Shown piece by piece: positions 1 through 64,000 of a DNA stretch of 64,000 nucleotides (position 1 is its first letter; each line of letters begins with the position of its first letter). Made by a program: the position numbers and the translations under genes. The notes under the pieces were generated by a model. The model was given only the letters and a program-made list of their open reading frames with translations. It was not told where the DNA came from and searched no databases. This DNA is from Streptomyces antibioticus (lineage in GTDB: Bacteria > Actinomycetota > Actinomycetes > Streptomycetales > Streptomycetaceae). Where the stretch lies: positions 310,001-374,000 of the forward strand of contig NZ_KQ948426.1 of assembly GCF_001514065.1 (NCBI RefSeq), in the 5' to 3' direction.

Positions 1-34
1 CCGCCGCCGTCGCCGCCGTGGCGCACGACGGCGT

Positions 35-826
35 TCACCGCGTCGGGACGAACCCTCCCCGGACCGACGCGGAGCCGCCCGAAGCCTGCGCGTCGACGCG
101 GTAGCCGTCGCCCGTGGCCTTGCGCGTACCGGCGCCGTTGTTGAACTGTGCGGCGAACTCATGCGTCCCGGCCGGCACGGTCAGGCCCGGCTTGAGGACC
201 CAGCGGTAGACCAGCGCGCCGCCGGCCTCCTGGACGGTGACGGTGAAGTCGTCGCCCGGCAGGGTCTGCCAGGTGCCGGTGCTCTTCGCCGCGCCGGTCT
301 GCACGATCCGGATCTCGACCGTGAGCGCGGTGAGCGGCTGCTTCGTCTTGAGGACGAGGTTGCTCTGCGTCCAGTAGACGGTGCTCTTCGCATCCAGCGA
401 GCCGGCCGACGACAGCGGCCCGTCCTGGCTCTCGTCGGCGGTCGGCGAGGGACTGGCACTGGTGGCTGACGGAGCCGGGTGCGAGCTGCCCGGGGTGGTG
501 GCCGGGGGCGGCGCTTTCGGAGTGGGGCGGGCCGAGGTGGGGGGCGGGGAGCTGACGGCCGGGGCCAGGGTGGTGGGCGTGGTCACGATGGGCGGCGGCG
601 ACGGCTTCGCGACGATGGCGGCGACGGCGAGGCCGCCGGTCGTCAGGATGCCGCCGGCGGCGAGCCCGGCGAGGGTGATCCTGGTCCAGGACTTCGCGAA
701 CGGTCGCGCGCGGTGACGTACGGCGGGGCCGGCCATGCCGCGTTCCACCCGTGCCAGCATCCGCGCGCGGTCGGGCCGGTGGGCCTCGGCGGCCTCGCGC
801 AGCCGACGCTCGATCTCCTCGTTCAC
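35..826 (-). CDS. Membrane-anchored partner of SigE-family ECF sigma factor
   Basis: A 263-residue protein with a cytoplasmic N-terminus of about 55 residues, one membrane segment (about residues 54-73, GILTTGGLAVAAIVA), a Pro/Thr/Ser-rich linker and a beta-rich extracytoplasmic C-terminus. The GTG start at 826 overlaps the TGA of the sigma gene by 4 nt, so the two are translationally coupled. The position suggests that it modulates the sigma factor, as is common for SigE-family ECF loci in Streptomyces. No zinc-binding HxxxCxxC anti-sigma motif is visible, so calling it an anti-sigma factor is inference. Its outward domain may sense the envelope. Confidence 0.7.
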   Translation of the reverse strand: MNEEIERRLREAAEAHRPDRARMLARVERGMAGPAVRHRARPFAKSWTRITLAGLAAGGILTTGGLAVAAIVAKPSPPPIVTTPTTLAPAVSSPPPTSARPTPKAPPPATTPGSSHPAPSATSASPSPTADESQDGPLSSAGSLDAKSTVYWTQSNLVLKTKQPLTALTVEIRIVQTGAAKSTGTWQTLPGDDFTVTVQEAGGALVYRWVLKPGLTVPAGTHEFAAQFNNGAGTRKATGDGYRVDAQASGGSASVRGGFVPTR

Positions 827-1353
827 CGCTTCCTCCTCCCTGGCACCAGGTCCTGGGCCGCTCGCGCGCCCAGTAGCTTCTGCAGCTCGGCCATCCCCTT
901 CGAGGTCTGGCTCTTCACCGTTCCCACCGATATGCCCAGCGCCGCCGCCGTCTCCTTCTCCGACAGATCCATGGCATGTCTCAGCACCACGCAGGCACGC
1001 TTGCGGTACGGCAGCCGGGCGAGCGCCGAGCGGACGTCCAGCACGGCCGCCGTGTCCGGTCCCTCGACCTTCTCGGGGCTGCGGGACCAGAACAGTGTGA
1101 TCCGACGTCGTTCCCGCACCGTGCTGCGGATCCGGCCCCGCGCCATGTTGGCCACCACACCGCGGGCGTAGGCGAGCGGGTGGTCGGCCTGGCGCAACCG
1201 GTCCCAGCGCTGCCACAGGGCGACCAGGGCATCCGCCGCGAGGTCGTCCGCCGCGTCGGCCTCGCCGGTCAGCAGGTGGGCCAGCCGGGCGAGTTCGGCA
1301 TAGTGGCGTTCGAAGAATTCGTGGAACTCCGCGGACGCGTCATCGAGGACCAT
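823..1353 (-). CDS. SigE-family ECF RNA polymerase sigma factor
   Basis: A 176-residue sigma-70 family protein. Region 2 is at the N-terminus (EFFERHYAELARLAHLLTG, then DDLAADALVALWQRW). Region 4 is at the C-terminus (LARLPYRKRACVVLRHAMDL, then the helix-turn-helix around ALGISVGTVKSQTSKG). The size and sequence pattern fit the actinobacterial SigE-like group (SACE/SCO type). The ATG at 1353 was chosen because region 2 starts right after it and a purine-rich GGAGAGGG lies upstream. It is the first gene of a two-gene operon with the membrane protein at 35-826. The regulon cannot be read from the sequence. Confidence 0.88.
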   Translation of the reverse strand: MVLDDASAEFHEFFERHYAELARLAHLLTGEADAADDLAADALVALWQRWDRLRQADHPLAYARGVVANMARGRIRSTVRERRRITLFWSRSPEKVEGPDTAAVLDVRSALARLPYRKRACVVLRHAMDLSEKETAAALGISVGTVKSQTSKGMAELQKLLGARAAQDLVPGRRKR

Positions 1354-1742
1354 CCCCCGGTCGCCCTCTCCTTGCCAGGATGTGCGCGTTGGTTGCGCGT
1401 TTAACAACATCGGGGGGCGCAGCCTAACAGTGCCGAGCCCGGGATTCGAACGGCGGTCGTGCTCGGTTGCGGGACGGTGAAAGCTCACCGGAGGGCTGGT
1501 CAATGCTGCCCACGCCACGGTTGCGGCACGGCGTGTTTCGTTGCCCTCATGCCCGTCCCTCCGGTCGTTCGAATTGGACTTCCGGCTCCCGGTTGCCGCA
1601 GAGGACGAGAAGGTTGCCGCACCGATGCAATTTTTTTGCCCGGCGCGCGGCGGCTCAGGAGGGGCGGGGCTCGTGCTCAGGTGAGGCGGGGCTCGTGCTC
1701 AGGTGAGGCGGGGTTCGCGCTCAGGCTAGGCGGGCCTCGCGC
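1354..1742. other. Intergenic stretch between ECF sigma gene and tetR 3' end
   Basis: About 390 bases without a convincing gene. The left part must carry the promoter of the sigma operon (transcribed leftwards), but I see no clear -35/-10 pair. The right part holds most of a 22-bp tandem array listed separately. No terminator hairpin with a T-run is obvious. Confidence 0.6.
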
Positions 1743-1763
1743 TCAGGAGGGTCGGGGTTCGCG
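1654..1763. repeat. 22-bp tandem array, five units, at the 3' end of tetR
   Basis: Five units of exactly 22 bp start at 1654, 1676, 1698, 1720 and 1742. Each begins CTCAGG, followed by a variable triplet-like part and GGCGGGGCTCGTG or a close variant. Units 2 and 3 share the variant GTGA junction. The last unit runs into the final codons and stop of the TetR gene (stop at 1743-1745). There are no spacers, so this is a minisatellite and not a CRISPR array. Confidence 0.9.
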
Positions 1764-2456
1764 CTCCGACTTCGCCCGGACCGTGTCGATGACCGCTTGG
1801 ACGGCCGTCACGAAGTTCTGGGGGTCGTCCAGGCCCACGAACCGGGGTGCGACCCGCGCGATGTTGGGGTATTTGTCCGCCGGCAGCGTGAGGTAGTCGG
1901 TCTTCCAGGCGCGCAGATCGGCGTCCCGGAGCTCCGGGGACAGCGCGGCCAGGCTCGCGTCCATGGCGCTGTAGGCCAGCACCAGGTCGGCGAAGACCCG
2001 GTAGTAGCGGGCGGCTTCGGTGTCGTCGAGGCCGGCCCGGCGCATGCAGTCCAGTTTGCGCTCCACGGAACGGAACTCGTTCTCCCGGCGGGCGGTGCGC
2101 GCGGCGGCCAGGGCCCCGACCCGGGGATGGCGGAGGAACGCCGCACGGGTGTGGACCGCGATCTGCATGAGGTCGTGGGCCCAGTCGTCCGTGGGCGGCG
2201 GGATGTCGGCCAGGGCCTCCTCGTGCAGGGCGTCGATGAGGGCCAGCAGCAGTTCGTCCTTGTTGCGGAAGTGCCGGTAGATCGCCGTCGGATGGGCGGA
2301 CAGCTCACGGCCGAGGGCCTGGAACGTCAGCTTCTCCATGCCGGAGGAGTCGGCGACCCGGAACGCCGCCTGGACGATCAGCTCCTGGCTCAGGGTGCCT
2401 CGCGGCAGCCGGCTCCGGCTCGCCCTCCTGGTCGTCCTGGCGCTGCTGTCGGTCAT
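1743..2456 (-). CDS. TetR-family transcriptional regulator
   Basis: A 237-residue TetR-type repressor. The N-terminal DNA-binding domain is clear (LSQELIVQAAFRVADSSG, then LGRELSAHPTAIYRHFRNKDELL), and a C-terminal all-helical ligand domain of about 150 residues follows. The ATG at 2456 has GGAAGGA at a good distance. It is monocistronic and points left. The upstream side is the 16-bp tandem array and the converging 3' end of the GGT gene, so its promoter must lie in or next to the repeats. Target and ligand are unknown. Its last codons lie in a 22-bp repeat unit. Confidence 0.85.
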   Translation of the reverse strand: MTDSSARTTRRASRSRLPRGTLSQELIVQAAFRVADSSGMEKLTFQALGRELSAHPTAIYRHFRNKDELLLALIDALHEEALADIPPPTDDWAHDLMQIAVHTRAAFLRHPRVGALAAARTARRENEFRSVERKLDCMRRAGLDDTEAARYYRVFADLVLAYSAMDASLAALSPELRDADLRAWKTDYLTLPADKYPNIARVAPRFVGLDDPQNFVTAVQAVIDTVRAKSEREPRPS

Positions 2457-2488
2457 GCTTCCTTCCCCACCTCGATCGCTCCCATGAT

Positions 2489-2664
2489 CGCGCACCCGGC
2501 CACGGCGTCACCCGGCCACGGCGTCACCCGTCCCCGGCGTCACCCGGCCACCGCGTCACCCGTCCCCGGCGTCACCCGGCCACCGCGTCACCCGTCCCCG
2601 GCGTCACCCGGCCACCGCGTCACCCGTCCCCGGCGTCACCCGGCCCCGGCGTCACCCCGCCACC
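2489..2664. repeat. 16-bp tandem array (about 11 units) between tetR and the GGT-family gene
   Basis: Ten clear 16-bp units run from 2505 to 2664, and a degenerate unit precedes them at 2489-2504. All share GCGTCACCCG and end either GCCACG/GCCACC or TCCCCG. The two endings alternate, giving a 32-bp higher-order period. The array overlaps the last codons and stop of the gamma-glutamyltransferase-family gene (stop at 2652-2654) and occupies the region upstream of the TetR gene. Confidence 0.92.
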
Positions 2665-4268
2665 GCCGAACCGTCCGCGCGCGGATCGGTGGCCGCCGCC
2701 AGCCGCGGTCGGCCGTCCCCGGCAACGCGCCGGACCAACTGGCCGTGGCCCACCCCGTCGTCGTGCACGCCGAGCGGCCGGACGCCGAAGCCCGCCCCCT
2801 CGATCGCGTGGACGCCCGCGGCGGGGACGTCCCGCTCGGTGCTGACGACGCCCGCGCCGCTCCTCACCCCCGCCTCCATGGCTCCGAGGACCCAGCGTGG
2901 CACCGACACGGCCTGTTCGGGAGCGGAACCGGCGGCCAGGTGCAGGGCCAGGTGCGTGTGCACCTGGGGTTGCGCGCGTCCGCCCATGGCGCCGTGCGCG
3001 CCGACGAGTTCGCCCCGTTCGCGGACCAGGACCGGCATGAGCGTGTGCAGCGGCCGCTTGCCGCCGGCCAGTGCGTTGGGCGAGGCGGGGTCGAGGGAGA
3101 ACGAGGCGCCCCGGTTGTGCAGGACGATCCCGGTGCCGGGGTCGAGCAGCGCGGCACCGAAGCCGTGGAAGACGCTCTGGATCAGGGAGACCCAGGTGCC
3201 GTCCGCGTCGGCCACCACCACCGCGACGGTGTCCCCGGTCGCCTTGCGCCCGGCGAGCAGGTCGACCGCCGTACCGGCCATGGCGTGCTCGGCGATGCGC
3301 CGCGCGTACGCGTCGGACAGCAGCTCGTCGACGGGGGCGCTGCTCCACTCCGGGTCGGCGCAGTGGCGGTCACGGTCGCCGGCGGTCCAGGCGAGGACGG
3401 AGGCGACCACGCCGGCGTCGCGGCCCAGCGGGTCGAGGGGCCCGCGGACGGTGCGGGCGACGTCGAGTGCCTTGAGGCCCTGGAGGAAGTAGAGGCCCTG
3501 AGAGTTGGCTCCGGCCGACAGGTACTCGACCCCGTCGTACTCCACGGCGAGCGCCTGCGAGAGCTCCACCCTGTGCGCGGCGAAGTCCTCCTCCGTCATC
3601 GCGGAGCCGCCGGCCGCGAGCAGCTTCACCAGGCTCGCGCCCACCTCTCCGCCGTACAGCGCGGCGGGGCCTTCCGCGCCGATCTGGGCGAGGGTGCGGG
3701 CGAGGTGGGGCTGGCGCAGCGTCTGTCCGGCCGTGAGGACCTCGCCGTCGGCGAAGAACACGCCGCGCATGCCGGGATCGCGCGCCAGGTTGCCGCTCTC
3801 GCGGGCGAGATCGTGGGCCAGGCCGGGGGCCACGGGCACCCCTTCACGGGCGGCGGCCTCGGCGGGCGCGAGCGCCGAGGCGAGCGGGCGGGTGCCCCAG
3901 GTCTCGGCGAGTACGCCCCACCCGGCGACCACGCCGGGAACGGTCACCGGCAGGGCGCCGAGCACCGGCATCAGGTCGTACGACGACGTCAGCGACGCCA
4001 CGTCGATCGCGCGCGGGGACCGGCCGCCGGCGTTGACGAAGCGGACGTCGCCGTCCCGGGTGCCCACCAGTGCCAGCAGATCGCCGCCGACCGAGCACTG
4101 GTTGGGGTACACCACCGTCAGCATGGCGGCGGCCGCGAGCGCCGCGTCGACCGCGTTGCCGCCGCCGCGCAGGACCTCGGCGGCCACCTCGCTCGCCGCG
4201 GCGTGGGGCGTGGCGACGGCCCATTGCCCGCCCCTCGCGGCGAGCCGGCGTTCGGTGAGTGCGGACAT
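2652..4268 (-). CDS. Gamma-glutamyltransferase-family Ntn hydrolase
   Basis: A 538-residue member of the GGT family, whose precursors autocleave to expose an N-terminal Thr nucleophile. The start of the mature small subunit is seen as GDTVAVVVADADGTW, so Thr347 is the likely nucleophile. The N-terminal large-subunit motif GGGNAVDAALAAAAMLTVVYP is well conserved. No signal peptide is visible, so a cytoplasmic location is likely. The GDT form, instead of the classical TTH, is seen in GGT-like hydrolases such as the oxamate amidohydrolase/YwrD branch, so the substrate is uncertain. The ATG at 4268 is preceded by AAAGGGG. It is divergent from an amino-acid ABC transporter, which suggests processing of an imported gamma-glutamyl or amide compound (inference). 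Confidence 0.85.
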   Translation of the reverse strand: MSALTERRLAARGGQWAVATPHAAASEVAAEVLRGGGNAVDAALAAAAMLTVVYPNQCSVGGDLLALVGTRDGDVRFVNAGGRSPRAIDVASLTSSYDLMPVLGALPVTVPGVVAGWGVLAETWGTRPLASALAPAEAAAREGVPVAPGLAHDLARESGNLARDPGMRGVFFADGEVLTAGQTLRQPHLARTLAQIGAEGPAALYGGEVGASLVKLLAAGGSAMTEEDFAAHRVELSQALAVEYDGVEYLSAGANSQGLYFLQGLKALDVARTVRGPLDPLGRDAGVVASVLAWTAGDRDRHCADPEWSSAPVDELLSDAYARRIAEHAMAGTAVDLLAGRKATGDTVAVVVADADGTWVSLIQSVFHGFGAALLDPGTGIVLHNRGASFSLDPASPNALAGGKRPLHTLMPVLVRERGELVGAHGAMGGRAQPQVHTHLALHLAAGSAPEQAVSVPRWVLGAMEAGVRSGAGVVSTERDVPAAGVHAIEGAGFGVRPLGVHDDGVGHGQLVRRVAGDGRPRLAAATDPRADGSAVAG

Positions 4269-4370
4269 CGTTCCCCTTTCCGGGCCCAAGGACATGAGTG
4301 CGCCGACGGCAGTGCGCCGACGGCCACTTGCGGTGCCGCCTTGTTTAACTCCCGTGTTACCTGGGGCTTG

Positions 4371-4400
4371 TTGACAGTCCGAGAGCGCCGGGCCTAGCTT
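4371..4400 (+). promoter_or_regulatory. Sigma-70 type promoter for the amino-acid ABC operon
   Basis: TTGACA at 4371-4376 and TAGCTT at 4395-4400 are separated by 18 bp. This is close to the HrdB (housekeeping) consensus and predicts transcription from about 4406-4408, just where the palindrome at 4404-4432 begins. Confidence 0.6.
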
Positions 4401-4403
4401 CCC

Positions 4404-4432
4404 TGTCATAGTCAACGTCGTCGACTATGACA
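4404..4432. promoter_or_regulatory. Perfect inverted repeat, probable operator
   Basis: Arms TGTCATAGTC (4404-4413) and GACTATGACA (4423-4432) are perfect complements separated by 9 nt. The repeat lies on the predicted transcription start and 50 bp upstream of the binding-protein gene. That is a classical place for a repressor to block the transporter operon. The repressor is not identified. Confidence 0.7.
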
Positions 4433-4481
4433 CTGACTAAATCGCCGCGCAACAGCGCGAACTCTCAAAGGGGTTCGGAAA

Positions 4482-5354
4482 ATGGCCTGGTCGCTCTCCT
4501 TCTCCCGCCGATCGGTGCCCGTGCTGGCCGGCGTCACCGCGGCGGCCGCCCTGGTCCTCGCCGGCTGCGCCGGCAGCTCCGGCGACACCGACGCCGCCGC
4601 GAAGCCGGCGTCGGTCAAGGTGCCCTCGGGTGCGCTCGTGAAGGGCGGTCAGATCACCTACTGCTCGGACATCAGCGCGCCGCCGCTGACGTACTACGAC
4701 GCCGCGCAGAAGCCGGTGGGCGCCGAGATCGAACTCGGGGACGCGCTGGCCGCCGAACTCGGGGTCCGCGCGAACTGGGCCAACACCAGCTTCAACGGGA
4801 TCATCCCGGCACTCCAGGCCAAGCAGTGCGACGCGATCGTCAGCCAGCTCTACATCAAGCCGGAGCGGGAGAAGGTCGTCGACTTCGTCCCGTACATGTA
4901 CGCCTCCAACACCCTCGTCGTGGCCGGGAAGAACGCCAGGACGATCAAGGGCGCGGACGACCTGTGCGGCAGGAAGGCGGCCGGGCAGACGGGTACGACC
5001 GTCGTCGAGTACCTCACCGACCAGTCCAAGAAGTGCGCGGCGGCCGGGAAGCCGAAGATCGACATCCGGCAGTTCACCAAGGACAGCGACGCCCTCCAGC
5101 AGCTGCGCCTCGGACTGGTGGACTCCTACGGCACGACGCTGGAGACCGCCGCGTACGTGCTGAAGCAGCAGCCGGGCACCTTCGGTCTCGTCGGTGAACC
5201 GTTCAACCGCATCAAGGTGGGAGCCGCGACCCGCAAGGACGACGCGTCCCTGCACGACGCCCTCACCAAGGCGCTGGCAGCGGTCCGCAAGAGCGGCACG
5301 TACGACGCGATCCTCAAGAAGTGGAACCTGTCCGGCGACGACATCGCCCACTGA
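4482..5354 (+). CDS. Polar amino-acid ABC transporter substrate-binding lipoprotein
   Basis: A 290-residue extracytoplasmic solute-binding protein of the SBP_bac_3 family. It has a lipoprotein signal peptide with lipobox LAGC (Cys29), then a binding fold starting GGQITYCSDISAPPLTYYD and containing DAIVSQLYIKPEREKVVDFVPYMY, a family hallmark. The ATG at 4482 follows AAAGGGG. It is the first gene of a three-gene operon with the permease and ATPase, the usual gene order for this class. Substrate inferred: a polar amino acid or gamma-glutamyl compound, given the divergent GGT-family gene. Confidence 0.9.
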   Translation: MAWSLSFSRRSVPVLAGVTAAAALVLAGCAGSSGDTDAAAKPASVKVPSGALVKGGQITYCSDISAPPLTYYDAAQKPVGAEIELGDALAAELGVRANWANTSFNGIIPALQAKQCDAIVSQLYIKPEREKVVDFVPYMYASNTLVVAGKNARTIKGADDLCGRKAAGQTGTTVVEYLTDQSKKCAAAGKPKIDIRQFTKDSDALQQLRLGLVDSYGTTLETAAYVLKQQPGTFGLVGEPFNRIKVGAATRKDDASLHDALTKALAAVRKSGTYDAILKKWNLSGDDIAH

Positions 5355-5385
5355 TTCCACGGCAGGCGCGCAGAGAGAAGACGAC

Positions 5386-6234
5386 GTGACCCACGCAACC
5401 GTGCTCGCCGAGGCGGGGCAGCCGGCCGGCTTCGACTGGCCGTTCTTCTGGCACTACCTGTTCTCGCCCTCCGGGGTGTTCCTCGACGGACTCTGGCGCA
5501 CCGTCTACATATCGGTCATCGCCCAACTCCTCGGTGTGCTGCTCGGGTTCGCCGTCGCTCTCGCCCAGCGCAGCCGGTTCGCCCCGCTGCGCTGGGGCGG
5601 CCGGACCTATGTCTGGCTGATCCGCGGCACGCCCCTGCTCGTGCAGCTCGTCCTCGTCTACAACGGCCTCGCCGCCGCGGGCGTCTACCGCTTCGCCGAC
5701 CTCCAGGTCGGCGGGCTCGTCTTCCTCGGCGTCGTACAGGCGGCCATTCTGACGCTCGCCGTGAACGAGGCCGCGTACATGGCCGAGATCTTCCGCGCGG
5801 CCCTCGACGCCATCGATCCCGGGCAGGCGGAGGCGGCGCAGGCGCTGGGGATGACCCCGGCGATGACCATGCGGGTCGTGCTGCTGCCGCAGGCGATCCG
5901 GATCATCGTTCCGCCGTTGGGCAACGAGTTCAACCTGATGATGAAGTCGACCTCCCTGCTGTCGGTCATCGGCCTTCAGGAGATGTTCCTGACCGCGCAG
6001 TCGATCAACTCGGCGACCTTCAAGACCTTCGAGATCTTCCTCGTAGTCGCCTGCTACTACCTCGCGCTGACGACGGTGTGGTCGTTCGTCCAGCGGTTCA
6101 TCGAGCGCAGACTCGCCGATCCCGGACAGGTGATCGCCGCGCCCTCACTGCGGGAGCGGTTCGCCGGTGGCGGTCCGGGCCGCAGCACCACCGGCCGCGA
6201 GGACTCCCCGCTCGTCGGCAAGGAGGCCCACTGA
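5386..6234 (+). CDS. Polar amino-acid ABC transporter permease (HisM/GlnP type)
   Basis: A 282-residue inner-membrane permease. Residues around [22 protein letters not shown] begin the His/Glu/Gln/Arg permease domain. The cytoplasmic EAA loop is seen as [25 protein letters not shown]. Several hydrophobic segments follow, ending with a basic cytoplasmic tail. The GTG at 5386 was chosen because GAGAGAAG lies just upstream and the hydrophobic domain starts soon after. It lies 31 nt after the binding-protein gene and ends directly before the ATPase gene. Confidence 0.9.
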
Positions 6235-6235
6235 C

Positions 6236-7042
6236 ATGGAACCGATCACGAGTCCGGCCGACGCGTCGGCGGTGATGTCGGCGCGCGGGGTCGTCAAGCG
6301 CTTCGGCGCGGTGCGGGTGCTGAACGGTGTCTCCATGGACGTGCGGGCCCGCGAGGTCGTGGTCGTGGTCGGGCCGTCCGGGTCCGGCAAGACCACGTTC
6401 CTCCGCTGCCTCAACCACCTCGAACGCATCGACGAGGGCGAGATCCTCGTCCACGGCCGCCCCGTCGGCCACCGCCCGCGGCCGACCGGCTCCGAGCCGC
6501 CGGTGGAGGAGCGGCCGAAGGTGGTGGCCCACCGCCGCCGCAACATCGGCTTCGTCTTCCAGCGCTTCAACCTCTTCCCCCATCTCACCGCACTCGACAA
6601 CGTGGCCGTCGCGCCGACGAAGGTCCTCGGCACGCCGAAAGCCCAGGCCAGGGAGCAGGCACAGGACCTCCTGGCCAGGGTGGGCCTCGGGCACAAGGCG
6701 TCGTCGCGGCCGTCGGCCCTGTCCGGCGGCCAGCAGCAGCGTGTCGCCATCGCCCGCGCCCTCGCCATGAAGCCCGAGCTGATGCTCTTCGACGAACCGA
6801 CGAGCGCCCTCGACCCCGAGATGGTCGGCGAGGTCATCGCCGTGATGAAGGAACTCGTAGACGACGGCATGACGATGATCGTCGTCACGCACGAAATGGG
6901 TTTTGCCCGCTCGGCCGCGGACCGGCTGGTCATGTTCGACCAGGGGGCCGTCCTGGAGGAAGGCCCTCCGGAGCGGCTCATGACCGACCCCGCGCACGAA
7001 CGCACATGGGCCTTCCTGCGCCGTATCAACGAGGGCGGCTGA
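6236..7042 (+). CDS. Polar amino-acid ABC transporter ATP-binding protein (GlnQ type)
   Basis: A 268-residue ABC ATPase with Walker [10 protein letters not shown], the Q-loop region [15 protein letters not shown], signature LSGGQQQR, Walker [13 protein letters not shown] and the switch His in [10 protein letters not shown] ~20-residue insert ([17 protein letters not shown]) lies between Walker A and the Q-loop, longer than in typical GlnQ. The start ATG at 6236 follows the permease stop by 1 nt, with AGGAGG inside the permease 3' end. It energises uptake by the complex encoded with the two preceding genes. Confidence 0.93.
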
Positions 7043-7219
7043 ACACCTGCATCCGGGACGGCCGGTCGAACCGAAGGATGAAGTGGGCCGGACGCCGGGG
7101 GCGGGAGCCATGCGGTACCGCCGCGCACCCATCTGATGATTCGGTGGTACGGGAACCAATCCTTCCGCGCGTCCGGCTCGGATTACGTCCGTAGACGTCC
7201 TGACCGCGGAGGCCACCCA

Positions 7220-7804
7220 GTGAAAGAAGCCGTGCACATCGGCGCGAACCCCTCGTCGACGCCAGGCCTCCAGGAGCTGGTGGGCCGGGTGGCGCTGGGT
7301 GACGAGGAGGCGTTCGCCGCCGTGTACGACGCCGTCGCGGGCCCCGTTCTCGGGGTCGTCCGGGCTGTCCTGCGGGACCAGGCGCAGTCGGAGGAGGTCG
7401 CCCAGGAGGTCCTGGTGGAGGTGTGGCGTACCGCTCCGCGCTACCGGCCGGACCGCGGGACGGCCATGAACTGGATCCTCACGCTGTCGCACCGGCGGGC
7501 CATCGACCGGGTGCGGTCGGTGGAGGCCGCGGCGGCGCGGGAGCACAAGGCCGCCCTGCTGGACCGGACGCCCGAGTACGACGAGGTGACCGAGCAGGTC
7601 GAGGCCCGGCTGGAGCGGGAACAGGTGCGGCGCTGTCTGCGCACGCTGACCGAGCTCCAGCGCCAGGCCGTCACCCTCGCCTACTACCGCGGGCTCACCT
7701 ACCGCCAGGTCGCGGAGGCGCTGTCGCTTCCGCTGGGCACCGTGAAGACCCGGCTGCGGGACGGACTCATCCGGCTGCGCGACTGCCTGGGGGTGACCGC
7801 GTGA
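7220..7804 (+). CDS. SigK-family ECF RNA polymerase sigma factor
   Basis: A 194-residue ECF sigma factor. Region 2 is DEEAFAAVYDAVAGPVLGVVRAVLRDQAQSEEVAQEV with EVWRTAPRYRPDRGTAMNWILTLSHRRAIDRVR. Region 4 is LTELQRQAVTLAYYRGLTYRQVAEALSLPLGTVKTR. The GTG at 7220 is preceded by GGAGG. The next gene encodes a zinc-type anti-sigma factor overlapping by 4 nt, the SigK-RskA arrangement. The factor is therefore expected to be held inactive at the membrane until a signal releases it. Confidence 0.92.
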   Translation: MKEAVHIGANPSSTPGLQELVGRVALGDEEAFAAVYDAVAGPVLGVVRAVLRDQAQSEEVAQEVLVEVWRTAPRYRPDRGTAMNWILTLSHRRAIDRVRSVEAAAAREHKAALLDRTPEYDEVTEQVEARLEREQVRRCLRTLTELQRQAVTLAYYRGLTYRQVAEALSLPLGTVKTRLRDGLIRLRDCLGVTA

Positions 7805-8553
7805 CGACCACCGATCTGCACCGGCTGACGGGCGCCTACGCCCTGCACGCGCTGTCCGCCAAGGAGACGGCCGCGTTCGAGCGGCACCTCGCGGGCTGCG
7901 AGGCATGTGCGCAGGAGGCCGCCGAACTGTCCGCCACCGCGGCCCGGCTGGGACTGGCCGTCACGGTGTCGCCCCCCGACGCCCTGCGTGAGCAGGTGCT
8001 GCGCCGGATCGGCAGCGTCCGGCAGCAGCCACCGGACGGGGCCGGTCCGGCCCGCCCGGGCCGGGTCCCGCTGCGCGGCCGGCTGCTGTCCCGGTGGGCG
8101 CTGGCCGCCTGCCTCGCGGCCGCCGCCGCGTTCGGCGGTACGGCGGTCTGGCAGCACCAGCGGGCCGAGGACGCGGCCCGTGAGGCCCGCCGGGCGGAGC
8201 AGGCGACGGACGAGCTCGCCGCCGTACTGGCCGCGCCGGACGCCAGGACGCGGGCCGCCTCGTTCGGCGACGGGTCGACCGGCACGGTGGTCGTCTCCCG
8301 CAGCAGGGACAAGGCCGTGTTCGTCGTCGCGGGCATGCCGCATCCGGCGCACGGCAAGGTCTACCAGCTGTGGTTCGACGACGACGGGGCCATGCGGTCG
8401 GCCGGTCTGATGGACCCCGGCCGGACCGACCAGGCCGTCCTGCTGCGGGGCGGGATCGACGGGGCCTCGGGCGTGGGGGTCACGGTCGAACCGGCGGGCG
8501 GCAGCGAGCAGCCCACCTCCGCCCCGCTCGCCCTGCTGCCCTTCCCGGCCTGA
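7801..8553 (+). CDS. RskA-like zinc-binding anti-sigma factor
   Basis: A 250-residue membrane protein. The N-terminal anti-sigma domain carries the zinc motif FERHLAGCEAC (HxxxCxxC). A single membrane segment lies near residues 98-115 (WALAACLAAAAAFGGTAVW), and the C-terminal extracytoplasmic RskA domain contains VVVSRSRDKAVFVVAGMPHPAHGKVYQLWF. The GTG start overlaps the TGA of the sigma gene (GTGA), so both are made together. It is expected to bind and inhibit the sigma factor at 7220-7804. Confidence 0.92.
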   Translation: MTTTDLHRLTGAYALHALSAKETAAFERHLAGCEACAQEAAELSATAARLGLAVTVSPPDALREQVLRRIGSVRQQPPDGAGPARPGRVPLRGRLLSRWALAACLAAAAAFGGTAVWQHQRAEDAAREARRAEQATDELAAVLAAPDARTRAASFGDGSTGTVVVSRSRDKAVFVVAGMPHPAHGKVYQLWFDDDGAMRSAGLMDPGRTDQAVLLRGGIDGASGVGVTVEPAGGSEQPTSAPLALLPFPA

Positions 8554-8556
8554 CCG

Positions 8557-9276
8557 TCACAGCAGCGGCGCGTCGCCCGGCCCGTAGCACTGCGTGGGCA
8601 GCGGGTCCGGGTGGGCGGCCGGGTCCAGGAGGTGGGCGACGACGGAGGCGGCGGTGCGGTGCCAGAAACGGTGGCGCCGGAGCATCGCATGGTCGCCGTC
8701 GCGGACCACACCCATAGCCGCAGCGGTGGCGGTGCCCCGCGCCCGCCGCACACACTCGGCGGAGTCGACGGGTGAGGTGACACGGTCGTCCTCGCCGTGG
8801 AGCACGACCACCTGACGACCCGCCAATTGCTGCACGGGCTCCCCCGACGGCCACCACGGCGCCAGCGCCAGCACCGCGCACACCTGCGGATGGCCGGCGG
8901 CGTGCAGCGCGGCTCTGGCCCCCATCGAGTGGCCGACCAGCACCGTGGGCACCGGCCCCACCAGTTCGGTGAGCCGGTTCAGCGCGTCGAGGGTGTCCGG
9001 TACGGGGTCGGCCCGGACGTCGTTCCAGCCGCGCAGCCGGTAGCGCACCCGGGCGAGGGCGACGTCCCCGTGGGGCAGCGCCGCCTCGATGGCCCGGTGG
9101 AAGGGGCGCATGCGCAGCGCCGCGGGGTGCCAGGGGCGGGACGGGGTGAGGCCGGCCTCACGTCCGCCGTGCAGCAACAGCACCGCGGCCCGGGGCCGGG
9201 CCGGGAGGAGGCGGGGCACGAGAGGACTGCCGAGCGCGAGCAGGGAGGCCCTCCGGTCATTTCGGTTCCGCCGCAC
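8557..9276 (-). CDS. Alpha/beta hydrolase
   Basis: A 239-residue alpha/beta-hydrolase fold protein with nucleophile elbow VLVGHSMGARAAL (Ser in GHSMG), the acid-loop region VVLHGEDDRVTSP and a C-terminal His in RDGDHAML. The oxyanion region is VLLLHGGRE. No signal peptide is seen. The GTG at 9276 has AAGGAG seven bases upstream, which decides this start over longer frames. It converges with the anti-sigma gene, leaving 3 nt between the stops. The substrate is unknown. Confidence 0.85.
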   Translation of the reverse strand: MRRNRNDRRASLLALGSPLVPRLLPARPRAAVLLLHGGREAGLTPSRPWHPAALRMRPFHRAIEAALPHGDVALARVRYRLRGWNDVRADPVPDTLDALNRLTELVGPVPTVLVGHSMGARAALHAAGHPQVCAVLALAPWWPSGEPVQQLAGRQVVVLHGEDDRVTSPVDSAECVRRARGTATAAAMGVVRDGDHAMLRRHRFWHRTAASVVAHLLDPAAHPDPLPTQCYGPGDAPLL

Positions 9277-9298
9277 GGTGACGCTCCTTGCTCCGGGG

Positions 9299-9348
9299 GT
9301 CGAGGGCCGATGGTCGAGGGTCCATGGTCGAGGGTCAAGGGCCGTCAC
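9299..9348. repeat. Short direct repeats upstream of the hydrolase gene
   Basis: Three imperfect copies of a ~15-bp unit built on TGGTCGAGGG with neighbouring GGGTCGAGGG/GGGTCAAGGG variants. They lie between the divergent hydrolase and flavoprotein hydroxylase genes. No function is evident. Confidence 0.5.
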
Positions 9349-9466
9349 CTGTGATCCGGAGCTGCTCGGGCGATGGATTGGCCCGACCGGCAGTCCTCGC
9401 GTCAGGCGCCGCATTCAGGTGAATTCGGTCAAGCGGTTATCTTGTCACCACTTAGCATCCCGTCTC

Positions 9467-10666
9467 GTGACAGACAGGAAGAACGGGAGTACGGCCGAGG
9501 TGGTCGTCCTCGGTGCCGGCCCGGCCGGGCTCGTGCTCGGCAATCTCCTTCAGGACGCCGGGATCGACTGCGTCGTCCTGGAGCGCGCCGAACGCACGCA
9601 CCTCCGGACACGGGCGCGCGCCGGGTTCCTGGCCGCCCACACCGTTCACGTCCTGGAGCGGCACGGGCTGGCCGAGGGGCTGCGCCGGCACGGTCAGGCC
9701 CACAGCACCTGCGAGTTCCGCACCGAGGACGGCCGGTTCCGGCTGGACTACAGCGGGCTCGGGCGCGGCGAGCGGCACACCGTCTATCCCCAACAGCTGC
9801 TGGTCACCGATCTGCTGACCCGCTTCCTGGACAAGGGCGGGCGGATCGAGTTCGGCACCGAGGCGACGGCCGTCGTCGACCTCGACACGGACCGCCCCTC
9901 GGTGACCGTGCGCGAGGCCGACGGACGGCCCGGCCGCCGGCGGGCGCGGTACGTCGCCGGGTGCGACGGGCGGCACGGCGCGGCCCGCCGGTCGCTGCCG
10001 CCCGGCTCGGTGCGCCGCTACGACTGCGCCCACGGCGTCACCTGGCTCGGGCTGCTCGCCGAGGCACCGCCCAGCCTGGACGCCGTCGGATACGCGGTGC
10101 ACGAGCGCGGGTTCGCCGGGCACATGGCCCGCACCAGCGAGATCACCCGCTACTACGTGCAGTGCGAGCCCGGGACCCCGGCCGGGGCCTGGTCCGAGGA
10201 GCGCATCTGGGACGAGCTGGAGCTGAGGATGGGGGTGACGAAGTACGGGCCGCTGCACCGGGGCCCGGTCGTCCAGCGGACGGTCGTCGACCTGGAGTCC
10301 GACGTGCTCGAACCGCTGCGCCACGGCTCCCTGTTCCTGGCCGGCGACGCCGCCGCCCTCATCAGCCCGTCCGCCGCCAAGGGCGCCAATCTCGCCGTAC
10401 TGGAGGCGGAGCTCCTCGCCCGCGCCCTGATCGACGACCTCCGCCACGGCGACGCCGAAGGGCTCGACGCCTACTCCGCGCGGTGCCTGACGCACATCTG
10501 GCGGGCGCAGGAGTTCTCGCACTGGATGATCGGGCTGCTGCACGGCCCGTCCGGTGCGGACCGCCCTTCGCCGTTCCATGAGGCACTACGGCAGTCCCGC
10601 CTCGCCTCCCTCCGAACGTCCCGCAGCCGACAGGACTGGTTCGCCGAGCACTACGTCGGCGTGTGA
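9467..10666 (+). CDS. PHBH-type FAD-dependent aromatic hydroxylase
   Basis: A 399-residue flavoprotein of the p-hydroxybenzoate hydroxylase class. FAD-binding motifs: GAGPAGLVLGNLLQDAGIDCVVLER (GxGxxG), the DG motif region GCDGRHGAARRSLP, and the GD motif GDAAALISPSAAKGANLAV, which closely resembles PobA. RAGFLAAHTVHVLERHGL also matches the PobA pattern. Length is that of PHBH (about 394). It probably hydroxylates a phenolic acid or other aromatic using NAD(P)H and O2. The GTG at 9467 has no clear Shine-Dalgarno. It lies 52 nt upstream of an O-methyltransferase, suggesting a hydroxylate-then-methylate cassette (inference). Confidence 0.85.
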   Translation: MTDRKNGSTAEVVVLGAGPAGLVLGNLLQDAGIDCVVLERAERTHLRTRARAGFLAAHTVHVLERHGLAEGLRRHGQAHSTCEFRTEDGRFRLDYSGLGRGERHTVYPQQLLVTDLLTRFLDKGGRIEFGTEATAVVDLDTDRPSVTVREADGRPGRRRARYVAGCDGRHGAARRSLPPGSVRRYDCAHGVTWLGLLAEAPPSLDAVGYAVHERGFAGHMARTSEITRYYVQCEPGTPAGAWSEERIWDELELRMGVTKYGPLHRGPVVQRTVVDLESDVLEPLRHGSLFLAGDAAALISPSAAKGANLAVLEAELLARALIDDLRHGDAEGLDAYSARCLTHIWRAQEFSHWMIGLLHGPSGADRPSPFHEALRQSRLASLRTSRSRQDWFAEHYVGV

Positions 10667-10718
10667 CCCCTCCCGTTCCCTTCCCCTCCCCTCCCCTCCC
10701 CTCTTGAGGATTCCCCCC

Positions 10719-12431
10719 ATGATCACGACGTTGTCAGGCGAAACGTCCCGCCTGTTCGCCACGGCCGACTTCGTCAAGGAGCACGACACCACCACGCTGC
10801 TCCCCCTTCTCCTTCCCGGGCTCGACGGCCCCGAGCTGCGCAGCGTCGCGGAGCAGTGCCGCTTCTCGCACGCCGCGCTGCTCGTCTTCCCCACGGACGA
10901 ACGGGAGTTGGACGCGATGCTCGCCGACTGCGGGCTCGTCGCCCAGGCGCCGCCGCGGCCGAGTGTCGTCGTACGCCAGCGGCTGGCCCTGCGGCACCGG
11001 CGGCCGGCCGCCGATCTGGACGTCGGCATCCTGCGCCCCAGGGTGGCCGGCGCGGACGGGGCGCACCGGACGGTCGAGGTGTTCGCGCTGACCGTCCCGC
11101 CGGGCTCGGGGCTGGAGGCGATCGCCGCCGCCGAGCGGGAGCGGCAGCACGAGGCGCACGTCGCCTTCGACGTCGTAGCGCCTGATCCGCTGGTGCTGCG
11201 CGGGCTGTGCGCGAGCTTCGCGCGGTACGGGGCCGTCCCGGACGGCGGCGGCTACAACCCGCACGAGAACGGCACGGTGTTCTACTTCTCGACGCCCGCC
11301 GAGGGCAAGACCGGGTACCGGCGCATGGAGCTGTACGTCCCCGGTGACCACCGCGACCTGCTGGCCGCGCATCTCGACGAGTACCGCGCCCGGCACCCCG
11401 CGGAAACGGTCCTGCGTCTGCTGACCGGGGCGTGGACGACCCAGGCCCTGGCCACGTTCGCCCGGCTCCGGGTGCCCGACGCGATGAACGGCGAACGGGG
11501 TACGCCGGTCGGGGAGTTGGCGCGGGAGGTCGGCGCGCGGCCGGAGAATCTGGCGACGCTGCTGCGCTATCTCGTGATGCTGGGCGCGGTGGCGGAGGAC
11601 CGCCACGGTTTCCGGCTCACCGCGACGGGCACGCTGCTGCGCACCGACGCCCCGGGGTCGATGCGGGCGCTGGCGCTGATGTACGGCGGCCCGTTCTACC
11701 GGTCCTTCGGCGAGCTCGGCCACACCGTGCGCACGGGCGAGGTCGCCTTCGAACACCTCCACGGCGAGAACCACTTCGACCACTTCGCACGCGACCCGCA
11801 CCTCGCCGACCTCTTCGACCAGTCCATGGCCGCCGGCTCCGCCATGTTCGACCCGGTCCCCGCGCACCCGGTGCTCACCGCCGCGGCGGAGTCCGCCGCC
11901 GGGGCGACGGTGGTCGATGTCGCGGGCGGCAACGGGGAGTTGCTCGGCCGTGTCCTCGCCGCGCACCCGCGTCTTAAGGGGGTCCTGCTGGAACGGCCGC
12001 ACGCGGTGGCGGCGGCCCGCCGCCGGTTCGAGGCGGCCGGCCACGACACCCGGTGCGCCTTCCTGACCGGTGACTTCGCGGACGTACCGCCGGGCGGTGA
12101 CGTCTACGTCCTGTCCCGCGTCCTGCACGACTGGGACGACGAGCGCTGCCGCGAGATCCTGCGCCACTGCGCCCGCGCGATGCCCGAGCACGCCGATCTG
12201 CTCGTCGTCGAGCGCGTCCTGCCCGACGACGGCGCGGTGTCGCTGGCCACCGCCTGGGATCTCCACATGATGTGCAACGTCGGCGGCCGCGAGCGGCGCG
12301 CCGACCACTACGGCCGGTTGTTCGCCGACGCCGGCCTCACGCTGGTGGGCCGGTCCCCGCTGCCGCTCGACGGCTACGTGTTGCACGTCCGGAAGGCGGG
12401 GGCACAGGCCGCTTCCTCGCTCCGGGGCTAG
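10719..12431 (+). CDS. Two-domain SAM-dependent O-methyltransferase
   Basis: A 570-residue protein. Residues from about 235 onward form a class I O-methyltransferase of the acetylserotonin/Methyltransf_2 type: a dimerisation/winged-helix part (TGAWTTQALATFARLRVPDAM), SAM motif VVDVAGGNGELLGRVL, catalytic region VLHDWDDERCREIL and the C-terminal HMMCNVGGRERRADHY. The first ~215 residues are a separate domain I cannot name, containing GYNPHENGTVFYFS and RMELYVPGDHRDLL. Usual family length is about 340, so this is a fusion. The ATG at 10719 follows TTGAGGA. It is probably co-transcribed with the PHBH-type hydroxylase. Confidence 0.85.
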   Translation: MITTLSGETSRLFATADFVKEHDTTTLLPLLLPGLDGPELRSVAEQCRFSHAALLVFPTDERELDAMLADCGLVAQAPPRPSVVVRQRLALRHRRPAADLDVGILRPRVAGADGAHRTVEVFALTVPPGSGLEAIAAAERERQHEAHVAFDVVAPDPLVLRGLCASFARYGAVPDGGGYNPHENGTVFYFSTPAEGKTGYRRMELYVPGDHRDLLAAHLDEYRARHPAETVLRLLTGAWTTQALATFARLRVPDAMNGERGTPVGELAREVGARPENLATLLRYLVMLGAVAEDRHGFRLTATGTLLRTDAPGSMRALALMYGGPFYRSFGELGHTVRTGEVAFEHLHGENHFDHFARDPHLADLFDQSMAAGSAMFDPVPAHPVLTAAAESAAGATVVDVAGGNGELLGRVLAAHPRLKGVLLERPHAVAAARRRFEAAGHDTRCAFLTGDFADVPPGGDVYVLSRVLHDWDDERCREILRHCARAMPEHADLLVVERVLPDDGAVSLATAWDLHMMCNVGGRERRADHYGRLFADAGLTLVGRSPLPLDGYVLHVRKAGAQAASSLRG

Positions 12432-13210
12432 CGCACGTCCACGAAGTCGCCCGCCGCCTTGGCGGCGCTCGTCGTCATCGTGCCGCGGAACTCGTACCGC
12501 CAGTAGCGGTCGGCGGTCGCGGTGACTTTGGCGGTCGCCACGCCGGTGGAGTTCGTCAGGGTGTAGCCCAGGGACTCGTAGTAGCTGACGCCGGGGCGGC
12601 GGAACTCGAGGTAAGCGCGCTGGCCGCTGTAGCCGCGGTAGTCGTGGGTGTCCCAGTTGGCGCGGGAGAGCTTGCCCGTGACGGTGAGGGTGGCGCCCTT
12701 GGCGACGGGCTCGGGGGCGGCGTTGGTGGTCAGCTTCGCGGAGCGCTGCATGAAGAAGGTGGTGTAGCCGTCCACCTTCAGGTAGTCCCCGTCCTGGGCG
12801 TAGGCCTCGGCGTGGACCTTCCAGATGCCGGCCAGCGAGTTCTTCAGATCGCGCCGGGGGTCGATCGTGTAGTGCTTGGTGCAGACGGACTTGGTGCCGT
12901 CGGCCGTGCACACCGCCGCCGACTCCTTGGGCTTGAGCACCGCGTCGGCCGCGGCGAAGGTCTTGCCGTGGTAGAGCGTGAAGTCGGCGGACTTGATCCC
13001 GGAGTCGTCGGTGGCCGTCAGTTTGACAGTGATCGTCCGGGAGTTGGTGGTACCGAGGACGACGTCGTTGTAGGCACCGCCTCCCCCGGTGATCCGGAAG
13101 GCGCCGAGGTCGGCGTTGCCGACCACCTCGGCCGCTCGGGCGCCGGGGGTGAGGAGCGCGGCTATGGCCAGGGCGCCGAGCAGGCCGGAGCCGATCGTGA
13201 GTCTTCGCAT
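12428..13210 (-). CDS. Secreted protein of unknown function
   Basis: A 260-residue exported protein with a Sec signal peptide (MRRLTIGSGLLGALAIAALLTPGARA, cleavage near residue 26) and a beta-rich mature part. A Cys pair occurs in CTADGTKSVC, and an Ig-like or carbohydrate-binding-like pattern is seen near LTVTGKLSRANWDTHDYRGYSG. I do not recognise a specific family. Its TAG stop overlaps the TAG of the converging O-methyltransferase gene at the palindrome CTAG. Confidence 0.7.
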   Translation of the reverse strand: MRRLTIGSGLLGALAIAALLTPGARAAEVVGNADLGAFRITGGGGAYNDVVLGTTNSRTITVKLTATDDSGIKSADFTLYHGKTFAAADAVLKPKESAAVCTADGTKSVCTKHYTIDPRRDLKNSLAGIWKVHAEAYAQDGDYLKVDGYTTFFMQRSAKLTTNAAPEPVAKGATLTVTGKLSRANWDTHDYRGYSGQRAYLEFRRPGVSYYESLGYTLTNSTGVATAKVTATADRYWRYEFRGTMTTSAAKAAGDFVDVR

Positions 13211-13430
13211 GGAGTCCCCGAGGGGTCGGGCCCGCGCGGAGGCGGGCCGCCGTCAAGTGGAGGAAGTGTAAGCACGAGTGATCGCGGCCCCGTCGGCACG
13301 GTTGCCCTCTTGGTTGTCCGTGAACTTCCCCGGAATTGTCCGTGATCGGTAACGGACGGATCCCGGGGCCGCCGTTGCCCGTCCTGCCATGCGAAGGTCG
13401 GGCGAGCAACTGCGGGAGAGTGGGGCGGAC

Positions 13431-14192
13431 ATGGCGCGGCACGGTGCTGGGCGGGGCTGGTACGGCAAGGTCGTCGGGGCGGCGCTCGGGGTGACGATCC
13501 TTGCCACCGGCGCGTCCATGTGGACCGCGCAGGCCGGTGCCGTCGACTCGTCGCCGAAGGCGTCCGCGAAGCCGGCGGCCGTGAAGCCGGTGGACGTGAC
13601 CATCGTGCACGCCTCCGACAAGGGACCGCGCGGCGTCAACATCACCATCGACGACGGGCCCGACCCGGTGTGGACCCCCCAAGTGCTGGACGTGCTCGCG
13701 CAGTACGGGGTGAAGGCCACGTTCTGCATGGTGGGGACGCAGGCGCAGGCCCACCCCGACCTGGTGAAGAAGGTCGTCGCGGCCGGGCACCGGCTGTGCG
13801 ACCACTCGGTGTCGCACGACACCACCATGGACAAGAAGTCCCAGGCCTACCAGTCCCAGCAGATCCTCGACGCCGAACGCATGATCACCGAGGCGTCCGG
13901 CGGCGTACGCCCCATGTACTACCGCGCTCCCGGCGGCGCCTTCACCCCGTACAGCCGCAAGCTCGCCGCCTCTCACGGCATGCGCCCCCTCGGCTGGAAC
14001 GTCGACACCAAGGACTTCGAACGCCCCGGCACGGCGGCCATCGTCACCACGGTCCAGCAGGAGATCGCCAACGGCCCGACCCTCCTCTTCCACGACGCCG
14101 GCGGTGACCGCTCCCAGACGGTGGCGGCCCTGCGCCAGGTCCTGCCCTGGCTGAAGGAGCAGGGCTACAGCTTCGGGTTCCCCGTGCGCTGA
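13431..14192 (+). CDS. Polysaccharide deacetylase (NodB domain), exported
   Basis: A 253-residue protein with an N-terminal signal/anchor (VVGAALGVTILATGASMWTAQAGA) and a NodB homology domain. Motif 1 is NITIDDGPDP (catalytic and metal Asp), motif 2 HSVSHDT (HxxxH), motif 3 YYRAPGGA, then GWNVDTKDF and LLFHDAGGDR. Such enzymes remove N-acetyl groups from chitin-type or peptidoglycan glycans outside the cell. The ATG at 13431 was chosen because GGGGCGG precedes it and an earlier ATG at 13389 lacks a ribosome-binding site. Confidence 0.87.
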   Translation: MARHGAGRGWYGKVVGAALGVTILATGASMWTAQAGAVDSSPKASAKPAAVKPVDVTIVHASDKGPRGVNITIDDGPDPVWTPQVLDVLAQYGVKATFCMVGTQAQAHPDLVKKVVAAGHRLCDHSVSHDTTMDKKSQAYQSQQILDAERMITEASGGVRPMYYRAPGGAFTPYSRKLAASHGMRPLGWNVDTKDFERPGTAAIVTTVQQEIANGPTLLFHDAGGDRSQTVAALRQVLPWLKEQGYSFGFPVR

Positions 14193-14256
14193 CGCCGGGA
14201 CCGCCCGGATAAGCTCACCGCCCCGGCAGGAATCTGCCGTCCGACCTGGGGGGATT

Positions 14257-15108
14257 GTGAGCACGAGAATCGTCGTTCCCGTATCGCGAAGATCGAGCAG
14301 CGCGGTGCTCGCCGCCGTGCTGCTCGCCGGTGGAGCGGTCGCCTGTGGTGGCGACGGCGGCAGCCGGCCCGCGGCGACGCCCGCCGAGCCGGCGCCCGCC
14401 ACGGCCGTCGCCCGGGCGGTCGACGCCTCCCGGGACTTCACCTCCCTCCACTACCGCGTCACCGGGACCCTGGTGTCGACGGGCCGTCTGAAGGCCGAGG
14501 CCTTCATGGGCACCGAACCGGCGGTCATGCGGATGACGATGACCGCCGACGACTACAAGGGCGGCAGCGTACGGCTGAAGGTGCGGTTCCTCGACGAGGC
14601 CATGTACGCGAGCAGCAACCGCCTGCCCGCCGACAAGCTGAGGGGCAAGAGCTGGTTCGGCGCCGCGCCGGGGGTGTGGGGGCGCGGCTCCACGGAGAAC
14701 CGGTCCTTCGGCGTGCTGCCCGACGAGTTGCAGCCGAGCCCCCTCGCGCAGACGTCGATGATGAGCGCGTCGAAGAACGTGCGGGTCATCGGGACCGAGA
14801 CGGTCGACGGAGCCAGGACCACGCACTACAAGGGCACGGTCCGCTATGACGACATGACCACCGCCACCCAGCGCGACCAGGTCTTCCCGCTGGGGGCTTC
14901 CGACCCGATCACCATGGACCTGTGGGTCGACGGCGACGGCCGCACCAAGCAGTTCCGCGTGCGGGCCGCCCATCTCGACGCGGCGACCATGACCGAAGCC
15001 GGCACCCTCGACCTGACCTTCACCTTCCTCGACATCAACCGGCCCGTGACCGTCGAGGCCCCGCCCGCCGCCGACACCCGCTGGCTGGGGGACGCCCGGG
15101 AAGACTGA
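14257..15108 (+). CDS. LppX/LprG-like lipoprotein
   Basis: A 283-residue lipoprotein with a signal peptide ending LLAGGAVACGG (lipid-modified Cys at about 30). The mature part is alternating beta strands (RDFTSLHYRVTGTLVSTG, then MRMTMTADDYKGG), as in actinobacterial LppX/LprAFG-type or LolA-like hydrophobic-ligand carriers. The GTG start at 14257 follows GGGGGGA. It appears monocistronic. The ligand is unknown. Confidence 0.7.
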   Translation: MSTRIVVPVSRRSSSAVLAAVLLAGGAVACGGDGGSRPAATPAEPAPATAVARAVDASRDFTSLHYRVTGTLVSTGRLKAEAFMGTEPAVMRMTMTADDYKGGSVRLKVRFLDEAMYASSNRLPADKLRGKSWFGAAPGVWGRGSTENRSFGVLPDELQPSPLAQTSMMSASKNVRVIGTETVDGARTTHYKGTVRYDDMTTATQRDQVFPLGASDPITMDLWVDGDGRTKQFRVRAAHLDAATMTEAGTLDLTFTFLDINRPVTVEAPPAADTRWLGDARED

Positions 15109-15186
15109 CCCGGTCACCTCTTACGGAGTCATGACGTACCCGCGTGCTCCCCTGGCCGTGCGCCGGTGCGTGTCTAGCGTGGCGGT

Positions 15187-16176
15187 ATGCGTGTACTGGT
15201 CACCGGCGGTGCCGGGTTCATCGGGTCCCAGATCGTTGCGGCGCTGAGCGCGCGGGGGCACGAGGCGGTCGTGTACGACGTCCGGGACGATCCGGGTGCC
15301 GATGTGCGGGACCCCGAAGGCGTCCGGCGGGCGTTGCGCGGTGTCGACGCCGTCTGTCATCAGGCCGCGATGGTGGGGCTCGGCAACGGGGTCGCCGATG
15401 CCGCGGACTACGTCTCCCACAACGACCTCGGTACCGCCGTGCTGCTCGCCGCCATGGCGGAGACGGGGGTGCGGCGGCTGGTGCTGGCCGGGTCGATGGT
15501 CGTGTACGGGGAGGGGCGGTACGAGTGTCCCCGGCACGGGGTGGTGCGGCCCGGCCCGCGGGCCGTGAGCGACCTCGACGCGGGGCGGTTCGAGCCGCTG
15601 TGCCCGGTGTGCGGGGCCGACCTCGTGCCCGGGCTCGTCGGTGAGGACGCGGCCGTCGATCCGCGGAACGTGTACGCCACCACGAAGCTCGCGCAGGAGC
15701 ATCTGGCTGCCGCGTGGGCCCGGTGTACCGGTGGTTCGGCGGTTGCCTTGCGCTACCACAACGTCTACGGGCCGGGGATGCCGCGCGATACGCCGTACGC
15801 CGGGGTCGCCTCGTTCTTCCGGTCCGCGCTGGCCCGTGGTGAGGCTCCCCGGGTGTTCGAGGACGGGCTCCAGCGGCGGGACTTCGTGCATGTGCGGGAC
15901 GTGGCCGCCGCCAACGTGGTTGCCCTGGAAGCGGGTTCGGACTCCGGGGCGCTCGTCGCGTACAACACCGGCAGCGGGGAGCCGCACACCGTCGGGGAGA
16001 TGGCCTGCGCGCTCGCCGACGCCTGTGGCGGGCCCGCGCCGGTCGTCACCGGGGAGTACCGGCTGGGGGACGTACGGCACATCACCGCGGACTCGGCGCG
16101 GCTGCGGGGGGAGTTGGGGTGGAAGGCGGAGGTGGGGTTCGGGGACGGCATGGCTGAGTTTGCGGGCAATGGGTAG
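15187..16176 (+). CDS. NAD-dependent epimerase/dehydratase (extended SDR) with Cys/His insertion
   Basis: A 329-residue extended SDR. The Rossmann motif GGAGFIGS is at residues 7-14, the catalytic Tyr-Lys is YATTK (Tyr163, Lys167), and the ending is typical of nucleotide-sugar epimerases. An insertion at about residues 112-150 carries Cys114, His117, Cys139 and Cys142 (CxxH and CxxC), which looks like a small zinc knuckle. It is likely to epimerise or reduce a nucleotide sugar. It stands near glycosyltransferase-type genes at 18-23 kb but is followed by the convergent histidine kinase gene, so an operon is not supported. Confidence 0.85.
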   Translation: MRVLVTGGAGFIGSQIVAALSARGHEAVVYDVRDDPGADVRDPEGVRRALRGVDAVCHQAAMVGLGNGVADAADYVSHNDLGTAVLLAAMAETGVRRLVLAGSMVVYGEGRYECPRHGVVRPGPRAVSDLDAGRFEPLCPVCGADLVPGLVGEDAAVDPRNVYATTKLAQEHLAAAWARCTGGSAVALRYHNVYGPGMPRDTPYAGVASFFRSALARGEAPRVFEDGLQRRDFVHVRDVAAANVVALEAGSDSGALVAYNTGSGEPHTVGEMACALADACGGPAPVVTGEYRLGDVRHITADSARLRGELGWKAEVGFGDGMAEFAGNG

Positions 16177-16188
16177 AAGCGGATTTCG

Positions 16189-16237
16189 TCTGCGGGTTCG
16201 TGGGGGCTGGTCGCGCAGTTCCCCGCGCCCCTGGGGG
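16189..16237. repeat. Dispersed GC-rich element, copy A (minus orientation)
   Basis: Copy A of a ~48-bp element. Its core, read on the minus strand, is GGGGCGCGGGGAACTGCG followed by CGACCAG. Copies B and C are at 19505-19552 and 35012-35058. It fills the 78-bp gap between the converging epimerase and histidine kinase genes. Confidence 0.85.
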
Positions 16238-16254
16238 CACGGTCCCACCCGGCA

Positions 16255-17370
16255 TTATGAAGTGGCCGTCGGTAGCGTCACCTCGAAGCGGCAGCCGCCG
16301 GGAATGTTCCGTACCGTCGCCCTGCCCCTATGCGCCTCCACGATCCCCCGCACGATCGCCAACCCCAAGCCCGCCCCCGCCGGAGGCGTACGGGCGTGGC
16401 TGCCGCGCCAGCCGGTGTCGAAGACACGGGGCAGGTCCTCCTCGGGGATGCCGCCGCAGCCGTCCGTGACGGAGAGGACGACGGCGCCGTCGGGGGCGCG
16501 TTCCGCGGCCACCGCGACCGTGCCGTCGGCCGGGGTCCGGCGGATCGCGTTGACCAGCAGGTTCCCTAGGACCCGGCTCATCTCCTTGCCGTCCACCTCC
16601 ACCGGCACCGGCTCGATGCAGTCGCCCACCAGCCGTACGCCCAGCTCCCGGGCCAGCGGGTCGGCACCCGCGAGGGCGTCGCCGACCAGGTCGTAGAGGG
16701 AGATCCGGGCGTACGACAGCGGCAGCGTCCCCGCGTGGATGCGGGAGAGCTCGAAGAGGTCGCCGACCATGTCGTTGAGGCGCTCGACCTCAGTGCGGAT
16801 CTGGCGGAGGTAGCGGTCGGGGTCGGCGGCGACGCCGTCCTCCAGTGCCTCCGACATCGCGCGCAGACCGGCCAGCGGGGTGCGCAGGTCGTGCGAGATC
16901 CAGGCGACCAGTTCACGTCGGGAGGTCTCCAACGCCCGTTCGCGTTCGCGGGATTCGGCGAGGCGGGCACTGGTGGCGGCCAACTCCCGGCTCAGCGACT
17001 CCAGTTCGGCGGTCGCCGGGACGGAGGGGGCCGCGAAGCTGCCGCCGTCGCCGAAGGAGCGGGCCGCGACCGCGAGTTCGCGGCTGCGGGCGACGACCCA
17101 GCGGCCCAGCAGGAAGGCGGTGGCGAGGGAGACCACGGCCGCCATCGCCACGACCGTCGTGACCACGGTCAGGTCGTGCGGGGACAGGAACATCGCCCAG
17201 GCGACCGCGAGGGTCCCCGCCAGCATCGCCACCACGCCGACAGCCGCCACCACGGCCATGGAGACCGTCAGCGAGCGATGCCGGACCACCCGCAGCACGA
17301 CGGCCCCGGCCAGCCCGGTGCCCGCGGCGCCGAGGAAGGCGTACAGAGCGATGAGGACGGTGTCGTTCAC
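16255..17370 (-). CDS. Two-component sensor histidine kinase
   Basis: A 371-residue membrane kinase. It has four hydrophobic segments in the first ~125 residues, a HisKA domain with phospho-acceptor motif WISHDLRTPLAGL, and an HATPase_c domain with N-box LGNLLVNAIRRTP, G1 VTDGCGGIPEEDL and G2 GAGLGLAIV. The GTG start overlaps the response regulator TGA by 4 nt, so the pair is coupled. The stimulus is unknown; the small external loops suggest a membrane or envelope signal. Confidence 0.92.
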   Translation of the reverse strand: MNDTVLIALYAFLGAAGTGLAGAVVLRVVRHRSLTVSMAVVAAVGVVAMLAGTLAVAWAMFLSPHDLTVVTTVVAMAAVVSLATAFLLGRWVVARSRELAVAARSFGDGGSFAAPSVPATAELESLSRELAATSARLAESRERERALETSRRELVAWISHDLRTPLAGLRAMSEALEDGVAADPDRYLRQIRTEVERLNDMVGDLFELSRIHAGTLPLSYARISLYDLVGDALAGADPLARELGVRLVGDCIEPVPVEVDGKEMSRVLGNLLVNAIRRTPADGTVAVAAERAPDGAVVLSVTDGCGGIPEEDLPRVFDTGWRGSHARTPPAGAGLGLAIVRGIVEAHRGRATVRNIPGGCRFEVTLPTATS

Positions 17371-18089
17371 GAGGCCTCCTCCGTCCCCGCGGGGTCGAAG
17401 CGGTAGCCGACGCCCCACACCGTCTGGATCAGCCGGGGGCGGGCCGGGTCGTCCTCGATCTTGCCGCGCAGGCGGCGGACATGGACGGTGACGGTCGACA
17501 GGTCGCCGAAGTCCCAGCCCCACACCTCCCGCATCAGATCCTCCCGGGCGAACGCCCGCCCGGGGTGCCGCAGGAAGAAGGCGAGCAGGTCGAACTCGCG
17601 GAGGGTGAGGGCGAGTTCGGTGTCGTTCTTGGTCGCCCGGCGGGCCTCGGGGTCCAGGGCGAGACCGGCCGCGCCCAGCCGCTGTCCCGAGGGCGGCGCG
17701 GGCCTGCTGCGGCGCAGCACCGACTCCACCCTCAGCACCAGCTCACGGGGGCTGAAGGGCTTGGTGACGTAGTCGTCGGCACCGACCTCCAGGCCCAGGA
17801 TGCGGTCGTCCTCGTCACCCCGGGCGGTGAGCATGATGACCGGCACCGGCCCGTGGCCGCGCATCCGGCGGCACACCTCCAGGCCGTCCATGCCGGGCAG
17901 CATCAGGTCCAGGACGACCAGGTCGGGCCGGTGGGCGGCGGCGCGGGCGAGGGCCGTGGGCCCGTCGTCGGCGCGGTCGACCACGTATCCGGCGCGGTCC
18001 AGGTACCCGGCGACGACCTCGGCGACGGTGGGATCGTCGTCCACGACGAGGATCCGCGAGGGACCACCGTCCCCATTCGGCTGCTGCAT
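17367..18089 (-). CDS. OmpR/PhoB-family response regulator
   Basis: A 240-residue regulator with a receiver domain (acidic pocket VVDDDPTVAEV, phospho-acceptor Asp in VLDLMLPGMDG, switch Thr/Lys in MLTARG and DYVTKPFSP) and a winged-helix DNA-binding domain (LTLREFDLLAFFLRHPGRAFAREDL, then VHVRRLRGKIE). The ATG at 18089 follows TGGAGG closely. It is the first gene of the pair with the kinase and divergent from the glycosyltransferase gene at 18212, whose promoter region it shares. Confidence 0.93.
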   Translation of the reverse strand: MQQPNGDGGPSRILVVDDDPTVAEVVAGYLDRAGYVVDRADDGPTALARAAAHRPDLVVLDLMLPGMDGLEVCRRMRGHGPVPVIMLTARGDEDDRILGLEVGADDYVTKPFSPRELVLRVESVLRRSRPAPPSGQRLGAAGLALDPEARRATKNDTELALTLREFDLLAFFLRHPGRAFAREDLMREVWGWDFGDLSTVTVHVRRLRGKIEDDPARPRLIQTVWGVGYRFDPAGTEEAS

Positions 18090-18211
18090 GCCTCCAGCCT
18101 GGCACCACGCGCCCGCCGATGCCGTGCCCGGGCGGGCCCGGGCCTCGGACGTCCGCGTTTCGTAAGGAGCAGGAGTCCGGAATGCCCGATTCACGTTCGT
18201 AGGGTGAAACC

Positions 18212-18904
18212 GTGACGACGACACCTTCCGACGTCGACGTGGTGCTGCCCTGCCTGGACGAGGCCGAGGCCCTGCCCTGGGTGCTGAGCCGGATTCCGGC
18301 GGGCTGGCGTGCCCTCGTCGTCGACAACGGTTCCACCGACGGCTCCCCCGACCTCGCCCGCAGTCTCGGCGCGACCGTGGTGCACGAGCCGCGCCGCGGT
18401 TTCGGCGCCGCCTGCCACGCCGGCCTGACCGCCGCGACGGCCGAGGTGGTCTGCTTCTGCGACTGCGACGCCTCCCTCGACCCCGGTCTCCTCATCCCCT
18501 TCGTCCGCGAAGTCCAGGAGCAGGAGGCGGACTTGGTCCTCGGCCGACGCCGCCCCCGGACCCGCCGCGCCTGGCCGGCCCACGCCCGCGCCGGCAACCT
18601 CGCCCTCGCCCGCATGCTGCGCCGCCGCACCGGGCTGCGCCTGCACGACCTCGGCCCCCTGCGCGCCGCCCGCCGCGAGCCCCTGCTCGCCCTGGACCTC
18701 ACGGACCGGCGCAGCGGCTACCCGCTCCAGATGGTCGTCCGCGCGGCCGACGCCGGCTGGCGCATCACCGAGCACGACGTGCCGTATCTGCCGCGCACCG
18801 GCGCCTCGAAGGTGACGGGCACCTGGCGCGGCACCTGGCAGGCGGTACGCGACATGAGCCGCGTCCTCGGCGAGGCTCCGACCGCGGGGAGGGCCGTACG
18901 GTGA
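18212..18904 (+). CDS. Family 2 glycosyltransferase
   Basis: A 230-residue GT-A fold glycosyltransferase with the N-terminal motif VVLPCLDEAEALPWVL, VVDNGSTDGS and the metal-binding DxD-like FCDCDASLD. There are no membrane segments. The GTG at 18212 follows AGGGTG. It starts a tight cluster with the DUF2064 protein (GTGA overlap) and the methyltransferase (ATGA overlap). The presence of Cys in CDCD is unusual for this motif. It probably transfers a sugar from a nucleotide or polyprenyl donor. Confidence 0.88.
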   Translation: MTTTPSDVDVVLPCLDEAEALPWVLSRIPAGWRALVVDNGSTDGSPDLARSLGATVVHEPRRGFGAACHAGLTAATAEVVCFCDCDASLDPGLLIPFVREVQEQEADLVLGRRRPRTRRAWPAHARAGNLALARMLRRRTGLRLHDLGPLRAARREPLLALDLTDRRSGYPLQMVVRAADAGWRITEHDVPYLPRTGASKVTGTWRGTWQAVRDMSRVLGEAPTAGRAVR

Positions 18905-19560
18905 CCACGCTGCTCGTCATCGCCAAGGAACCGGTGCCGGGCCGGGTGAAGACCCGGCTGACCCCGCCGTTCACCCCCGAGGAGGCGGCCGCCCTCGCGG
19001 AGGCGTCCCTCGCGGACACCCTGCACACGGTGGCGGCCACCCCGGCCGACCGCAGAGTGCTGGTCCTCGCCGGCGAGCCCGGCCCCTGGCTGCCGCCCGG
19101 TTTCGAGGTCGTACGACAGTGCGCGGGCGGCCTGGACGCACGCCTGGCCCACGCCTTCGCCCAGTCCGACGGCCCGACCCTGCTGATCGGCATGGACACC
19201 CCGCAGGTGACACCGCAGCTCCTGACCGTGGACTTCGCTGACTGCGACGCGTATTTCGGCCCGGCGGAGGACGGGGGTTTCTGGGCGCTGGGGCTGGCGA
19301 AACCTGATCCGGGGCTGCTCCTGGGCGTGCCGATGTCGACGCCGGTGACGGGGGCGGTGCAGCGGGGGAGGCTGGTGGCGGCGGGGTTGCGGGTACGGGA
19401 GCTGCCGCGGCTACGGGATGTGGACACGGCCGGGGATGCGGAGGCGGTGGCGGCACTGGCCCCTGGCGGACGGTTCGCTGCAAGGCTGGCTGAGCGCAAC
19501 GCCCTCAGGGGCGCGGGGAACTGCGCGACCAGCCCCCACCGGCCGGCAGCCAAACGATGA
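18901..19560 (+). CDS. DUF2064 / TIGR04282-type nucleotidyltransferase-like protein
   Basis: A 219-residue protein with N-terminal LLVIAKEPVPGRVKTRLTPPF, characteristic of the DUF2064 (arsenosugar/CofC-like) GT-A family, and IGMDTPQ in place of the metal-binding region. It overlaps the upstream glycosyltransferase by 4 nt. The last ~18 residues (LRGAGNCATSPHRPAAKR) are encoded by a dispersed GC-rich intergenic element, copy B, so the original stop appears to have been replaced by repeat sequence. Confidence 0.85.
   Translation: MTTLLVIAKEPVPGRVKTRLTPPFTPEEAAALAEASLADTLHTVAATPADRRVLVLAGEPGPWLPPGFEVVRQCAGGLDARLAHAFAQSDGPTLLIGMDTPQVTPQLLTVDFADCDAYFGPAEDGGFWALGLAKPDPGLLLGVPMSTPVTGAVQRGRLVAAGLRVRELPRLRDVDTAGDAEAVAALAPGGRFAARLAERNALRGAGNCATSPHRPAAKR
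19505..19552. repeat. Dispersed GC-rich element, copy B (plus orientation)
   Basis: This copy shares the core GGGGCGCGGGGAACTGCG and CGACCAGCCCCCAC with copy A (16189-16237). Here it is inside the coding sequence and supplies the last codons of the DUF2064 gene. Confidence 0.85.
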
Positions 19561-20303
19561 CCAGCCCACCCACCACCCCCGCTTGGGCCACAGCCGACCC
19601 CTACGCACAAGCACTCCGCACCGGCCAAGGCCCCCTCTTCCTCCGCCGCACGGACGGCTGGCTCCTCCCCCTGGAAGTAGAACGCTGGTGCGCCCGAGCC
19701 GACGCAGTCGACCGCACCGTCTTGGACCACTGCGAAGGCACGGTCCTGGACGTCGGCTGCGGCCCAGGGCGACTGGTCGCCGAACTGGCCACCCGTGCCA
19801 TCCCCTCCCTCGGAATCGACGTCAGCGAGGCCGCCGTCGCCCACACCCTCCGCCTCGGCGGCCAGGCCCTGCACCGCTCCGTCTTCGATCCGCTCCCCGG
19901 CGAGGCCCGCTGGGACACGGTGCTCCTCATGGACGGCAACGTGGGCATCGGCGGCGACCCGAGCGCCCTGCTCGACCGAGTGGCCCAACTCCTTAAGCCC
20001 CAGGGTCTGTTGATCGCCGAAACGGCCCCCGTGGACATCGACGAACGCGTCCACGTCCACCTCACCGACGCCCGCACCACCACCGGCGCCCCCTTCCCCT
20101 GGGCGCGCCTCGGCACCCCGGCGTTGCTCCGGTACGCACGCGGCTGGGAGCGGGAACGTCAGTGGTCGGCCGGCGGACGCAGCTTCGTCGCCCTGCGCAC
20201 CCGCACCGCGAGCAGCAGCGCCGAACCGCCGAACAGGACCGCGGTGATCAGCAGCCAGCGTCCGAGGAAGCCGTCCGGGGACAGTGCCGTCGCGGACCGG
20301 TAG
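19557..20303 (+). CDS. Class I SAM-dependent methyltransferase
   Basis: A 248-residue methyltransferase with motif I VLDVGCGPGRLVAELA, acidic motif LGIDVSEAAV and post-I region WDTVLLMDGNVGIGGDP. The ATG overlaps the DUF2064 stop (ATGA), so it belongs to the glycosyltransferase operon. Up to SFVALRTR the sequence is family-like. The last ~35 residues read antisense through the membrane-protein gene at 20159-20614, so the two genes overlap tail-to-tail by 145 bp. The tail is probably a non-conserved run-on. Confidence 0.82.
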   Translation: MTSPPTTPAWATADPYAQALRTGQGPLFLRRTDGWLLPLEVERWCARADAVDRTVLDHCEGTVLDVGCGPGRLVAELATRAIPSLGIDVSEAAVAHTLRLGGQALHRSVFDPLPGEARWDTVLLMDGNVGIGGDPSALLDRVAQLLKPQGLLIAETAPVDIDERVHVHLTDARTTTGAPFPWARLGTPALLRYARGWERERQWSAGGRSFVALRTRTASSSAEPPNRTAVISSQRPRKPSGDSAVADR

Positions 20304-20614
20304 CGCCGGTCGACCATGCCGCTGATCAGCGGGAACCAGACGAGAAGGAGCAGCCCGGACAGGGCGGCCGGTACGCGGACGTACATCGCCCACTCCCGGC
20401 GCCCGGCCGCCCCCAGCCCCCGTACGACCACCCGGTCCGCCACCGCGTACACCGGCAGCAGCACGAGGTCGTGCAGCAGTGCCGCCCCCACCAGCCACAG
20501 TGCCACCCCGAACCAGTCGTCGGCGAGCAGCCGCACCCCGGCGTAGGCGGCGAGGGCGAACGAGCAGGCCAGCAGCAGGATCTGAAGCGGGCTACCGACA
20601 ACCACCTTGCGCAT
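20159..20614 (-). CDS. Small polytopic membrane protein
   Basis: A 151-residue protein with about four membrane segments (PLQILLLACSFALAAYAGV, LWLVGAALLHDLVLLPVYAVA, VPAALSGLLLLVWFPLISG and WLLITAVLFGGSALLLAV). The ATG at 20614 overlaps the TGA of the upstream molybdoenzyme gene by 1 nt (TGATG), so both are co-translated. A role as an accessory subunit of that oxidoreductase is inferred from this coupling. The family is not recognised. Confidence 0.75.
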   Translation of the reverse strand: MRKVVVGSPLQILLLACSFALAAYAGVRLLADDWFGVALWLVGAALLHDLVLLPVYAVADRVVVRGLGAAGRREWAMYVRVPAALSGLLLLVWFPLISGMVDRRYRSATALSPDGFLGRWLLITAVLFGGSALLLAVRVRRATKLRPPADH

Positions 20615-21852
20615 CACAGGTCTCCGAAGGTCAGCCGGGCCACCCACTTGGTGTTCAGCACACCGGGTGCCGCGGGCACGATGACGCGCGCCGGGTGGCC
20701 GTGGTCGGGGGACAGTTCCTCGCCGTTGACGTAGAGGGCGAGGAGGGAACGCGGGTCGGCGACCTGGTTGGCGCGCAGGGCGGCGCGGCGGAAGGCGCCG
20801 TGGCGTTGCAGCGACTCCACGAACACGTCCGGCGGATCGTCACCGTCGTAGCCCACCAGCGCCGCCAGATCCCGCAGCCGCACCCCGCGCCACCACTGGT
20901 CCGAGGTCGACCAGCCCTCCACGCAGGCGATGGGCAACGCGGAGCTGTGCAAGGGGAGTTGGAGCAGGTCGGCGCGGCTCAGCCGGACGGTGCCGGTGCG
21001 GCCGGTCACGACGAGGCGCCACGCCTCCGCGCTCGTCTCGGCCGCGGAGATCCCGGCGTAGGCGGCCGTCTTGTTGATCTGGAAGCCGTTCGGTCCGCTG
21101 CCGGGATCGCTGCCGCCGTGCGGGGCGAGGAGGGCGGTGCGGCGCAGGGGGCCGCCGAGGGTCTGGCCGACGGTGGTGACGAAGAGCAGCAGCGAACCGC
21201 CCCCGACGAACCACAGCGCGCCGCGCCGCGAGACGGTCGGTGCGGCGGGCCGCGGGGAGACGAGGTCGCTGCCGGGCTCCTCCCGCAGGTGTCTCAAGGC
21301 CCTTAGCGCCGCCGGGAGTTTGAGGCAGGCGTGCGCGACGAAGGCGGCGAAGAAGACCCAGGCGCCGTAGAAGTGCAAGGGGTAGAAGGAGCCGGGGAAG
21401 ACGTAGTCGAGCTGGACGTTGAGGACGCCCGTGCCGAACTCGAACAGGCCGCCGCCGACCAGGAGGAGCAGCGAGATCCGCTCCAGCGCGTGCGCGAGGG
21501 AGCGGGCCGGGGGCAAGGTGAACAGCCTCGGCACCACCGACCACAGCTTGGCCAGCAGCACGGGGATGAGCGTGATCCCCAGCGTGACGTGGACGCCCTG
21601 GTTGAGCCGGTACAGCCAGTGCGGGTGGGTCGGCCAGGCGAAGAGGTAGAAGCCGAGGAGGCCCTTGTCCGGAGTCTTGTCGTTCACCGGTGACAGGTCC
21701 GGGTTGTAGGCGGCGTACGAGACCAGTCCCGTCACGAACAGCAGGGTGATGCCGACGAGCAGGACGAGTCCCAGCACCGAGGTGAACCAGGGACCGCGCA
21801 GCGGGCTGCGCCAGAAACCGGGGGTGGAAGGAAGCCGCGGGTCGTCTCGCAT
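20614..21852 (-). CDS. Membrane-anchored molybdopterin oxidoreductase (sulfite-oxidase/MsrP-like domain)
   Basis: A 412-residue protein. The N-terminal part has four membrane helices with His residues in a b-type cytochrome-like arrangement (RLNQGVHVTLGITLIP and PLHFYGAWVFFAAFVAHACL). A fifth helix preceded by VSRRGALWF follows, then a MoCo domain whose Mo-ligating Cys is in IACVEGWSTSDQWWRGV. The SRR before the last helix looks like an internal Tat signal, as in actinobacterial proteins that use Sec for the first helices and Tat for the cofactor domain. The ATG at 21852 was chosen because the hydrophobic region follows directly; one at 21900 is possible. Confidence 0.85.
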   Translation of the reverse strand: MRDDPRLPSTPGFWRSPLRGPWFTSVLGLVLLVGITLLFVTGLVSYAAYNPDLSPVNDKTPDKGLLGFYLFAWPTHPHWLYRLNQGVHVTLGITLIPVLLAKLWSVVPRLFTLPPARSLAHALERISLLLLVGGGLFEFGTGVLNVQLDYVFPGSFYPLHFYGAWVFFAAFVAHACLKLPAALRALRHLREEPGSDLVSPRPAAPTVSRRGALWFVGGGSLLLFVTTVGQTLGGPLRRTALLAPHGGSDPGSGPNGFQINKTAAYAGISAAETSAEAWRLVVTGRTGTVRLSRADLLQLPLHSSALPIACVEGWSTSDQWWRGVRLRDLAALVGYDGDDPPDVFVESLQRHGAFRRAALRANQVADPRSLLALYVNGEELSPDHGHPARVIVPAAPGVLNTKWVARLTFGDL

Positions 21853-21966
21853 GGGCCGACCGTAGGCCCGGACCACCCCAAGAAAGGGTGCGCGACCCAT
21901 GACGAAACGCTGACGTCCGGCCCGGCAGCCGGGTCACGGGCGGCCACCCGGCCTAGCGTCTGCGGC

Positions 21967-23289
21967 GTGACCCGCTCACCCTCCCGCGCCCTCCGCCGTG
22001 ACCTGTACGCCGCCGGCGCCGCGGCCCTGCTGGTGGCGGCCGCCGTACTGGTCGGCCGCCACATCCAGGACACCCGCCACACGCTCTTCGTGAGCTGGCC
22101 CCCGCTCTTCGCCAACTGGGACCCGCACCTCGGCCCCGGCACCCCGGCGGCCGTCCTCGTCGCCGCCGCGACCATCGCCTACGGCCCCGCCCTCGCCGCC
22201 CGCCTCCCCTGGCGGGCCCTGCTGCCCCTGTCCTGGGCCACGGCCACGGCCTGGATCTTCTCCCTCGCCCTGATCGACGGCTGGCACCGCGGCATCGCCC
22301 GCCGCCTGACCACCCGCTACGAATACCTCCAGGTCATCGACCGCTTCCACGACATCCCGGCGACCTTGCGCACCTTCACCGACCACATCCTCCTCACCGC
22401 CCCCGACCACTGGCCCGCCCACATCGCCGGCCACCCGCCCGCCGCCACCCTCACCTTCGTCTTCCTCGACCGCATCGGGCTGCGGGGCGGCGGCTGGGCC
22501 GGGGTGTGGTGCATCGTGGTCGGCGCGACGGCGTGCGTGGCCGTCCTGGTCACGATCCGCGCCCTCGCCGACGAGACCCTCGCCCGCCGGGCGGCCCCCT
22601 TCCTGGTCCTGGCCCCGGCAGCGGTGTGGATGGGCACATCGGCGGACGCGTACTTCGCCGCGGTCGCGGCGTGGGCGGTGGCACTGTTGGCGCTGGCGGT
22701 CACGCGGGGATCGCTCTGGTACGCGGGCGCGTCCGGCCTGCTCTTCGGCCTGACCTGCTATCTCTCCTACGGCCTCACACTCGTCGCCCTGATCGCGGCG
22801 GCGGTGCTCGTGCCGGCCCGCCCGCGCCCCGTCCTCCTGGTCCCGCTGCTCGCCGGACTGGCCGTCGTCCCGGTGGTGTTCACGCTCGCCGGGTTCGACT
22901 GGTGGGAGGCGTACCGCCTGCTGGTGACCCGCTACCACCAGGGCGCGGGTGGCATCCGCCCGTACGGCTACTGGGTGTGGGCGAACCTGGCCTGCACGGT
23001 CCTGATCACCGGCCTGGCGACGGTGGCGGGCCTGCGCCGGACCGGGGCGGTGCTGCTGGCCGACCGCTCTTCAGCGAGGCGCCTCGCGCTGCTGGTGACC
23101 GCCACGCTGCTCGCCCTGCTGATCGCCGACCTGTCCGGCATGAGCAAGGCGGAGACGGAACGCATCTGGCTGCCGTTCGCGGTGTGGCTGCTCCCCGCGT
23201 GCGCGTTCCTGACCCGGCCGAGGGGGTGGCTGCTGGCGCAGGCGTTGCTGGCGTTGCTCCTCAATCACCTGCTGCGTACGGGGTGGTGA
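21967..23289 (+). CDS. GT-C-like polytopic membrane glycosyltransferase
   Basis: A 440-residue protein with about eleven hydrophobic segments and an early external loop containing acidic residues (LFANWDPHLGPG; RFHDIP), the pattern of actinobacterial polyprenyl-phosphate-mannose-dependent transferases. HIAGHPPAATLTFVFLDRIG is well conserved in such proteins. The GTG at 21967 is near the divergent molybdoenzyme gene. With the GT2, epimerase and DUF2064 genes nearby it suggests lipid-linked glycan or wall glycoconjugate synthesis (inference). Confidence 0.75.
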   Translation: MTRSPSRALRRDLYAAGAAALLVAAAVLVGRHIQDTRHTLFVSWPPLFANWDPHLGPGTPAAVLVAAATIAYGPALAARLPWRALLPLSWATATAWIFSLALIDGWHRGIARRLTTRYEYLQVIDRFHDIPATLRTFTDHILLTAPDHWPAHIAGHPPAATLTFVFLDRIGLRGGGWAGVWCIVVGATACVAVLVTIRALADETLARRAAPFLVLAPAAVWMGTSADAYFAAVAAWAVALLALAVTRGSLWYAGASGLLFGLTCYLSYGLTLVALIAAAVLVPARPRPVLLVPLLAGLAVVPVVFTLAGFDWWEAYRLLVTRYHQGAGGIRPYGYWVWANLACTVLITGLATVAGLRRTGAVLLADRSSARRLALLVTATLLALLIADLSGMSKAETERIWLPFAVWLLPACAFLTRPRGWLLAQALLALLLNHLLRTGW

Positions 23290-23484
23290 TCACTTGAGCC
23301 ACTGGACGAACGCGGTGAGGGTGGCGGGGGTGACGCGGAGGTGGCCGAGGGTGGGGTGCTTGGAGTCTCGGATGGCGATGTGGGTGGTGGAAGTGGGGGC
23401 GACTTCGAGGCAGTCGCCACCGGTGTCGCCGCTGTACGAGGACTTACGCCACTGCGCGCCGGTCAGGTCCAGGTTGGGGGCCAT
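23290..23484 (-). CDS. DUF397 protein
   Basis: A 64-residue DUF397 protein with the hallmark WRKSSYSGDTGGDCLEVA and VRDSK-like IRDSKHPTLG. Members are small partners of Scr1/BldB-related XRE regulators in Streptomyces and often act as anti-regulators or antitoxin-like factors. It overlaps the 3' end of the XRE gene by 41 bp in another frame on the same strand, so the two are translationally linked. Confidence 0.93.
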   Translation of the reverse strand: MAPNLDLTGAQWRKSSYSGDTGGDCLEVAPTSTTHIAIRDSKHPTLGHLRVTPATLTAFVQWLK

Positions 23485-24295
23485 AGTGTTCCTCCATCAC
23501 GCGGGCGATCAGGGCGGTCGAGTCCTCCACGGAGAGGGCAGCGGCCTGCAATTGATCGTAACGGAGTGAACCCTCCTTGACGGCTTGCGGGTTGGCCGTC
23601 ATATGACCCTGGACGAAGTCCTCGGTGTAGATGATGTCGGGGTCCCGGTTGAACCGGAGCAGGTTGAAACTGCCCATCAGGCCCGTGTGCGCGCCCGCGC
23701 TGTACGGCAGCACCTGCACCTGCACCCACTCCCGTTCCCGCAGGTCCAGCAGATGCTGGAGTTGGGCCCGCATGACCTCCGGGCCACCGATCTCCTGGTG
23801 CAGCACCGCCTCGCTCAGCACGACCCACAGCAGAGGCGGATCTTCCCGGTCCAGGATGCGCTGACGCTCCAGCCTGGCGGCCAACCTGCCTTCGAGGTCC
23901 CCGTCCGTGCGTACGCTCAACACCGCGCGTGCGTAGTCCGGGGTTTGCAGCAGGCCGTATACCAACTGTGCCTGAAACGTGGACAGATAGGTCGCCTTCG
24001 CCTCCATCGCCGCGTACGGCTGGAACCAACTCGGCAACTGGCTCTGCAAAACCAACCCCACCAGCCCCGAAAAGAACCCCTCCGTCCCCAGCGCCGCATC
24101 CACCCGCTCACTGAACTCCCGCGTCGGCACCTTCTGCGCGCACTCGATCTGGCCCACCAGCGACCCGGTGCAGAAGATGATCGACCCCAGCTCACCCAAG
24201 GTCAGCCCCGCGCTGTCGCGGCGTCGCCGCAACTCGTAGCCGTAGTAGTCCAGCGGGGACGCGCTGGGATCAAGGTCTCGGCGGACGTGTGCCAT
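23444..24295 (-). CDS. Scr1-family XRE transcriptional regulator (DUF5753)
   Basis: A 283-residue regulator with an N-terminal helix-turn-helix (YYGYELRRRRDSAGLTLGELGSIIFCTGSLVGQIE), then a DUF5753 domain (MEAKATYLSTFQAQLVYGLLQTPDYARAVL and VLPYSAGAHTGLMGSFNLLRF). The ATG at 24295 follows GAGGGGTGA. It pairs with the DUF397 gene that overlaps it, a very common Streptomyces module linked to development and antibiotic control. Confidence 0.93.
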   Translation of the reverse strand: MAHVRRDLDPSASPLDYYGYELRRRRDSAGLTLGELGSIIFCTGSLVGQIECAQKVPTREFSERVDAALGTEGFFSGLVGLVLQSQLPSWFQPYAAMEAKATYLSTFQAQLVYGLLQTPDYARAVLSVRTDGDLEGRLAARLERQRILDREDPPLLWVVLSEAVLHQEIGGPEVMRAQLQHLLDLREREWVQVQVLPYSAGAHTGLMGSFNLLRFNRDPDIIYTEDFVQGHMTANPQAVKEGSLRYDQLQAAALSVEDSTALIARVMEEHYGPQPGPDRRAVA

Positions 24296-24396
24296 GGGCG
24301 GTCACCCCTCGCATACTCGACTCATAGCCGAGAGTAACCGCCCAACTCCTCTCCGGTGACGTGAATCACCTAAACAACACCGGAGCAACAACCGAG

Positions 24397-24409
24397 CAAC
24401 GTAACGTTG
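24397..24409. promoter_or_regulatory. Palindrome upstream of the SARP gene
   Basis: CAACGTAACGTTG is a perfect 13-bp palindrome, immediately followed by TTGACT (24411-24416), which could be a -35 element. It lies in the 200-bp divergent region between the XRE and SARP genes and may be an operator for either. Confidence 0.45.
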
Positions 24410-24495
24410 GTTGACTTCTCAACCAGACGGGCACACTCGGTGTTTCGTCCGCGGCCCTTCGCACCACCCAGAGTCGCCCAGGAGGGCCCACCCCG

Positions 24496-26517
24496 GTGAA
24501 CTCCCGTCACGGACAAGAGATGCGGTTCGGCGTACTCGGCCCCGTAGAGGTGCTGAGGGACGGCGCCGCCCTGGAACTGGGCCCCCGGCAGCGGCGGTTG
24601 CTGCTGGTGCGGCTGCTGATCGAGGACGGCCGGCCGGTCTCGCAGGACACGCTCCTCAACGACCTGTGGCCGACCGACCGCCCCACCGGCGCCGCCTCCT
24701 CCGTGCGGGCCCACGTCAGCAGGCTGCGCGCGGTTCTCGACCCGGTACGGCAAGGGCGGTCGGCGATGCTGGTCAGCGGCCCGTCCGGATACGCGCTGAA
24801 GGTGCCCCGCGAGGCCAGGGACACCGCGCTCTTCGAGGAGGCGGTCGGCAGGGCCCGGGACGCCCTTCGGGCCCGTCAACTCCCCGCCGCCCGGCAGGAG
24901 AGCGAGGCCGCGCTGGCGCTGTGGCGCGGCGAGGCGCTCGCGGAGGCCGGTGAGCACGCCTTCGCGATCAGGGAACGCGCCCGGCTGGACAGCGCGTTCG
25001 ACGACGCGAAGGAGCTGCGGGCCACGATCCTGGTCCAGCAGGGCGAGACGGAGCTGGCGATCGACGTCGCCGAGGGCCTCGTACTGAAGGCGCCGCTGCG
25101 GGAGACGTCGTGGGCGCTGCTGATGCGGGCGCTGTACGCGGCCGGGCGGCCGGTCGAGGCGCTCAAGCAGTACGAGCGGTTCCGGGACATGCTGGCCACG
25201 GAACTCGGCCTGGACCCCAGCCCCCAGCTGAGGGACCTGCACACGGCGGTGCTGCGGCACGACGTCGCCGTACTCGGTACGGCGGTGACGGGGGCGGCGC
25301 TGCCGCCCGCGCCCGCGGTCCCGGTCCGGTCCCCGCGACCCGACCCGTTCGTGGGCCGGGCCACGGAGACGGCGCGGCTGGACGCGCTGCTGGCGGCCGG
25401 GGCCGCGGGGCGACCGCAGTGGGCCGTGGTCGACGGGGAGCAGGGGGCGGGCAAGACGCGGCTGCTGGACGAGGTGGCCGCGCGGGCCGCGGCGGCCGGG
25501 TTCACGGTCGCCCGTACCCGGGCCGGTCAGGCGCTCAGCGGCAACCGCGGCATCGCGCAGACCTGTCCGACCGTGCAACTCCTCGACGCGTTGCGGATGG
25601 ACGGCAAGGACTCCGCCGAGGACGAGGTCGCGCAGAAGGACCCGCTCGCCACCGTCGTCCACGAGCTGACGCAGGGGCCCACCCTGGTCGTCGTCGACGA
25701 CCTCGACCGGGCGCCGCAGGGCTTCCACCGGCTGCTGCGGCGGCTCTCGCAGGTGCTGCGGGAGGCCCCGGTCATGTTCGTGTGCGCCCTGCGCAACCCC
25801 GACGCCCCCGTCTCCAGCATCCTGCTCGCGGACCTGGCCCTGCTCGGCGCGACCTGGCTCTCCCTGGCGCCGCTCACCGTCGACGATGTGGCCGAACTGC
25901 TGGCCCAACAGGGCGAGTTCACCTCGCCCGCGGAGGTCGTGGCGCTGCACCGGCGCTCCGAGGGGCATCCGTTCACCCTCGCCGACCTGCTCGCCCTGCC
26001 GCCCGGCCGGCGCACCGGGCCCGACGCCCGGCTTCCGGCCGCCGTCCGCAACATCCTGCACGCGCGGCTGCTCGCACTGCCGGACGCGGCCCGGACGCTG
26101 CTCGCCTACGCCGCCGCCGACGGCGAGTGGCTGGACGTCGGCCTGCTCGCCGACGTCCAGGGGCTGGCGCCGGACGAGCTGCTGCCGCTGATCGACGCCG
26201 CCGTCACCGCCCGCCTTCTGGTGTGGGACGCGGAGCCCGGCACGGCCGACTCGACCGGCACCGGTCGCTACCGGCTGCCCGAACTCCCGCGCGACGTCGT
26301 CCTCAGCACCCAGACCGCGTCCGCCCGGCAGCTCCGGCATGCCGCCCTCGCCCGCGAACTGGCGCGGCGGCCCGGTGACGAGGCCGCCGCCTCCGTCGCC
26401 GCGGAGCGGCTGACCCGGCATCTGCGCGCGGCGGGCCCCCTGGCTCCGGACATGTCACCGGACGTGACACCGCCCGGCGTTACTCCCCACTCTCCTCATC
26501 CCAGGAGTCCGCGATGA
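24496..26517 (+). CDS. SARP-family transcriptional activator with NTPase domain
   Basis: A 673-residue AfsR-like protein. Residues 8-100 form an OmpR-type winged helix (MRFGVLGPVEVLRDGAALELG, DTLLNDLWP). The bacterial transcriptional activation domain covers about 105-250 (ETSWALLMRALYAAGRPVEALKQYERFRDML). An AAA/NB-ARC-type domain follows with Walker A EQGAGKTRLL and Walker B VVVDDLDRAP. The GTG at 24496 follows AGGAGGG. The last codons overlap an endolysin-like amidase gene (ATGA). SARPs activate secondary-metabolite operons through direct repeats; here the only coupled gene is the amidase. Confidence 0.9.
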   Translation: MNSRHGQEMRFGVLGPVEVLRDGAALELGPRQRRLLLVRLLIEDGRPVSQDTLLNDLWPTDRPTGAASSVRAHVSRLRAVLDPVRQGRSAMLVSGPSGYALKVPREARDTALFEEAVGRARDALRARQLPAARQESEAALALWRGEALAEAGEHAFAIRERARLDSAFDDAKELRATILVQQGETELAIDVAEGLVLKAPLRETSWALLMRALYAAGRPVEALKQYERFRDMLATELGLDPSPQLRDLHTAVLRHDVAVLGTAVTGAALPPAPAVPVRSPRPDPFVGRATETARLDALLAAGAAGRPQWAVVDGEQGAGKTRLLDEVAARAAAAGFTVARTRAGQALSGNRGIAQTCPTVQLLDALRMDGKDSAEDEVAQKDPLATVVHELTQGPTLVVVDDLDRAPQGFHRLLRRLSQVLREAPVMFVCALRNPDAPVSSILLADLALLGATWLSLAPLTVDDVAELLAQQGEFTSPAEVVALHRRSEGHPFTLADLLALPPGRRTGPDARLPAAVRNILHARLLALPDAARTLLAYAAADGEWLDVGLLADVQGLAPDELLPLIDAAVTARLLVWDAEPGTADSTGTGRYRLPELPRDVVLSTQTASARQLRHAALARELARRPGDEAAASVAAERLTRHLRAAGPLAPDMSPDVTPPGVTPHSPHPRSPR

Positions 26518-27440
26518 GCACCAAGACAGGACCCCAGCGCTATCCCGGCGCCAGCCGCGCCAACTGGTACCAGGACGACTTCGGCGGCGACCCCATGGAG
26601 GTCAACGTCGTCGTCCTGCACACCACCGAGGGCCGGACCCTGCCCGGCTACGACGGCGGCGCCACCGCCCCCAACCTGACGGCGGTCCCGGACCTCGCCG
26701 CCAAGAAGCTGAAGTGGTACCAGCACTTCGACATAGAGACCTCGTCCCGGGCCCTGGTGAACCTGCGGGGCGGCGTCGAGACGAACACCATGAACGTGTG
26801 CCAGGTCGAACTCGTCGGCACCTGTGACCCCAAGAGCCAGAAGAAGTGGTCGGACGCGGGCCAGGCCCACATCTTCTGGCCGGAGGCCCCCGAGTGGGCG
26901 CTGGAGGGTGTGGCCCGGTTCCTGGCGTGGACGCACGAGCAGCACGGCGTACCGCTGTCGGGGCCGAAGGAGTGGCCGGCGTACCCGGAGTCGTACGGCA
27001 GTGGCGGCCAGCGGTTCACGGGCGCCGAGTGGACGGCCTTCAAGGGCATCTGCGGGCACATGCACGTGGCCGAGAACGTCCACGGCGATCCCGGTGCGAT
27101 CGACTTCGCCCGGCTGCTGAAGCTCGCCAAGGCCGACCTGGACGTGGACGACGACCCGCCGCCCGGGACCGGGACCAAGCCCACCCCGGCGAAGCCCAAG
27201 ATCCCCGCCTTCCCGGGCCGCAAGTACTTCACGGCCGGTGCCTCCAACGCCCATGTCCTCGCCCTCGGCAAGCAGTTGGTGAAGCGCGGTTTCGGCGACC
27301 ACTACAAGGTCGGGCCCAGCAGGACGTGGGGCGAGGCGGACCGGCTCAACGTCCGGGACTTCCAGAAGTCCCGCAAGGAACTGCGCGGCGACGCGGACGG
27401 CACGCCGGGCCCGCTGACCTGGCGGCTGCTGTTCTCGTAG
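26514..27440 (+). CDS. Endolysin-like N-acetylmuramoyl-L-alanine amidase
   Basis: A 308-residue protein. Residues 1-205 resemble an amidase_2/PGRP fold: first zinc His in VVLHTTEGRTLPGYDGG, and the C-terminal motif GHMHVAENVHGDPGAIDF with zinc His/Asp. A Pro/Lys-rich linker (about 212-232) leads to a C-terminal wall-binding domain (FPGRKYFTAGASNAHVLALG, then DADGTPGPLTWRLL) that I recognise from actinophage endolysins. There is no signal peptide, as in phage endolysins. Its ATG overlaps the SARP stop by 4 nt. It may be a domesticated lysin released by holin-like or lytic export (inference). Confidence 0.85.
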   Translation: MSTKTGPQRYPGASRANWYQDDFGGDPMEVNVVVLHTTEGRTLPGYDGGATAPNLTAVPDLAAKKLKWYQHFDIETSSRALVNLRGGVETNTMNVCQVELVGTCDPKSQKKWSDAGQAHIFWPEAPEWALEGVARFLAWTHEQHGVPLSGPKEWPAYPESYGSGGQRFTGAEWTAFKGICGHMHVAENVHGDPGAIDFARLLKLAKADLDVDDDPPPGTGTKPTPAKPKIPAFPGRKYFTAGASNAHVLALGKQLVKRGFGDHYKVGPSRTWGEADRLNVRDFQKSRKELRGDADGTPGPLTWRLLFS

Positions 27441-27465
27441 CTCTCCGACGGCTGTCGGTTCCGTG

Positions 27466-27490
27466 AGCCCGCGGTGAATCATCGCGGGCT
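27466..27490. terminator. Hairpin after the amidase gene
   Basis: Arms AGCCCGCG (27466-27473) and CGCGGGCT (27483-27490) with a 9-nt loop lie 26 bp after the stop. There is no T-run, which is usual for Streptomyces terminators. Confidence 0.55.
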
Positions 27491-27661
27491 TCGCGTGAAG
27501 GATCGCGGCACGGGCGACGGACGCCAACTCCCGGCGATCGCGAGCCCGTTACGATCAAGCCCGCTGCATGACGACGCGCGCAGGGCGGTCACGCCCGAGG
27601 TACTCCCCCAACCTCCTGTGCAGCGAGTGATCCCCACATGCACCGAGAAAGGCCCCCCATC

Positions 27662-28204
27662 ATGCGCAAGTTGAAGCGCGCCACGTCCGCCGCGGTTGTC
27701 GTCGCCGCGGTCGCGGGCACCACGGCGATCACGGCCGCGACCCCGGCCACCGCCGCCGACTACAAGTGCACCACCAGCACGAAGTCCGTCGACGACCCGT
27801 CGTACTCGGGTCCGTGGGCCGACAACTGGGACTTCACCGTCAAGGTGTGCGCGAAGCGCTCCGGCTCCACCGTCTACAGCTACGCCAGGATCAGCTGGGA
27901 CGGCCCGGCGTACGGCCAGGTCGACGACGACACGATCTTCGACTCGGCCTACTTCAAGGTCCAGATCAAGAAGTCGCAGTCCGGCACGGACCCGGTGAAG
28001 AAGTCGACGAACTTCCACGGCATCGAGGCCAAGCTGGAGGACAGCACCTCCAACGGCAACTACAACAACTCGTACACCACGGGCACGATCAGCTACAAGA
28101 TCGGCTCCGGCAAGGGGCTGGGCGACGGCGAGCTGCACCTCGACTGGGACAGCGACGGCGGCGGCGACCAGAAGCACCTGTTCAGCGCCTCACCGACGGT
28201 CTGA
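27662..28204 (+). CDS. Secreted protein of unknown function
   Basis: A 180-residue exported protein with a Sec signal peptide (MRKLKRATSAAVVVAAVAGTTAITAATPATAA) and a mature domain rich in Tyr, Ser and Asp, with one likely disulfide (KCTTSTK and KVCAKRSG). I do not recognise the family. ATG 27662 is chosen over ATG 27638 because GAGAAAGG lies between them at a usable distance. The 3' end overlaps the converging inositol-phosphatase-like gene by 23 bp. Confidence 0.7.
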   Translation: MRKLKRATSAAVVVAAVAGTTAITAATPATAADYKCTTSTKSVDDPSYSGPWADNWDFTVKVCAKRSGSTVYSYARISWDGPAYGQVDDDTIFDSAYFKVQIKKSQSGTDPVKKSTNFHGIEAKLEDSTSNGNYNNSYTTGTISYKIGSGKGLGDGELHLDWDSDGGGDQKHLFSASPTV

Positions 28205-28994
28205 CGCCTCTGGCGGGGAGGCGCCGACGCCACACCTCCAGCGCCTCCTCCGCCACTCCCGGTGCGGCGAGCAGCAATGGCTCGCCGTACGCCGGGAGTT
28301 CGGGCACGGCCACCGCGCCCGCCTCCCTCGCGATCAGCAATGCCGGCAGTCCGTCCACGTGGTGGAAGGAGCCGATTCCCGCCGCCGTCGCGCGGCCCGC
28401 CGCGACCTGGGCCAGGGACAGCGCCGTCGAACCCATCACGCGGGCCGTGCAGTGGCGGTCGGCGAGGGCGGACAGCAGGGTGTCCAGGCCGGGCCAGTGG
28501 GCGTGGGCCGCCCACTCGGTGAGGAAGACATGGCCGGTGAGGGTGGTGTGGGGCGCCGTGTGGACCGGGGTGCCGTTCAAACAGGCGCCCCGCCCCTTCA
28601 CCGCCGTGAACGTCTCACGGCGCCACGGGTCCGCGACCACCCCGAGCAGTGGGGTGCCGTCGGGGGCGGCGAGGCCCAGGGAGAAGGAGCACCAGCCGAT
28701 GCCGTGGGCGTAGTTGGTGGTGCCGTCGACCGGGTCGACGACCCAGTGCGGGGCGTCGGGGGCGCCCTCCGTGACGCCGTACTCCTCGCCGACGATCCCG
28801 TGGCCGGGGAAGGCCGCCGCGAGCGTCTCGCGGACGTGGCGCTCCACGGCCTCGTCGGTGTCGGTGACGATGTCGGCGGGGCCGTCCTTCTCCCGGACCG
28901 CCTCCGGGCGCGGGCGGCGGATCAACTCCGCCGCCTCATCAGCCAGTTGGCTCGCGACCGCCAGGGCGCGGTCCAGGTCCACGCGGGTCGTCAT
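28182..28994 (-). CDS. Inositol-monophosphatase-family phosphatase
   Basis: A 270-residue member of the metal-dependent IMPase superfamily. Motif A is VVDPVDGTTNYAHGIGW and the upstream Glu pair is GIVGEEYG. The second Asp motif, usually WDxAAG, reads VDGLPA here: the Asp is kept but its surroundings are altered, which may shift substrate. It starts 1 nt after the stop of the butyrolactone-receptor-like TetR gene, so they form an operon. Dephosphorylation of a phosphorylated butenolide intermediate is a possible role in that context (inference); inositol phosphate or nucleotide phosphates are alternatives. Confidence 0.85.
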   Translation of the reverse strand: MTTRVDLDRALAVASQLADEAAELIRRPRPEAVREKDGPADIVTDTDEAVERHVRETLAAAFPGHGIVGEEYGVTEGAPDAPHWVVDPVDGTTNYAHGIGWCSFSLGLAAPDGTPLLGVVADPWRRETFTAVKGRGACLNGTPVHTAPHTTLTGHVFLTEWAAHAHWPGLDTLLSALADRHCTARVMGSTALSLAQVAAGRATAAGIGSFHHVDGLPALLIAREAGAVAVPELPAYGEPLLLAAPGVAEEALEVWRRRLPARGVRPSVRR

Positions 28995-28995
28995 C

Positions 28996-29676
28996 TCACC
29001 CCGCGTTCCGCGTCGCCATCGGGACCACCGCCGACAGGATCTCCTGCACCCGGTCCGCGATGTCCGCGCGGTCGTTGAGGACCCAGGAGATGTGCTGGGC
29101 GCCGAAGAAGGCGGAGACGAGGACGCGGGCGGTGGCCTCGGGTGAGGTGCCCGCGGGGAGCTGGCCCGCCTCCTGGGCCTGGCGCAGCCAGACCGTGAGG
29201 GACTCGGTGTAGCCGAGGTAGGGCATGGGCATCTCGGCGCCGATCAGGGACCGTTCGATCTGGAGGCGGGCGCCGGCCTGGACCATCGTCTCGTCACGGA
29301 AAGCGCGCGCCGTGCGCTCCAGCAGCTCGGTCACCGCCCGCAGCGGCGACAGATCGGCCTCCTCGACCTCCTGCCCGATGACGCCGATCCGGTGGTAGAA
29401 CTCCTCGGCGCAGGCCTGCGCGAGGGCCTCCTTGTTGGCGTAGTGGAAGTAGACCGCGCCCTTGGTCACTCCGGCGAGTGCGGCCACGTCCTGCACGGTG
29501 ACCGCGGGGAATCCCTGGGTGGCGAAGGCCTCCGCCGCCGCGTCGAGGACCTGCGCGCGGGTGCGCACGGCCCGCTCCTGCTTCAGGCCCGTGTCCCGGT
29601 GACGGGGGGCGGTGGGGGCGGTGTCCCGGGCGGGCCGGGACCTGGCTGCGCTGCGTTCCACGGCCATGCTGTCCAT
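28996..29676 (-). CDS. Gamma-butyrolactone-receptor-like TetR regulator (ArpA/ScbR type)
   Basis: A 226-residue regulator. The helix-turn-helix KQERAVRTRAQVLDAAAEAFATQG...VTVQDVAALAGVTKGAVYFHYANKEALAQA is typical of the ArpA/ScbR group, and the ligand domain keeps the Trp in SLTVWLRQAQEAGQLPAG, in the position of the signal-binding Trp of these receptors. It is divergent from an AfsA-type synthase, the canonical pairing. A palindrome resembling an autoregulatory element (29693-29716) begins 17 bp upstream of the start. The ATG at 29676 is favoured by AAGGA upstream; 29667 is possible. Confidence 0.88.
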   Translation of the reverse strand: MDSMAVERSAARSRPARDTAPTAPRHRDTGLKQERAVRTRAQVLDAAAEAFATQGFPAVTVQDVAALAGVTKGAVYFHYANKEALAQACAEEFYHRIGVIGQEVEEADLSPLRAVTELLERTARAFRDETMVQAGARLQIERSLIGAEMPMPYLGYTESLTVWLRQAQEAGQLPAGTSPEATARVLVSAFFGAQHISWVLNDRADIADRVQEILSAVVPMATRNAG

Positions 29677-29692
29677 CCTCTGGCGTTCCTTG

Positions 29693-29716
29693 AAATATAC
29701 CTTCGGGAATGTATTG
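29693..29716. promoter_or_regulatory. ARE-like operator 1 (receptor/afsA-type intergenic region)
   Basis: Half-sites ATATACCTTC and GAATGTATTG flank a GG centre. The pattern matches the other three copies (AATACCTTC..GAAGGTATT type) and resembles autoregulatory elements bound by butyrolactone receptors. It lies between the receptor-like tetR and the AfsA-type gene. Confidence 0.75.
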
Positions 29717-29803
29717 TAAGTCTCGGCTCGACCGGCGGAAGTCCTGTGCCGGTCTTGTGCCGGTGTTGCTGTCTGCGTGAATCGTTCACTGGGGGTACAG
29801 ACC

Positions 29804-30925
29804 ATGCATCAGCCTGTCGTCACACCTGTCTCCACGCCCATACGCGCCACGGCCGGCTCGACCGCCGTACGAGCGGAATCCCACGGTCCGCTGCTTCTCG
29901 CGCCGGGCCCCGAGGCCCCCGCGGACTCCCCGCACCCGCAGCTCAGCTACCTCCAGCCGGTCCCGCGCCACATGGTGCACCGCGCCGCCATCGCCGAGGT
30001 CTTCCTCACCGACGCCGTCCGCACCGACGAGCACTCCTTCCTGGTCGCCGCCCAGTGGCCGCGCGACCACGCCCTCTACTCGCCGGGCAGCGACGGCACC
30101 AGCGACCCGCTGCTGTTCATGGAGACCATCCGCCAGGCCCTGGTCTACCTCGCGCACGCCTACTACGACGTGCCGCTCACCCACCGCTTCATCGGCTTCG
30201 GCTCGGAGTTCGAGATCACCGACCCGGCCGCCCTGCGCATCGGCGGCGAACCGGTCCCGGTGGTCCTGGAGGCCGAGTGGGCATGGGTCGGCAACCGTCC
30301 GCCGCACCGCTTCGGCATGCGCCTCGACGTCGTCCTCACCGTGGGGGGCCGGGCCTGCGGGCGCGGCGCGCTGCACGTCGTCGCCGTCGACGACAAGCGG
30401 TACGCCATGCTGCGCGGCCGGGGCGCCAAGCCGCGCGGCGTCGCCGTCACCGGCCCGGCCCCGCGCGCGCTGGAGCGGGTGCAAGCGGCCGCGGTGGGCC
30501 GGCTGCGCGCCAAGGACAGCGTGCTGGTGCGCGAACGCACCGACACCCCCTGGCAGTTGCTCATCGACGTCGAGCACCCGATCTTCTTCGACCACCCCAG
30601 CGACCACGTCCCGCTGATGGTCACCCTGGAGGGCTTCCGCCAGCTCGGCCACCTCCTGCTGCACCCTGGCGACATGGCCCGCGGCGCCGGGCACGGCCTG
30701 CTCGGCATGGAGGTCGACTGCCAGGCCTTCGGCGAACTCGACGCCCCCATCGACCTGGTGGTGCGCGAACGGCAGCCCGAAACCGGCTCCGGCACCACCC
30801 GGCTGACCCTGGACGCCGTGCAGAACGGCACCTCGGTCGCCACCTGCCGCACCCTGTGGGGCACCCGGGCGGCGGACGGCACCGCGCACGTGGATCACCG
30901 GGCGCCCGTTTCCTCTACGGCCTGA
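29804..30925 (+). CDS. AfsA-type butyrolactone synthase
   Basis: A 373-residue AfsA/ScbA-family protein with two hotdog-like repeats. The first contains VHRAAIAEVFLTDAVRTDEHSFLVAAQWPRDHALY and DPLLFMETIRQALVYLAHAYYDVPLTHRF. The second contains VERTDTPWQ-like RERTDTPWQLLIDVEHPIFFDHPSDHVPLMVTLEGFRQ. The family condenses a beta-ketoacyl thioester with dihydroxyacetone phosphate to start butyrolactone signals. The ATG at 29804 follows GGGGGT. It is divergent from the receptor-like TetR and converges with the second TetR gene, overlapping it by 31 bp. It is longer than AfsA (about 300) because of an N-terminal extension of about 50 residues. Confidence 0.92.
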   Translation: MHQPVVTPVSTPIRATAGSTAVRAESHGPLLLAPGPEAPADSPHPQLSYLQPVPRHMVHRAAIAEVFLTDAVRTDEHSFLVAAQWPRDHALYSPGSDGTSDPLLFMETIRQALVYLAHAYYDVPLTHRFIGFGSEFEITDPAALRIGGEPVPVVLEAEWAWVGNRPPHRFGMRLDVVLTVGGRACGRGALHVVAVDDKRYAMLRGRGAKPRGVAVTGPAPRALERVQAAAVGRLRAKDSVLVRERTDTPWQLLIDVEHPIFFDHPSDHVPLMVTLEGFRQLGHLLLHPGDMARGAGHGLLGMEVDCQAFGELDAPIDLVVRERQPETGSGTTRLTLDAVQNGTSVATCRTLWGTRAADGTAHVDHRAPVSSTA

Positions 30926-31440
30926 CGCCCGTCCACCGCGTCCCATAGCCCCCGCACCCGCTCGGCCAGTCCGCGCCGTTCCGGATCGGGGGCGGTGTAG
31001 TAGGCGCCCACCAGGATCACGACGGCGAGATCGGCCAGCGACTCCGCGGACAACGCCCTCAAGTCGGCCGGGAGCCGCGGGGGTTCGGGGGCCGACTGGG
31101 CCTCGTCCATCACCAGACGCAGCGCCGCGTTGAACCGTACGTCCGACTCCACGCGCTCCGCGAGGGCGCAGCACAGGGCGCGCAACTGCTCGTTCGCCGG
31201 GAGGTCCGCGTCCTTGTGCCGGGCGAGGAGTTCGTCGACGACCTGGTCGAGGTGGTCGGTGAGGGCCCGCGCCAAGTGCTCCTTGGAGGCGAAGTGGGCG
31301 TACAGGGCCCCCTTGGTCAGCCCCGTGCGGGCCGCCACGTGCTGGAGGTTGGCGCGCGGATAACCGTGCCGCACGAACTCGGCCGCGGCGGCGTCCAGGA
31401 CCAGTTCATGGGTGCGCAGTGAGCGCGCCTGCTTCGCCAT
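30895..31440 (-). CDS. TetR regulator, short pseudo-receptor-like
   Basis: A 181-residue TetR protein with a helix-turn-helix close to the butyrolactone-receptor group (RTHELVLDAAAAEFVRHGYPRANLQHVAARTGLTKGALYAHFASKEHLARA). The ligand domain is about 35 residues shorter than in the receptor at 28996-29676, and the region with the signal-binding Trp is missing. This suggests a pseudo-receptor that binds another ligand or none. It is divergent from the flavin monooxygenase gene with ARE-like site 2 between them. The ATG at 31440 follows AAGGGG; a GTG directly before it is an alternative. Confidence 0.85.
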   Translation of the reverse strand: MAKQARSLRTHELVLDAAAAEFVRHGYPRANLQHVAARTGLTKGALYAHFASKEHLARALTDHLDQVVDELLARHKDADLPANEQLRALCCALAERVESDVRFNAALRLVMDEAQSAPEPPRLPADLRALSAESLADLAVVILVGAYYTAPDPERRGLAERVRGLWDAVDGRQAVEETGAR

Positions 31441-31467
31441 CACGGTCCCCTTCGGCCGATTGCCTCG

Positions 31468-31491
31468 AACAATACCTTCTTGAACGCACTT
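31468..31491. promoter_or_regulatory. ARE-like operator 2 (second tetR/monooxygenase intergenic region)
   Basis: The left half-site AACAATACCTTC is as in the other copies. The right half TTGAACGCAC is degenerate. It is the weakest of the four, but its position 28 bp upstream of the tetR start and 41 bp upstream of the monooxygenase start fits autoregulation. Confidence 0.6.
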
Positions 31492-31531
31492 TTTTTACCT
31501 GATCCTGACAGAGATGACTAGGAGCAGCCCC

Positions 31532-32656
31532 ATGCCCCCCACGACCTCCGCGTTCGACACCATCGCCGGACACGCCCATGCCGCAGACGCCGACCGCCGG
31601 TTGGCGCCCGAGGTGGTCGCCGCGCTGACGGCCTCCGGCCTGGCCCGGCACTTCGTGCCCCGCCGGTGGGGCGGTACGGAAGGCACGTTCACCGCCCTGC
31701 TGCACGAGGTCGCCGGGGTCGGCGAGGCCTGTACGTCGGCCGCCTGGGTCGGCATGCTGTGGGCCGCGCACGGCCGGTTCGCCGCGCTGCTGCCCGAGGA
31801 GGGGCAGCGAAAGGTGTGGGGCGCCGACCCCGACATACGGATATCGGCGGCGCTGATGCCACCGGCCGGACGCGCCGAACCGGCGCCTGGCGGCTGGCGG
31901 TTGACCGGCACCTGGGGGTGTGTGAGCGGCGTGGACAGCGCGGAGTGGGTGCTGGTGGCCGCACCCGTGGCGGACGACGGGGAGACGCGGGTGTTCGCGG
32001 TGCCGGGCGCCGCCGTCGACGTACTCGACACCTGGGACGCCACCGGACTGCGCGGCACCGGCAGCCACGCCGCCGTCGTACGGGACGCCGTTGTCCCGCA
32101 CGAACTCAGCTTTCCCCTGGCGGAGTTGATGCGTGGGGCCACCGCCCCGGACCTCTCCCGCTGTCACACCGCACCCGCCCAGCTGGCCGGTGGGCTGATG
32201 TTCTGCGCGCCCGCGCTGGGCGCGGCCCGTCGGGCGCTGGCGGTGTGGTCGCAGTGGGCAGCCTCCAAGGCCCCCGGCAGCGGGCGTCCGCAGCACGACA
32301 GTGCGGCGGTGCGCGAGACGCTCGCCGTGGCCTCGGCCCACATCGACGCGGCCGGCCTGCTCCTGGAGCGGGCCGCGCACCGCGCCGACACCGAGCCGGT
32401 CACCCCGGCGCTCGTCACCGGCAACCAGCGGGACGCGGCCGTGGCCGCCGGCCTCCTCGCCGACGCCGTGGACCGCCTCTTCCGCACCGGCGGCGCCCAC
32501 ATCCGCGACGCCTCCGGCGAACTCACCCGCCGGTGGCGGGACGTCCACACGGTCGCCTCGCACGGTGTGCTCCGCCTGGAACCGGTCGCCGCCGCCTACG
32601 CCTCCACCGCGCTCGCCGCGGCGGACCGTGCGAGCACGGCCTCCCGCTCCGCGTAG
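31532..32656 (+). CDS. Class D flavin-dependent monooxygenase (acyl-CoA dehydrogenase fold)
   Basis: A 374-residue protein of the acyl-CoA-dehydrogenase/HpaB-HsaA fold with VVAALTASGLARHFVPRRWGGTEG near the N-terminus and a C-terminal helical bundle (DRLFRTGGAHIRDASGELTRRWRDVHTVASHG), the ending typical of two-component hydroxylases such as HsaA and ActVA-ORF5. These use reduced flavin supplied by a separate reductase, which is not present nearby. The ATG at 31532 has AGGAG seven bases upstream, better than ATG 31514. The 3' end overlaps the converging MerR gene by 61 bp. It probably oxidises the pathway intermediate. Confidence 0.85.
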   Translation: MPPTTSAFDTIAGHAHAADADRRLAPEVVAALTASGLARHFVPRRWGGTEGTFTALLHEVAGVGEACTSAAWVGMLWAAHGRFAALLPEEGQRKVWGADPDIRISAALMPPAGRAEPAPGGWRLTGTWGCVSGVDSAEWVLVAAPVADDGETRVFAVPGAAVDVLDTWDATGLRGTGSHAAVVRDAVVPHELSFPLAELMRGATAPDLSRCHTAPAQLAGGLMFCAPALGAARRALAVWSQWAASKAPGSGRPQHDSAAVRETLAVASAHIDAAGLLLERAAHRADTEPVTPALVTGNQRDAAVAAGLLADAVDRLFRTGGAHIRDASGELTRRWRDVHTVASHGVLRLEPVAAAYASTALAAADRASTASRSA

Positions 32657-33072
32657 AACCCGATCTTCCAGTCCAGATAGCGGAGCGTGGCGGCGAACGC
32701 GGCCGCCCGCGGGCGCAGCACCTCCCGGTGCGCCTCCAGCAGTTCGCGGCGGGCGGCGATGGTCGAGTCGCCCGCCCGGTACAGCTCGACGTAGTGGTTC
32801 ATGTTGGCCGGGGACATCCCGGTGCTGCGCAGGTGGTTGAGGAACTCCAGCCAGCGCAGATGGATCGGGCTGTAGGCCCGCACCCCGTACGGGTCCTCCT
32901 CGGCGCCCTCGATCAGCCCCTGCCGCTCGTACCAGCCCAGGGTGTCGGCGTCGAGGCCGCTGATGCGGACGACCTCCTCCAGGGAGTAGGTCTCGGCGTG
33001 GGTGGTGACGTAGGCGGTGGGCCGCTTGCGGTCGTAGCCCGCGTACTCGGTCGTGGTGTCGCTCACGGACAT
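32596..33072 (-). CDS. MerR-family transcriptional regulator
   Basis: A 158-residue MerR-type regulator. The winged helix is at about residues 27-95 (AETYSLEEVVRISGLDADTLGWYERQGLIE, then YGVRAYSPIHLRWLEFLNHLRSTGMSPANM), followed by a coiled-coil dimerisation helix. It has no Cys metal-binding motif, so a small organic effector is likely. The ATG at 33072 follows AAGGATCACC. It lies 40 bp downstream of the carboxylase epsilon gene and is probably the last gene of that ARE-controlled operon. Confidence 0.87.
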   Translation of the reverse strand: MSVSDTTTEYAGYDRKRPTAYVTTHAETYSLEEVVRISGLDADTLGWYERQGLIEGAEEDPYGVRAYSPIHLRWLEFLNHLRSTGMSPANMNHYVELYRAGDSTIAARRELLEAHREVLRPRAAAFAATLRYLDWKIGFYAEREAVLARSAAASAVEA

Positions 33073-33112
33073 GGTGATCCTTCGGTCGGGAGGGTCGGGA
33101 AGGTCGGCGGCT

Positions 33113-33316
33113 TCAGTGGCGCCAGGACGCGGCGGTGCGGTGCCCGGTCAGGGCGGGCCGGTGCCAGGTGGGTGCGGCGCTCCGGGCGGGCGCGGGCTCC
33201 TCCGCGGCAGGCGCCCGCCGGGCCACTTCCAGCAGGACGGCGGTGGCGGCGGCGAGTTCCTCGGGCGACGGGTCGCCGCGCAACACCTTGAGCAGGGGCT
33301 CCTCGGTGCCGCTCAT
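33113..33316 (-). CDS. Acyl-CoA carboxylase epsilon subunit
   Basis: A 67-residue protein with EEPLLKVLRGDPSPEELAAATAVLLEVARR, the conserved N-terminal motif of actinobacterial AccE/PccE epsilon subunits, and a Trp-containing basic C-terminus. Epsilon subunits stabilise the alpha-beta carboxylase complex. Its ATG overlaps the TGA of the beta-subunit gene (ATGA), so they are made in equal amounts. Confidence 0.88.
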   Translation of the reverse strand: MSGTEEPLLKVLRGDPSPEELAAATAVLLEVARRAPAAEEPAPARSAAPTWHRPALTGHRTAASWRH

Positions 33317-34905
33317 ACCGGCTGGTTCCCGTGCTTGCGGGAGGGCAGGTCGGCGTGCTTGGCCCGGAGCATCGCGAGCGAACGGACGAGCACGGCCCGG
33401 GTGTCACGGGGATCGATGACGTCGTCGACCAATCCGCGCTCGGCGGCGTAATAGGGGTGCATGAGCTCGGACTTGTACTCCTTGATACGACGCTCGCGCA
33501 CCGCCTCCGGATCGTCGGCGGCGGCGATCTCCCGCCGGAACACCACGCCCGCGGCGCCCTCGGCCCCCATCACGGCGATCTCGTTGGTGGGCCAGGCGAG
33601 GGCGAGGTCGGCGCCGATGGAACGCGAGTCCATGACGATGTAGGCGCCGCCGTAGGCCTTGCGCAGCACCAGGGAGATACGCGGCACGGTGGCGTTGCAG
33701 TACGCGTACAGGAGCTTGGCCCCGTGCCGGATGATCCCGGCGTGCTCCTGCCCGACACCCGGCAGGAACCCGGGGACGTCCACCAGGGTGACCAGCGGGA
33801 TGTTGAAGGCGTCGCAGAACTGCACGAACCGCGCGCCCTTCTCAGAGGCGGCGATGTCCAACACCCCTGCGGTGGCGGCGGGTTGATTGGCGACGATGCC
33901 GACGACATGCCCGTCGAGCCGGGCCAGCGCGCACACCAGGTTGGCGGCCCAACTGGCCTGCACCTCGAAGAAGTCGCCGTCGTCGACGATCTCCTCGATG
34001 ACGCGATGGATGTCGTAGGCCTGGTTCGGCTCGGCGGGCACCAGGTCGAGCAAGGCCTCGCAGCGCCGGTCGGGGTCGTCCGAGGGCGTTTCGTACGGCG
34101 GGAGTTCACGGTTGTTGGCGGGCAGCAGGGACAGCAGATGCCGCACGTCCTCCAGACAGCTCGCCTCGTCGTCGTAGGCCGCGGCGGCGACGCCGGAGAC
34201 ATCGGCGTGCACGTCGGCACCGCCGAGGCCGTCCTGGCTGACCTGCTCGCCGGTGACGGTGCGGACGACGTCGGGGCCGGTGATGAACATCTGGGAGATG
34301 CCGCGCACCATGAAGACGAAGTCGGTCAGCGCGGGCGAGTAGGCGGCACCGCCGGCGCAGGGCCCGAGCATCACGCTGATCTGCGGGAGGACGCCGGAGG
34401 CGGCGACGTTGCGGGTGAAGATGCCGCCGTATCCCGCGAGGGCGGAGACGCCCTCCTGGATCCGGGCGCCCGCCCCGTCGTTGAGACTGACCAGCGGCGC
34501 CCCCGCCGCCAGGGCGAGGTCCATCACCTTGTGGATCTTGGTGGCGTGGGCCTCGCCGAGGGCGCCGCCGAAGATGCGGAAGTCATGGGCGTAGACGAAG
34601 ACGGTCCGGCCGTGCACGGTGCCCCACCCGGTGACGACACCGTCGGTGTAGGGGCGGCGGGCCTCCAGGCCGAACCCGGTGGCCCGGTGCCGCCGCAACG
34701 CCTCGACCTCGGTGAACGAGCCCGGGTCCAGGAGGAGTTCGATGCGCTCCCGGGCGGTGAGCTTGCCGCGGGCGTGCTGCTGGTCGGTGGCGCCGGGGGC
34801 GGGGCCGTCGTGGGCGAGCTCGCGGAGGAGGTGCAGTTCGGCGAGGCGGGTGCGGGTGGTGTCCGGTGGGGGTTGGGGAAGGGTGCGTTCTTCCATCACG
34901 GTCAT
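33313..34905 (-). CDS. Acyl-CoA carboxylase beta subunit (carboxyltransferase; PccB/AccB type)
   Basis: A 530-residue biotin-dependent carboxyltransferase with the crotonase-like double domain: GGSLG-type region HDFRIFGGALGEAHATKIHKVMDLA, acyl-CoA oxyanion loop AGGAAYSPALTDFV, second-half biotin site region FCDAFNIPLVTLVDVPGFLPGVGQEH and KAYGGAYIVMDSRSIGADLALAWP. The C-terminus KHADLPSRKHGNQPV is nearly identical to Streptomyces PccB. It makes methylmalonyl- or malonyl-CoA with an alpha subunit encoded elsewhere. The ATG at 34905 follows AGGATGG; ARE-like site 3 lies 20 bp upstream, so extender-unit supply appears signal-controlled. Confidence 0.93.
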   Translation of the reverse strand: MTVMEERTLPQPPPDTTRTRLAELHLLRELAHDGPAPGATDQQHARGKLTARERIELLLDPGSFTEVEALRRHRATGFGLEARRPYTDGVVTGWGTVHGRTVFVYAHDFRIFGGALGEAHATKIHKVMDLALAAGAPLVSLNDGAGARIQEGVSALAGYGGIFTRNVAASGVLPQISVMLGPCAGGAAYSPALTDFVFMVRGISQMFITGPDVVRTVTGEQVSQDGLGGADVHADVSGVAAAAYDDEASCLEDVRHLLSLLPANNRELPPYETPSDDPDRRCEALLDLVPAEPNQAYDIHRVIEEIVDDGDFFEVQASWAANLVCALARLDGHVVGIVANQPAATAGVLDIAASEKGARFVQFCDAFNIPLVTLVDVPGFLPGVGQEHAGIIRHGAKLLYAYCNATVPRISLVLRKAYGGAYIVMDSRSIGADLALAWPTNEIAVMGAEGAAGVVFRREIAAADDPEAVRERRIKEYKSELMHPYYAAERGLVDDVIDPRDTRAVLVRSLAMLRAKHADLPSRKHGNQPV

Positions 34906-34924
34906 GAGTCCATCCTGCCCTCTT

Positions 34925-34948
34925 TAAATTCCTTCGTGAAGGTATTTT
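34925..34948. promoter_or_regulatory. ARE-like operator 3 (upstream of the carboxylase operon)
   Basis: Half-sites AAATTCCTTC and GAAGGTATTT around a GT centre match as an inverted repeat at 9 of 10 positions. The core is identical to site 4 at 44014-44037. It sits directly upstream of the carboxylase beta gene. Confidence 0.8.
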
Positions 34949-35011
34949 AACGGCTGTTTGCGAAACCGGTCCAAGTCCGGTGCGCCGAAAACGCCGGTTC
35001 CCCGCACCCAC

Positions 35012-35058
35012 CCAGGGGCGCGGGGAACTGCGCGACCAGCCACGACGAACCCGCAGCT
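35012..35058. repeat. Dispersed GC-rich element, copy C (plus orientation)
   Basis: It shares the core GGGGCGCGGGGAACTGCG then CGACCAGCC with copies A and B, and ends with the ACGAACCCGCAG found in copy A. It lies between the carboxylase operon promoter and the 3' end of the exporter gene. Confidence 0.85.
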
Positions 35059-35069
35059 GAAGAACCGAC

Positions 35070-36500
35070 CTACTCACCGCCCTTCTTCGCGACCCGAGGC
35101 AGCAGCACCGCCGTACCCACGGCCGTGACCAGCAGCATCACCACGCACGCCACGAAGCTCGTGTCGAAGCCTCGCTGGAAGTGCCCGGTGTCCGCGATCA
35201 GCGCGCCGAACGCCGCCACCGCGATGCAACTGCCCACCTGCCGGAAGGTGTTGAGCACCGCCGCCGCCGTACCGGCCCGCTCGCCCTCCACGTTCTCCAG
35301 GATCGCCGCCGTCAGCGACGGCACCGCCAGCCCGCCGCCCAGGCCGATCGGGACCAGCAGCAGCACCGGAATCCAGTACGACGTCGACGAGGTGACCGTC
35401 AGCATCAGCAGCGATCCCGCCGTCATCACCAGCTGCCCGATCGTCATCGGCACCCACGCGCCCTTGCGGGCCGCGAGCTTCACGCCCGCCATGTTGACGA
35501 CGGAGATCAGCGCGCACATCGGGATGAACATCGCGCCGGTGCTGACCGGGGAGGCGCCGCGGACCTGCTGGAAGTACATGCCGAGCAGGAAGATCGCGCC
35601 GTAGAAGACCGCGTTGATGGTGAAGCCGGCCGCGAGGCAGACCAGGACCGTGCGGTTCTTGAAGATGCTCAGCGGCACCATCGGCTGCTCACGCCGCGAC
35701 TGCGTCATTACGAACACCGCGATCGCGACCGCGGCGAGCGCCAGCGTGCCCAGCACGTCCACACTCGTCCAGCCCGCGCGGCCGCCCTCGATCACGGCGT
35801 ACGTCAGACCGGCCAGGGACGCCACCACCGACAGCTGGCCGACCAGGTCGACCGGTGCCGACCGGCGCGGCGAGGGGGTGATGCGGGTCAGCAGGGCGAG
35901 ACCGAGGGCGCCGACCGGGAGGTTGAGGTAGAACACCGCACGCCAGCTCAGCCCGCTGGTGAGCATGCCGCCGATGACCGGCCCGACCGCCACGGCCACG
36001 GAACCGGCGGCCGTCCAGATCGCGATGGCCCGCGCCCGCTTGCCGGGGTCGGTGTAGGTCTGCCGGATCAGCGCGAGCGAGGCCGGGACCATGAGGGCCG
36101 CCGCGCCGCCCTGCACCATGCGGGCGCCGATCAGCGTCCCGAGGTTGGGGGCGATTCCGCAGGCCAGGGAGGCGACGGTGAAGGAGGCGAGGCCCCAGGC
36201 GTAGGCGCGGCTGGCGCCGATCCGGTCCGAGAAGGTACCGGCCGACAGCATGAACGCGGCGAACATCAGGGTGTAGCCGTCGACGATCCACTGGAGGTCG
36301 GCCATCGTGCCGCCCAGCGAGTGGGAGATGGCCGGGAGGGCCACGTTGACGACCGAGCCGTCGAGGGAGATGACGAAGAAGGCGAGCAGGGCGGCGGCGA
36401 GGACGGTGGTGGGGGAGGTGGACCGGGGAGCGGCGGGCGACGCACCGACCGATTCGGCAGAGCGCCGATCGGTCCGCGCGGGCCGGGTCAGGATGGCCAT
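35070..36500 (-). CDS. DHA2-family (14-TM) MFS exporter
   Basis: A 476-residue drug:H+ antiporter of the EmrB/QacA type with about 14 membrane helices. Motif C-like AVAVGPVIGGML and the early motif VVNVALPAISHSLGG with DLQWIVDGYTL are hallmarks of the family, which exports antibiotics and dyes. The ATG at 36500 follows AAGGAG. In this locus it is the likely exporter and self-resistance determinant for the pathway product. A 540-bp repeat-filled gap separates it from the tautomerase gene upstream. Confidence 0.92.
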   Translation of the reverse strand: MAILTRPARTDRRSAESVGASPAAPRSTSPTTVLAAALLAFFVISLDGSVVNVALPAISHSLGGTMADLQWIVDGYTLMFAAFMLSAGTFSDRIGASRAYAWGLASFTVASLACGIAPNLGTLIGARMVQGGAAALMVPASLALIRQTYTDPGKRARAIAIWTAAGSVAVAVGPVIGGMLTSGLSWRAVFYLNLPVGALGLALLTRITPSPRRSAPVDLVGQLSVVASLAGLTYAVIEGGRAGWTSVDVLGTLALAAVAIAVFVMTQSRREQPMVPLSIFKNRTVLVCLAAGFTINAVFYGAIFLLGMYFQQVRGASPVSTGAMFIPMCALISVVNMAGVKLAARKGAWVPMTIGQLVMTAGSLLMLTVTSSTSYWIPVLLLVPIGLGGGLAVPSLTAAILENVEGERAGTAAAVLNTFRQVGSCIAVAAFGALIADTGHFQRGFDTSFVACVVMLLVTAVGTAVLLPRVAKKGGE

Positions 36501-36546
36501 GGGATCTCTCCTTGGAGGAAGGGGTGGGGGGAGGCGAGGATCGGGG

Positions 36547-37060
36547 CCGACCGGGCGCCCACCGACAAGGGGCGGGAGCTAGTGGGGGCGGCCACCGACG
36601 AGGGTCGGGGGCCGGTCAGATGTCGACCGGCGAGGGGCGGGGGGCGGGGGGCGGTCAGATGTCGACCGGCGAGGGGCGAGGGGCGGGGGCGGGTCGGGCG
36701 CTCACCCGCGAGGGTGTGGGGGTTGCGGGGCTGGTCAGGCGCTGACCGACGAGTGGCAGGGGGCCGGAGGCCGAAGGCCGGACAGGCGCCTACCGGCGGG
36801 GGCCGGGGGCCGGACAGGCAGCCACCGGCGACCGTGCGGGGACCGCCAGGCATCCACCAGCGCGAACCGGAAGACCGTCAGGCACCCACCGACTGGGGGC
36901 CGAGGGCCAGACAGGCACCCACCGGCAACCCTGCGGGGGCCGCCAGGCACCCACCAGCGCGAACCGGAAGACCGTCAGGCACCCACCGGCGCAAACCGGA
37001 ACGTCGTCAGGCATCCACCGGCGCAAACCGGAACGTCGTCAGGCGTCCACCGGCGCGGCG
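36547..37060. repeat. Degenerate minisatellite between the exporter and tautomerase genes
   Basis: About 14-15 imperfect units of ~30-45 bp, each starting GTCAGGC or GACAGGC then CACCGGCG, followed by a G-rich part (GAGGGGCGGGGG type) or CGAACCGGAAGACC/CAAACCGGAACGTC. The right-hand units (36960-37050) are nearly identical 32-mers; those to the left are more diverged. The last unit encodes the C-terminal residues of the tautomerase. No gene is seen in this 540-bp stretch. Confidence 0.85.
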
Positions 37061-37269
37061 CGGCGGCGGCTGAGTTCGGCGAACTCCGGGTTCGTGCCGA
37101 GCACTCCGCCCTCGCCCCAGCGGTTCTGCGGGATCTCCTGGATGTAGACGGTGATCTTGTCGAGGGGCGCCCCGATGACGCGGTGCACGGTCGCGGTGAG
37201 CTCCTCGATCAGCTCCTGGCACTTCTCGTCGGTCTGGTTGGGCCAGGTGGTCATGGAGAGGATGGGCAT
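37039..37269 (-). CDS. 4-oxalocrotonate tautomerase-family protein
   Basis: A 76-residue tautomerase. Pro2 becomes the catalytic N-terminal Pro after Met removal (MPILSMTTWPNQTDEKCQ), and ITVYIQEIPQNRWGEGG matches the family C-terminal part. Such enzymes interconvert enol and keto forms. The ATG at 37269 follows AAGGAG. It lies 61 bp downstream of the SDR gene on the same strand, so they are probably co-transcribed. The last residues (RRRAAPVDA) come from a minisatellite unit. Confidence 0.88.
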   Translation of the reverse strand: MPILSMTTWPNQTDEKCQELIEELTATVHRVIGAPLDKITVYIQEIPQNRWGEGGVLGTNPEFAELSRRRAAPVDA

Positions 37270-37330
37270 GACGAAGCTCCTTGTGGTGTACGGGGGTTGA
37301 GGGTCGAGCGAGCTGAAGGGCGGCGGCGGG

Positions 37331-38143
37331 TTACAGGCCGGCCGAGGCTCCGCCGTCGAGGGTGAGGGCGGCGCCCGTGATGTGGCGGGCGGCGGGCGAG
37401 AGGAGGAAGGCCGCGACGCGGGCCACGTCCACCGGGTCGGCCAGCCTGCCGAGCGGGGTCTGCGCGGCGACCTGGGCCGTGACCTCCACCGCGGTGGCGC
37501 CGGTGCGGTCGCCGATCGTCTTGGCGATCTCGTCCCAGAGGGGCGTACGGACGGCACCGGGGTCGAGGACGTTGACCCGGACGCCGGAGCGGCCGAGGTC
37601 CTTCGAAACCGCCTTGGCGAAGGCGGCGAGGGCGGCGTTGACCGCGCTGTTCACCGGGAAGAGCGGGTCGGGGTCCTTGCGGAAGACGCCGCTGACCAGC
37701 ACGACCGAGCCGCCGTCACCTTCGGCCAGCGGTCCGGCGAGCGCCCGGGTGAGCCGTACGGCGCCCATCAGCTTGCCGTTGAACGTGGCCTGCCACATCG
37801 CGTCGTCGGCTTCGGCGAGCGGGGCGAGCGGACCGTCCCCTGCGGTGTGCACCAGGCCGTCCACCCGGCCGAGCTCGGCGAGCAGGGCGGCGACGGTGGC
37901 GTCGACCGAGGCGGCGGAGTTGATGTCGGTCTCGTAGGTCACGAGCCGCCCCGCGCCGCCCGTGCGGGCGTCGATCTCCTGCCGGGTCCGCTCCAGGCGG
38001 CCCGCGTCCCGGCCGAGCAGCACGACAGTGGCGTCCGAGCGGGCGAGCTCCTCGACGACGGCCGAGCCCATGCCGCCGGTCGCGCCGGTGACGACGATGA
38101 CGGGGGCGAGGGGGGTGAGGGGAACAGCGGGGGCGGCGTTCAT
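37331..38143 (-). CDS. SDR-family protein lacking the catalytic Tyr and Lys
   Basis: A 270-residue classical-SDR fold protein. The NAD(P)-binding motif TGATGGMG is at residues 19-26, NNAG-like HTAGDGPL follows, and the ending GAALTLDGGASAGL is typical. The active-site region reads LVSGVFRKDPDPLFPVNSAVNAALAAF: Ser151 is present, but the usual YxxxK is NSAVN (Asn165, Asn169). It may be a divergent dehydrogenase with another acid, a dehydratase-like enzyme or a binding protein. The ATG at 38143 follows GAGGACG. A pair of TetR-3 operators lies about 120 bp upstream. Confidence 0.85.
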   Translation of the reverse strand: MNAAPAVPLTPLAPVIVVTGATGGMGSAVVEELARSDATVVLLGRDAGRLERTRQEIDARTGGAGRLVTYETDINSAASVDATVAALLAELGRVDGLVHTAGDGPLAPLAEADDAMWQATFNGKLMGAVRLTRALAGPLAEGDGGSVVLVSGVFRKDPDPLFPVNSAVNAALAAFAKAVSKDLGRSGVRVNVLDPGAVRTPLWDEIAKTIGDRTGATAVEVTAQVAAQTPLGRLADPVDVARVAAFLLSPAARHITGAALTLDGGASAGL

Positions 38144-38263
38144 GGCGTCCTCGATTCACGGGCACGAGACGGAGGTTGACGCTGAGTCAGATACCACCGG
38201 CGGCCCGATCGGAGCGGGTCCGGCCTGGTGATGAAGACGGTAGCCTGGTTCGACAGGCCGCGC

Positions 38264-38301
38264 AACCATCTAGTTGGTTTTTAAGAACCAACTAGATGGT
38301 T
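38264..38301. promoter_or_regulatory. TetR-3 operator pair, left
   Basis: Two 16-bp sites, AACCATCTAGTTGGTT (38264-38279) and its reverse complement AACCAACTAGATGGTT (38286-38301), have centres 22 bp apart and form one large palindrome. They lie upstream of the SDR-tautomerase genes and downstream of the third TetR gene. The same site recurs in the same spacing at 39014-39051. Confidence 0.85.
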
Positions 38302-38330
38302 GGTCCCTTGCCCCACCCCCTCCGACCAGC

Positions 38331-38362
38331 AAAAAGGGAGCCCGGAAAATCTCCGGACTCCC
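38331..38362 (-). terminator. Hairpin terminator of the third tetR gene
   Basis: Arms GGGAGCCCGGA (38336-38346) and TCCGGACTCCC (38352-38362), with one mismatch, are followed on the minus strand by five T residues (38335-38331). It lies 26 bp after the tetR stop and shields the SDR promoter region. Confidence 0.75.
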
Positions 38363-38387
38363 TCGGCTCACCCAGGCCCGACCGACG

Positions 38388-38990
38388 TCAGACCGCCCCC
38401 TGGAGCACGTTGTCGATGATCGAGTGCCCGTGCGCCACCACGCTCGCCCGCAGCAGCGCCCACCCGCTCTCCGTCTCCCCGTCCGGCCCCAGCATCAGCC
38501 GGCGCTGCTGCGGCACGATGAACGGCCAGGACGCGATGCCGATCAGGGCGATGAGCACCCGGGCGGCCGTCGCGGGGTCGTCGACGCCGAGCGCGAGGCT
38601 GAGCGCGGCCGTCTTGTGGACGTAGTACGCCTCGCGCTCCTTCTCGTCCGGGATCGGCTTGTCGCGATAGTGCAGGCCCTCCCAGGCCAGCAGCCGTACG
38701 AGGTCGGACTGGCGGTGGTAGTCGAAGACCTCGCCCACGTAGGACCGCAGCCCCTCCTCCGAGACGGGGATGGGCACCGCCTCCGACATATGGGCGTAGA
38801 CCTTGGTCATCACCGCGGCGAACAGGGCTTCCTTGTTGCCGAAGTAGGCGTAGATCCGCTGCTTGTTGACGCCGGAGCGCTCGGCGATGCGGTCCACGCG
38901 CGCACCCGCGAGCCCGTGCTCGGAGAACTCCGCCTCGGCGGCTTCCAGAAGCTTGGCGCGGGTCGCCTGCGCCTTGGGTGTCTCAGCCAT
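38388..38990 (-). CDS. TetR-family regulator 3 of the biosynthetic locus
   Basis: A 200-residue TetR regulator with helix-turn-helix AQATRAKLLEAAEAEFSEHG, then VDRIAERSGVNKQRIYAYFGNKEALFAAV, and a C-terminal domain (RVLIALIGIASWPFIVPQQRRLM) typical of TetR_C regulators of exporters and enzymes. The ATG at 38990 is followed closely by the domain. Four identical-type 16-bp operators flank the gene, two upstream (between it and the divergent hotdog operon) and two downstream of its 3' end (SDR promoter), which makes it the likely binder of these sites. Confidence 0.88.
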   Translation of the reverse strand: MAETPKAQATRAKLLEAAEAEFSEHGLAGARVDRIAERSGVNKQRIYAYFGNKEALFAAVMTKVYAHMSEAVPIPVSEEGLRSYVGEVFDYHRQSDLVRLLAWEGLHYRDKPIPDEKEREAYYVHKTAALSLALGVDDPATAARVLIALIGIASWPFIVPQQRRLMLGPDGETESGWALLRASVVAHGHSIIDNVLQGAV

Positions 38991-39013
38991 GGGAACAGCG
39001 TAGTCCACTGCAC

Positions 39014-39051
39014 AACCAACTGGATGGTTCAGAAAAACCAACTAGATGGTT
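39014..39051. promoter_or_regulatory. TetR-3 operator pair, right
   Basis: AACCAACTGGATGGTT (39014-39029) and AACCAACTAGATGGTT (39036-39051) have centres 22 bp apart, the same spacing as the left pair. They lie between the divergent tetR gene (start 38990) and the AfsA-like hotdog gene (start 39159). Confidence 0.85.
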
Positions 39052-39158
39052 GCACTCTCGTCGCGACTCCTCTACGGTCTTTCACATCGGCCCCGCCACC
39101 CCGGAAAATCCGGTGCGGAAGAGGCGGCAGGCCCCTCATGTCAGCTGAGGAGAAACGC

Positions 39159-39956
39159 ATGTCAGCCACAGCCTCCCTCCGGACCCTGCTGCTCGTCGGT
39201 GACCGTTTCGCCGGATTCGCCGCCCAGCAGGACGTCCTCACCGTCAGCCAGTTCATCGAGGAGATGCGCCTCGGGGTGTACTCCTGGGACAGCCGCCCGG
39301 TCCGGGTCCGCGCAGGTCAGGGCGTCACCGCCGAGGACGCGGAGATGGTCAGGGACGCGGCCCTGCTGCTCGGCCTCGGGGACCGTCTCGACCTCGACTT
39401 CCGGGCGCCGGCGCTGGCCGCCCGCGGCGAGGCCCACAAACACATAGCCAGCAACACCCTGATAGCCGACCTCCGGCGGGACGGGGCGGACCTCTTCTCC
39501 GCCACGCTCCGGGTCCACAACGACAACGAGCTGCTCATCGACCACCAGACCGGCGAGCACGTCCAGGGCATGGTCGCCGTCGAGGCGGCCCGGCAGATGT
39601 TCCTCGCGGTCAGCGAGCGCTACCACGCCTGCCGCTACCTCGACCGCTCGTACTACTACGTCATCGAGTCGCTGAACACCGACTTCGAGAACTTCCTCTT
39701 CCCCGTCGACGCCACGATCGTCTACCACTCGCTGCGCGCCGAACTCGACGACCCCGACCGGCTGTCCTTCGCCGCGGAGATCTCCCTCCACCAGGCCGGC
39801 CGCCGCGCCTCCATCACCACCGTCACCTACACGGCCTTCGACGCCCCGGTCATCGAGGCCAAGGAGCACCGCCGGGCCCAGTTCGCCGTCGAGCACACGG
39901 TGCGCAACGCACGCGTGACGATCACGCCCACGGAGCCGGTGCCGGCCGCCGTCTGA
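39159..39956 (+). CDS. AfsA-related hotdog-domain protein
   Basis: A 265-residue protein. The central motif LLIDHQTGEHVQGMVAVEAARQMFLAVSERYHA matches the AfsA-family hotdog signature (HV.GMV..EAARQ). The C-terminal half (FLFPVDATIVYHSLRAELDDPDRLSFAAEISLHQAGRRASI) looks like the second strand set. The first ~65 residues are not AfsA-like. It is shorter than the AfsA-type protein at 29804-30925. Such paralogues occur in butenolide, furan and methylenomycin-type pathways, where they join a beta-ketoacyl thioester to a small sugar phosphate; that role here is inference. The ATG at 39159 follows GAGGAG. Confidence 0.82.
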   Translation: MSATASLRTLLLVGDRFAGFAAQQDVLTVSQFIEEMRLGVYSWDSRPVRVRAGQGVTAEDAEMVRDAALLLGLGDRLDLDFRAPALAARGEAHKHIASNTLIADLRRDGADLFSATLRVHNDNELLIDHQTGEHVQGMVAVEAARQMFLAVSERYHACRYLDRSYYYVIESLNTDFENFLFPVDATIVYHSLRAELDDPDRLSFAAEISLHQAGRRASITTVTYTAFDAPVIEAKEHRRAQFAVEHTVRNARVTITPTEPVPAAV

Positions 39957-40011
39957 GCACCGTACGAACCCTTCAGAAACGCACGCACTCACTCACCCAA
40001 GGAGAACCGTC

Positions 40012-40641
40012 ATGTCCGCTTCCGCCGCCCTCATCACCGCCACCGAGCTGTTCGCCAAGCCCGAGCAGATCGACGCCGTCGCCGAGGCCTGGCAGGCCCA
40101 CAACGACGCGTCCGGCTTCGACGGCCGCATCCTCTACCGCGGGCTGGAGAGCAACTCCGTCCTCGAACTCGCCCCGCTGGAGAACGGTTTCGAGCAGATG
40201 GAGGAGCTGCGCGCCGACTGGTGGAAGCTGTGGGAGGCCGTCGGCCCGCTGGGCGAGGGCGACTTCCGCCGCCAGTTCCTCCAGTTCGTCGAGGCACCCA
40301 AGCCGGCCGCCGGCGCCCTGCCCGACACCCACTACGTGCAGATGCGGCACGTCGAGGTCGTGCCGCGGGTCTACCGGCAGTACCGCGCCTGGCGCGAGGA
40401 GACCATCTTCGACGTCGTGCGCACCACGGACGAGGTCAAGAGCTTCCAGGCGTTCCACTCGCTGGCCAGCACCGAGCCCGGCGTGATGTTCGTGTCCGGC
40501 TTCGACGCCGACCCCGCGAAGTACATGGAGGCCTTCACCTCCCCGCGCTACCAGCAGATCGTCCGCGAGGCGGGCGACACCTACATCACCGGAGGCGACA
40601 ACGGCCTGTACACCCGCATCTACGAGCGCGTCACCGCCTGA
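40012..40641 (+). CDS. Unknown protein, ABM/dimeric alpha-beta-barrel-like
   Basis: A 209-residue soluble protein with two similar halves. Each is strand-helix rich with patterns (ITATELFAKPEQIDAVAEAWQAHND; YVQMRHVEVVPRVYRQYRAWREETIF) reminiscent of antibiotic-biosynthesis-monooxygenase or NIPSNAP-like ferredoxin folds, but no residue-level motif proves this. It follows the hotdog gene by 55 bp with AAGGAG before the ATG. Operon context suggests a cyclase or monooxygenase step. Confidence 0.65.
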   Translation: MSASAALITATELFAKPEQIDAVAEAWQAHNDASGFDGRILYRGLESNSVLELAPLENGFEQMEELRADWWKLWEAVGPLGEGDFRRQFLQFVEAPKPAAGALPDTHYVQMRHVEVVPRVYRQYRAWREETIFDVVRTTDEVKSFQAFHSLASTEPGVMFVSGFDADPAKYMEAFTSPRYQQIVREAGDTYITGGDNGLYTRIYERVTA

Positions 40642-40774
40642 CGCCCCTCGCTCCTCCCCTCCCACGGCCGGCCGCGGAACCCCTGTGCACTGAGCGCGGC
40701 GTTGCGCGGCCGGCCGTCTCCACTCCCTCACGTCCACCCGCCTCTCCACCTCGCGTCCGCGAAGGAGTACCGAC

Positions 40775-41668
40775 ATGACCCTCTCCCCCGTGGCCCCCGC
40801 GCCCGTCGCGGCCGCGCCCATGACCCGGACCTACGACCTGAGCGTCACCACCCAGGGCCCGCTCTACCCGCCGAGCGAGATCGTCGACGAGAACGGCGAC
40901 TTCGTCGTGATCGGCCGCGTCAACCGGCCCGGCCCCGACGGCAACACCGTCTCCGCGTGGGGCGGCGCGGTGGTCTCCCCGGACAGCCCGCTGCCGCCGC
41001 TCGGCCAGAACCTGCCGTACGACATCGTCCGCGAGCTCGACCTCACCGACCCGACCGGCCCGGACGCCCAGGTCCAGCTGTTCACGCTGCCCCTCCCCCT
41101 GCCCTGCAACAACTACCCGATGCTGTTCGCCCCGGAGCAGCGCCCCGACGCGCACGACGTGCGCCGCCCGAGCTACCCGCTGCACGGCGCGCCCATCCCG
41201 GACCTGCGCGAGGAGGACGGCCCGAAGGTGCGGGAGCCGATCACGCTCGGCCAATGGACCAAGGCGCGCGGCCAGTTGGAGGTGCACGTGCCGGCGCACC
41301 GGCGCGGCGCCGACTTCTCCTTCGCCTTCACCGGCCTGATCCCGGACAGCCTCTACACGGTCATGTCGCTGCGCGAGCACGACCTGGACCCGGCCGGCCC
41401 GACCCGCCCCGGCCCGCTCGGCGTGCCGAACGCCTTCATCAGCGACAGCAACGGCATGGCCCACTACCGGGCGACCCTCCCCAACCCCTTCCCGGCGCCG
41501 GGCACGCCCGGCGCCAACCGGGTGATCAACGTGGTCGTGCTGTGGATGAGCTACCAGCAGAACTACGGCGGCGCCATCGGCCACTTCGGTCTCGGCGGCG
41601 ACATCCACGCCCAGCTGAAGCTCCAGGGCCCGAGCTTCGGCGAGTTCACGACCCGGCCCGCCAACTGA
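40775..41668 (+). CDS. Unknown beta-rich protein of the hotdog/KAS III operon
   Basis: A 297-residue protein with an Ala/Pro-rich start, no signal peptide and mainly beta-type sequence (TRTYDLSVTTQGPLYPPSEI; FVVIGRVNRPGPDGNTVSAWGG; HFGLGGDIHAQLKLQGPSF). A single Cys is seen in PCNNYPM. I do not recognise a family. The ATG at 40775 follows GAAGGAG. It lies between the ABM-like protein and KAS III, 37 bp upstream of the latter, so it is very likely part of the same pathway. Confidence 0.65.
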   Translation: MTLSPVAPAPVAAAPMTRTYDLSVTTQGPLYPPSEIVDENGDFVVIGRVNRPGPDGNTVSAWGGAVVSPDSPLPPLGQNLPYDIVRELDLTDPTGPDAQVQLFTLPLPLPCNNYPMLFAPEQRPDAHDVRRPSYPLHGAPIPDLREEDGPKVREPITLGQWTKARGQLEVHVPAHRRGADFSFAFTGLIPDSLYTVMSLREHDLDPAGPTRPGPLGVPNAFISDSNGMAHYRATLPNPFPAPGTPGANRVINVVVLWMSYQQNYGGAIGHFGLGGDIHAQLKLQGPSFGEFTTRPAN

Positions 41669-41705
41669 CCGTCCCGATGAGCCACTTGCCCCCTGAGGAG
41701 AGACC

Positions 41706-42803
41706 ATGGACGACAACCACCCGATCGGCATCATCGCCACCGGCTCCTACCTGCCCGCGACCGTCGCCCACAACGACGAGGTCGGCGCCGCGGCGGGGGT
41801 GACCGCCGAATGGATCGAACGCAAGACCGGCATACGACGACGACACCGCGCAGCCCCGCACGAGGCCACCTCGGACCTGGCTGCGAACGCGGCCCGGCAG
41901 GCGTTGCTCCAGGCGGGCCTGACGGCCGACCAGATCACCTACGTCGTGGTCGCCACCTCCACCCCCGACCACCCCCAGCCCGCCACCGCCGCCATCGTCA
42001 CCGACCTCATCGGGGCGCGCCGGGCCGCCGCCTTCGACGTCAACTCGGTGTGCAGCGGCTTCCTGTTCGCGCTGACGGCCGCCGACCGCATGCTGCGCGC
42101 CGAGCCCCGCACGGCGTCGGGGCAGGGACCGTACGCCCTGGTCATCGGTGCGGACATCTACTCCCGCATCCTGGACCCGGCCGACCGCAAGACGGCCATC
42201 CTGTTCGGCGACGGGGCGGGGGCCGTCGTCCTCGGGCCGGTGCCGGCCGGGACCGGCGGCATCACCACCAGCCTGACGACCCGCGGTGACCAGCACCGTC
42301 TGATCAGCGTCCCGGCCGGCGGCAGCAGGCGTCCCGCGTCGGCGGACACGGTCGCGCAGGGCGCGCACTGGTTCACGATGGACGGCCGCGGAGTGCGCGG
42401 CTTCGTGCACGACAACCTGCCCGTCGCCATCGGCGAGTTGCTGGCCAAGGCCCGCGTACCGGCCCGTGCGGTACGGCACTTCGTCCCGCACCAGGCCAAC
42501 GGCGTGATGCTCGCCGAGGTGTGGCCCGCGCTCGGCCTCGACACGGCCCGGATGCATCTGGCCCTCGCCCACCACGGCAACACCGGTGCCGCGTCCGTCC
42601 CGATCACCCTCGACGTGGCGCACCGCCGGGGTCTGTTCACCGAGGGCGACCTGACGGTGCTGTCGGCCTTCGGGGGCGGCATGTCGGTCGGCTCGGCCGT
42701 GTTCCGCTGGGCCCCGACGGCCCACGCCCGCCCGGCACGGGCCCAGGCTCCGGCGGAGGCGAGCACGGACGTGAGGGAGCCGGTACTGGCCGGCGCGAGG
42801 TAG
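41706..42803 (+). CDS. Beta-ketoacyl-ACP synthase III family enzyme
   Basis: A 365-residue thiolase-fold enzyme with the full KAS III triad: Cys116 (NSVCSGFLFAL), His262 (FVPHQANGVM) and Asn292 (HHGNTGAASVP). The dimer-interface motif KTGIRRRH is present. It has a C-terminal extension of about 25 residues beyond the FabH core. It probably condenses an acyl-CoA starter with a malonyl or methylmalonyl unit, or acts as an acyltransferase as some pathway KAS III enzymes do. The ATG at 41706 follows GAGGAG. No dedicated acyl carrier protein is present nearby. Confidence 0.92.
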   Translation: MDDNHPIGIIATGSYLPATVAHNDEVGAAAGVTAEWIERKTGIRRRHRAAPHEATSDLAANAARQALLQAGLTADQITYVVVATSTPDHPQPATAAIVTDLIGARRAAAFDVNSVCSGFLFALTAADRMLRAEPRTASGQGPYALVIGADIYSRILDPADRKTAILFGDGAGAVVLGPVPAGTGGITTSLTTRGDQHRLISVPAGGSRRPASADTVAQGAHWFTMDGRGVRGFVHDNLPVAIGELLAKARVPARAVRHFVPHQANGVMLAEVWPALGLDTARMHLALAHHGNTGAASVPITLDVAHRRGLFTEGDLTVLSAFGGGMSVGSAVFRWAPTAHARPARAQAPAEASTDVREPVLAGAR

Positions 42804-42888
42804 GCCCGCCCCCACCCGCCGCACCCCTACGGAGAAACCCCCCACGTGCACGGACCACCGACCCCAGCGACGCCCCTCAGGAGCAGCA

Positions 42889-43101
42889 GTGATCACCCTG
42901 CAGAAGACAAACGGCCTCACCGGCACCCCCCGGCTCCCCCGCCTGCACGTCCTGGCCAACGGCACCCTGGCCTCGGTGCAGCACGGCGGCACCTGGTACC
43001 TGCTCAGCACCGGCCCCGAGGCACGGCGGCCCGTCCTCCACCTCGCGGGGGACGCGGACGACGCGGAGCTGGAGCCGCACATCTGCCGCAGCATCGACTG
43101 A
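42889..43101 (+). CDS. Small unknown protein at the end of the KAS III operon
   Basis: A 70-residue protein with a GTG start at 42889 preceded by AGGAG. The sequence (LPRLHVLANGTLASVQHGGTWYLLSTGPEARRPVLHLAGDADDAELEPHICRSID) has no signal peptide, no DSL carrier-protein motif and one Cys. It is the last gene of the plus-strand operon and ends 10 bp before a strong bidirectional hairpin. The function is unknown; it could be a small accessory protein. Confidence 0.6.
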   Translation: MITLQKTNGLTGTPRLPRLHVLANGTLASVQHGGTWYLLSTGPEARRPVLHLAGDADDAELEPHICRSID

Positions 43102-43111
43102 CCCCGCACAC

Positions 43112-43155
43112 AGGTGGAGGGGCGGAGGGCCCGGACGGCCTCCGCCCCTCCACCT
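43112..43155. terminator. Bidirectional terminator hairpin
   Basis: Arms AGGTGGAGGGGCGGAGG (43112-43128) and CCTCCGCCCCTCCACCT (43139-43155) are perfect 17-bp complements. They end both the plus-strand KAS III operon and the minus-strand phosphatase gene. Confidence 0.9.
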
Positions 43156-43164
43156 CTGTCGTCC

Positions 43165-43968
43165 TCAGCAGAGCGGCAGGGCGCAGCCCCCCGAGCAGCC
43201 CTCGGAGTGCTCGTCGCGGCCCATCGACCAGCAGGCGAGCGCGCACCCGGAGACGGCGGCCGCGGCCCGGTCCGCGCGCCGGGCGAGATAGCCGCGTACG
43301 ACGGGGTCGTCGCCGACGCCACGGGGGTGGCCGACGCAGTCGAGGAGCGGGAAGTCGGAGGGGTGGTCGCCGTAGGCGAAGCAGTCGCGCGGGTTGACCC
43401 CGGAGTGCTCGGCGAGCATCCGCAGGGCCGCCGCCCGCTTGCCCTCACCGATCACGGGCTCGGCCAGCTCACCGGTGTAGCGGCCCTCGTGCACGACGGG
43501 CGAGGAGCACAGGACGTGCCGGGCGCCGACGCGCTCGGCGACCGGGTCGAGGCAGGGCGGGAAGGACCCGGAGACCAGCACGATCTCGGCGCCCGCGGCG
43601 CGATGCCGGTTCAGCTCGTCGACGGTCGAGGCGATGAAGAACCCGGGGTCGGCGGAGGCGAGGGCGAACCACTCCCGCCCGAGCGCGGCCATCTCCTCGA
43701 CGCTCTCCCCGGCGTAGGAGCGGTAGTAGGCCCGGTTCACGTCCTCCCGGAGCACCCCGGCGGCGGAGCGGCCCTTGAGGTCGGCCTCGACGAGCCGATA
43801 CCGGTGCTCCCCTTCCTCGCCGAAGCGCCGTACGAGCTGGAAGCGCAGGAACTCGAACATGCTCTTGCAGTTGATGAGCGTCTCGTCGACGTCGCAGAAG
43901 ACCAGGTAGGCCGGCCGGTGCGCCGTGTCGACCCGCACCTCGCCGCCTATCTCCGCTACCACCGTCAT
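43165..43968 (-). CDS. HAD subfamily IB phosphatase with Cys-rich C-terminal tail
   Basis: A 267-residue HAD hydrolase: motif I FCDVDETLIN, motif II VLVSGSFPPCLDPVAE, motif III Lys in IGEGKRAAAL and motif IV YGDHPSDFPLLD, the SerB/IB type. After the domain, a tail at residues 240-267 has Cys242, Cys246, Cys258, Cys262 and Cys267, a regular pattern not usual for the family. The ATG at 43968 follows GGGGGAGG. ARE-like site 4 lies about 46 bp upstream, so it appears to be in the same regulon as the butyrolactone genes. Dephosphorylation of a phospho-butenolide intermediate is a plausible role. Confidence 0.88.
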   Translation of the reverse strand: MTVVAEIGGEVRVDTAHRPAYLVFCDVDETLINCKSMFEFLRFQLVRRFGEEGEHRYRLVEADLKGRSAAGVLREDVNRAYYRSYAGESVEEMAALGREWFALASADPGFFIASTVDELNRHRAAGAEIVLVSGSFPPCLDPVAERVGARHVLCSSPVVHEGRYTGELAEPVIGEGKRAAALRMLAEHSGVNPRDCFAYGDHPSDFPLLDCVGHPRGVGDDPVVRGYLARRADRAAAAVSGCALACWSMGRDEHSEGCSGGCALPLC

Positions 43969-44013
43969 TCCCAGAACCTCCCCCTCGGGGCCCGGCACGG
44001 TACCGGGCACTAA

Positions 44014-44037
44014 AAAAATTCCTTCGTGAAGGTATCA
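44014..44037. promoter_or_regulatory. ARE-like operator 4 (upstream of the HAD phosphatase)
   Basis: Half-sites AAATTCCTTC and GAAGGTATCA around a GT centre; the 17-nt core ATTCCTTCGTGAAGGTA is identical to site 3, 9 kb away. It can serve the minus-strand phosphatase and possibly the plus-strand VOC gene at 44112. Confidence 0.8.
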
Positions 44038-44111
44038 CTCACCGGATGCTGTTGTCAGTGGCCCCGGCTAGCCTCCGAAGGAGTACCAACACCCCTTTTC
44101 GGGAGGTTTCC

Positions 44112-44528
44112 ATGGCCTCGCGCCTCAACCCGTACCTCAGCTTCGACGGCACCGCTCGACAAGCGATGGAGTTCTACCAGGAGGTGTTCGGCGGCACGCT
44201 GGCGCTGAACACGTACGGCGACTTCGGCCAGGCGGACACGCCCCTGGCCGACAAGATCATGCACGGCATGCTGGAAACCCCGTCCGGCTTCACCCTCATG
44301 GCCGCCGACGCCCACCCGGACATGCCGAGCACTGCCGGCACCAACTACTCGATCAGCCTCAGCGGCGACGACGACACCGAACTGCGCGGCTACTGGGAGA
44401 AGCTTTCGGCCGACGGCTCGGTGTCGGTGCCACTGGACAAGCAGATGTGGGGCGACGTCTTCGGCATGTGCACGGACCGGTTCGGGGTGCCGTGGATGGT
44501 GAACATCGTGGCGGCGGGGCAGGGCTGA
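44112..44528 (+). CDS. PhnB-like VOC superfamily protein
   Basis: A 138-residue protein of the glyoxalase/bleomycin-resistance fold, PhnB-like branch: LNPYLSFDGTARQAMEFYQEVFGG at the N-terminus, then MLETPSGFTLMAAD and the C-terminal WGDVFGMCTDRFGVPWMVNI. The usual N-terminal metal His is replaced by Tyr in NPYLSF, as in many PhnB-like proteins. The ATG at 44112 follows GGGAGG. It lies 75 bp from ARE-like site 4, so control by it is possible. Confidence 0.87.
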   Translation: MASRLNPYLSFDGTARQAMEFYQEVFGGTLALNTYGDFGQADTPLADKIMHGMLETPSGFTLMAADAHPDMPSTAGTNYSISLSGDDDTELRGYWEKLSADGSVSVPLDKQMWGDVFGMCTDRFGVPWMVNIVAAGQG

Positions 44529-44568
44529 GCGAGGCCGGACGGCCGGGCGGTGGGCACTTTGCGCCGCC

Positions 44569-45555
44569 TTACCCGAGCCCCCGTACCCGCCCCACCGCCT
44601 CCGCCAGATACTCCCGGGTCCAGGCGACATGCCCCGCGTCGTCCGTGGCGCGGGGGCCGTCCTCGACGACCAGGATGAGGCCCAGGTAGAGCTGGTAGAG
44701 GGCGAGGCGGTGGTGGAGGGCGGGGGTGAAGTCCAGGGTGCCGCCGGCTTCGACGTAGCCGGTGACGACGTCACTGTCCGGGGTGACGTCGCCGCCGAAG
44801 GCCAGGGAGATCAGCTCGGCCGCCGGGTCGCCCCAGAAGGCGCGTTCATGGTCGATGAGGCCGGTGACACGAGGGCGATCGCCGCCGTCGACGAAGACGT
44901 TGCCCGGCCAGAGGTCGAAGTGGACCAGGCGGGGTTCGGTGACCTCGTCGAGCGCGTAACCGCCCTCGGCCACCAACTTCCGGATCGTGTCCGGCTCTTC
45001 GGGGAGCTCCGAGTTCCAGTGGGCCGCGTCCTCCAGCAGCGCGTCCACCATCGTCGTGAACGCCGTCCGCCAGTTGGGCGCCGACAGTCCCGACGCGGCC
45101 GCCGGGTAGCCGAACCGGCCGTCCTCGGAGACCAGGGTGTTCAACCGGGCGGTGACCGCGCCCAGTTCGCGGCGCAGGGCGCTGGTGGCGGCCGGGGAGA
45201 GGGCCTTGGCCACCTTGTCCCAGGGGGTGCCCGCCAGGAGCGAGACCATGAGGAACTCGTCGTCGGCGTAGAGGAGTTCGGGGCCCGGCACCTGTCCCTC
45301 CGGGAGCTCCGCGAGCCGGCGGTAGACCATCGCCTCCGTCGCCATGATCCCCCGCTCGTACCGCAGCACCGGCACCTCCGGCGGCGGAGCGAGCTTCACG
45401 ATCGCGGGGCGGCCGTCATCGAGGCGGACGCGGTAGGCCGTGTTGTAGCAGCCGTCGGTCAGCTCGGCCTCCAGCCGACCCCCGATCCCGGCAGAGGACC
45501 GCAGCAGGGCATCGAGATCGGCGGGGGAGAGACGGCGTTTGGTCTGGCTCTGCAT
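44569..45555 (-). CDS. Aminoglycoside-phosphotransferase-family kinase
   Basis: A 328-residue APH/fructosamine-kinase fold protein: ATP-binding Lys in PAIVKLAPP, Brenner motif LVHFDLWPGNVFVDG (HxDxxxxN) and metal Asp in GLIDHERAFWGDPAAEL. It probably phosphorylates a small hydroxyl or amine compound, for example a sugar amine, rather than being a clinical resistance enzyme. The ATG at 45555 is the first before the domain. A perfect TGGGAGCGCTCCCA palindrome lies 55 bp upstream, suggesting CebR-type control and a link to beta-glucoside metabolism. Confidence 0.85.
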   Translation of the reverse strand: MQSQTKRRLSPADLDALLRSSAGIGGRLEAELTDGCYNTAYRVRLDDGRPAIVKLAPPPEVPVLRYERGIMATEAMVYRRLAELPEGQVPGPELLYADDEFLMVSLLAGTPWDKVAKALSPAATSALRRELGAVTARLNTLVSEDGRFGYPAAASGLSAPNWRTAFTTMVDALLEDAAHWNSELPEEPDTIRKLVAEGGYALDEVTEPRLVHFDLWPGNVFVDGGDRPRVTGLIDHERAFWGDPAAELISLAFGGDVTPDSDVVTGYVEAGGTLDFTPALHHRLALYQLYLGLILVVEDGPRATDDAGHVAWTREYLAEAVGRVRGLG

Positions 45556-45609
45556 GGGCCACGCTTCCAATCCAGGTGCGCCTTTTCGGACAGCGGAGGG
45601 GCCACCGTC

Positions 45610-45623
45610 TGGGAGCGCTCCCA
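45610..45623. promoter_or_regulatory. CebR-type operator
   Basis: TGGGAGCGCTCCCA is a perfect 14-bp palindrome identical to the known consensus of CebR, the LacI-family cellobiose repressor of Streptomyces. It is placed to control the kinase gene that starts at 45555 on the minus strand. Confidence 0.85.
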
Positions 45624-45687
45624 AGATGCCGACCGATCACCCCTTCGTCAAGGGTGACCGCGCGGCTCACAGCAACTCCCCGCCCGG

Positions 45688-46740
45688 CTAAGGCAGTTCG
45701 ACCGTCACCTGCCCCGCCAACGCCCGCAGGAAGTCCGCCGCGTCGAACATCTCCCCCGCCGACACGACCCCCGCCCCCACCCTGGTCCGCCCGGTCAGCA
45801 CCCGCTCCGCCGCCTCCACCACCAGCGGCGCCGTGACGGCGTAGATGTCCTGGCCCCGTGCCACCGCCCGCCGCTCCGCCCCGCCCGACCGCACCACCAC
45901 GTCGACCAGGAACGTCTGCGCCGACCGCCCCGCCTCGTCCCCGTCCGCCGCGACCGGTGCCGGGGTCTCCGGGGCCGACAGGTCCCTCGCCGCCTCCACC
46001 GTCATGTACGTCCGCACCTCGGGGATCGGCAGATGACTCGGGACCGTCACCACGTCGGCCATCGTGAACTCCCCGATGACCTGCCGCGCCCCCAGCGGCT
46101 CCGGGAACACCCACTCCAGCACCGGCGCCGCGTCGTCCCGGTACTCCAGCCGCCCGCCGCTGAACCGCACGCGGCGCCCGTCCCGCCGCCCCCGCGACAC
46201 CTCGCCCGCGATCCGGGTGCCCGGCGTCGGATGCCAGCTGTTCAGGCCGTACGCGACATGCGCCTCGTCGGCCGCCGTCCACTCCCCCATCGCGGCCGTG
46301 GTGAGCAGGTCGCCGAGTCCGCCGTAGAACGCCATGGCGGGCACCACCGGCACGCCCGCCGCACGGGCGCGGTCCGCGAAGTGGGCGAAGGTGTCGGCGT
46401 TGGCCTCGATCTCCGCCGCCACGTCCAGATAGGGAATTTGGGCCCGCAGCGCCGCCTCGATCACCGGCGCGGCGGTCGTCGCGAACGGCCCGGCAGAGTT
46501 GATCACGGCCGCCGCGCCGGCCAGCGCACGGTCCAGCGAGGCCGGGTCGTCGACCGACGCCGGACGCGCCTCCACGTCGTACTCGACGGCCATCGCCTTC
46601 AGCCGCACGGCGTCGCGGCCGGAGAGCAGCGGCACGAAACCGCGCGCGATCAGTTCCTCCACGACGAAGCGCCCGGTGTGCCCGTACGCACCGAAGACCA
46701 CGACCGTCCGTCCGGCTACCGCTGCCGCTTCCGCTCCCAT
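45688..46740 (-). CDS. Saccharopine-dehydrogenase-like NAD(P)-binding protein
   Basis: A 350-residue protein with a Rossmann N-terminus (VVVFGAYGHTGRFVVEELIARGFVPLLSGRD) and the Sacchrp_dh_NADP pattern VINSAGPFATTAAPVIEAAL, then YLDVAAEI. Homologues act as trans-acting enoyl reductases or have unknown substrates; no lysine-pathway neighbour is present. The ATG at 46740 follows GGGGACG. It is divergent from the GlxA-type regulator at 46842, which may control it. Confidence 0.85.
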   Translation of the reverse strand: MGAEAAAVAGRTVVVFGAYGHTGRFVVEELIARGFVPLLSGRDAVRLKAMAVEYDVEARPASVDDPASLDRALAGAAAVINSAGPFATTAAPVIEAALRAQIPYLDVAAEIEANADTFAHFADRARAAGVPVVPAMAFYGGLGDLLTTAAMGEWTAADEAHVAYGLNSWHPTPGTRIAGEVSRGRRDGRRVRFSGGRLEYRDDAAPVLEWVFPEPLGARQVIGEFTMADVVTVPSHLPIPEVRTYMTVEAARDLSAPETPAPVAADGDEAGRSAQTFLVDVVVRSGGAERRAVARGQDIYAVTAPLVVEAAERVLTGRTRVGAGVVSAGEMFDAADFLRALAGQVTVELP

Positions 46741-46806
46741 GGCGTCCCCAACCCTCGTGTCGATCCGTCGACGACCATCCTGGTCGGCCCGGCGATCACG
46801 GTGTGA

Positions 46807-46834
46807 GTGTCCGGAACGACACACCCCATACAAT
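46807..46834 (+). promoter_or_regulatory. Leaderless promoter and inverted repeat of the GlxA-type gene
   Basis: TACAAT at 46829-46834 is a strong -10 element only 8 bp before the ATG at 46842, so the mRNA is predicted to be leaderless. Just upstream, GTGTC (46807-46811) and GACAC (46818-46822) form an inverted repeat that could be an operator for the regulator itself or the divergent gene. Confidence 0.55.
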
Positions 46835-46841
46835 TACGGAC

Positions 46842-47798
46842 ATGACCACGGTAGCCCTCGCCGTCACCGACGGCATGCTGCACTTCGAGCTGTCCCTGGC
46901 GTACGAGGTGTTCGGCGCCGTGCCGGACGGGGTGACCGTCCCCTGGTACGAGGTCACCGTCTGCGGCTCGGCGCCGGTCCGGGTCGGCCGGTTCCGGCTC
47001 GAACCCGATCACGGCCTCGACCGCCTCCGCGACGCGGACACCGTGATCGTGCCGGGCTGGGCGGACGTCGACGTGGACCCGCCCGCCGAACTGGTCGAGG
47101 CGGTGCGCGCGGCGCATGCGGCGGGAGCGCGGGTGGCCTCGCTGTGCACGGGCGCGTTCGTGCTGGCCGCCGCCGGGCTGCTGGACGGCGGGCGCGCGAC
47201 CACGCACTGGGCCCACACCGAGGAGCTCGCCGCCCGCCATCCCGAGGTGGAGGTCGACCCGGACGTCCTCTACGTCGACAACGGCAGCGTCCTCACCTCC
47301 GCCGGGAAGGCCGCGGCGATGGACCTGTGCCTGCATCTCGTACGGCTCGACCACGGATCGTCGGTCGCCAACGCCGCCGCCCGCCGTCTCGTCGTGCCCC
47401 CGCACCGGGCCGGAGGCCAGGCGCAGTTCGTCGCCGCGCCCGTGCCCGCCCGCGACGACCACCCGCTCGGCGCGCTGCTGCCCTGGGTGATCGCACGCCT
47501 GGACCAGCCGCTGACCGTGACGGACCTGGCCCGCCGGGCCGGGATGAGCTCACGCCACCTCACCCGCCACTTCCGGGCGGCCACCGGCACCACCCCGTTG
47601 CAGTGGCTGCTCACCCAACGCATCCGCCGCGCCCAGGAGCTGCTGGAGTCCACCGACGACGGCATCGACACGATCGCGACCGCGACGGGCATGGGCACGG
47701 CCACGACGCTGCGCCGCCACTTCCACCGCACGGTCGGCGTCCCCCCGGACACCTACCGCCGCACGTTCCGCACCCGGCCGGGGACAATGAACCCATGA
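46842..47798 (+). CDS. GlxA-family AraC-type regulator (DJ-1/PfpI domain)
   Basis: A 318-residue regulator. The N-terminal DJ-1/PfpI-like domain (about 1-180) has the nucleophile-elbow-like VASLCTGAFVLAAAGLLDG and TTHW following. The C-terminal AraC HTH (about 215-315) has LTVTDLARRAGMSSRHLTRHFRAATGTTPLQWLLTQRI. There is no Shine-Dalgarno; the -10 element suggests a leaderless start at 46842. The stop overlaps the ABM monooxygenase gene (ATGA). It is divergent from the saccharopine-dehydrogenase-like gene. Confidence 0.9.
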   Translation: MTTVALAVTDGMLHFELSLAYEVFGAVPDGVTVPWYEVTVCGSAPVRVGRFRLEPDHGLDRLRDADTVIVPGWADVDVDPPAELVEAVRAAHAAGARVASLCTGAFVLAAAGLLDGGRATTHWAHTEELAARHPEVEVDPDVLYVDNGSVLTSAGKAAAMDLCLHLVRLDHGSSVANAAARRLVVPPHRAGGQAQFVAAPVPARDDHPLGALLPWVIARLDQPLTVTDLARRAGMSSRHLTRHFRAATGTTPLQWLLTQRIRRAQELLESTDDGIDTIATATGMGTATTLRRHFHRTVGVPPDTYRRTFRTRPGTMNP

Positions 47799-48124
47799 GC
47801 ATCGTGAAGATCAACGTCCTCACCGTCCCCGAAGAGCAGCGCGAGGTCCTGGAGAAGCGGTTCGCCGCCCGGGCCGGGGCGGTGGAGGGATCGGACGGCT
47901 TCGAGTGGTTCGAGCTGCTGCGCCCGGTGGAGGGCACCGACACCTACCTCGTGTACACGCGGTGGCGTGATGAGGAGTCTTTCCAGGCCTGGCTCAAGGG
48001 CCCCATGAGGGCGGCTCACCAGGGCGGCGGCGACAACCGCGGCGAGAAGCCGAAGCCGGCCGCGACGGGATCAACTCTGTGGTCGTTCGAGGTCGTCCAG
48101 CAGACCGAGCCCAAGAACGCATAG
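47795..48124 (+). CDS. Antibiotic-biosynthesis-monooxygenase-domain protein (heme-oxygenase-like)
   Basis: A 109-residue ABM-fold protein (IVKINVLTVPEEQREVLEKRFAARAGAVEGSDGFEWFELLRPVEGTDTYLVYTRWRDEESFQAWL) of the group that includes MhuD/IsdG-type heme-degrading enzymes; the conserved Trp in TRWRDEESF and an Asn-poor active site leave the exact activity open. It overlaps the GlxA-type regulator gene by 4 nt and is translationally coupled. Confidence 0.88.
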   Translation: MSIVKINVLTVPEEQREVLEKRFAARAGAVEGSDGFEWFELLRPVEGTDTYLVYTRWRDEESFQAWLKGPMRAAHQGGGDNRGEKPKPAATGSTLWSFEVVQQTEPKNA

Positions 48125-48146
48125 ACAACGTCACGTCGCCGGAGGC

Positions 48147-48749
48147 CTAGGCGGGCTTGCCCGGGGTCCCCTTCCACGGCCAGTAGGAAAAGCCGTTGCC
48201 GGTGTACCAGTCCAGGCGGGTCTTGCCGCAGACACCGCTGTGCACATCCAGGAAGTCGTAGTTGACGGCCTTGATGGACTTCTTGGGGAACGTCACGGCG
48301 ATTTCCGTGGTGACAGTGCCGCGCGAGGGGATCGTGCCCACGGCCAGGGACTGTGAGTTCCACAGGGGCAGCGAGCCGTTGGTCTTGCTGTTCCAGTGCA
48401 GCGTCATCGAGTGCCAGGAGCCCTTGCCGACGCGCCAGCGGACGTGCGGCGCGGGGCCCCGGTTCTTCATGAGGTTGCCGATGGCGAAGACGTACGAGGC
48501 CTTGGTGAGCGCCGTGTTCTCGGTGTTGTGGAGCCGAAGCTTGGCGTGGAGCGCCACGTCGGGCTTCTGGGCGGTGGGTACAGCCGATCCGGCAGCGTCC
48601 GAGACCGATACCGCTCCGTACCGGCAGTCGTACCCCGTGGCGGCGTCCTTGGCCATGGCCGCAGCCACGGCACCGTGGACGGCGAGCGTGCTCAGGATGC
48701 CTGCGGTGGCGGCGAGAACGGCGCCGTGGCGAATAGCGGTGTTCAACAT
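48147..48749 (-). CDS. Secreted protein of unknown function
   Basis: A 200-residue exported protein with a Sec signal peptide (MLNTAIRHGAVLAATAGILSTLAVHGAVAAAMA) and a beta-rich mature part with two Cys (GYDCRYGAV and HSGVCGKTRL) likely bridged. The C-terminal half (PKKSIKAVNYDFLDVHSGVCGKTRLDWYTGNGFSYWPW) is aromatic-rich. No family recognised. AGGAGG directly precedes the ATG at 48749. Confidence 0.7.
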   Translation of the reverse strand: MLNTAIRHGAVLAATAGILSTLAVHGAVAAAMAKDAATGYDCRYGAVSVSDAAGSAVPTAQKPDVALHAKLRLHNTENTALTKASYVFAIGNLMKNRGPAPHVRWRVGKGSWHSMTLHWNSKTNGSLPLWNSQSLAVGTIPSRGTVTTEIAVTFPKKSIKAVNYDFLDVHSGVCGKTRLDWYTGNGFSYWPWKGTPGKPA

Positions 48750-48819
48750 TTCCTCCTAGTCGCGTCGATGCCACACCGGCGCCCGGCCTGCCGTCAATGA
48801 TCTTTGCGGGATCATTGCC

Positions 48820-49992
48820 TCACGCGGCGACAGCCCCGACAGCCTCGGTCCTCCTGCGCCGCACCGGGTGCATGACAGGCCTGGCCACGCCCCAGTACGC
48901 GCCCTTGCAGATGAACTCCTTGTAGCGGGCCGCCCCGCGTCCCGCCCACACGTGGGCCGTCACCGTGTCGTCGGCCTTGACCATCTGGATGAGGCCCTGC
49001 GTGCGGCCGAGGCTGATGCACTGGTGGAAGTAACGGATCGGCGCCTTGGGGATCCTGGCGCCGGTGAGGCGGGCGGCGATCGCGTCGGCGGCCTGCCAGG
49101 CGGCCGGTGTAGCCGAGGCGCAGGACATGCGCAGCGGCTTGTCGCCGGGGCCCATCGCGTACGCGGCGTCGCCGACGGCGTACACGTCGGGGTGGGACAG
49201 CGAGCGCATGGTGTCGTCCACGACGATCTGGCCCGTGCCGGTGAGCTTCAGCGTGGTCGCGGCGGCGAGGGGGTGGACCCCGAAGCCGGCGGTCCAGACG
49301 GTGGCGGCGGAGGGGATCGGGGCCGCGGTCCCGGTACGTACCGCTCCGTCCTCCACCGCCGTCACCGTGGTGTGTTCGTGGACGGTGATGCCGAGGTCCG
49401 CGGCGACCTTGCGGACGTGGGCGCGGCCCTTGGGCGACAGCCAGTCGCCGAAGCCGCGGCGGGCGACGAGGGCGACGTCCAGGTCGGGGCGGCTCTCGGC
49501 CAACTCCGTGGCGAGTTCGAGGCCGGTGAGGCCCGCGCCGACGACGACCACGGGGGAACCGGCGGGCAGTTCGGTGAGGCGGTCGCGGAGGCGGACGGCG
49601 CCGGGGCGGTCGGCGATCTGGTGGGCGTGCTCGGTGACACCGGCGACGCCCTGGTCGGCCCAGCGGCTGCCGAGGGCGTAGACGAGGGTGTCGTAGTCGA
49701 GGCGCTGGGCCGGCGAACCGTCGTCGAGCGTGACCGTCTTGGCGTCCACGTCGATCGAGGTGACGCGGGCGATGCGGAGTTCCACGCCCGTGCCCTTGAA
49801 CAGGTCCGCGAGCGGGCGGGGTGTGAGGTCCTGGCCGGTGGCCAGTTGGTGCATGCGGATGCGTTCGACGAAGTCGGGCTCGGCGTTGACGAGGGTGATC
49901 CGGACGTCGTCGCGGCGCAGCCGGCGGGCCACGCGCCCGGCGGTGATCGCTCCGGCGTAGCCGGCTCCGAGGACGACGATGTGGTGCTTCAT
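48820..49992 (-). CDS. Type II NADH dehydrogenase-like FAD oxidoreductase
   Basis: A 390-residue pyridine-nucleotide-disulfide oxidoreductase fold protein. FAD motif VVLGAGYAGAITAGRVARR is at the N-terminus, the second NAD(P)H motif is VVVGAGLTGLELATELAE, and the FAD C-terminal motif is PDVYAVGDAAY. There is no redox-active CxxC, as in NDH-2. The ATG at 49992 follows AGGAG. The gene lies 111 bp downstream of an ECF41 sigma gene, which commonly neighbours an oxidoreductase that it controls. Confidence 0.88.
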   Translation of the reverse strand: MKHHIVVLGAGYAGAITAGRVARRLRRDDVRITLVNAEPDFVERIRMHQLATGQDLTPRPLADLFKGTGVELRIARVTSIDVDAKTVTLDDGSPAQRLDYDTLVYALGSRWADQGVAGVTEHAHQIADRPGAVRLRDRLTELPAGSPVVVVGAGLTGLELATELAESRPDLDVALVARRGFGDWLSPKGRAHVRKVAADLGITVHEHTTVTAVEDGAVRTGTAAPIPSAATVWTAGFGVHPLAAATTLKLTGTGQIVVDDTMRSLSHPDVYAVGDAAYAMGPGDKPLRMSCASATPAAWQAADAIAARLTGARIPKAPIRYFHQCISLGRTQGLIQMVKADDTVTAHVWAGRGAARYKEFICKGAYWGVARPVMHPVRRRRTEAVGAVAA

Positions 49993-50103
49993 GGTTCGGG
50001 CTCCTGTCCGGTTCGGGTTCGTGCTCGCACCTTGAACCGGACAGGGACTCGATCCCTGACAGAAGGAGGATGTGACCTGTGTCACACCCCCTCGGGGGTC
50101 CTC

Positions 50104-51057
50104 TCAGAACGCGAGGAACAGCGGCTTCCCGTGATCCACCGCAGCCCACTGCTCCGTCGCCCGCGCCAGCTTGTCGGGGTTGACCTGGTTGCGGACCGCG
50201 ACGATGCCCTCGGCGGTGATCTCCAGACACATGACGCCCACGACCCGGCCGTCCACGACCGCGACCGCCGCGGGCTCGCCGTTCGCCGTCCAGGCATACA
50301 TCTCGGCCCGGCCGCCCGCGTAGTCCCGCTTGACCTGGGCGGGCCTGAACAGGCCCCACAGGAACTTCGCGACGGCCACGGCACCGCGGAACGGCGTGGC
50401 GCGGGCCGGGATCTTCCCGCCGCCGTCACCGACGCTGATCGCGTCGTCGGTGAGCAGCCGGATCAGGGAGGCCGTCTCACCGCTGGTCGCGGCCGTGAGG
50501 AACTCCTCGACGAGTTGCCGGGCGGCGGTCTCGTCGACGTCCCCGCGGGCCTTGCGGGCCCTGCCGTCGGCGACGTGCTTCTTGGCACGGTGGTAGAGCT
50601 GCTGGCTGGCGGCCTCGGTGAGGTCGAGGATCTCGGCGATCTCGCGGTGCGGGTAGTCGAAGGCCTCGCGCAGCACGTACACCGCGCGCTCGTTGGGGGT
50701 CAGCCGCTCCATGAGGGTGAGTACGGCGTACGACACCGATTCGCGCTGTTCGGCGGTGTCGGCGGGGCCGAGCATGGGGTCGCCGCCGAGGAGGGGCTCG
50801 GGGAGCCACTGGCCGACGTAGGTCTCGCGGCGGGCGCGGGCCGAGGTCAGTTCGTTGAGGCACAGGTTGGTGAGGACCTTGGTCAGCCAGGCCTCGGGCA
50901 CCTCGATGCGTTCGGTGTCCGCCGCCTGCCAGCGCAGGAACGTCTCCTGCACTAGGTCCTCGGCCTCACCGACGGAACCGAGCAGACGGTAGGCCAGTGC
51001 CTGCAGGCGATACCTGGAGGCCTCGAAACGGTCGACGTCCGTCGCGGTCGGTGACAT
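50104..51057 (-). CDS. ECF41-type (SigJ-like) sigma factor with C-terminal SnoaL-like domain
   Basis: A 317-residue sigma factor. Region 2 is YRLQALAYRLLGSVGEAEDLVQETFLRW and region 4 is LTPNERAVYVLREAFDYPHREIAEILDLTEAASQQLYHRAKKHV. A C-terminal SnoaL-like extension carries the ECF41 signatures: WLPEPL in the linker, DGGGK and NPDKL near the end. In this group the extension modulates activity in place of an anti-sigma factor. The NDH-2-like gene downstream is its probable target. Confidence 0.92.
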   Translation of the reverse strand: MSPTATDVDRFEASRYRLQALAYRLLGSVGEAEDLVQETFLRWQAADTERIEVPEAWLTKVLTNLCLNELTSARARRETYVGQWLPEPLLGGDPMLGPADTAEQRESVSYAVLTLMERLTPNERAVYVLREAFDYPHREIAEILDLTEAASQQLYHRAKKHVADGRARKARGDVDETAARQLVEEFLTAATSGETASLIRLLTDDAISVGDGGGKIPARATPFRGAVAVAKFLWGLFRPAQVKRDYAGGRAEMYAWTANGEPAAVAVVDGRVVGVMCLEITAEGIVAVRNQVNPDKLARATEQWAAVDHGKPLFLAF

Positions 51058-51099
51058 GTCCCCGACCCTAGGCGGCGGTCGTGGATCAGGCCAGACGAC

Positions 51100-51723
51100 T
51101 CAGTCCGCGATGAACGCCGCGGTGTCCAGGGCGGGGTAGGGCGCGGGGAGGGGCAGGGTCTGACCGAGGCTGACCTTGGTGTCGGTGTCGTAGTACGCCT
51201 CGGTGGGGTCGTCACCGGGGAGGACCGGGTGGGTGTAGCAGTGGGCCGTCTTGGAATGGCGGTCGATGAGGATGTAGGTGGGGACTCCGGCGGCGGCGTA
51301 AGTCCGGAATTTGGGTCCGGTGTCCGTCTCATGGTTGGTCGACGTGACCTCCCCCACCAGATCGATCATGTCGATGGGGTACCAGCCCTTGTAAGCGCTG
51401 CGGTACGACTCGTCCAGTTCGGTCGGCTCCCGACGAAGGACATAGAAGTCCGGAATCAGAAGTGTCATCGTGCGGCCGTCCTTGTGGGAGGCGCGGTAGC
51501 CGTTGCCCATACCCACGAGCCGGAACCCCGCCATGCGGAACTGGAAGCTCAGTTCCAAGGCGCCGGCGTTGTGCTGGTGATTCGGCTGTGGAGGCACGGA
51601 GATGGTCCCCTCGACGTACTCGGGTCGAATCGGCGCCTGAGACGCCTCCTCGAACGCGATCAACAGATCGATGGGGTCCTGCTTCGGCTCCATGACCAGC
51701 TCCCCGATGGGTTCCGCACTCAT
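51100..51723 (-). CDS. Uma2-family (DUF820) putative restriction-endonuclease-fold protein
   Basis: A 207-residue Uma2 protein with the PD-(D/E)XK-like core PDFYVLRREP (Asp), DLVGEVTSTNHETDTGPKFRTYAAAGVPTYILID (Glu and Lys). Large families of these occur in Streptomyces with unknown function. The ATG at 51723 has GGAGAACCGGAG upstream. It is monocistronic between the ECF41 gene and a terminator hairpin. Confidence 0.88.
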   Translation of the reverse strand: MSAEPIGELVMEPKQDPIDLLIAFEEASQAPIRPEYVEGTISVPPQPNHQHNAGALELSFQFRMAGFRLVGMGNGYRASHKDGRTMTLLIPDFYVLRREPTELDESYRSAYKGWYPIDMIDLVGEVTSTNHETDTGPKFRTYAAAGVPTYILIDRHSKTAHCYTHPVLPGDDPTEAYYDTDTKVSLGQTLPLPAPYPALDTAAFIAD

Positions 51724-51768
51724 CTCCGGTTCTCCTCATCACGCTGATGCCAGGCTAAGCCCGTCGTG

Positions 51769-51795
51769 GGTGCCCCGGCAGAACGATGGGGCACC
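51769..51795. terminator. Hairpin downstream of the sugar-binding protein gene
   Basis: GGTGCCCC (51769-51776) and GGGGCACC (51788-51795) are perfect complements with an 11-nt loop. It lies 100 bp after the stop of the minus-strand binding-protein gene and upstream of the Uma2 gene. Confidence 0.55.
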
Positions 51796-51894
51796 GCTCA
51801 CGCCCCCTGCCCCGCGATGCCCCACGCTTCACTCGAACGAGTGTGCTGAACCGTTACACCCTTCCCGGCCCCCTGCGCCGGCCCTCCGACCTCC

Positions 51895-53019
51895 CTATTC
51901 GAGGCCGATCGCCGCACACCTCGCCGCATAAGCCGCCGTACAGATGTCCTTGACCGTGTAGACGCCGTCCTTGATCACCGTCTCCTCGATGTTGTCCTGG
52001 GTCAGGGCCACCACCGGCACCAGCATCGACGGGATGTCGTCCTCGGTCGGGCTGTCCACGCTGTCCTGGGTGAGGGCGTCGAACATGATGTCCTGGCCCT
52101 GGATCTTGGCGACGGCCATGTCCGCGGCGCTGTTCGCCTCCTCCAGGAACGACTTGTAGACGGTCATGTACTGCTCCCCGGAGACGATCCGCTGGACCGC
52201 CGACAGGTCGGCGTCCTGGCCGGTCACCGGGGGGATCTTCGTCGCGCCCGCCTTCTTCAGGGCGTCGATCGCCGCGCCCGCCATGCCGTCGTTGGCGGAG
52301 TAGACCGCGGCGATGTCGTCGATGCCGACGGCCGCGATGGCCTTCTTCATGTCCGCCTCGGCGATCTTCGGCAGCCACTCCTCGACGTCGTACGACTTGG
52401 CGATGGCGACCTTGTTCTGGAGCACGCCGAGAGCGCCCTGCTTGAAGCGGGCGGTGTTGGGGTCGGCCGGTGAACCGTTCAGCATGACGATCTTGCTGTG
52501 CTCGGCCTTGTCGCCGAGCGCCTCCATGATGGCGCGGCCCTGCACCTCGCCGACGAGTTCGTTGTCGTGGGATATGTACGCGTCGATCGGGCCCTGGGCG
52601 AGACGGTCGTAGGCGATGACGGGGATGCCCGCGTCCTTGGCCTTCCTGACGTCCGGCTCGATGGCCTTGGAGTCCACCGCGTCGACGAGGATGGCGTCGA
52701 CCCGCGCGGAGATCATCTGCTCGAACTGCTCGCTCTGTCGCTTCGCGCTCGCCTCGGCGTTGGCGGAGCGGACCTTGCCCTTGCCGTGCGTGAGTTCGGC
52801 GACGCGGGCCGTGATGAGGGGGCGGTCGAACTTCTCGAAACGCGTCGTCTCCTTGTCCGGCAGGAGCAGCCCCACCGTGAGGTCGTCGCCCTTCGCGGGA
52901 CTCCGGGTGCTGCCGCCGCCCTCCGCGGCGTCGACGACACCGCAGGAGGTGAGCAGAAGGGCGGAGCCGACGGCGAGGGCGAGACGAATGGCGGTGCTGT
53001 GGGGGGTACGAGCGTTCAC
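51895..53019 (-). CDS. Orphan sugar ABC transporter substrate-binding lipoprotein (XylF/RbsB type)
   Basis: A 374-residue periplasmic-binding-protein-like lipoprotein: lipobox LLLTSCG, then DDLTVGLLLPDKETTRFEKFDRPLITARV and VDAILVDAVDSKAIEPDVRKAKDAGIPVIAYDRL, matching xylose-type Peripla_BP_4 proteins. The GTG at 53019 gives a normal signal peptide. No permease or ATPase gene stands next to it, so it either serves a distant transporter or acts as a sensor. Confidence 0.87.
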   Translation of the reverse strand: MNARTPHSTAIRLALAVGSALLLTSCGVVDAAEGGGSTRSPAKGDDLTVGLLLPDKETTRFEKFDRPLITARVAELTHGKGKVRSANAEASAKRQSEQFEQMISARVDAILVDAVDSKAIEPDVRKAKDAGIPVIAYDRLAQGPIDAYISHDNELVGEVQGRAIMEALGDKAEHSKIVMLNGSPADPNTARFKQGALGVLQNKVAIAKSYDVEEWLPKIAEADMKKAIAAVGIDDIAAVYSANDGMAGAAIDALKKAGATKIPPVTGQDADLSAVQRIVSGEQYMTVYKSFLEEANSAADMAVAKIQGQDIMFDALTQDSVDSPTEDDIPSMLVPVVALTQDNIEETVIKDGVYTVKDICTAAYAARCAAIGLE

Positions 53020-53180
53020 GTTCCAGGGCCTTCCGGGCGATTGCGCGGCAGGGCGGCCGGGTCACGTCACGGCGACATCAGCCCTGCGGGATCCGAGCCT
53101 CTCGCGCGCGGGCCGCTCCCAGGAGGTGGGTGCGGAATCTCCCCCACCCGTCACGCCATGTTTCACAATTCCCACCACAG

Positions 53181-53215
53181 GACCGTGCGGGCCCCGTCGA
53201 GAGGCCCGCACGGTC
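53181..53215. terminator. Hairpin after the lysyl oxidase gene
   Basis: Arms GACCGTGCGGGCC (53181-53193) and GGCCCGCACGGTC (53203-53215) are perfect complements, 18 bp past the minus-strand stop. Confidence 0.85.
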
Positions 53216-53233
53216 TGCTGACTGCTGTTTTGC

Positions 53234-54922
53234 TTACGGCGCGTTGACCAGGTCCACCGGCGGGACCTGGACCGTGCGCCTGCCGGGCTCGCCGCCCAGG
53301 ATCACCTTGCGCAGGGCGACGTTGTTCTTCAGGTTCGTCTCCTGGAGTCGCTTCTCCGGGTTGGCGATGACCTCGATGTAGTACGTGCCGTTCGGCAGGT
53401 CCGACACGTCGAAGGACTGGCCGGGGCGGTACTGGGTGTAGGTGTCGCCGGAGCCGACGTCGAGGACCTCACGGACCGAGATGGAGTTCTGCTGGCCGCA
53501 GGCCGTCGACAGATCGGTGTTGTACGGCTTGAAGTTGGCGTTCTTCACCGTGTAGTCGATCGCGTCGGTGTTGGCGAGGCAGAACGCCTCCTTGCCGCTC
53601 TTGACGATCTCGTGCTGGTCGGCGGCGAGCAGCCGGTAGCTGGCGAAGTCGGTGAAGTGCCAGTGCTCGTGGCCGACGCGCGGGTCCCACTCCATGGTGC
53701 CGGTGGGCGCGTAGCCGACCTGCTTGCCCTTGGCGTCGTAGAAGTACTGGTAGGCGTCCATCAGGTCGGCGCCCGGCTTGCGGAAGCCGTCGACGACGAG
53801 CGGCGCCGGTCCCGCGTTCCAGACGTTGGCGCTGAAGGCCAGGTAGTCCTTGCCCGGCGCGTCGCCGTCCTCGCCGTCGGTGATGGCGATGTCCCAGGCG
53901 GGCAGCGACCGCAGGTCCGGCTTCGGCACGTCCGCGGGGGCGCCCGCCCGGCCGGTGGGCCGCTGGCTCGCCGGCTTCAGCGCGGGCGCGATACGGGAGC
54001 CGTCGGTGTGCCCGGTGCCGTCGCCCAGGTGGCGGGCCAGACCGCGGTCCTCCAGCGCGTGCGAGAGGGCGCCCGGGGTGGGCTCGTCGGCACCGCGCGG
54101 GCCGTAGTGGTGGGCCATGGAGTGACCCGCCATGCCGCTCATGCCGCTCATGTCGTGGCCGCCGTGCATGGCCGACATGCCGCGGCCCTCGCCCCCGCCG
54201 CCGTTGCTGATCTGGCGGACGGTCACCTTGATGGTCCGCTGGTCGTTCGGGATGCCGAACAGCTCGCGGTACTTCTTGGCGACGCCCACCTTCGCGGTGT
54301 ACTCACCGGCCGGCAGGTCGACCGGCTTGTCGTAGTCGACGGTCGAGGAGTTGGCCGCCCAGCCCTTCTCGACCCCCCACACCGAGCCGAGGGTGAACGG
54401 GTTGGTGGGGCAGCTCTCCGGGTAGTGCGAGGTCGCCGGGGCGTCCGGGCGGAGCCGGCCGGAGGCGTTGTTCGGGCAGAACGTGCCCTTGGGCTTGGCC
54501 ACCTCCTGGCCCTGCGCGTTCTTGATGGACACCTCCAGGAAGCCGGGCAGCCCGGAGAAGTCCTTCACCAGCCCCGCGGGCAGGGCCTTGCTCCCGATCT
54601 TCTTGCCCTTCGCGTCGCGCAGGATCTGCTGCGCGACGACCGGGTCCTTGTACGACTTGCGCTTCACCTGGAACTCCAGCGGCGCGTTGTCGACGGTGAC
54701 GTACGTCCCGAGGTCGAGGTAGACCCCGGGTTCCCCCTCCCACCGGTCGAGCGTCACCGCGTTCGACGCGGCGATCAGCTTCAGCTTCGGCTTGCCGGGT
54801 GTGGCGGCCTGTGCCGCGCCGGCGCCGGGAGCGGCCCCGGCGCCGGTGACGACGACGGTGAGTGCCGCCGAGGCGGCGAGTGCCACGCGTCGGGCGCGGC
54901 TTCGATGGTGCTGACTGGTCAT
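53234..54922 (-). CDS. Secreted lysyl-oxidase-family protein with Met/His-rich linker
   Basis: A 562-residue exported protein with a Sec signal peptide (ending AAQAA, about residue 40), an N-terminal domain of about 200 residues, a linker at about 249-273 with six Met and five His (MSAMHGGHDMSGMSGMAG type), and a C-terminal lysyl oxidase domain with copper motif HEHWHF (418-423) and LVVDGFRKPG before it. Lysyl oxidases oxidise amines on proteins with copper and a Tyr-derived quinone. The linker looks like an added copper-binding or copper-delivery element. The ATG at 54922 follows AGGAACC. Confidence 0.87.
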   Translation of the reverse strand: MTSQHHRSRARRVALAASAALTVVVTGAGAAPGAGAAQAATPGKPKLKLIAASNAVTLDRWEGEPGVYLDLGTYVTVDNAPLEFQVKRKSYKDPVVAQQILRDAKGKKIGSKALPAGLVKDFSGLPGFLEVSIKNAQGQEVAKPKGTFCPNNASGRLRPDAPATSHYPESCPTNPFTLGSVWGVEKGWAANSSTVDYDKPVDLPAGEYTAKVGVAKKYRELFGIPNDQRTIKVTVRQISNGGGGEGRGMSAMHGGHDMSGMSGMAGHSMAHHYGPRGADEPTPGALSHALEDRGLARHLGDGTGHTDGSRIAPALKPASQRPTGRAGAPADVPKPDLRSLPAWDIAITDGEDGDAPGKDYLAFSANVWNAGPAPLVVDGFRKPGADLMDAYQYFYDAKGKQVGYAPTGTMEWDPRVGHEHWHFTDFASYRLLAADQHEIVKSGKEAFCLANTDAIDYTVKNANFKPYNTDLSTACGQQNSISVREVLDVGSGDTYTQYRPGQSFDVSDLPNGTYYIEVIANPEKRLQETNLKNNVALRKVILGGEPGRRTVQVPPVDLVNAP

Positions 54923-55165
54923 CGGTTCCTCGTCTGCGAGTGCCATGGTCAGTGGCATCGGACTGGACAGCTCATCGGACGGCCACTGGTACGGGCGCAC
55001 CCCAACGCGCCTGGGCCGGTTCTGTGAGCAACCTGTGAGACTGGTAAATGGTGTGTCGAGGTTGCCTGTTGAACCGAAAGTCGGGCCGGAGTTCCTCCGA
55101 AGGAGGGATGGTTACGTTTTGCTCAACCTCTGGTTGCGACGCGGTGATCAGGCGACGATGGGCGC

Positions 55166-55588
55166 ATGACGCCGGCCGAGCGCGCCCTGGAGCGCCTGCG
55201 AGTCTGGCCCGACCTCCGTACGGGGCGGGCCAGTTGCGGTACCGGAAGCGCGCTGCGCGCCGGTCGCAGCGAGATCGTGCACTTCCACTCCGCCCACCAG
55301 GTGGACCTGCATCTCACCGACCGGGCGCTCGACCGCTTCGGCCTCGACCTCGCGGAGTCGACGGCGATCCGGCTGGTCCCCGGTTCGCGCTGGGTCACCG
55401 TCCACCTGGACTGCGACACCGACGTCGACCTTCTGATGAGCCTGGTCAGCATGGCCCTCAAGGCCCATCAGGCGCCGCAGGCCGAGACCACGGACGTGTG
55501 CAACTTCCACCGGGTGACGGTCATCCCGTCGGCGCCCGCCAGGCCCGGTGGTGGTCGAGGATCGTCTCCTCGAAGGGGCGGTAGGTGA
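55166..55588 (+). CDS. Luciferase-family (DUF5519-like) small protein
   Basis: A 140-residue protein with ERLRVWPDLRTGRASCGTGSALRAGRSEIVHFHSAHQVDLHLT and IRLVPGSRWVTVHLDCDTDVDLLMSLVSMALKAH, the pattern of the domain annotated as luciferase/DUF5519. The enzymatic role is not established. There is no clear ribosome-binding site before the ATG at 55166. The last ~22 codons overlap the converging SDR gene by 68 bp. Confidence 0.8.
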   Translation: MTPAERALERLRVWPDLRTGRASCGTGSALRAGRSEIVHFHSAHQVDLHLTDRALDRFGLDLAESTAIRLVPGSRWVTVHLDCDTDVDLLMSLVSMALKAHQAPQAETTDVCNFHRVTVIPSAPARPGGGRGSSPRRGGR

Positions 55589-56579
55589 CGCCGAGTTCGG
55601 TGCGGCTGCGGCTGTTGTCTACCCGGAAGCGGATGCCGAGGTGCTTGCGGATGTAGTCCTGGGTGAGCCCGAAGGCGGGGCCCAGCAGCCGAACCGGCCA
55701 GTGCGGCAGGCGGGTTCGGGGCAGGCGCAGGTCGCGGGGGTGGGCGGTGCGCAGTATGCGTGCCATGTCGTGGAAGGAACTCATGGTCTCCGCCGCGAGG
55801 ATGTACCGGCCGTGCGCGGCCTCGTTCTCCGCCGCCGCGATGTGCGCGTCGGCGACGTCCCGTACGTCGACCGTGGTGAAGCTGAAGTCCGGGGCGCCGT
55901 AGAAGAAGTAGCCCTTGAACAGCTCCTCCAGGAGGAAGAGGCTGCCCGACTCGGAGGCGGGGGTGAGGGAAGGGCCCAGGATCAGCCCGGGGTTGAGGGC
56001 CACCATCCGCCAGCGGTCCTGCGCCTTCGCCGCCTCCCAGGCCGCTTGCTCGGCGACCGTCTTGGCGTAGTGGTACGGGTTGTTCGCCACCGTGCTGGTG
56101 GTGTTGACGTACTCCTCGGTGAGGACCTGGTCCGTCATCTTCTCCAGTACGTCGATGTAGTCACCGAAGATGGCGCCGACGGTGGACGTGAACACCAGGC
56201 GGCGGACGGCCGGGGTGCGTTCGACCGACCCGAGGACGTTGCGGGTGCCGAGCAGCGCGGGTTCGACGACGTCCCGCCGGCCGTCCTTGATCTTCTCCGG
56301 CATGAGGAACGGCGAGGCGACGTGGAAGACGGTCGCGCAGCCCCGAGCCGCCTCGTCGAAGGAGCCCTCGACGAGCAGGTCCGCCGCGAACAGGTCGAGC
56401 CTGCCCGGGAACCGGTCCTGCAAGGCGATGAGCGGCCTGGTCTTCGGCGAGGCGGCGGTCGAACGGACCGTCGCGTGGACCCGGTAGCCGCGTTCCAGCA
56501 GCCGTTTCACCAGATGGCTGCCGACGAAACCGCTGCCCCCGGTCACCAGGACCGGCGCCGTTCTGTCCACGTCGCCCAC
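55521..56579 (-). CDS. Extended SDR, dihydroflavonol-4-reductase-like
   Basis: A 352-residue extended SDR with VLVTGGSGFVGSHLVKRLLERGYRVHATVR (GxxGxxG) and the catalytic YHYAKTVAE (YxxxK). VFTSTVGAIFGD carries the Ser/Thr region. Members reduce ketones of small molecules or act as cinnamoyl-CoA or methylglyoxal reductases. The GTG start at 56579 is directly before the Rossmann strand. It is monocistronic; the substrate is unknown. Confidence 0.87.
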   Translation of the reverse strand: MGDVDRTAPVLVTGGSGFVGSHLVKRLLERGYRVHATVRSTAASPKTRPLIALQDRFPGRLDLFAADLLVEGSFDEAARGCATVFHVASPFLMPEKIKDGRRDVVEPALLGTRNVLGSVERTPAVRRLVFTSTVGAIFGDYIDVLEKMTDQVLTEEYVNTTSTVANNPYHYAKTVAEQAAWEAAKAQDRWRMVALNPGLILGPSLTPASESGSLFLLEELFKGYFFYGAPDFSFTTVDVRDVADAHIAAAENEAAHGRYILAAETMSSFHDMARILRTAHPRDLRLPRTRLPHWPVRLLGPAFGLTQDYIRKHLGIRFRVDNSRSRTELGVTYRPFEETILDHHRAWRAPTG

Positions 56580-56698
56580 CCGCGCTCCTCCGGCCGGTCA
56601 GAGTCGTCGGCGTCCAGTATGGCGAGCGGGTGCGCGGTGCGGGTGCGGGTGCACAGGGTTGCCCGGAATCCCGAGCTCCCCATTTCGGCCGTTTCGGT

Positions 56699-56704
56699 GA
56701 TAAT
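56699..56704 (+). promoter_or_regulatory. -10 element of a probable leaderless gene
   Basis: GATAAT lies 6 bp before the ATG at 56711, so transcription should begin at or next to the start codon. No Shine-Dalgarno is present. Confidence 0.5.
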
Positions 56705-56710
56705 TGCGAT

Positions 56711-57076
56711 ATGAGTACGGCAGCGTTCGTAGTCGCGGCCGCGGGGAGCGATGTGCTCAACGTGATCGCCGCATTCGTCGGTGGCGCGGTCATCGCCGGG
56801 GCACTGATCTGGGCCGTACAGTTCGGGATGCGGGTCCGGGACCGGGAACTTCCCCGGCCGCACCCCGAGGAACAGCCCAGTCTTCCCAGCACCGGCGCGA
56901 TCCGCGAGATCAGAGAGATGCGGGAACCGGACGAGCTCCCGCTCGCTGAGCAGGAACGGCTCATGCCGTACCAGCTCCATCACTCGGGCAGCAAACGCGG
57001 AAAGGAACAGGTCCGCAGACGCTGGCGCCCGGGCTCCAGCGGCGGCTTCGGCAGCGGCGGCCTCGGCCACGTCTGA
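56711..57076 (+). CDS. Small single-pass membrane protein (DUF6479-like)
   Basis: A 121-residue protein with one N-terminal membrane helix (VLNVIAAFVGGAVIAGALIWAVQFGM), a Pro/Glu-rich middle (IREIREMREPDELPLAEQERLMPYQLHHSG) and a basic Gly-rich tail. The order matches a Streptomyces-restricted family often called DUF6479. The function is unknown. It is probably leaderless, and it ends before a strong hairpin at 57103-57138. Confidence 0.78.
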   Translation: MSTAAFVVAAAGSDVLNVIAAFVGGAVIAGALIWAVQFGMRVRDRELPRPHPEEQPSLPSTGAIREIREMREPDELPLAEQERLMPYQLHHSGSKRGKEQVRRRWRPGSSGGFGSGGLGHV

Positions 57077-57102
57077 AGATCGGCATCCGGCAGGACACCA
57101 CC

Positions 57103-57138
57103 AGGGGCTGCGCCCGCCGCACCGGCGGGGCAGCCCCT
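57103..57138. terminator. Bidirectional terminator hairpin
   Basis: AGGGGCTGCGCCCGCCG (57103-57119) pairs with CGGCGGGGCAGCCCCT (57123-57138) with one bulged base. It separates converging genes. Confidence 0.85.
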
Positions 57139-57154
57139 CTGCACGCGGCCCGGC

Positions 57155-57655
57155 TCAGGTCGTGCCGCGCCGGGCGCCGGAGGTGTCGGGCGCCGTCGCG
57201 AGGGCCCAGATCACGAAGAAGTCGACGCCGATCATGAGACCGGACCAGACGGGCGAGTACGGCAGGAACAGGAAGTGCAGCACCATCGCCGCCGACGCCA
57301 GGAAGATGCCGGTCATCCGGGCCCACCAAGCGCCCTTGAGGACGCCGTAGCCGGCGCCCACCAGGACCACGCCCAGGACCAGCATGATCCAGCCCCAGCC
57401 GGTAAGGCTGATCTTGTAGACGTAGTCGCCGATCCGGTCGTAGATGTCGTCCGCGGCCAGCGCCGAGATGCCCTGGAGGATCGCCAGCACACCGTTGACC
57501 AGCATCAGCACACCGGCGAAGACGACCCCGCCGGTGGCCCAGCCGCTGCCGGAGCGGTCGGGCGGCGGGCCGGGTTCGGTCTGCTGGTGGCCCTGGTCCC
57601 ACACGGGCGGCGTGCCGGGCGTGCTGGGCGGTGTCGTGTGCGGCTGCTGGGTCAT
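57155..57655 (-). CDS. Four-helix membrane protein (DUF7144-like)
   Basis: A 166-residue protein with a Pro/Gln-rich cytoplasmic N-terminus of about 40 residues and four membrane helices (GGVVFAGVLMLVNGVLAILQGISAL; WIMLVLGVVLVGAGYGVLKGAWWARM; GIFLASAAMVLHFLFLPYSPVW; MIGVDFFVIWALAT). The pattern is that of actinobacterial DUF7144 proteins of unknown role. The ATG at 57655 follows GGGGTACGG. Confidence 0.8.
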   Translation of the reverse strand: MTQQPHTTPPSTPGTPPVWDQGHQQTEPGPPPDRSGSGWATGGVVFAGVLMLVNGVLAILQGISALAADDIYDRIGDYVYKISLTGWGWIMLVLGVVLVGAGYGVLKGAWWARMTGIFLASAAMVLHFLFLPYSPVWSGLMIGVDFFVIWALATAPDTSGARRGTT

Positions 57656-57804
57656 GTCCGTACCCCGTCTCTCGCGCGGGTCCGCGCGTCGGTGTCGGTG
57701 ATGCTTCGACCATCCGCGCGGTGCGGGGGCGGCGCCCGGGGGGCTGCGCCGTTCGGGTGACGGCCCGGGTGCGGGGGCGGGCGCGAGGACCTTCACTGGA
57801 GGAC

Positions 57805-58284
57805 ATGACCGGTAACCGGACGCACCGCGCCCCGATCACGCTCGTCACGCTCGCCGCACTGACGGCCCTGACCGCCCTCACCGGCTGCTCGGGCGACGAC
57901 ACCCCCTCCTCGGTGGCGAGCAAGGCGGCGTCCGTCGCCTCCCGGGCCACGGAGGTGTTCGCGTCGGCCACGGCGGAGGCGGGGAAGAAGTTCGACGACG
58001 TCAAGAACGGCGTCGACGTCAAGGGCGACGTGACCCTGGGCACCCCGCGGACCGGCTCCGACGGCCGCACCACGGTCGAGGTCACCGTCAAGAACACCGC
58101 CGGCTCGCAGAAGTCCTTCCTGGTGCAGGTGAACTTCAAGGACGGCGCCGGCGACCTGGCCGACGCGGTCGCGGTCACCGTCTCCGGCGTACCGGCGGGC
58201 GGCACCGGGAAGGCCACCGCCCGCAGCAACCGCGACCTGTCGGGCACCGTGAGGACCGAGGTCGCGAGGGCGGTTCGCTACTGA
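57805..58284 (+). CDS. Small lipoprotein
   Basis: A 159-residue lipoprotein with lipobox LTALTGCSGD, an Ala/Ser-rich helix (SKAASVASRATEVFASATAEAGKKFDDVKNGV) and a C-terminal beta domain (TVEVTVKNTAGSQKSFLVQVNFKD) that resembles FxLYD-type or BsuPI-like domains. GGAGG precedes the ATG at 57805. Divergent from the DUF7144-like gene. Function unknown. Confidence 0.75.
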   Translation: MTGNRTHRAPITLVTLAALTALTALTGCSGDDTPSSVASKAASVASRATEVFASATAEAGKKFDDVKNGVDVKGDVTLGTPRTGSDGRTTVEVTVKNTAGSQKSFLVQVNFKDGAGDLADAVAVTVSGVPAGGTGKATARSNRDLSGTVRTEVARAVRY

Positions 58285-58309
58285 TCACGCTCCGGCGGCC
58301 GGGATGTGC

Positions 58310-58984
58310 TCAGGCCATCCAGAAGAACACCGCCGTCATCCGCTTCTCCTCCAGCGTCGTACCGCAGTAGCCGGTCGCGCTGTGCACGAGGTTGGCGTTG
58401 TAGAGCAGCAGCCGGTTGAAGCGGTGCGGGACGCGTACGTCCTCCTCGAAGGCGTCGGGGGCCACGAACCGGGTGCCGAGCGCCTCGACGAGGTTGTTGT
58501 GCGGGGCCTGCACGACATTGCCGCCGAGCCGGCCGCCGGGCAGGGACTGGCGGTAGAAGCTGGTCCCGCAGTCCTTGGGGACGTCCGGGTTGAGGTAGAG
58601 CACCGCCGCGTACCGGCACAGGGAGCGTGAGTCGGTGTGCGGGCGGGGTGTGCTCTCGCCCTCGCCGACGACCTGGACGCAGTTGTGGTTGAGGGTGCCG
58701 CCGCCGGGTGCCGACTGCACCCACAGCTCCTTGGCGCCGGTGGCCTGCCGCACCAACCGCTCGACCCGGGCCAGCTCCCCCGGCTCCAGACCGGGCATGG
58801 CGCGCAGCCCCGGCCAGGTCTCCGGCCGGTGCGGGTATCCCTCCACCCAGTCGTCCTTGGCCAGACACCGTTCCCGTACGGCGTGCGCGTCGGGCAGGAG
58901 ATCGTCCAGGACCCAGTAGTCGCGGCCCTTGGTGGGCTTGCGGTACGGCAGAACGGGCAGCGTTCCGGAGGGGTGTGGGGGCAT
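58310..58984 (-). CDS. 2-oxoglutarate/Fe(II) oxygenase-like protein (DUF6445 type)
   Basis: A 224-residue double-stranded beta-helix protein. The metal triad is seen as RPHTDS (HxD) and LVHSATGYCG (distal His), and EKRMTAVFFWMA could carry the 2-oxoglutarate Arg. DDWVEGYPHRPETWPGLRAMPGL at the N-terminus is typical of the DUF6445 group. A hydroxylase role is likely; the substrate is unknown. It converges with the lipoprotein gene. Confidence 0.82.
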   Translation of the reverse strand: MPPHPSGTLPVLPYRKPTKGRDYWVLDDLLPDAHAVRERCLAKDDWVEGYPHRPETWPGLRAMPGLEPGELARVERLVRQATGAKELWVQSAPGGGTLNHNCVQVVGEGESTPRPHTDSRSLCRYAAVLYLNPDVPKDCGTSFYRQSLPGGRLGGNVVQAPHNNLVEALGTRFVAPDAFEEDVRVPHRFNRLLLYNANLVHSATGYCGTTLEEKRMTAVFFWMA

Positions 58985-59010
58985 GCGCCGAATCTAGGGC
59001 CGGGCCGGTT

Positions 59011-59057
59011 CTGGACTCGCCCGCGAACCGGTCTGGACTCCCCCGCGAACCGGTCAA
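59011..59057. repeat. Two 24-bp direct repeats upstream of the oxygenase gene
   Basis: Two tandem copies of TCTGGACTC(G/C)CCCGCGAACCGG follow each other just upstream of the start of the oxygenase gene. No spacer lies between them. They could be a regulatory direct repeat or a simple duplication. Confidence 0.7.
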
Positions 59058-59155
59058 TGAACGGTCAACATGCGTACGTAATACGGGAGCTGACACACCG
59101 AATCGTCCGCATTACGGACCCCAAGACTCGGCAATCCGCCGGTAACGGCCGCTGC

Positions 59156-59947
59156 CTAAGGCCGTCCCCTCCGCCCCGTCCCGCCGACCGCCACATAGAT
59201 CTGCTCGCTCACCGCGGTCACCCCGTTGAAGGTCGCCGTCGCCTGCAACCGACCCGGGCCGGACGGCAGCGGGGTGGACGGGACGCAGGTCCATCCGCCG
59301 TCCCGGGCCGCCGTCGCCGTGCACACCTCGGTGCCCAGCTCCGGGCCCTGCCCGGTCACGCCCTCGTCCTTCGTGTCCTCGTACCGGACGGTGATCTGCG
59401 CCCCCGGGTAGGCCGTACCGCCCGTCACCGGCCGCGCGGCGAGCGCGATCCCGGAGGCCGGCCGGGTGAGGGCCGGTTCGGGCAGACCGACGGTGACCGC
59501 GCAGGTCCCGCGGTCCTTGAAGGTGCCGCGCGAGTCCGTGAGACGTACCACGCAGCCGGCGAGCCGGGTGCCGGGCACCGCGTCGGCGGGCACGGCCAGC
59601 ACGAACGGGAAGGACCGGCCCTGCCAGGGACGTCCGCCCGCCGGCCCGGCCCAGGTGTACGACGCGCTGTCGCCGTCGGCGTCGACCCGGCCCCGGTAGT
59701 CCTGGGCCCGCAGGGGCGTCTTCGTCACCTCGGCGCCCTCCGGCGCGGTCAGGGTCAGCCGGGACCCGGCGCCGAGCGCGTCCCCTTCGTACCCGGCGAT
59801 CTCGACGATGCCCTCCCGGCCGGGCAGGACCGTGACGTCCCCCCACAGTTCACGCGTGCTCCCGACGCCCTGAGCGGGCGTCATCGCGCCGAGCGCCGCG
59901 AGGGCGGCGGCGATTCCGAGGGTGACGGTGTTCCTGCACCTGCTCAT
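59156..59947 (-). CDS. Secreted protein with Ig-like repeats, unknown function
   Basis: A 263-residue exported protein: signal peptide MSRCRNTVTLGIAAALAALGAMTPAQG, then two or three beta-sandwich-like parts (RLTLTAPEGAEVTKTPLR; VRLTDSRGTFKDRGTCAVTV; LQATATFNGVTAVSEQIYVAVGG) with two Cys pairs. It resembles bacterial Ig-like surface proteins. The ATG at 59947 follows GGGAG. Divergent from the DUF4142 gene. Confidence 0.72.
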   Translation of the reverse strand: MSRCRNTVTLGIAAALAALGAMTPAQGVGSTRELWGDVTVLPGREGIVEIAGYEGDALGAGSRLTLTAPEGAEVTKTPLRAQDYRGRVDADGDSASYTWAGPAGGRPWQGRSFPFVLAVPADAVPGTRLAGCVVRLTDSRGTFKDRGTCAVTVGLPEPALTRPASGIALAARPVTGGTAYPGAQITVRYEDTKDEGVTGQGPELGTEVCTATAARDGGWTCVPSTPLPSGPGRLQATATFNGVTAVSEQIYVAVGGTGRRGRP

Positions 59948-60201
59948 CGTGCGGGCTCCCTGTGCGGACGAGGTCGGTCGGCCCCACCCCCGCTTGCGAT
60001 TCTCGCGGGCCGCCGTCCGGGACACGTGCGCTGTGCGGCCGTATGGCGGAAGCCGTCGCCTGATGGGGGGTGACCACGCCCGGACGGCGGTGTGCGCGTC
60101 CAAGGAGCAAACCCCGCGTGGCTCCTGTCACAGCATGAACACCCGTGGCCCTTCGTCCGTACAACAGGGTCGTACGACCCCCCGACCGGACAGGAGCCAC
60201 G

Positions 60202-60969
60202 GTGCGCTTTTCGCGGAACGCGACGGGAACGCTCTTCGTGGGCGGTGCGCTCAGCCTGACGATCGTCGCGCTCGCCTACCCCACGATGCTCGGAGTCAGC
60301 AAGACGGCCACGGCCCAGGACCGCGTCATCGCACAGACGCAGTGGGGGCCGTTGACCGAGCAGGACCGCGACTTCGTGGTCAAGGTGCGGGCGGCGGGAC
60401 TGTGGGAGTACCCGCTGGGGAAGGTCGCCCTGGAGAAGGGCACGACCCCCGAGGTCAAGGAGGCGGGCCGGCATCTCATCGACGGTCACGCCGCCCTGGA
60501 CGCGGCCTGCCGCAAGATCGCCCCGATGCTCAACGTCACGCTGCCGAACGTGGCGAGCCCACAGCAGCAGGGCTTCGTGAACACCATCGAGAGCAGCAAC
60601 GGCAGGGAGTTCGACTCGAACTTCGCCAACATCCTGCGCATCACCCACGGTTCGATCTTCAACACGATCGCCAAGATCCGCTCCACCACCAAGAACTCGC
60701 TGGTGCGCTCGCTGGCCGACATGGCCAACAACACGGTCCTCGACCACATGACGGTCATGGAGAAGACCGGCTTCGTCAACATCGACCAGGCCCTCTTCCA
60801 GCAGACCACCCCGCCGAAGCTGCCCGACACCGACCTGACCCCGCCGGCCCCGCAGCCCGGCGCCCCCATGGTCGTCCTGAGCCCGCCGCCGAGCCCGACG
60901 TCCACCCCGATCGGGATCCCGGGCGAGCAGGGGGCCCCGGGCGCGACCCCGAGCCCGACCATCGGCTGA
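60202..60969 (+). CDS. DUF4142 secreted/anchored protein
   Basis: A 255-residue protein with an N-terminal membrane segment (GTLFVGGALSLTIVALAYPTMLG) and a helical DUF4142 domain: WGPLTEQDRDFVVKVRAAGLWEYPLGKVALEKGTTPEVKEAGRHLIDGHAALD and VDHMTVMEKTG-like ending. The C-terminus is a Pro-rich tail of about 40 residues. DUF4142 is a ferritin-like helical bundle, function unclear. The GTG at 60202 follows AGGAG. Confidence 0.85.
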   Translation: MRFSRNATGTLFVGGALSLTIVALAYPTMLGVSKTATAQDRVIAQTQWGPLTEQDRDFVVKVRAAGLWEYPLGKVALEKGTTPEVKEAGRHLIDGHAALDAACRKIAPMLNVTLPNVASPQQQGFVNTIESSNGREFDSNFANILRITHGSIFNTIAKIRSTTKNSLVRSLADMANNTVLDHMTVMEKTGFVNIDQALFQQTTPPKLPDTDLTPPAPQPGAPMVVLSPPPSPTSTPIGIPGEQGAPGATPSPTIG

Positions 60970-60976
60970 CCCCTCG

Positions 60977-62626
60977 CTACGCCAGCCACACCGTGGTGTC
61001 CGGTCCCAGCAGCCCGTTCTCCAACGGGCCGCTGGCGACCAGCACTTCACCCTCCGGCAGCGCGACGGCCGTCCCCGACAGGTTCGTGACGCACCGCCAG
61101 CCGCCGTGCCGGGTGAAGTCCAGCACCCCGGGCGGGCCGACCCCGGCCCAGGTCAGCTCCTCCCCCTCCAGCAGCTTGCGGCGCAGCTTCAGGGCCGTGC
61201 GGTACAGCTCCAGGGTCGAGCCCTCGACGCCGTCCTGCGCCTCGACGGCGTACGCCGCGAAGCTCTCCGGCTGCGGCAGCCAGGCGCCGCCCGCCCCGAA
61301 GCCGTACGACGGGCCGGTGCGCGTCCACGGCAGCGGCACCCGGCAGCCGTCACGGCCCTTGCGGACCCGTCCCGTCTGCTCCCAGACGGGGTCCTGGAGC
61401 ACCTCGACGGGCAGATCCGCGACCTCGGGCAGTCCGAGCTCCTCGCCCTGGTAGACGTACGACGAACCCGGCAGCGCCAGCATGAGGAGGGTCGCGGCAC
61501 GGGCCCGGCGCAGGCCGTGTTCCCGGTCGATCTCGGGGGCGCGGCCGGCGGACAGCAGCCAGGCGTTCTCGTCGGTGCCCGGCGGGAGCATCAGGCGTGA
61601 GGTGTGGCGTACGACGTCGTGGTTGGAGAGCACCCAGGTGGCGGAGGCGCCGGCAGCGCGGGCACCCGCGAGGGAGTCGGTGATGACCCGGCGCAGCGCT
61701 TCGGCGTCCCACGGTGCTTGCAGGTAGGCGAAGTTGAAGGCCTGGCCGAGTTCCTCGGGGCGGGCGTACAGGGCCCGCCGCTCGGCGCTCGGGACCCAGG
61801 CCTCGGCGACGGCCATGCGGGGCGGGCGGTAGGAGTCGAGGACCGTGCGCCAGTCGCGGTAGATCTCGTGGACCTCGTCGCGGTCGAAGAACGGGTGGGT
61901 GCCGGGGGCGAACTCGGTGAGGGCGTCCTCGCCGCTGAGGGCGGGTGCGCCCAGGTCGCGCAGGGGGTCGGCGAGGTCCTTGGCGAGGGCGTGGGCGACG
62001 TCGACGCGGAAGCCGTCGACGCCCCGGTCGGACCAGAAGCGCAGGGTGGTGCGGAAGTCGGCGCGGACCTCCTCGTTGTCCCAGTCGAAGTCGGGTTGCT
62101 CGGGGGTGAACAGGTGCAGGTACCACTGTCCGTCCGGGACGCGTCTCCACGCGCTGCCGCCGAAGACCGACTGCCAGTCGGTGGGCGGGAGTTCGCCGTG
62201 CGCGCCGCGGCCGTCGCGGAAGACGTACCGGGCGCGGGCGGCCGAGCCGGGTCCCGCGGCGAGGGCTTCCCGGAACCAGGCGTGCCGGTGGGAGCTGTGG
62301 TTGGGGACGAGGTCGACGATGACCTTGAGGCCGAGGCGGTGGGCCTCGGCGGCCAGGGCGTCGAAGTCGTCCAGGGTGCCCAGGCGGGGGTCGACGTCGC
62401 GGTAGTCGGCGACGTCGTAGCCGCCGTCGGCGAGCTCGGAGGGGTAGAAGGGGCTCAGCCACAGGGCGTCGACGCCGAGGGCGGCCAGGTGGGTGAGGCG
62501 GGCGGTGATGCCCTTCAGGTCCCCGAGGCCGTCACCGTCGGCGTCGGCGAAGCTGCGGGGATAGATCTGGTAGATGACGGCCTGTCGCCACCAGTTCGGG
62601 TCCTTGGACGAGAGGTCGGGGGTCAC
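60977..62626 (-). CDS. GH13 alpha-glucosidase / oligo-1,6-glucosidase
   Basis: A 549-residue family 13 glycoside hydrolase: (beta/alpha)8 barrel with WWRQAVIYQIYPRSFADADGDGLGDLKGI, nucleophile Asp in DGFRVDVAHAL, acid/base Glu in MAVAEAWVPS and stabilising Asp in LSNHDVVRH. The QIYPRSF and GVDALWLSPFYPS motifs fit the oligo-1,6-glucosidase/alpha-glucosidase group. There is no signal peptide, so it hydrolyses imported malto- or isomalto-oligosaccharides in the cytoplasm. The GTG at 62626 has AGGAG seven bases upstream, better than an ATG at 62665. Confidence 0.92.
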   Translation of the reverse strand: MTPDLSSKDPNWWRQAVIYQIYPRSFADADGDGLGDLKGITARLTHLAALGVDALWLSPFYPSELADGGYDVADYRDVDPRLGTLDDFDALAAEAHRLGLKVIVDLVPNHSSHRHAWFREALAAGPGSAARARYVFRDGRGAHGELPPTDWQSVFGGSAWRRVPDGQWYLHLFTPEQPDFDWDNEEVRADFRTTLRFWSDRGVDGFRVDVAHALAKDLADPLRDLGAPALSGEDALTEFAPGTHPFFDRDEVHEIYRDWRTVLDSYRPPRMAVAEAWVPSAERRALYARPEELGQAFNFAYLQAPWDAEALRRVITDSLAGARAAGASATWVLSNHDVVRHTSRLMLPPGTDENAWLLSAGRAPEIDREHGLRRARAATLLMLALPGSSYVYQGEELGLPEVADLPVEVLQDPVWEQTGRVRKGRDGCRVPLPWTRTGPSYGFGAGGAWLPQPESFAAYAVEAQDGVEGSTLELYRTALKLRRKLLEGEELTWAGVGPPGVLDFTRHGGWRCVTNLSGTAVALPEGEVLVASGPLENGLLGPDTTVWLA

Positions 62627-62935
62627 GCGGCGCTCCTGGCTGATCCGTGCGGACGGAAAAGACATACAAAGGGGAATCTGTCCCCAGCTGTGCACGGGCG
62701 AACCCCGTGCATTTCGTGGAGCAGGGCGTTCCCTGTGTGGCGGAATTGTGATGACGGCGGAACAGACCTTGTATTCCCGCAGGTTGACAGGGTTCCGGCG
62801 GGAGATCCACGATGTCCGCACGCTGTTGTGCGTGTGACTCGTGTGACCAATGAGTCCAACTGTTTCCGAGCGCCCTTTTGCGCTCCGCAGCGCTCCACAG
62901 CGCCTTTCGGTTCACTCCACCCTGATGGGATACGC
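62627..62935. other. Divergent intergenic region of GH13 and LAETG genes
   Basis: About 309 bases hold the promoters of both divergent genes. TTGACA at 62784-62789 is a good -35 for the plus strand, but the expected -10 (near 62807-62813) is poor. No clear LacI-type operator was found. No small gene was seen. Confidence 0.5.
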
Positions 62936-63862
62936 ATGTCCATAGCGAGATCTGTCACTGTGCGCCGCCTGCTGGGGACGGGCGCCGCGACGCTCGCCAT
63001 CTGCGCCTTCACCGCTTCCGTCGCCTCGGCCACCGACTGCCCCGGCGGAAAGGGCTGGGACGACGGCGGCAGCTACAAGCCCGGCACGGGCGCCGGCACC
63101 GAGACCGGTACCGAGCTGTGCGAGTTCTCCCTCGACGGCAAGAACTTCTTCCCCTCCGTCAAGGTCGACGACCAGAACCTGAAGCCGACCGACGACGGCA
63201 AGGTCCACGTCACGGTCCGCACCGCCGGCAACGCGTCCACCTGCACGGCCTCGCTCGCCTCCTACCGGGCGCACGGTCCGACCTTCGCCACCTCCGGTGA
63301 GCAGGTCTTCCACGACTTCGACACCGTGACCGTCAAGGCCGGCGGGACCGACACCCTCGACATCGCCATCCCGGACCAGGGCTGCTACGCGCAGATCGAC
63401 CTGTACCGGGGCAACACCAAGTTCGACGGCAAGCTCGACGCCAACGACGGCTTCCAGCACGGCGACCTGCCCAAGGGCCCGGACCACCCGGTCATCAAGG
63501 ACAAGCTGATCGCGGCCTGGAACGGCGGCACGAAGGACTGCACGGCCCAGCCGTCGCCGACCCCGACGCCCACCCCGTCGGCCTCGGAGTCCACCCCGGC
63601 CGAGGAGACCACCCCGCCGGCGTCCGAGTCCGAGACCCCGACCCCGTCCGCCTCGGAGTCCACCCCGGCCGAGGAGCCGACCCCGTCGGCCTCGGAGTCC
63701 ACGACCGCCCCGGCGGCCACCCCGAACGGCGGCGGCGACGACCTCGCCGAGACCGGCGCCAGCAGCAACACCCCGATCATCGCGGGCGGCGCGGCCGTGC
63801 TGCTGGCCGGCGGCGCGGGCATCGTCCTGGCGACGCGTCGGCGCAAGGCCACGCGCGCGTAA
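62936..63862 (+). CDS. LAETG-anchored surface protein
   Basis: A 308-residue sortase substrate: signal peptide (MSIARSVTVRRLLGTGAATLAICAFTASVASA), a Cys-containing beta domain (TDCPGGKGWDDGG to KDCTAQPS), a Ser/Thr/Pro/Glu-rich wall-spanning linker with two copies of TPSASESTPAEE, and the sorting signal LAETGASSN followed by a hydrophobic helix and RRRKATRA. LAxTG is the motif of class E sortases in Streptomyces. Terminates in a perfect hairpin at 63891. Confidence 0.9.
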   Translation: MSIARSVTVRRLLGTGAATLAICAFTASVASATDCPGGKGWDDGGSYKPGTGAGTETGTELCEFSLDGKNFFPSVKVDDQNLKPTDDGKVHVTVRTAGNASTCTASLASYRAHGPTFATSGEQVFHDFDTVTVKAGGTDTLDIAIPDQGCYAQIDLYRGNTKFDGKLDANDGFQHGDLPKGPDHPVIKDKLIAAWNGGTKDCTAQPSPTPTPTPSASESTPAEETTPPASESETPTPSASESTPAEEPTPSASESTTAPAATPNGGGDDLAETGASSNTPIIAGGAAVLLAGGAGIVLATRRRKATRA

Positions 63863-63890
63863 GGCGTTCGACAGCGGTTTCCACACTCAT

Positions 63891-63926
63891 CTGGACGCCG
63901 GGCAAGGGGACCTGCCCGGCGTCCAG
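63891..63926. terminator. Bidirectional terminator hairpin
   Basis: CTGGACGCCGGGCA (63891-63904) and TGCCCGGCGTCCAG (63913-63926) are perfect 14-bp complements with an 8-nt loop. It separates the LAETG gene from the converging partial gene. Confidence 0.92.
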
Positions 63927-63931
63927 TGCGT

Positions 63932-64000
63932 TCAGCCCTCGACGGCCCCCAGCCACAGCTTCACGTACCGCTCGACGTCGACGTCCAACGCCACGTCCAC
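63932..64000 (-). CDS. C-terminal end of a gene cut by the window edge
   Basis: The last 22 codons read VDVALDVDVERYVKLWLGAVEG and stop at 63932. The start lies beyond the window. The frame is supported by codon bias and by its position just after a bidirectional terminator. The family cannot be told from this fragment. Confidence 0.6.
   Translation of the reverse strand: MDVALDVDVERYVKLWLGAVEG

Follow-up and report, generated by a model that had tools for sequence, protein, structure and literature searches.

Four conserved operators mark a likely scattered mmf/mmy-type furan hormone system in Streptomyces antibioticus

The window, by which we mean the whole stretch of DNA analyzed, comprises 64,000 nt of Streptomyces antibioticus (GCF_001514065.1, NZ_KQ948426.1, positions 310,001 to 374,000, forward strand). 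On its minus strand, an MmfR-type receptor (TetR1; 28996..29667, start possibly 29676) was assigned from its NF041196 score (189.9 bits; cutoff, 150), its match to 6srn, its place in the tree and its pocket residues. Next to it on the plus strand lies an AfsA-family phosphorylated-butenolide synthase of the MmfL/ScbA type (29804..30925; PF03756; NF041195, 309.8 bits). A second TetR gene (TetR2; 30895..31443, minus strand; NF041196, 109 bits, below the cutoff of 150) is paired with a class D flavin monooxygenase, an MmfH homologue (31514..32656, plus strand, start 31514 or 31532; PF08028, HsaA-like). A presumed operon on the minus strand encodes the beta subunit of an acyl-CoA carboxylase (AccB type; 33313..34905; PF01039; 7w5u, E = 1.7e-274), the epsilon subunit (33113..33316; PF13822) and, as its last gene, an NmlR-like MerR regulator (32596..33072; PF13411; NF041849 below cutoff). 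Further along, also on the minus strand, is an HAD-IB phosphatase homologous to both MmfP and SPOA0339 (43165..43968; TIGR01490, a match to L166, and tree). A search of the open-access literature with the terms used found no description of the locus.

Four palindromes, treated here as operators in their 20-bp form, were recognized by pattern scan, matrix and conservation: operator 1 (29696..29715) between the receptor and AfsA, operator 2 (31471..31490) between TetR2 and the monooxygenase, operator 3 (34927..34946) upstream of the carboxylase operon, and operator 4 (44017..44036) upstream of the HAD phosphatase. A preliminary description of this DNA had reported four near-identical palindromes, each ahead of a gene start, with one core in two of them and variants in the others. 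All are present, 21 bp (AccB) to 88 bp (AfsA) before the start codons, with the same letters, ATTCCTTCGTGAAGGTA, at 34928 and 44018 and differing forms at 29697 (ATACCTTCGGGAATGTA) and 31472 (ATACCTTCTTGAACGCA). The gene families that it paired with these sites (receptor and AfsA, class D monooxygenase, carboxylase and MerR, HAD) also held, except that its second TetR proved to be an MmyR-like pseudo-receptor. At operator 1, a promoter-like pair, TTGAAA-16-TATTGT, has its spacer and some of its second hexamer inside the operator, and operator 3 overlaps the TAAAAT of another; no such pair was seen in the short stretches scanned at operators 2 and 4.

The sites are nearly confined to the locus, and the earlier concern that such palindromes might be equally frequent at random loci was not borne out. 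A loose pattern gave 9 strand matches in the window, compared to a mean of 2.53 and a maximum of 7 in 100 shuffles. With a 20-bp pattern derived from the four operators themselves and up to 3 mismatches, the 10.15-Mb genome yielded five places, namely the four operators and one stray site within a coding ORF; a backward-control pattern gave 1 forward and 2 reverse matches. A matrix built on 16 sites taken from mmf-type loci elsewhere ranked the operators 1 to 4 in the window (37.8, 26.6, 23.0 and 13.2), with a next-best score of -0.8 and a maximum of 8.0 over 40 simulated windows; this test is only partly independent because the consensus TACCTTCNNGAAGGTA had been used to find those 16 sites. 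Operator 2 is weak by this measure (13.2 bits), yet conserved. A looser first genome scan had returned one zero-mismatch place elsewhere (contig C13) and four single-mismatch places (C2, C8, C11 and C14), of which those on C13 and C11 lie inside ORFs and the remaining three outside any ORF of at least 80 amino acids with GC3 above 0.85; no matrix score exceeded 3.4 in the stretches around these five. Weaker targets beyond the locus may be missed, since the genome-wide count rests on the mismatch pattern and the matrix was applied to selected stretches. The idea, drawn from the mismatch scan, that promoters of other receptors are free of the motif was partly dropped: the site before this genome's own ScbR-type gene (contig C12) scored 24.2 by matrix, and a butyrolactone receptor may therefore cross-talk with this system.

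Conservation sets the operators apart from their surroundings. In eight genomes, the motif stood at the corresponding four positions in 32 of 32 expected cases, while other places numbered 0 to 2 per genome (six stray sites in total, plus one fifth site in strain LBL). Across nine loci, 19, 18, 17 and 16 of the 20 core columns were invariant for operators 1 to 4, respectively, compared to only 0 to 4 of 38 columns per flank. The 20-bp cores are thus almost unchanged from Streptomyces to Kitasatospora while the flanks vary, and each operator retains its own asymmetries across genera. The fifth operator of strain LBL heads a large NRPS gene, and strain Act143, although it no longer has accB or epsilon, retains the operators, so the carboxylase is dispensable for the system. 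More widely, a monooxygenase search matched 62 of 199 genomes, and an operator was present beside an MmfR-like receptor in 13 of the 14 other loci examined, these being the best scoring after the orthologue. Gene content was taken as the best nonoverlapping matches per locus. Counts and trees exclude L072 (a fragment), L074 (a 35% match, no context) and L070 (the same locus as L079); L073 was excluded from the receptor and synthase trees and included in the HAD tree, and L066 and G011 are one strain.

Among solved structures, the receptor is nearest to 6srn/7ky1 (6srn, E = 2.3e-55), which we take to be MmfR, followed by AvaR1 (3e-25) and CprB (7e-17). It falls in an MmfR clade of 25 rows and does not group with the ScbR/ArpA type, as represented by the genome's three ScbR-type proteins only, on long branches. 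The window receptor keeps Tyr85, Gln130 and Tyr144, presumably the MmfR pocket residues, which are conserved in 25, 25 and 22 of the 25 clade members (three have Phe at the last position) and absent from all 24 members of the TetR2 clade and from the genome's three other ScbR-type proteins above cutoff. TetR2, in the MmyR clade, has none of the three and is therefore classed as an MmyR-like pseudo-receptor rather than as a second receptor. Because the receptor is nearest to 6srn/7ky1, lies in the MmfR clade and keeps the pocket residues, a furan (AHFCA, of the methylenomycin furan type) is the most likely signal, in place of the butyrolactone-type compound proposed at first. The AfsA protein groups with the MmfL type, apart from the ScbA type on contig C12; AfsA by itself cannot separate furans from butenolides. 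The monooxygenase is the best match in the genome to the MmfH homologue of an SCP1-like plasmid (L103; 276.6 compared to 137.5 bits).

Gene for gene, all five proteins of the mmf/mmy cassette of S. coelicolor SCP1 (MmfR, MmyR, MmfL, MmfH and MmfP, with MARE operators) have homologues in the window. These lie within 50 kb, the span by which PMC6335953 defines such a cassette, with the HAD assignment shared with a killing-type cluster. Present too are the MmfR-clade receptor with its pocket residues, the pocketless MmyR-like TetR and a MARE-type palindrome at the receptor/synthase promoter. The SCP1-like S. anthocyanicus plasmid carries palindromes of the same form as the window operators, TACCTTCCCGCAGGTA (L103:7724) between receptor and AfsA and TACCTTCCCGAGGGTA (10979) before a TetR gene taken as mmyR. 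In contrast to the SCP1-type cassette, where AfsA, monooxygenase and HAD form one contiguous run, in the window they are separate transcription units: the monooxygenase gene points away from TetR2, the HAD gene is about 11 kb distant, and each of these two has its own operator. A single mmfL-H-P run is an arrangement and not a requirement, because sister loci such as L079-L081 and L085 likewise have TetR2 between the genes. The AccB-epsilon-MerR operon is additional to the SCP1 cassette and most likely an extra target added to it; the AvrD-type gene and other genes beside the plasmid cassette were not found in the annotated 28 to 46 kb. The scl cassette of S. sclerotialus (SclM1-5) has the same five-gene set, with four proposed AREs (PMC13307308, PMC6335953), and controls a named biosynthetic cluster, whereas the added targets in the window are the carboxylase operon and the phosphatase. 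The ScbR/ScbA-type locus on contig C12 shares the AfsA and receptor families and also has accB alongside (L091), but its receptor is in another clade and lacks the pocket residues.

Between operators 3 and 4 lies a set of genes in which the matrix found no operator: an MFS exporter (35070..36500, minus strand; PF07690), a 4-oxalocrotonate-type tautomerase homologous to SPOA0340 (37039..37269, minus; PF01361; 46%), an SDR (37331..38143, minus; family search), TetR3 (38388..38990, minus; PF00440, TetR_C_21), AfsA2, a single AfsA hotdog homologous to SPOA0342 (39159..39956, plus; PF03756, 60.5 bits; 34%), homologues of SPOA0343 (40012..40641, plus; 53%; no Pfam or NCBIfam match) and SPOA0341 (40775..41668, plus; 59%; no Pfam, NCBIfam or PDB match), and a beta-ketoacyl-ACP synthase III (KSIII; 41706..42803, plus; family search). 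A palindrome scan found four AACCANCTNGNTGGTT palindromes flanking TetR3 on both sides (38264, 38286, 39014 and 39036, within 38264..39051), and TetR3 appears to be a separate regulator. The embedded cluster was therefore rejected as a member of the regulon, which is not one continuous 15-kb unit, as had been supposed, but four transcription units whose control is predicted. Homologues of all five of SPOA0339-0343 lie within 15 kb (59, 53, 46, 38 and 34% identity), and those of SPOA0341, 0342 and 0343 occur together. In the marine bacterium Ruegeria pomeroyi DSS-3, six nonkiller insertions map to a cluster that includes SPOA0339-0343 and is required for killing competitors (PMC7426152). In DSS-3 these genes are flanked by LysR regulators; the window clade differs in having the phosphatase gene detached from the rest and placed under a furan-receptor-type operator, and in an added KSIII gene. 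As the HAD protein is a killing-cluster homologue, operator 4 in this clade sits on that cluster's phosphatase homologue.

Alternative readings bear on both the signal and its targets. That the palindromes arose by chance, or serve another use such as RNA structure or termination, deserves almost no credence: palindromes with the same core also occur in coding DNA, but positional conservation, invariant cores and matrix ranks speak against chance, there was no Rfam match in 28000-46000, and no terminator-like site was seen in the four short stretches scanned at the operators. It is quite unlikely that the operators belong to a classical gamma-butyrolactone (ScbR/ArpA-type) or butenolide system, in which the monooxygenase and HAD protein would make a butenolide instead of a furan. 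A gamma-butyrolactone system would include a dedicated butenolide-phosphate reductase, and the window does carry an SDR gene (37331..38143). NF041195 and NF041196 are families that include butyrolactone systems, the related element at the C12 promoter fits such a system, and a phosphorylated butenolide has been proposed as the common intermediate of AfsA-type signals, with SAB butenolides likewise requiring a phosphatase (PMC7756379). Yet the receptor and synthase fall with their Mmf counterparts, apart from the genome's own ScbR and ScbA types, and the operators tie in homologues of MmfH and MmfP.

Two overlapping regulons, in which TetR2 alone owns some operators (e.g., 2 and 4) or both TetR proteins share them with different preferences, seem somewhat improbable. 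The recognition helix letters of TetR2 are by eye almost those of the receptor, TetR2 adjoins operator 2, independent binding of one motif by MmfR and MmyR has been proposed (PMC13307308), and the kept asymmetries would suit such a division; one matrix nevertheless fits all four operators, and nothing computed splits them by regulator. More finely balanced, though still doubtful, is the proposal that the HAD protein serves the embedded killing-type pathway only, with another phosphatase handling the AfsA product and operator 4 acting as pure output control. Four Streptomyces genomes that carry the embedded cluster (G071, G134, G062 and G155) have the HAD gene adjoining AfsA2, and these proteins are 51 to 56% identical to the window protein, compared to 38 to 51% for mmf-locus HADs. 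Against this, the window protein is the best match in its genome to the plasmid MmfP homologue (141.7 compared to 90.5 bits), and most sister mmf loci examined have an HAD gene near the monooxygenase. In the tree, it is equally close to killing-cluster phosphatases and sister mmf-locus HADs, with its branch left undecided, and the plasmid MmfP homologue falls outside the 20-row group that contains it. A plain MmfP assignment was dropped on this undecided branch, and the protein may act in the embedded pathway besides, or in place of, signal making.

We therefore favor, as likely, a scattered mmf/mmy-type furan (AHFCA) hormone system with an MmfR-type repressor on four operators. The receptor, probably with the MmyR-like TetR2, would occupy the operators close to promoters and repress four units: receptor with AfsA, TetR2 with monooxygenase, AccB-epsilon-MerR, and the HAD phosphatase. 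AfsA would couple a beta-ketoacyl thioester with DHAP, and phosphatase and monooxygenase would complete the furan, which would free the receptor, but not TetR2, from the operators, giving positive feedback and later shut-off. One output would be the carboxylase operon, probably for malonyl-CoA supply, a precursor role that we infer; the other would be the phosphatase, predicted to be shared with the embedded AfsA2/KSIII pathway, which matches the R. pomeroyi killing cluster by homology. With these outputs, the hormone would gate precursor supply and dephosphorylation of a diffusible product. The expectation that one operator family governs synthesis, oxidation, dephosphorylation and carboxylase genes thus stands as a prediction, with the HAD role perhaps shifted to the embedded pathway. 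We speculate, as an unlikely extension, that the furan receptor has taken control of individual steps, namely acyl-CoA carboxylation and dephosphorylation, in an embedded antibacterial AfsA2/KSIII pathway related to the Ruegeria killing cluster, such that the quorum signal triggers the last, activating dephosphorylation of a premade phosphorylated product while TetR3 separately controls the whole cluster.

The locus would represent a small private hormone regulon, with four promoters, one receptor and one pseudo-receptor, kept from Streptomyces to Kitasatospora; in strain LBL, an operator of the same kind has been placed ahead of a large NRPS gene. It may link a furan hormone system to control of an acyl-CoA carboxylase and of a killing-cluster homologue. 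As that homologue is in Streptomyces, its compound could be sought where natural-product work is routine.

Four palindromic sites were confirmed at the positions claimed for them in the preliminary description (29696, 31471, 34927 and 44017 in their 20-bp form; sites 1 to 4), and they are real by three tests in addition to a shuffle. The 20-bp search pattern, derived from the window's own sites and run at up to three mismatches through the whole source genome (10.15 Mb; relatives by the genes of the locus are Streptomyces), matched five places: sites 1 to 4 and one within a coding ORF. Across eight genomes (the source genome and seven found via related loci), all 32 of 32 expected sites were present, with strays at six places plus one extra site in LBL, and backward-pattern controls gave 0 to 2 matches per strand. 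A matrix built on 16 sites drawn from loci outside the window's clade placed sites 1 to 4 at ranks 1 to 4 in the window with a clear gap below; since the 16 sites were found with the same TACCTTCNNGAAGGTA consensus, this test is independent in sequence, not in site discovery. Over nine loci, 19, 18, 17 and 16 of the 20 core columns are invariant at sites 1 to 4, and 0 to 4 of 38 flank columns on either side, both counts omitting about five columns adjoining the core; in GKU 895, site 4 is on a separate contig. The most distant locus, that of Kitasatospora GAS204B (eight regulon genes at 49 to 84% protein identity), differs at site 1 by one base over a 28-bp stretch. Imperfections in palindrome symmetry are likewise conserved, a pattern consistent with promoter elements embedded in the sites, and at site 1 the palindrome sits inside a promoter-like TTGAAA-16-TATTGT pair and shares bases with it.

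Among solved structures, the best relative of the receptor TetR1 (28996-29667, minus strand, next to an inositol-monophosphatase-like gene at 28182-28994 on the same strand) is the 6srn/7ky1 TetR protein (E = 2.3e-55). We take this protein to be MmfR of the methylenomycin-furan (AHFCA) system; over its aligned stretch it is one letter away from the receptor encoded on an S. anthocyanicus plasmid taken to be SCP1-like. In a midpoint-rooted tree, the window receptor and the 6srn/7ky1 protein share one clade (25 rows, support 99/96), and the genome's three other ScbR-type proteins, all long branches, fall outside it. The residues presumed to contact the furan, Tyr85, Gln130 and Tyr144, are kept in 25/25, 25/25 and 22/25 rows of this clade, and are absent from 24/24 TetR2-type rows and from 3/3 of the other ScbR-type proteins of the genome. 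The synthase AfsA (29804-30925, plus) clusters with MmfL-type proteins, separately from the genome's ScbA-type protein on contig C12. Next come TetR2 (30895-31443, minus) and the class-D monooxygenase (31514-32656, plus). By comparison, the SCP1-like plasmid carries, in order, receptor, AfsA, acyl-CoA-dehydrogenase-family protein, HAD and TetR, with mmf names assigned from order and homology; the best matches of its monooxygenase and HAD in the source genome are those of the window. The kind of system is thus already known, from the receptor and synthase grouping, the plasmid homologues, the furan pathway proposed in the available text of PMC7037778 (AfsA-type condensation with DHAP, phosphatase, flavin monooxygenase) and the 14 genomes with all five genes inside 50 kb in that of PMC6335953. 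A scattered version of it, in which four operators are present and a carboxylase is among the targets, was not found described in the literature searched. On C12, the promoter of the ScbR-type gene scores 24.2 by the furan-system matrix (L091:7711), and possible cross-talk between the furan system and this butyrolactone-type locus may be envisaged. The C12 locus also has an accB (78% identity).

Site 3 precedes genes for AccB, carboxylase epsilon and MerR (32596-34905, minus). This AccB is of the AccB type, not the PccB type, with two further AccB-type paralogues (78%) in the genome, and we infer that the carboxylase supplies malonyl-CoA. Of eight related loci in the window clade, seven have AccB and epsilon downstream of site 3, AccB being broken into two frames in L062; in Streptomyces sp. 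Act143 (L064:11080-11789), accB and epsilon are gone and the operator and merR are kept. An apparent start of accB is still visible there. A monooxygenase relative at E <= 1e-60 occurs in 62/199 genomes of the genus, and among the 14 best-scoring of these loci after the orthologue G011, the palindrome adjoins an MmfR-like receptor in 13; L087, the sole locus without a receptor, has AccB ~6 kb from its monooxygenase. The AccB-epsilon-MerR operon behind a palindrome was found in none of these 14 within the 20 kb examined, and L077 has an AccB-like match of 69 aa only. The extra site in LBL is a perfect fifth operator (L126:8538-8557 = G203:C7:224538). It ends 27 bp short of the earliest in-frame GTG of a 2537-aa NRPS, whose domains are two for adenylation and one each for condensation and ketoreduction, and may have placed a megasynthase under the hormone only recently. 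The ORF immediately upstream resembles a transposase by eye.

Between sites 3 and 4, the region that holds an embedded cluster, lie MFS, tautomerase, SDR and TetR3 genes (35070-38990, minus), AfsA2, two family-less proteins, KSIII and a 70-aa ORF (39159-43101, plus) and HAD (43165-43968, minus). In the window clade, HAD has its own promoter region carrying site 4, and control by the furan receptor seems to extend to this single step of the cluster. Four AACCANCTNGNTGGTT palindromes at 38264-39051 flank TetR3, two per side; at up to two mismatches, AACCANCTNGNTGGTT gave eight strand matches where shuffled sequence gave 0.36 on average, and the set is a separate putative operator set for the embedded cluster. 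That TetR3 has its own palindromes suggests that the remainder of the cluster is probably controlled separately from the furan receptor. In the HAD tree, a 20-row group (99/99) forms a three-way split, without branching order, of eight window HADs, four killing-cluster HADs and eight sister mmf-locus HADs, and the SCP1-like MmfP is placed elsewhere in the tree, alongside those of other mmf loci. One phosphatase for both AfsA enzymes would be an economical explanation of the data.

The 40775-41668 protein was found in 7/199 sampled genomes of the genus, including the source genome and G011. Its homologue lies in a single run with homologues of the 40012-40641 protein, tautomerase, AfsA2 and HAD in G071, G134, G062 and G155, and G074 has a looser form of the cluster. 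Among embedded-type loci of other genomes, palindrome matches occurred only in G071 and G134, all at three mismatches, one of each pair being within the tautomerase gene. The megaplasmid of R. pomeroyi DSS-3 carries the same five homologues side by side. Their position and the account given in the available text of PMC7426152 identify them as SPOA0339-0343; these older tags are not printed in the DSS-3 record and were matched through order and product. That text places six non-killer insertions in the cluster (SPOA0342 three, SPOA0341 two, SPOA0344 one) and cites SPOA0339-0343 at 1-6% of the proteome. The 40012-41668 pair, homologues of SPOA0343 and SPOA0341, matched nothing in Pfam or NCBIfam, and sequence comparison with the PDB turned up no convincing relative. 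Both proteins are 87-99% identical to seven relatives. In L156 (G071) and L158 (G134), a monooxygenase of 39-42% identity and the killing-type cluster are ~13 kb apart, with just a three-mismatch palindrome between them and no receptor match; the two modules may share an older association.

The regulatory scheme of the locus can probably be modelled on mmf/mmy and on scl, its S. sclerotialus counterpart. At low density, the receptor would keep the four promoters shut, while basal AfsA, HAD and monooxygenase activity would yield furan. Once furan exceeds a threshold, the receptor would release, and synthase, receptor, TetR2, monooxygenase, phosphatase and carboxylase would go up together. TetR2, which is without the pocket, would later shut the same sites again.
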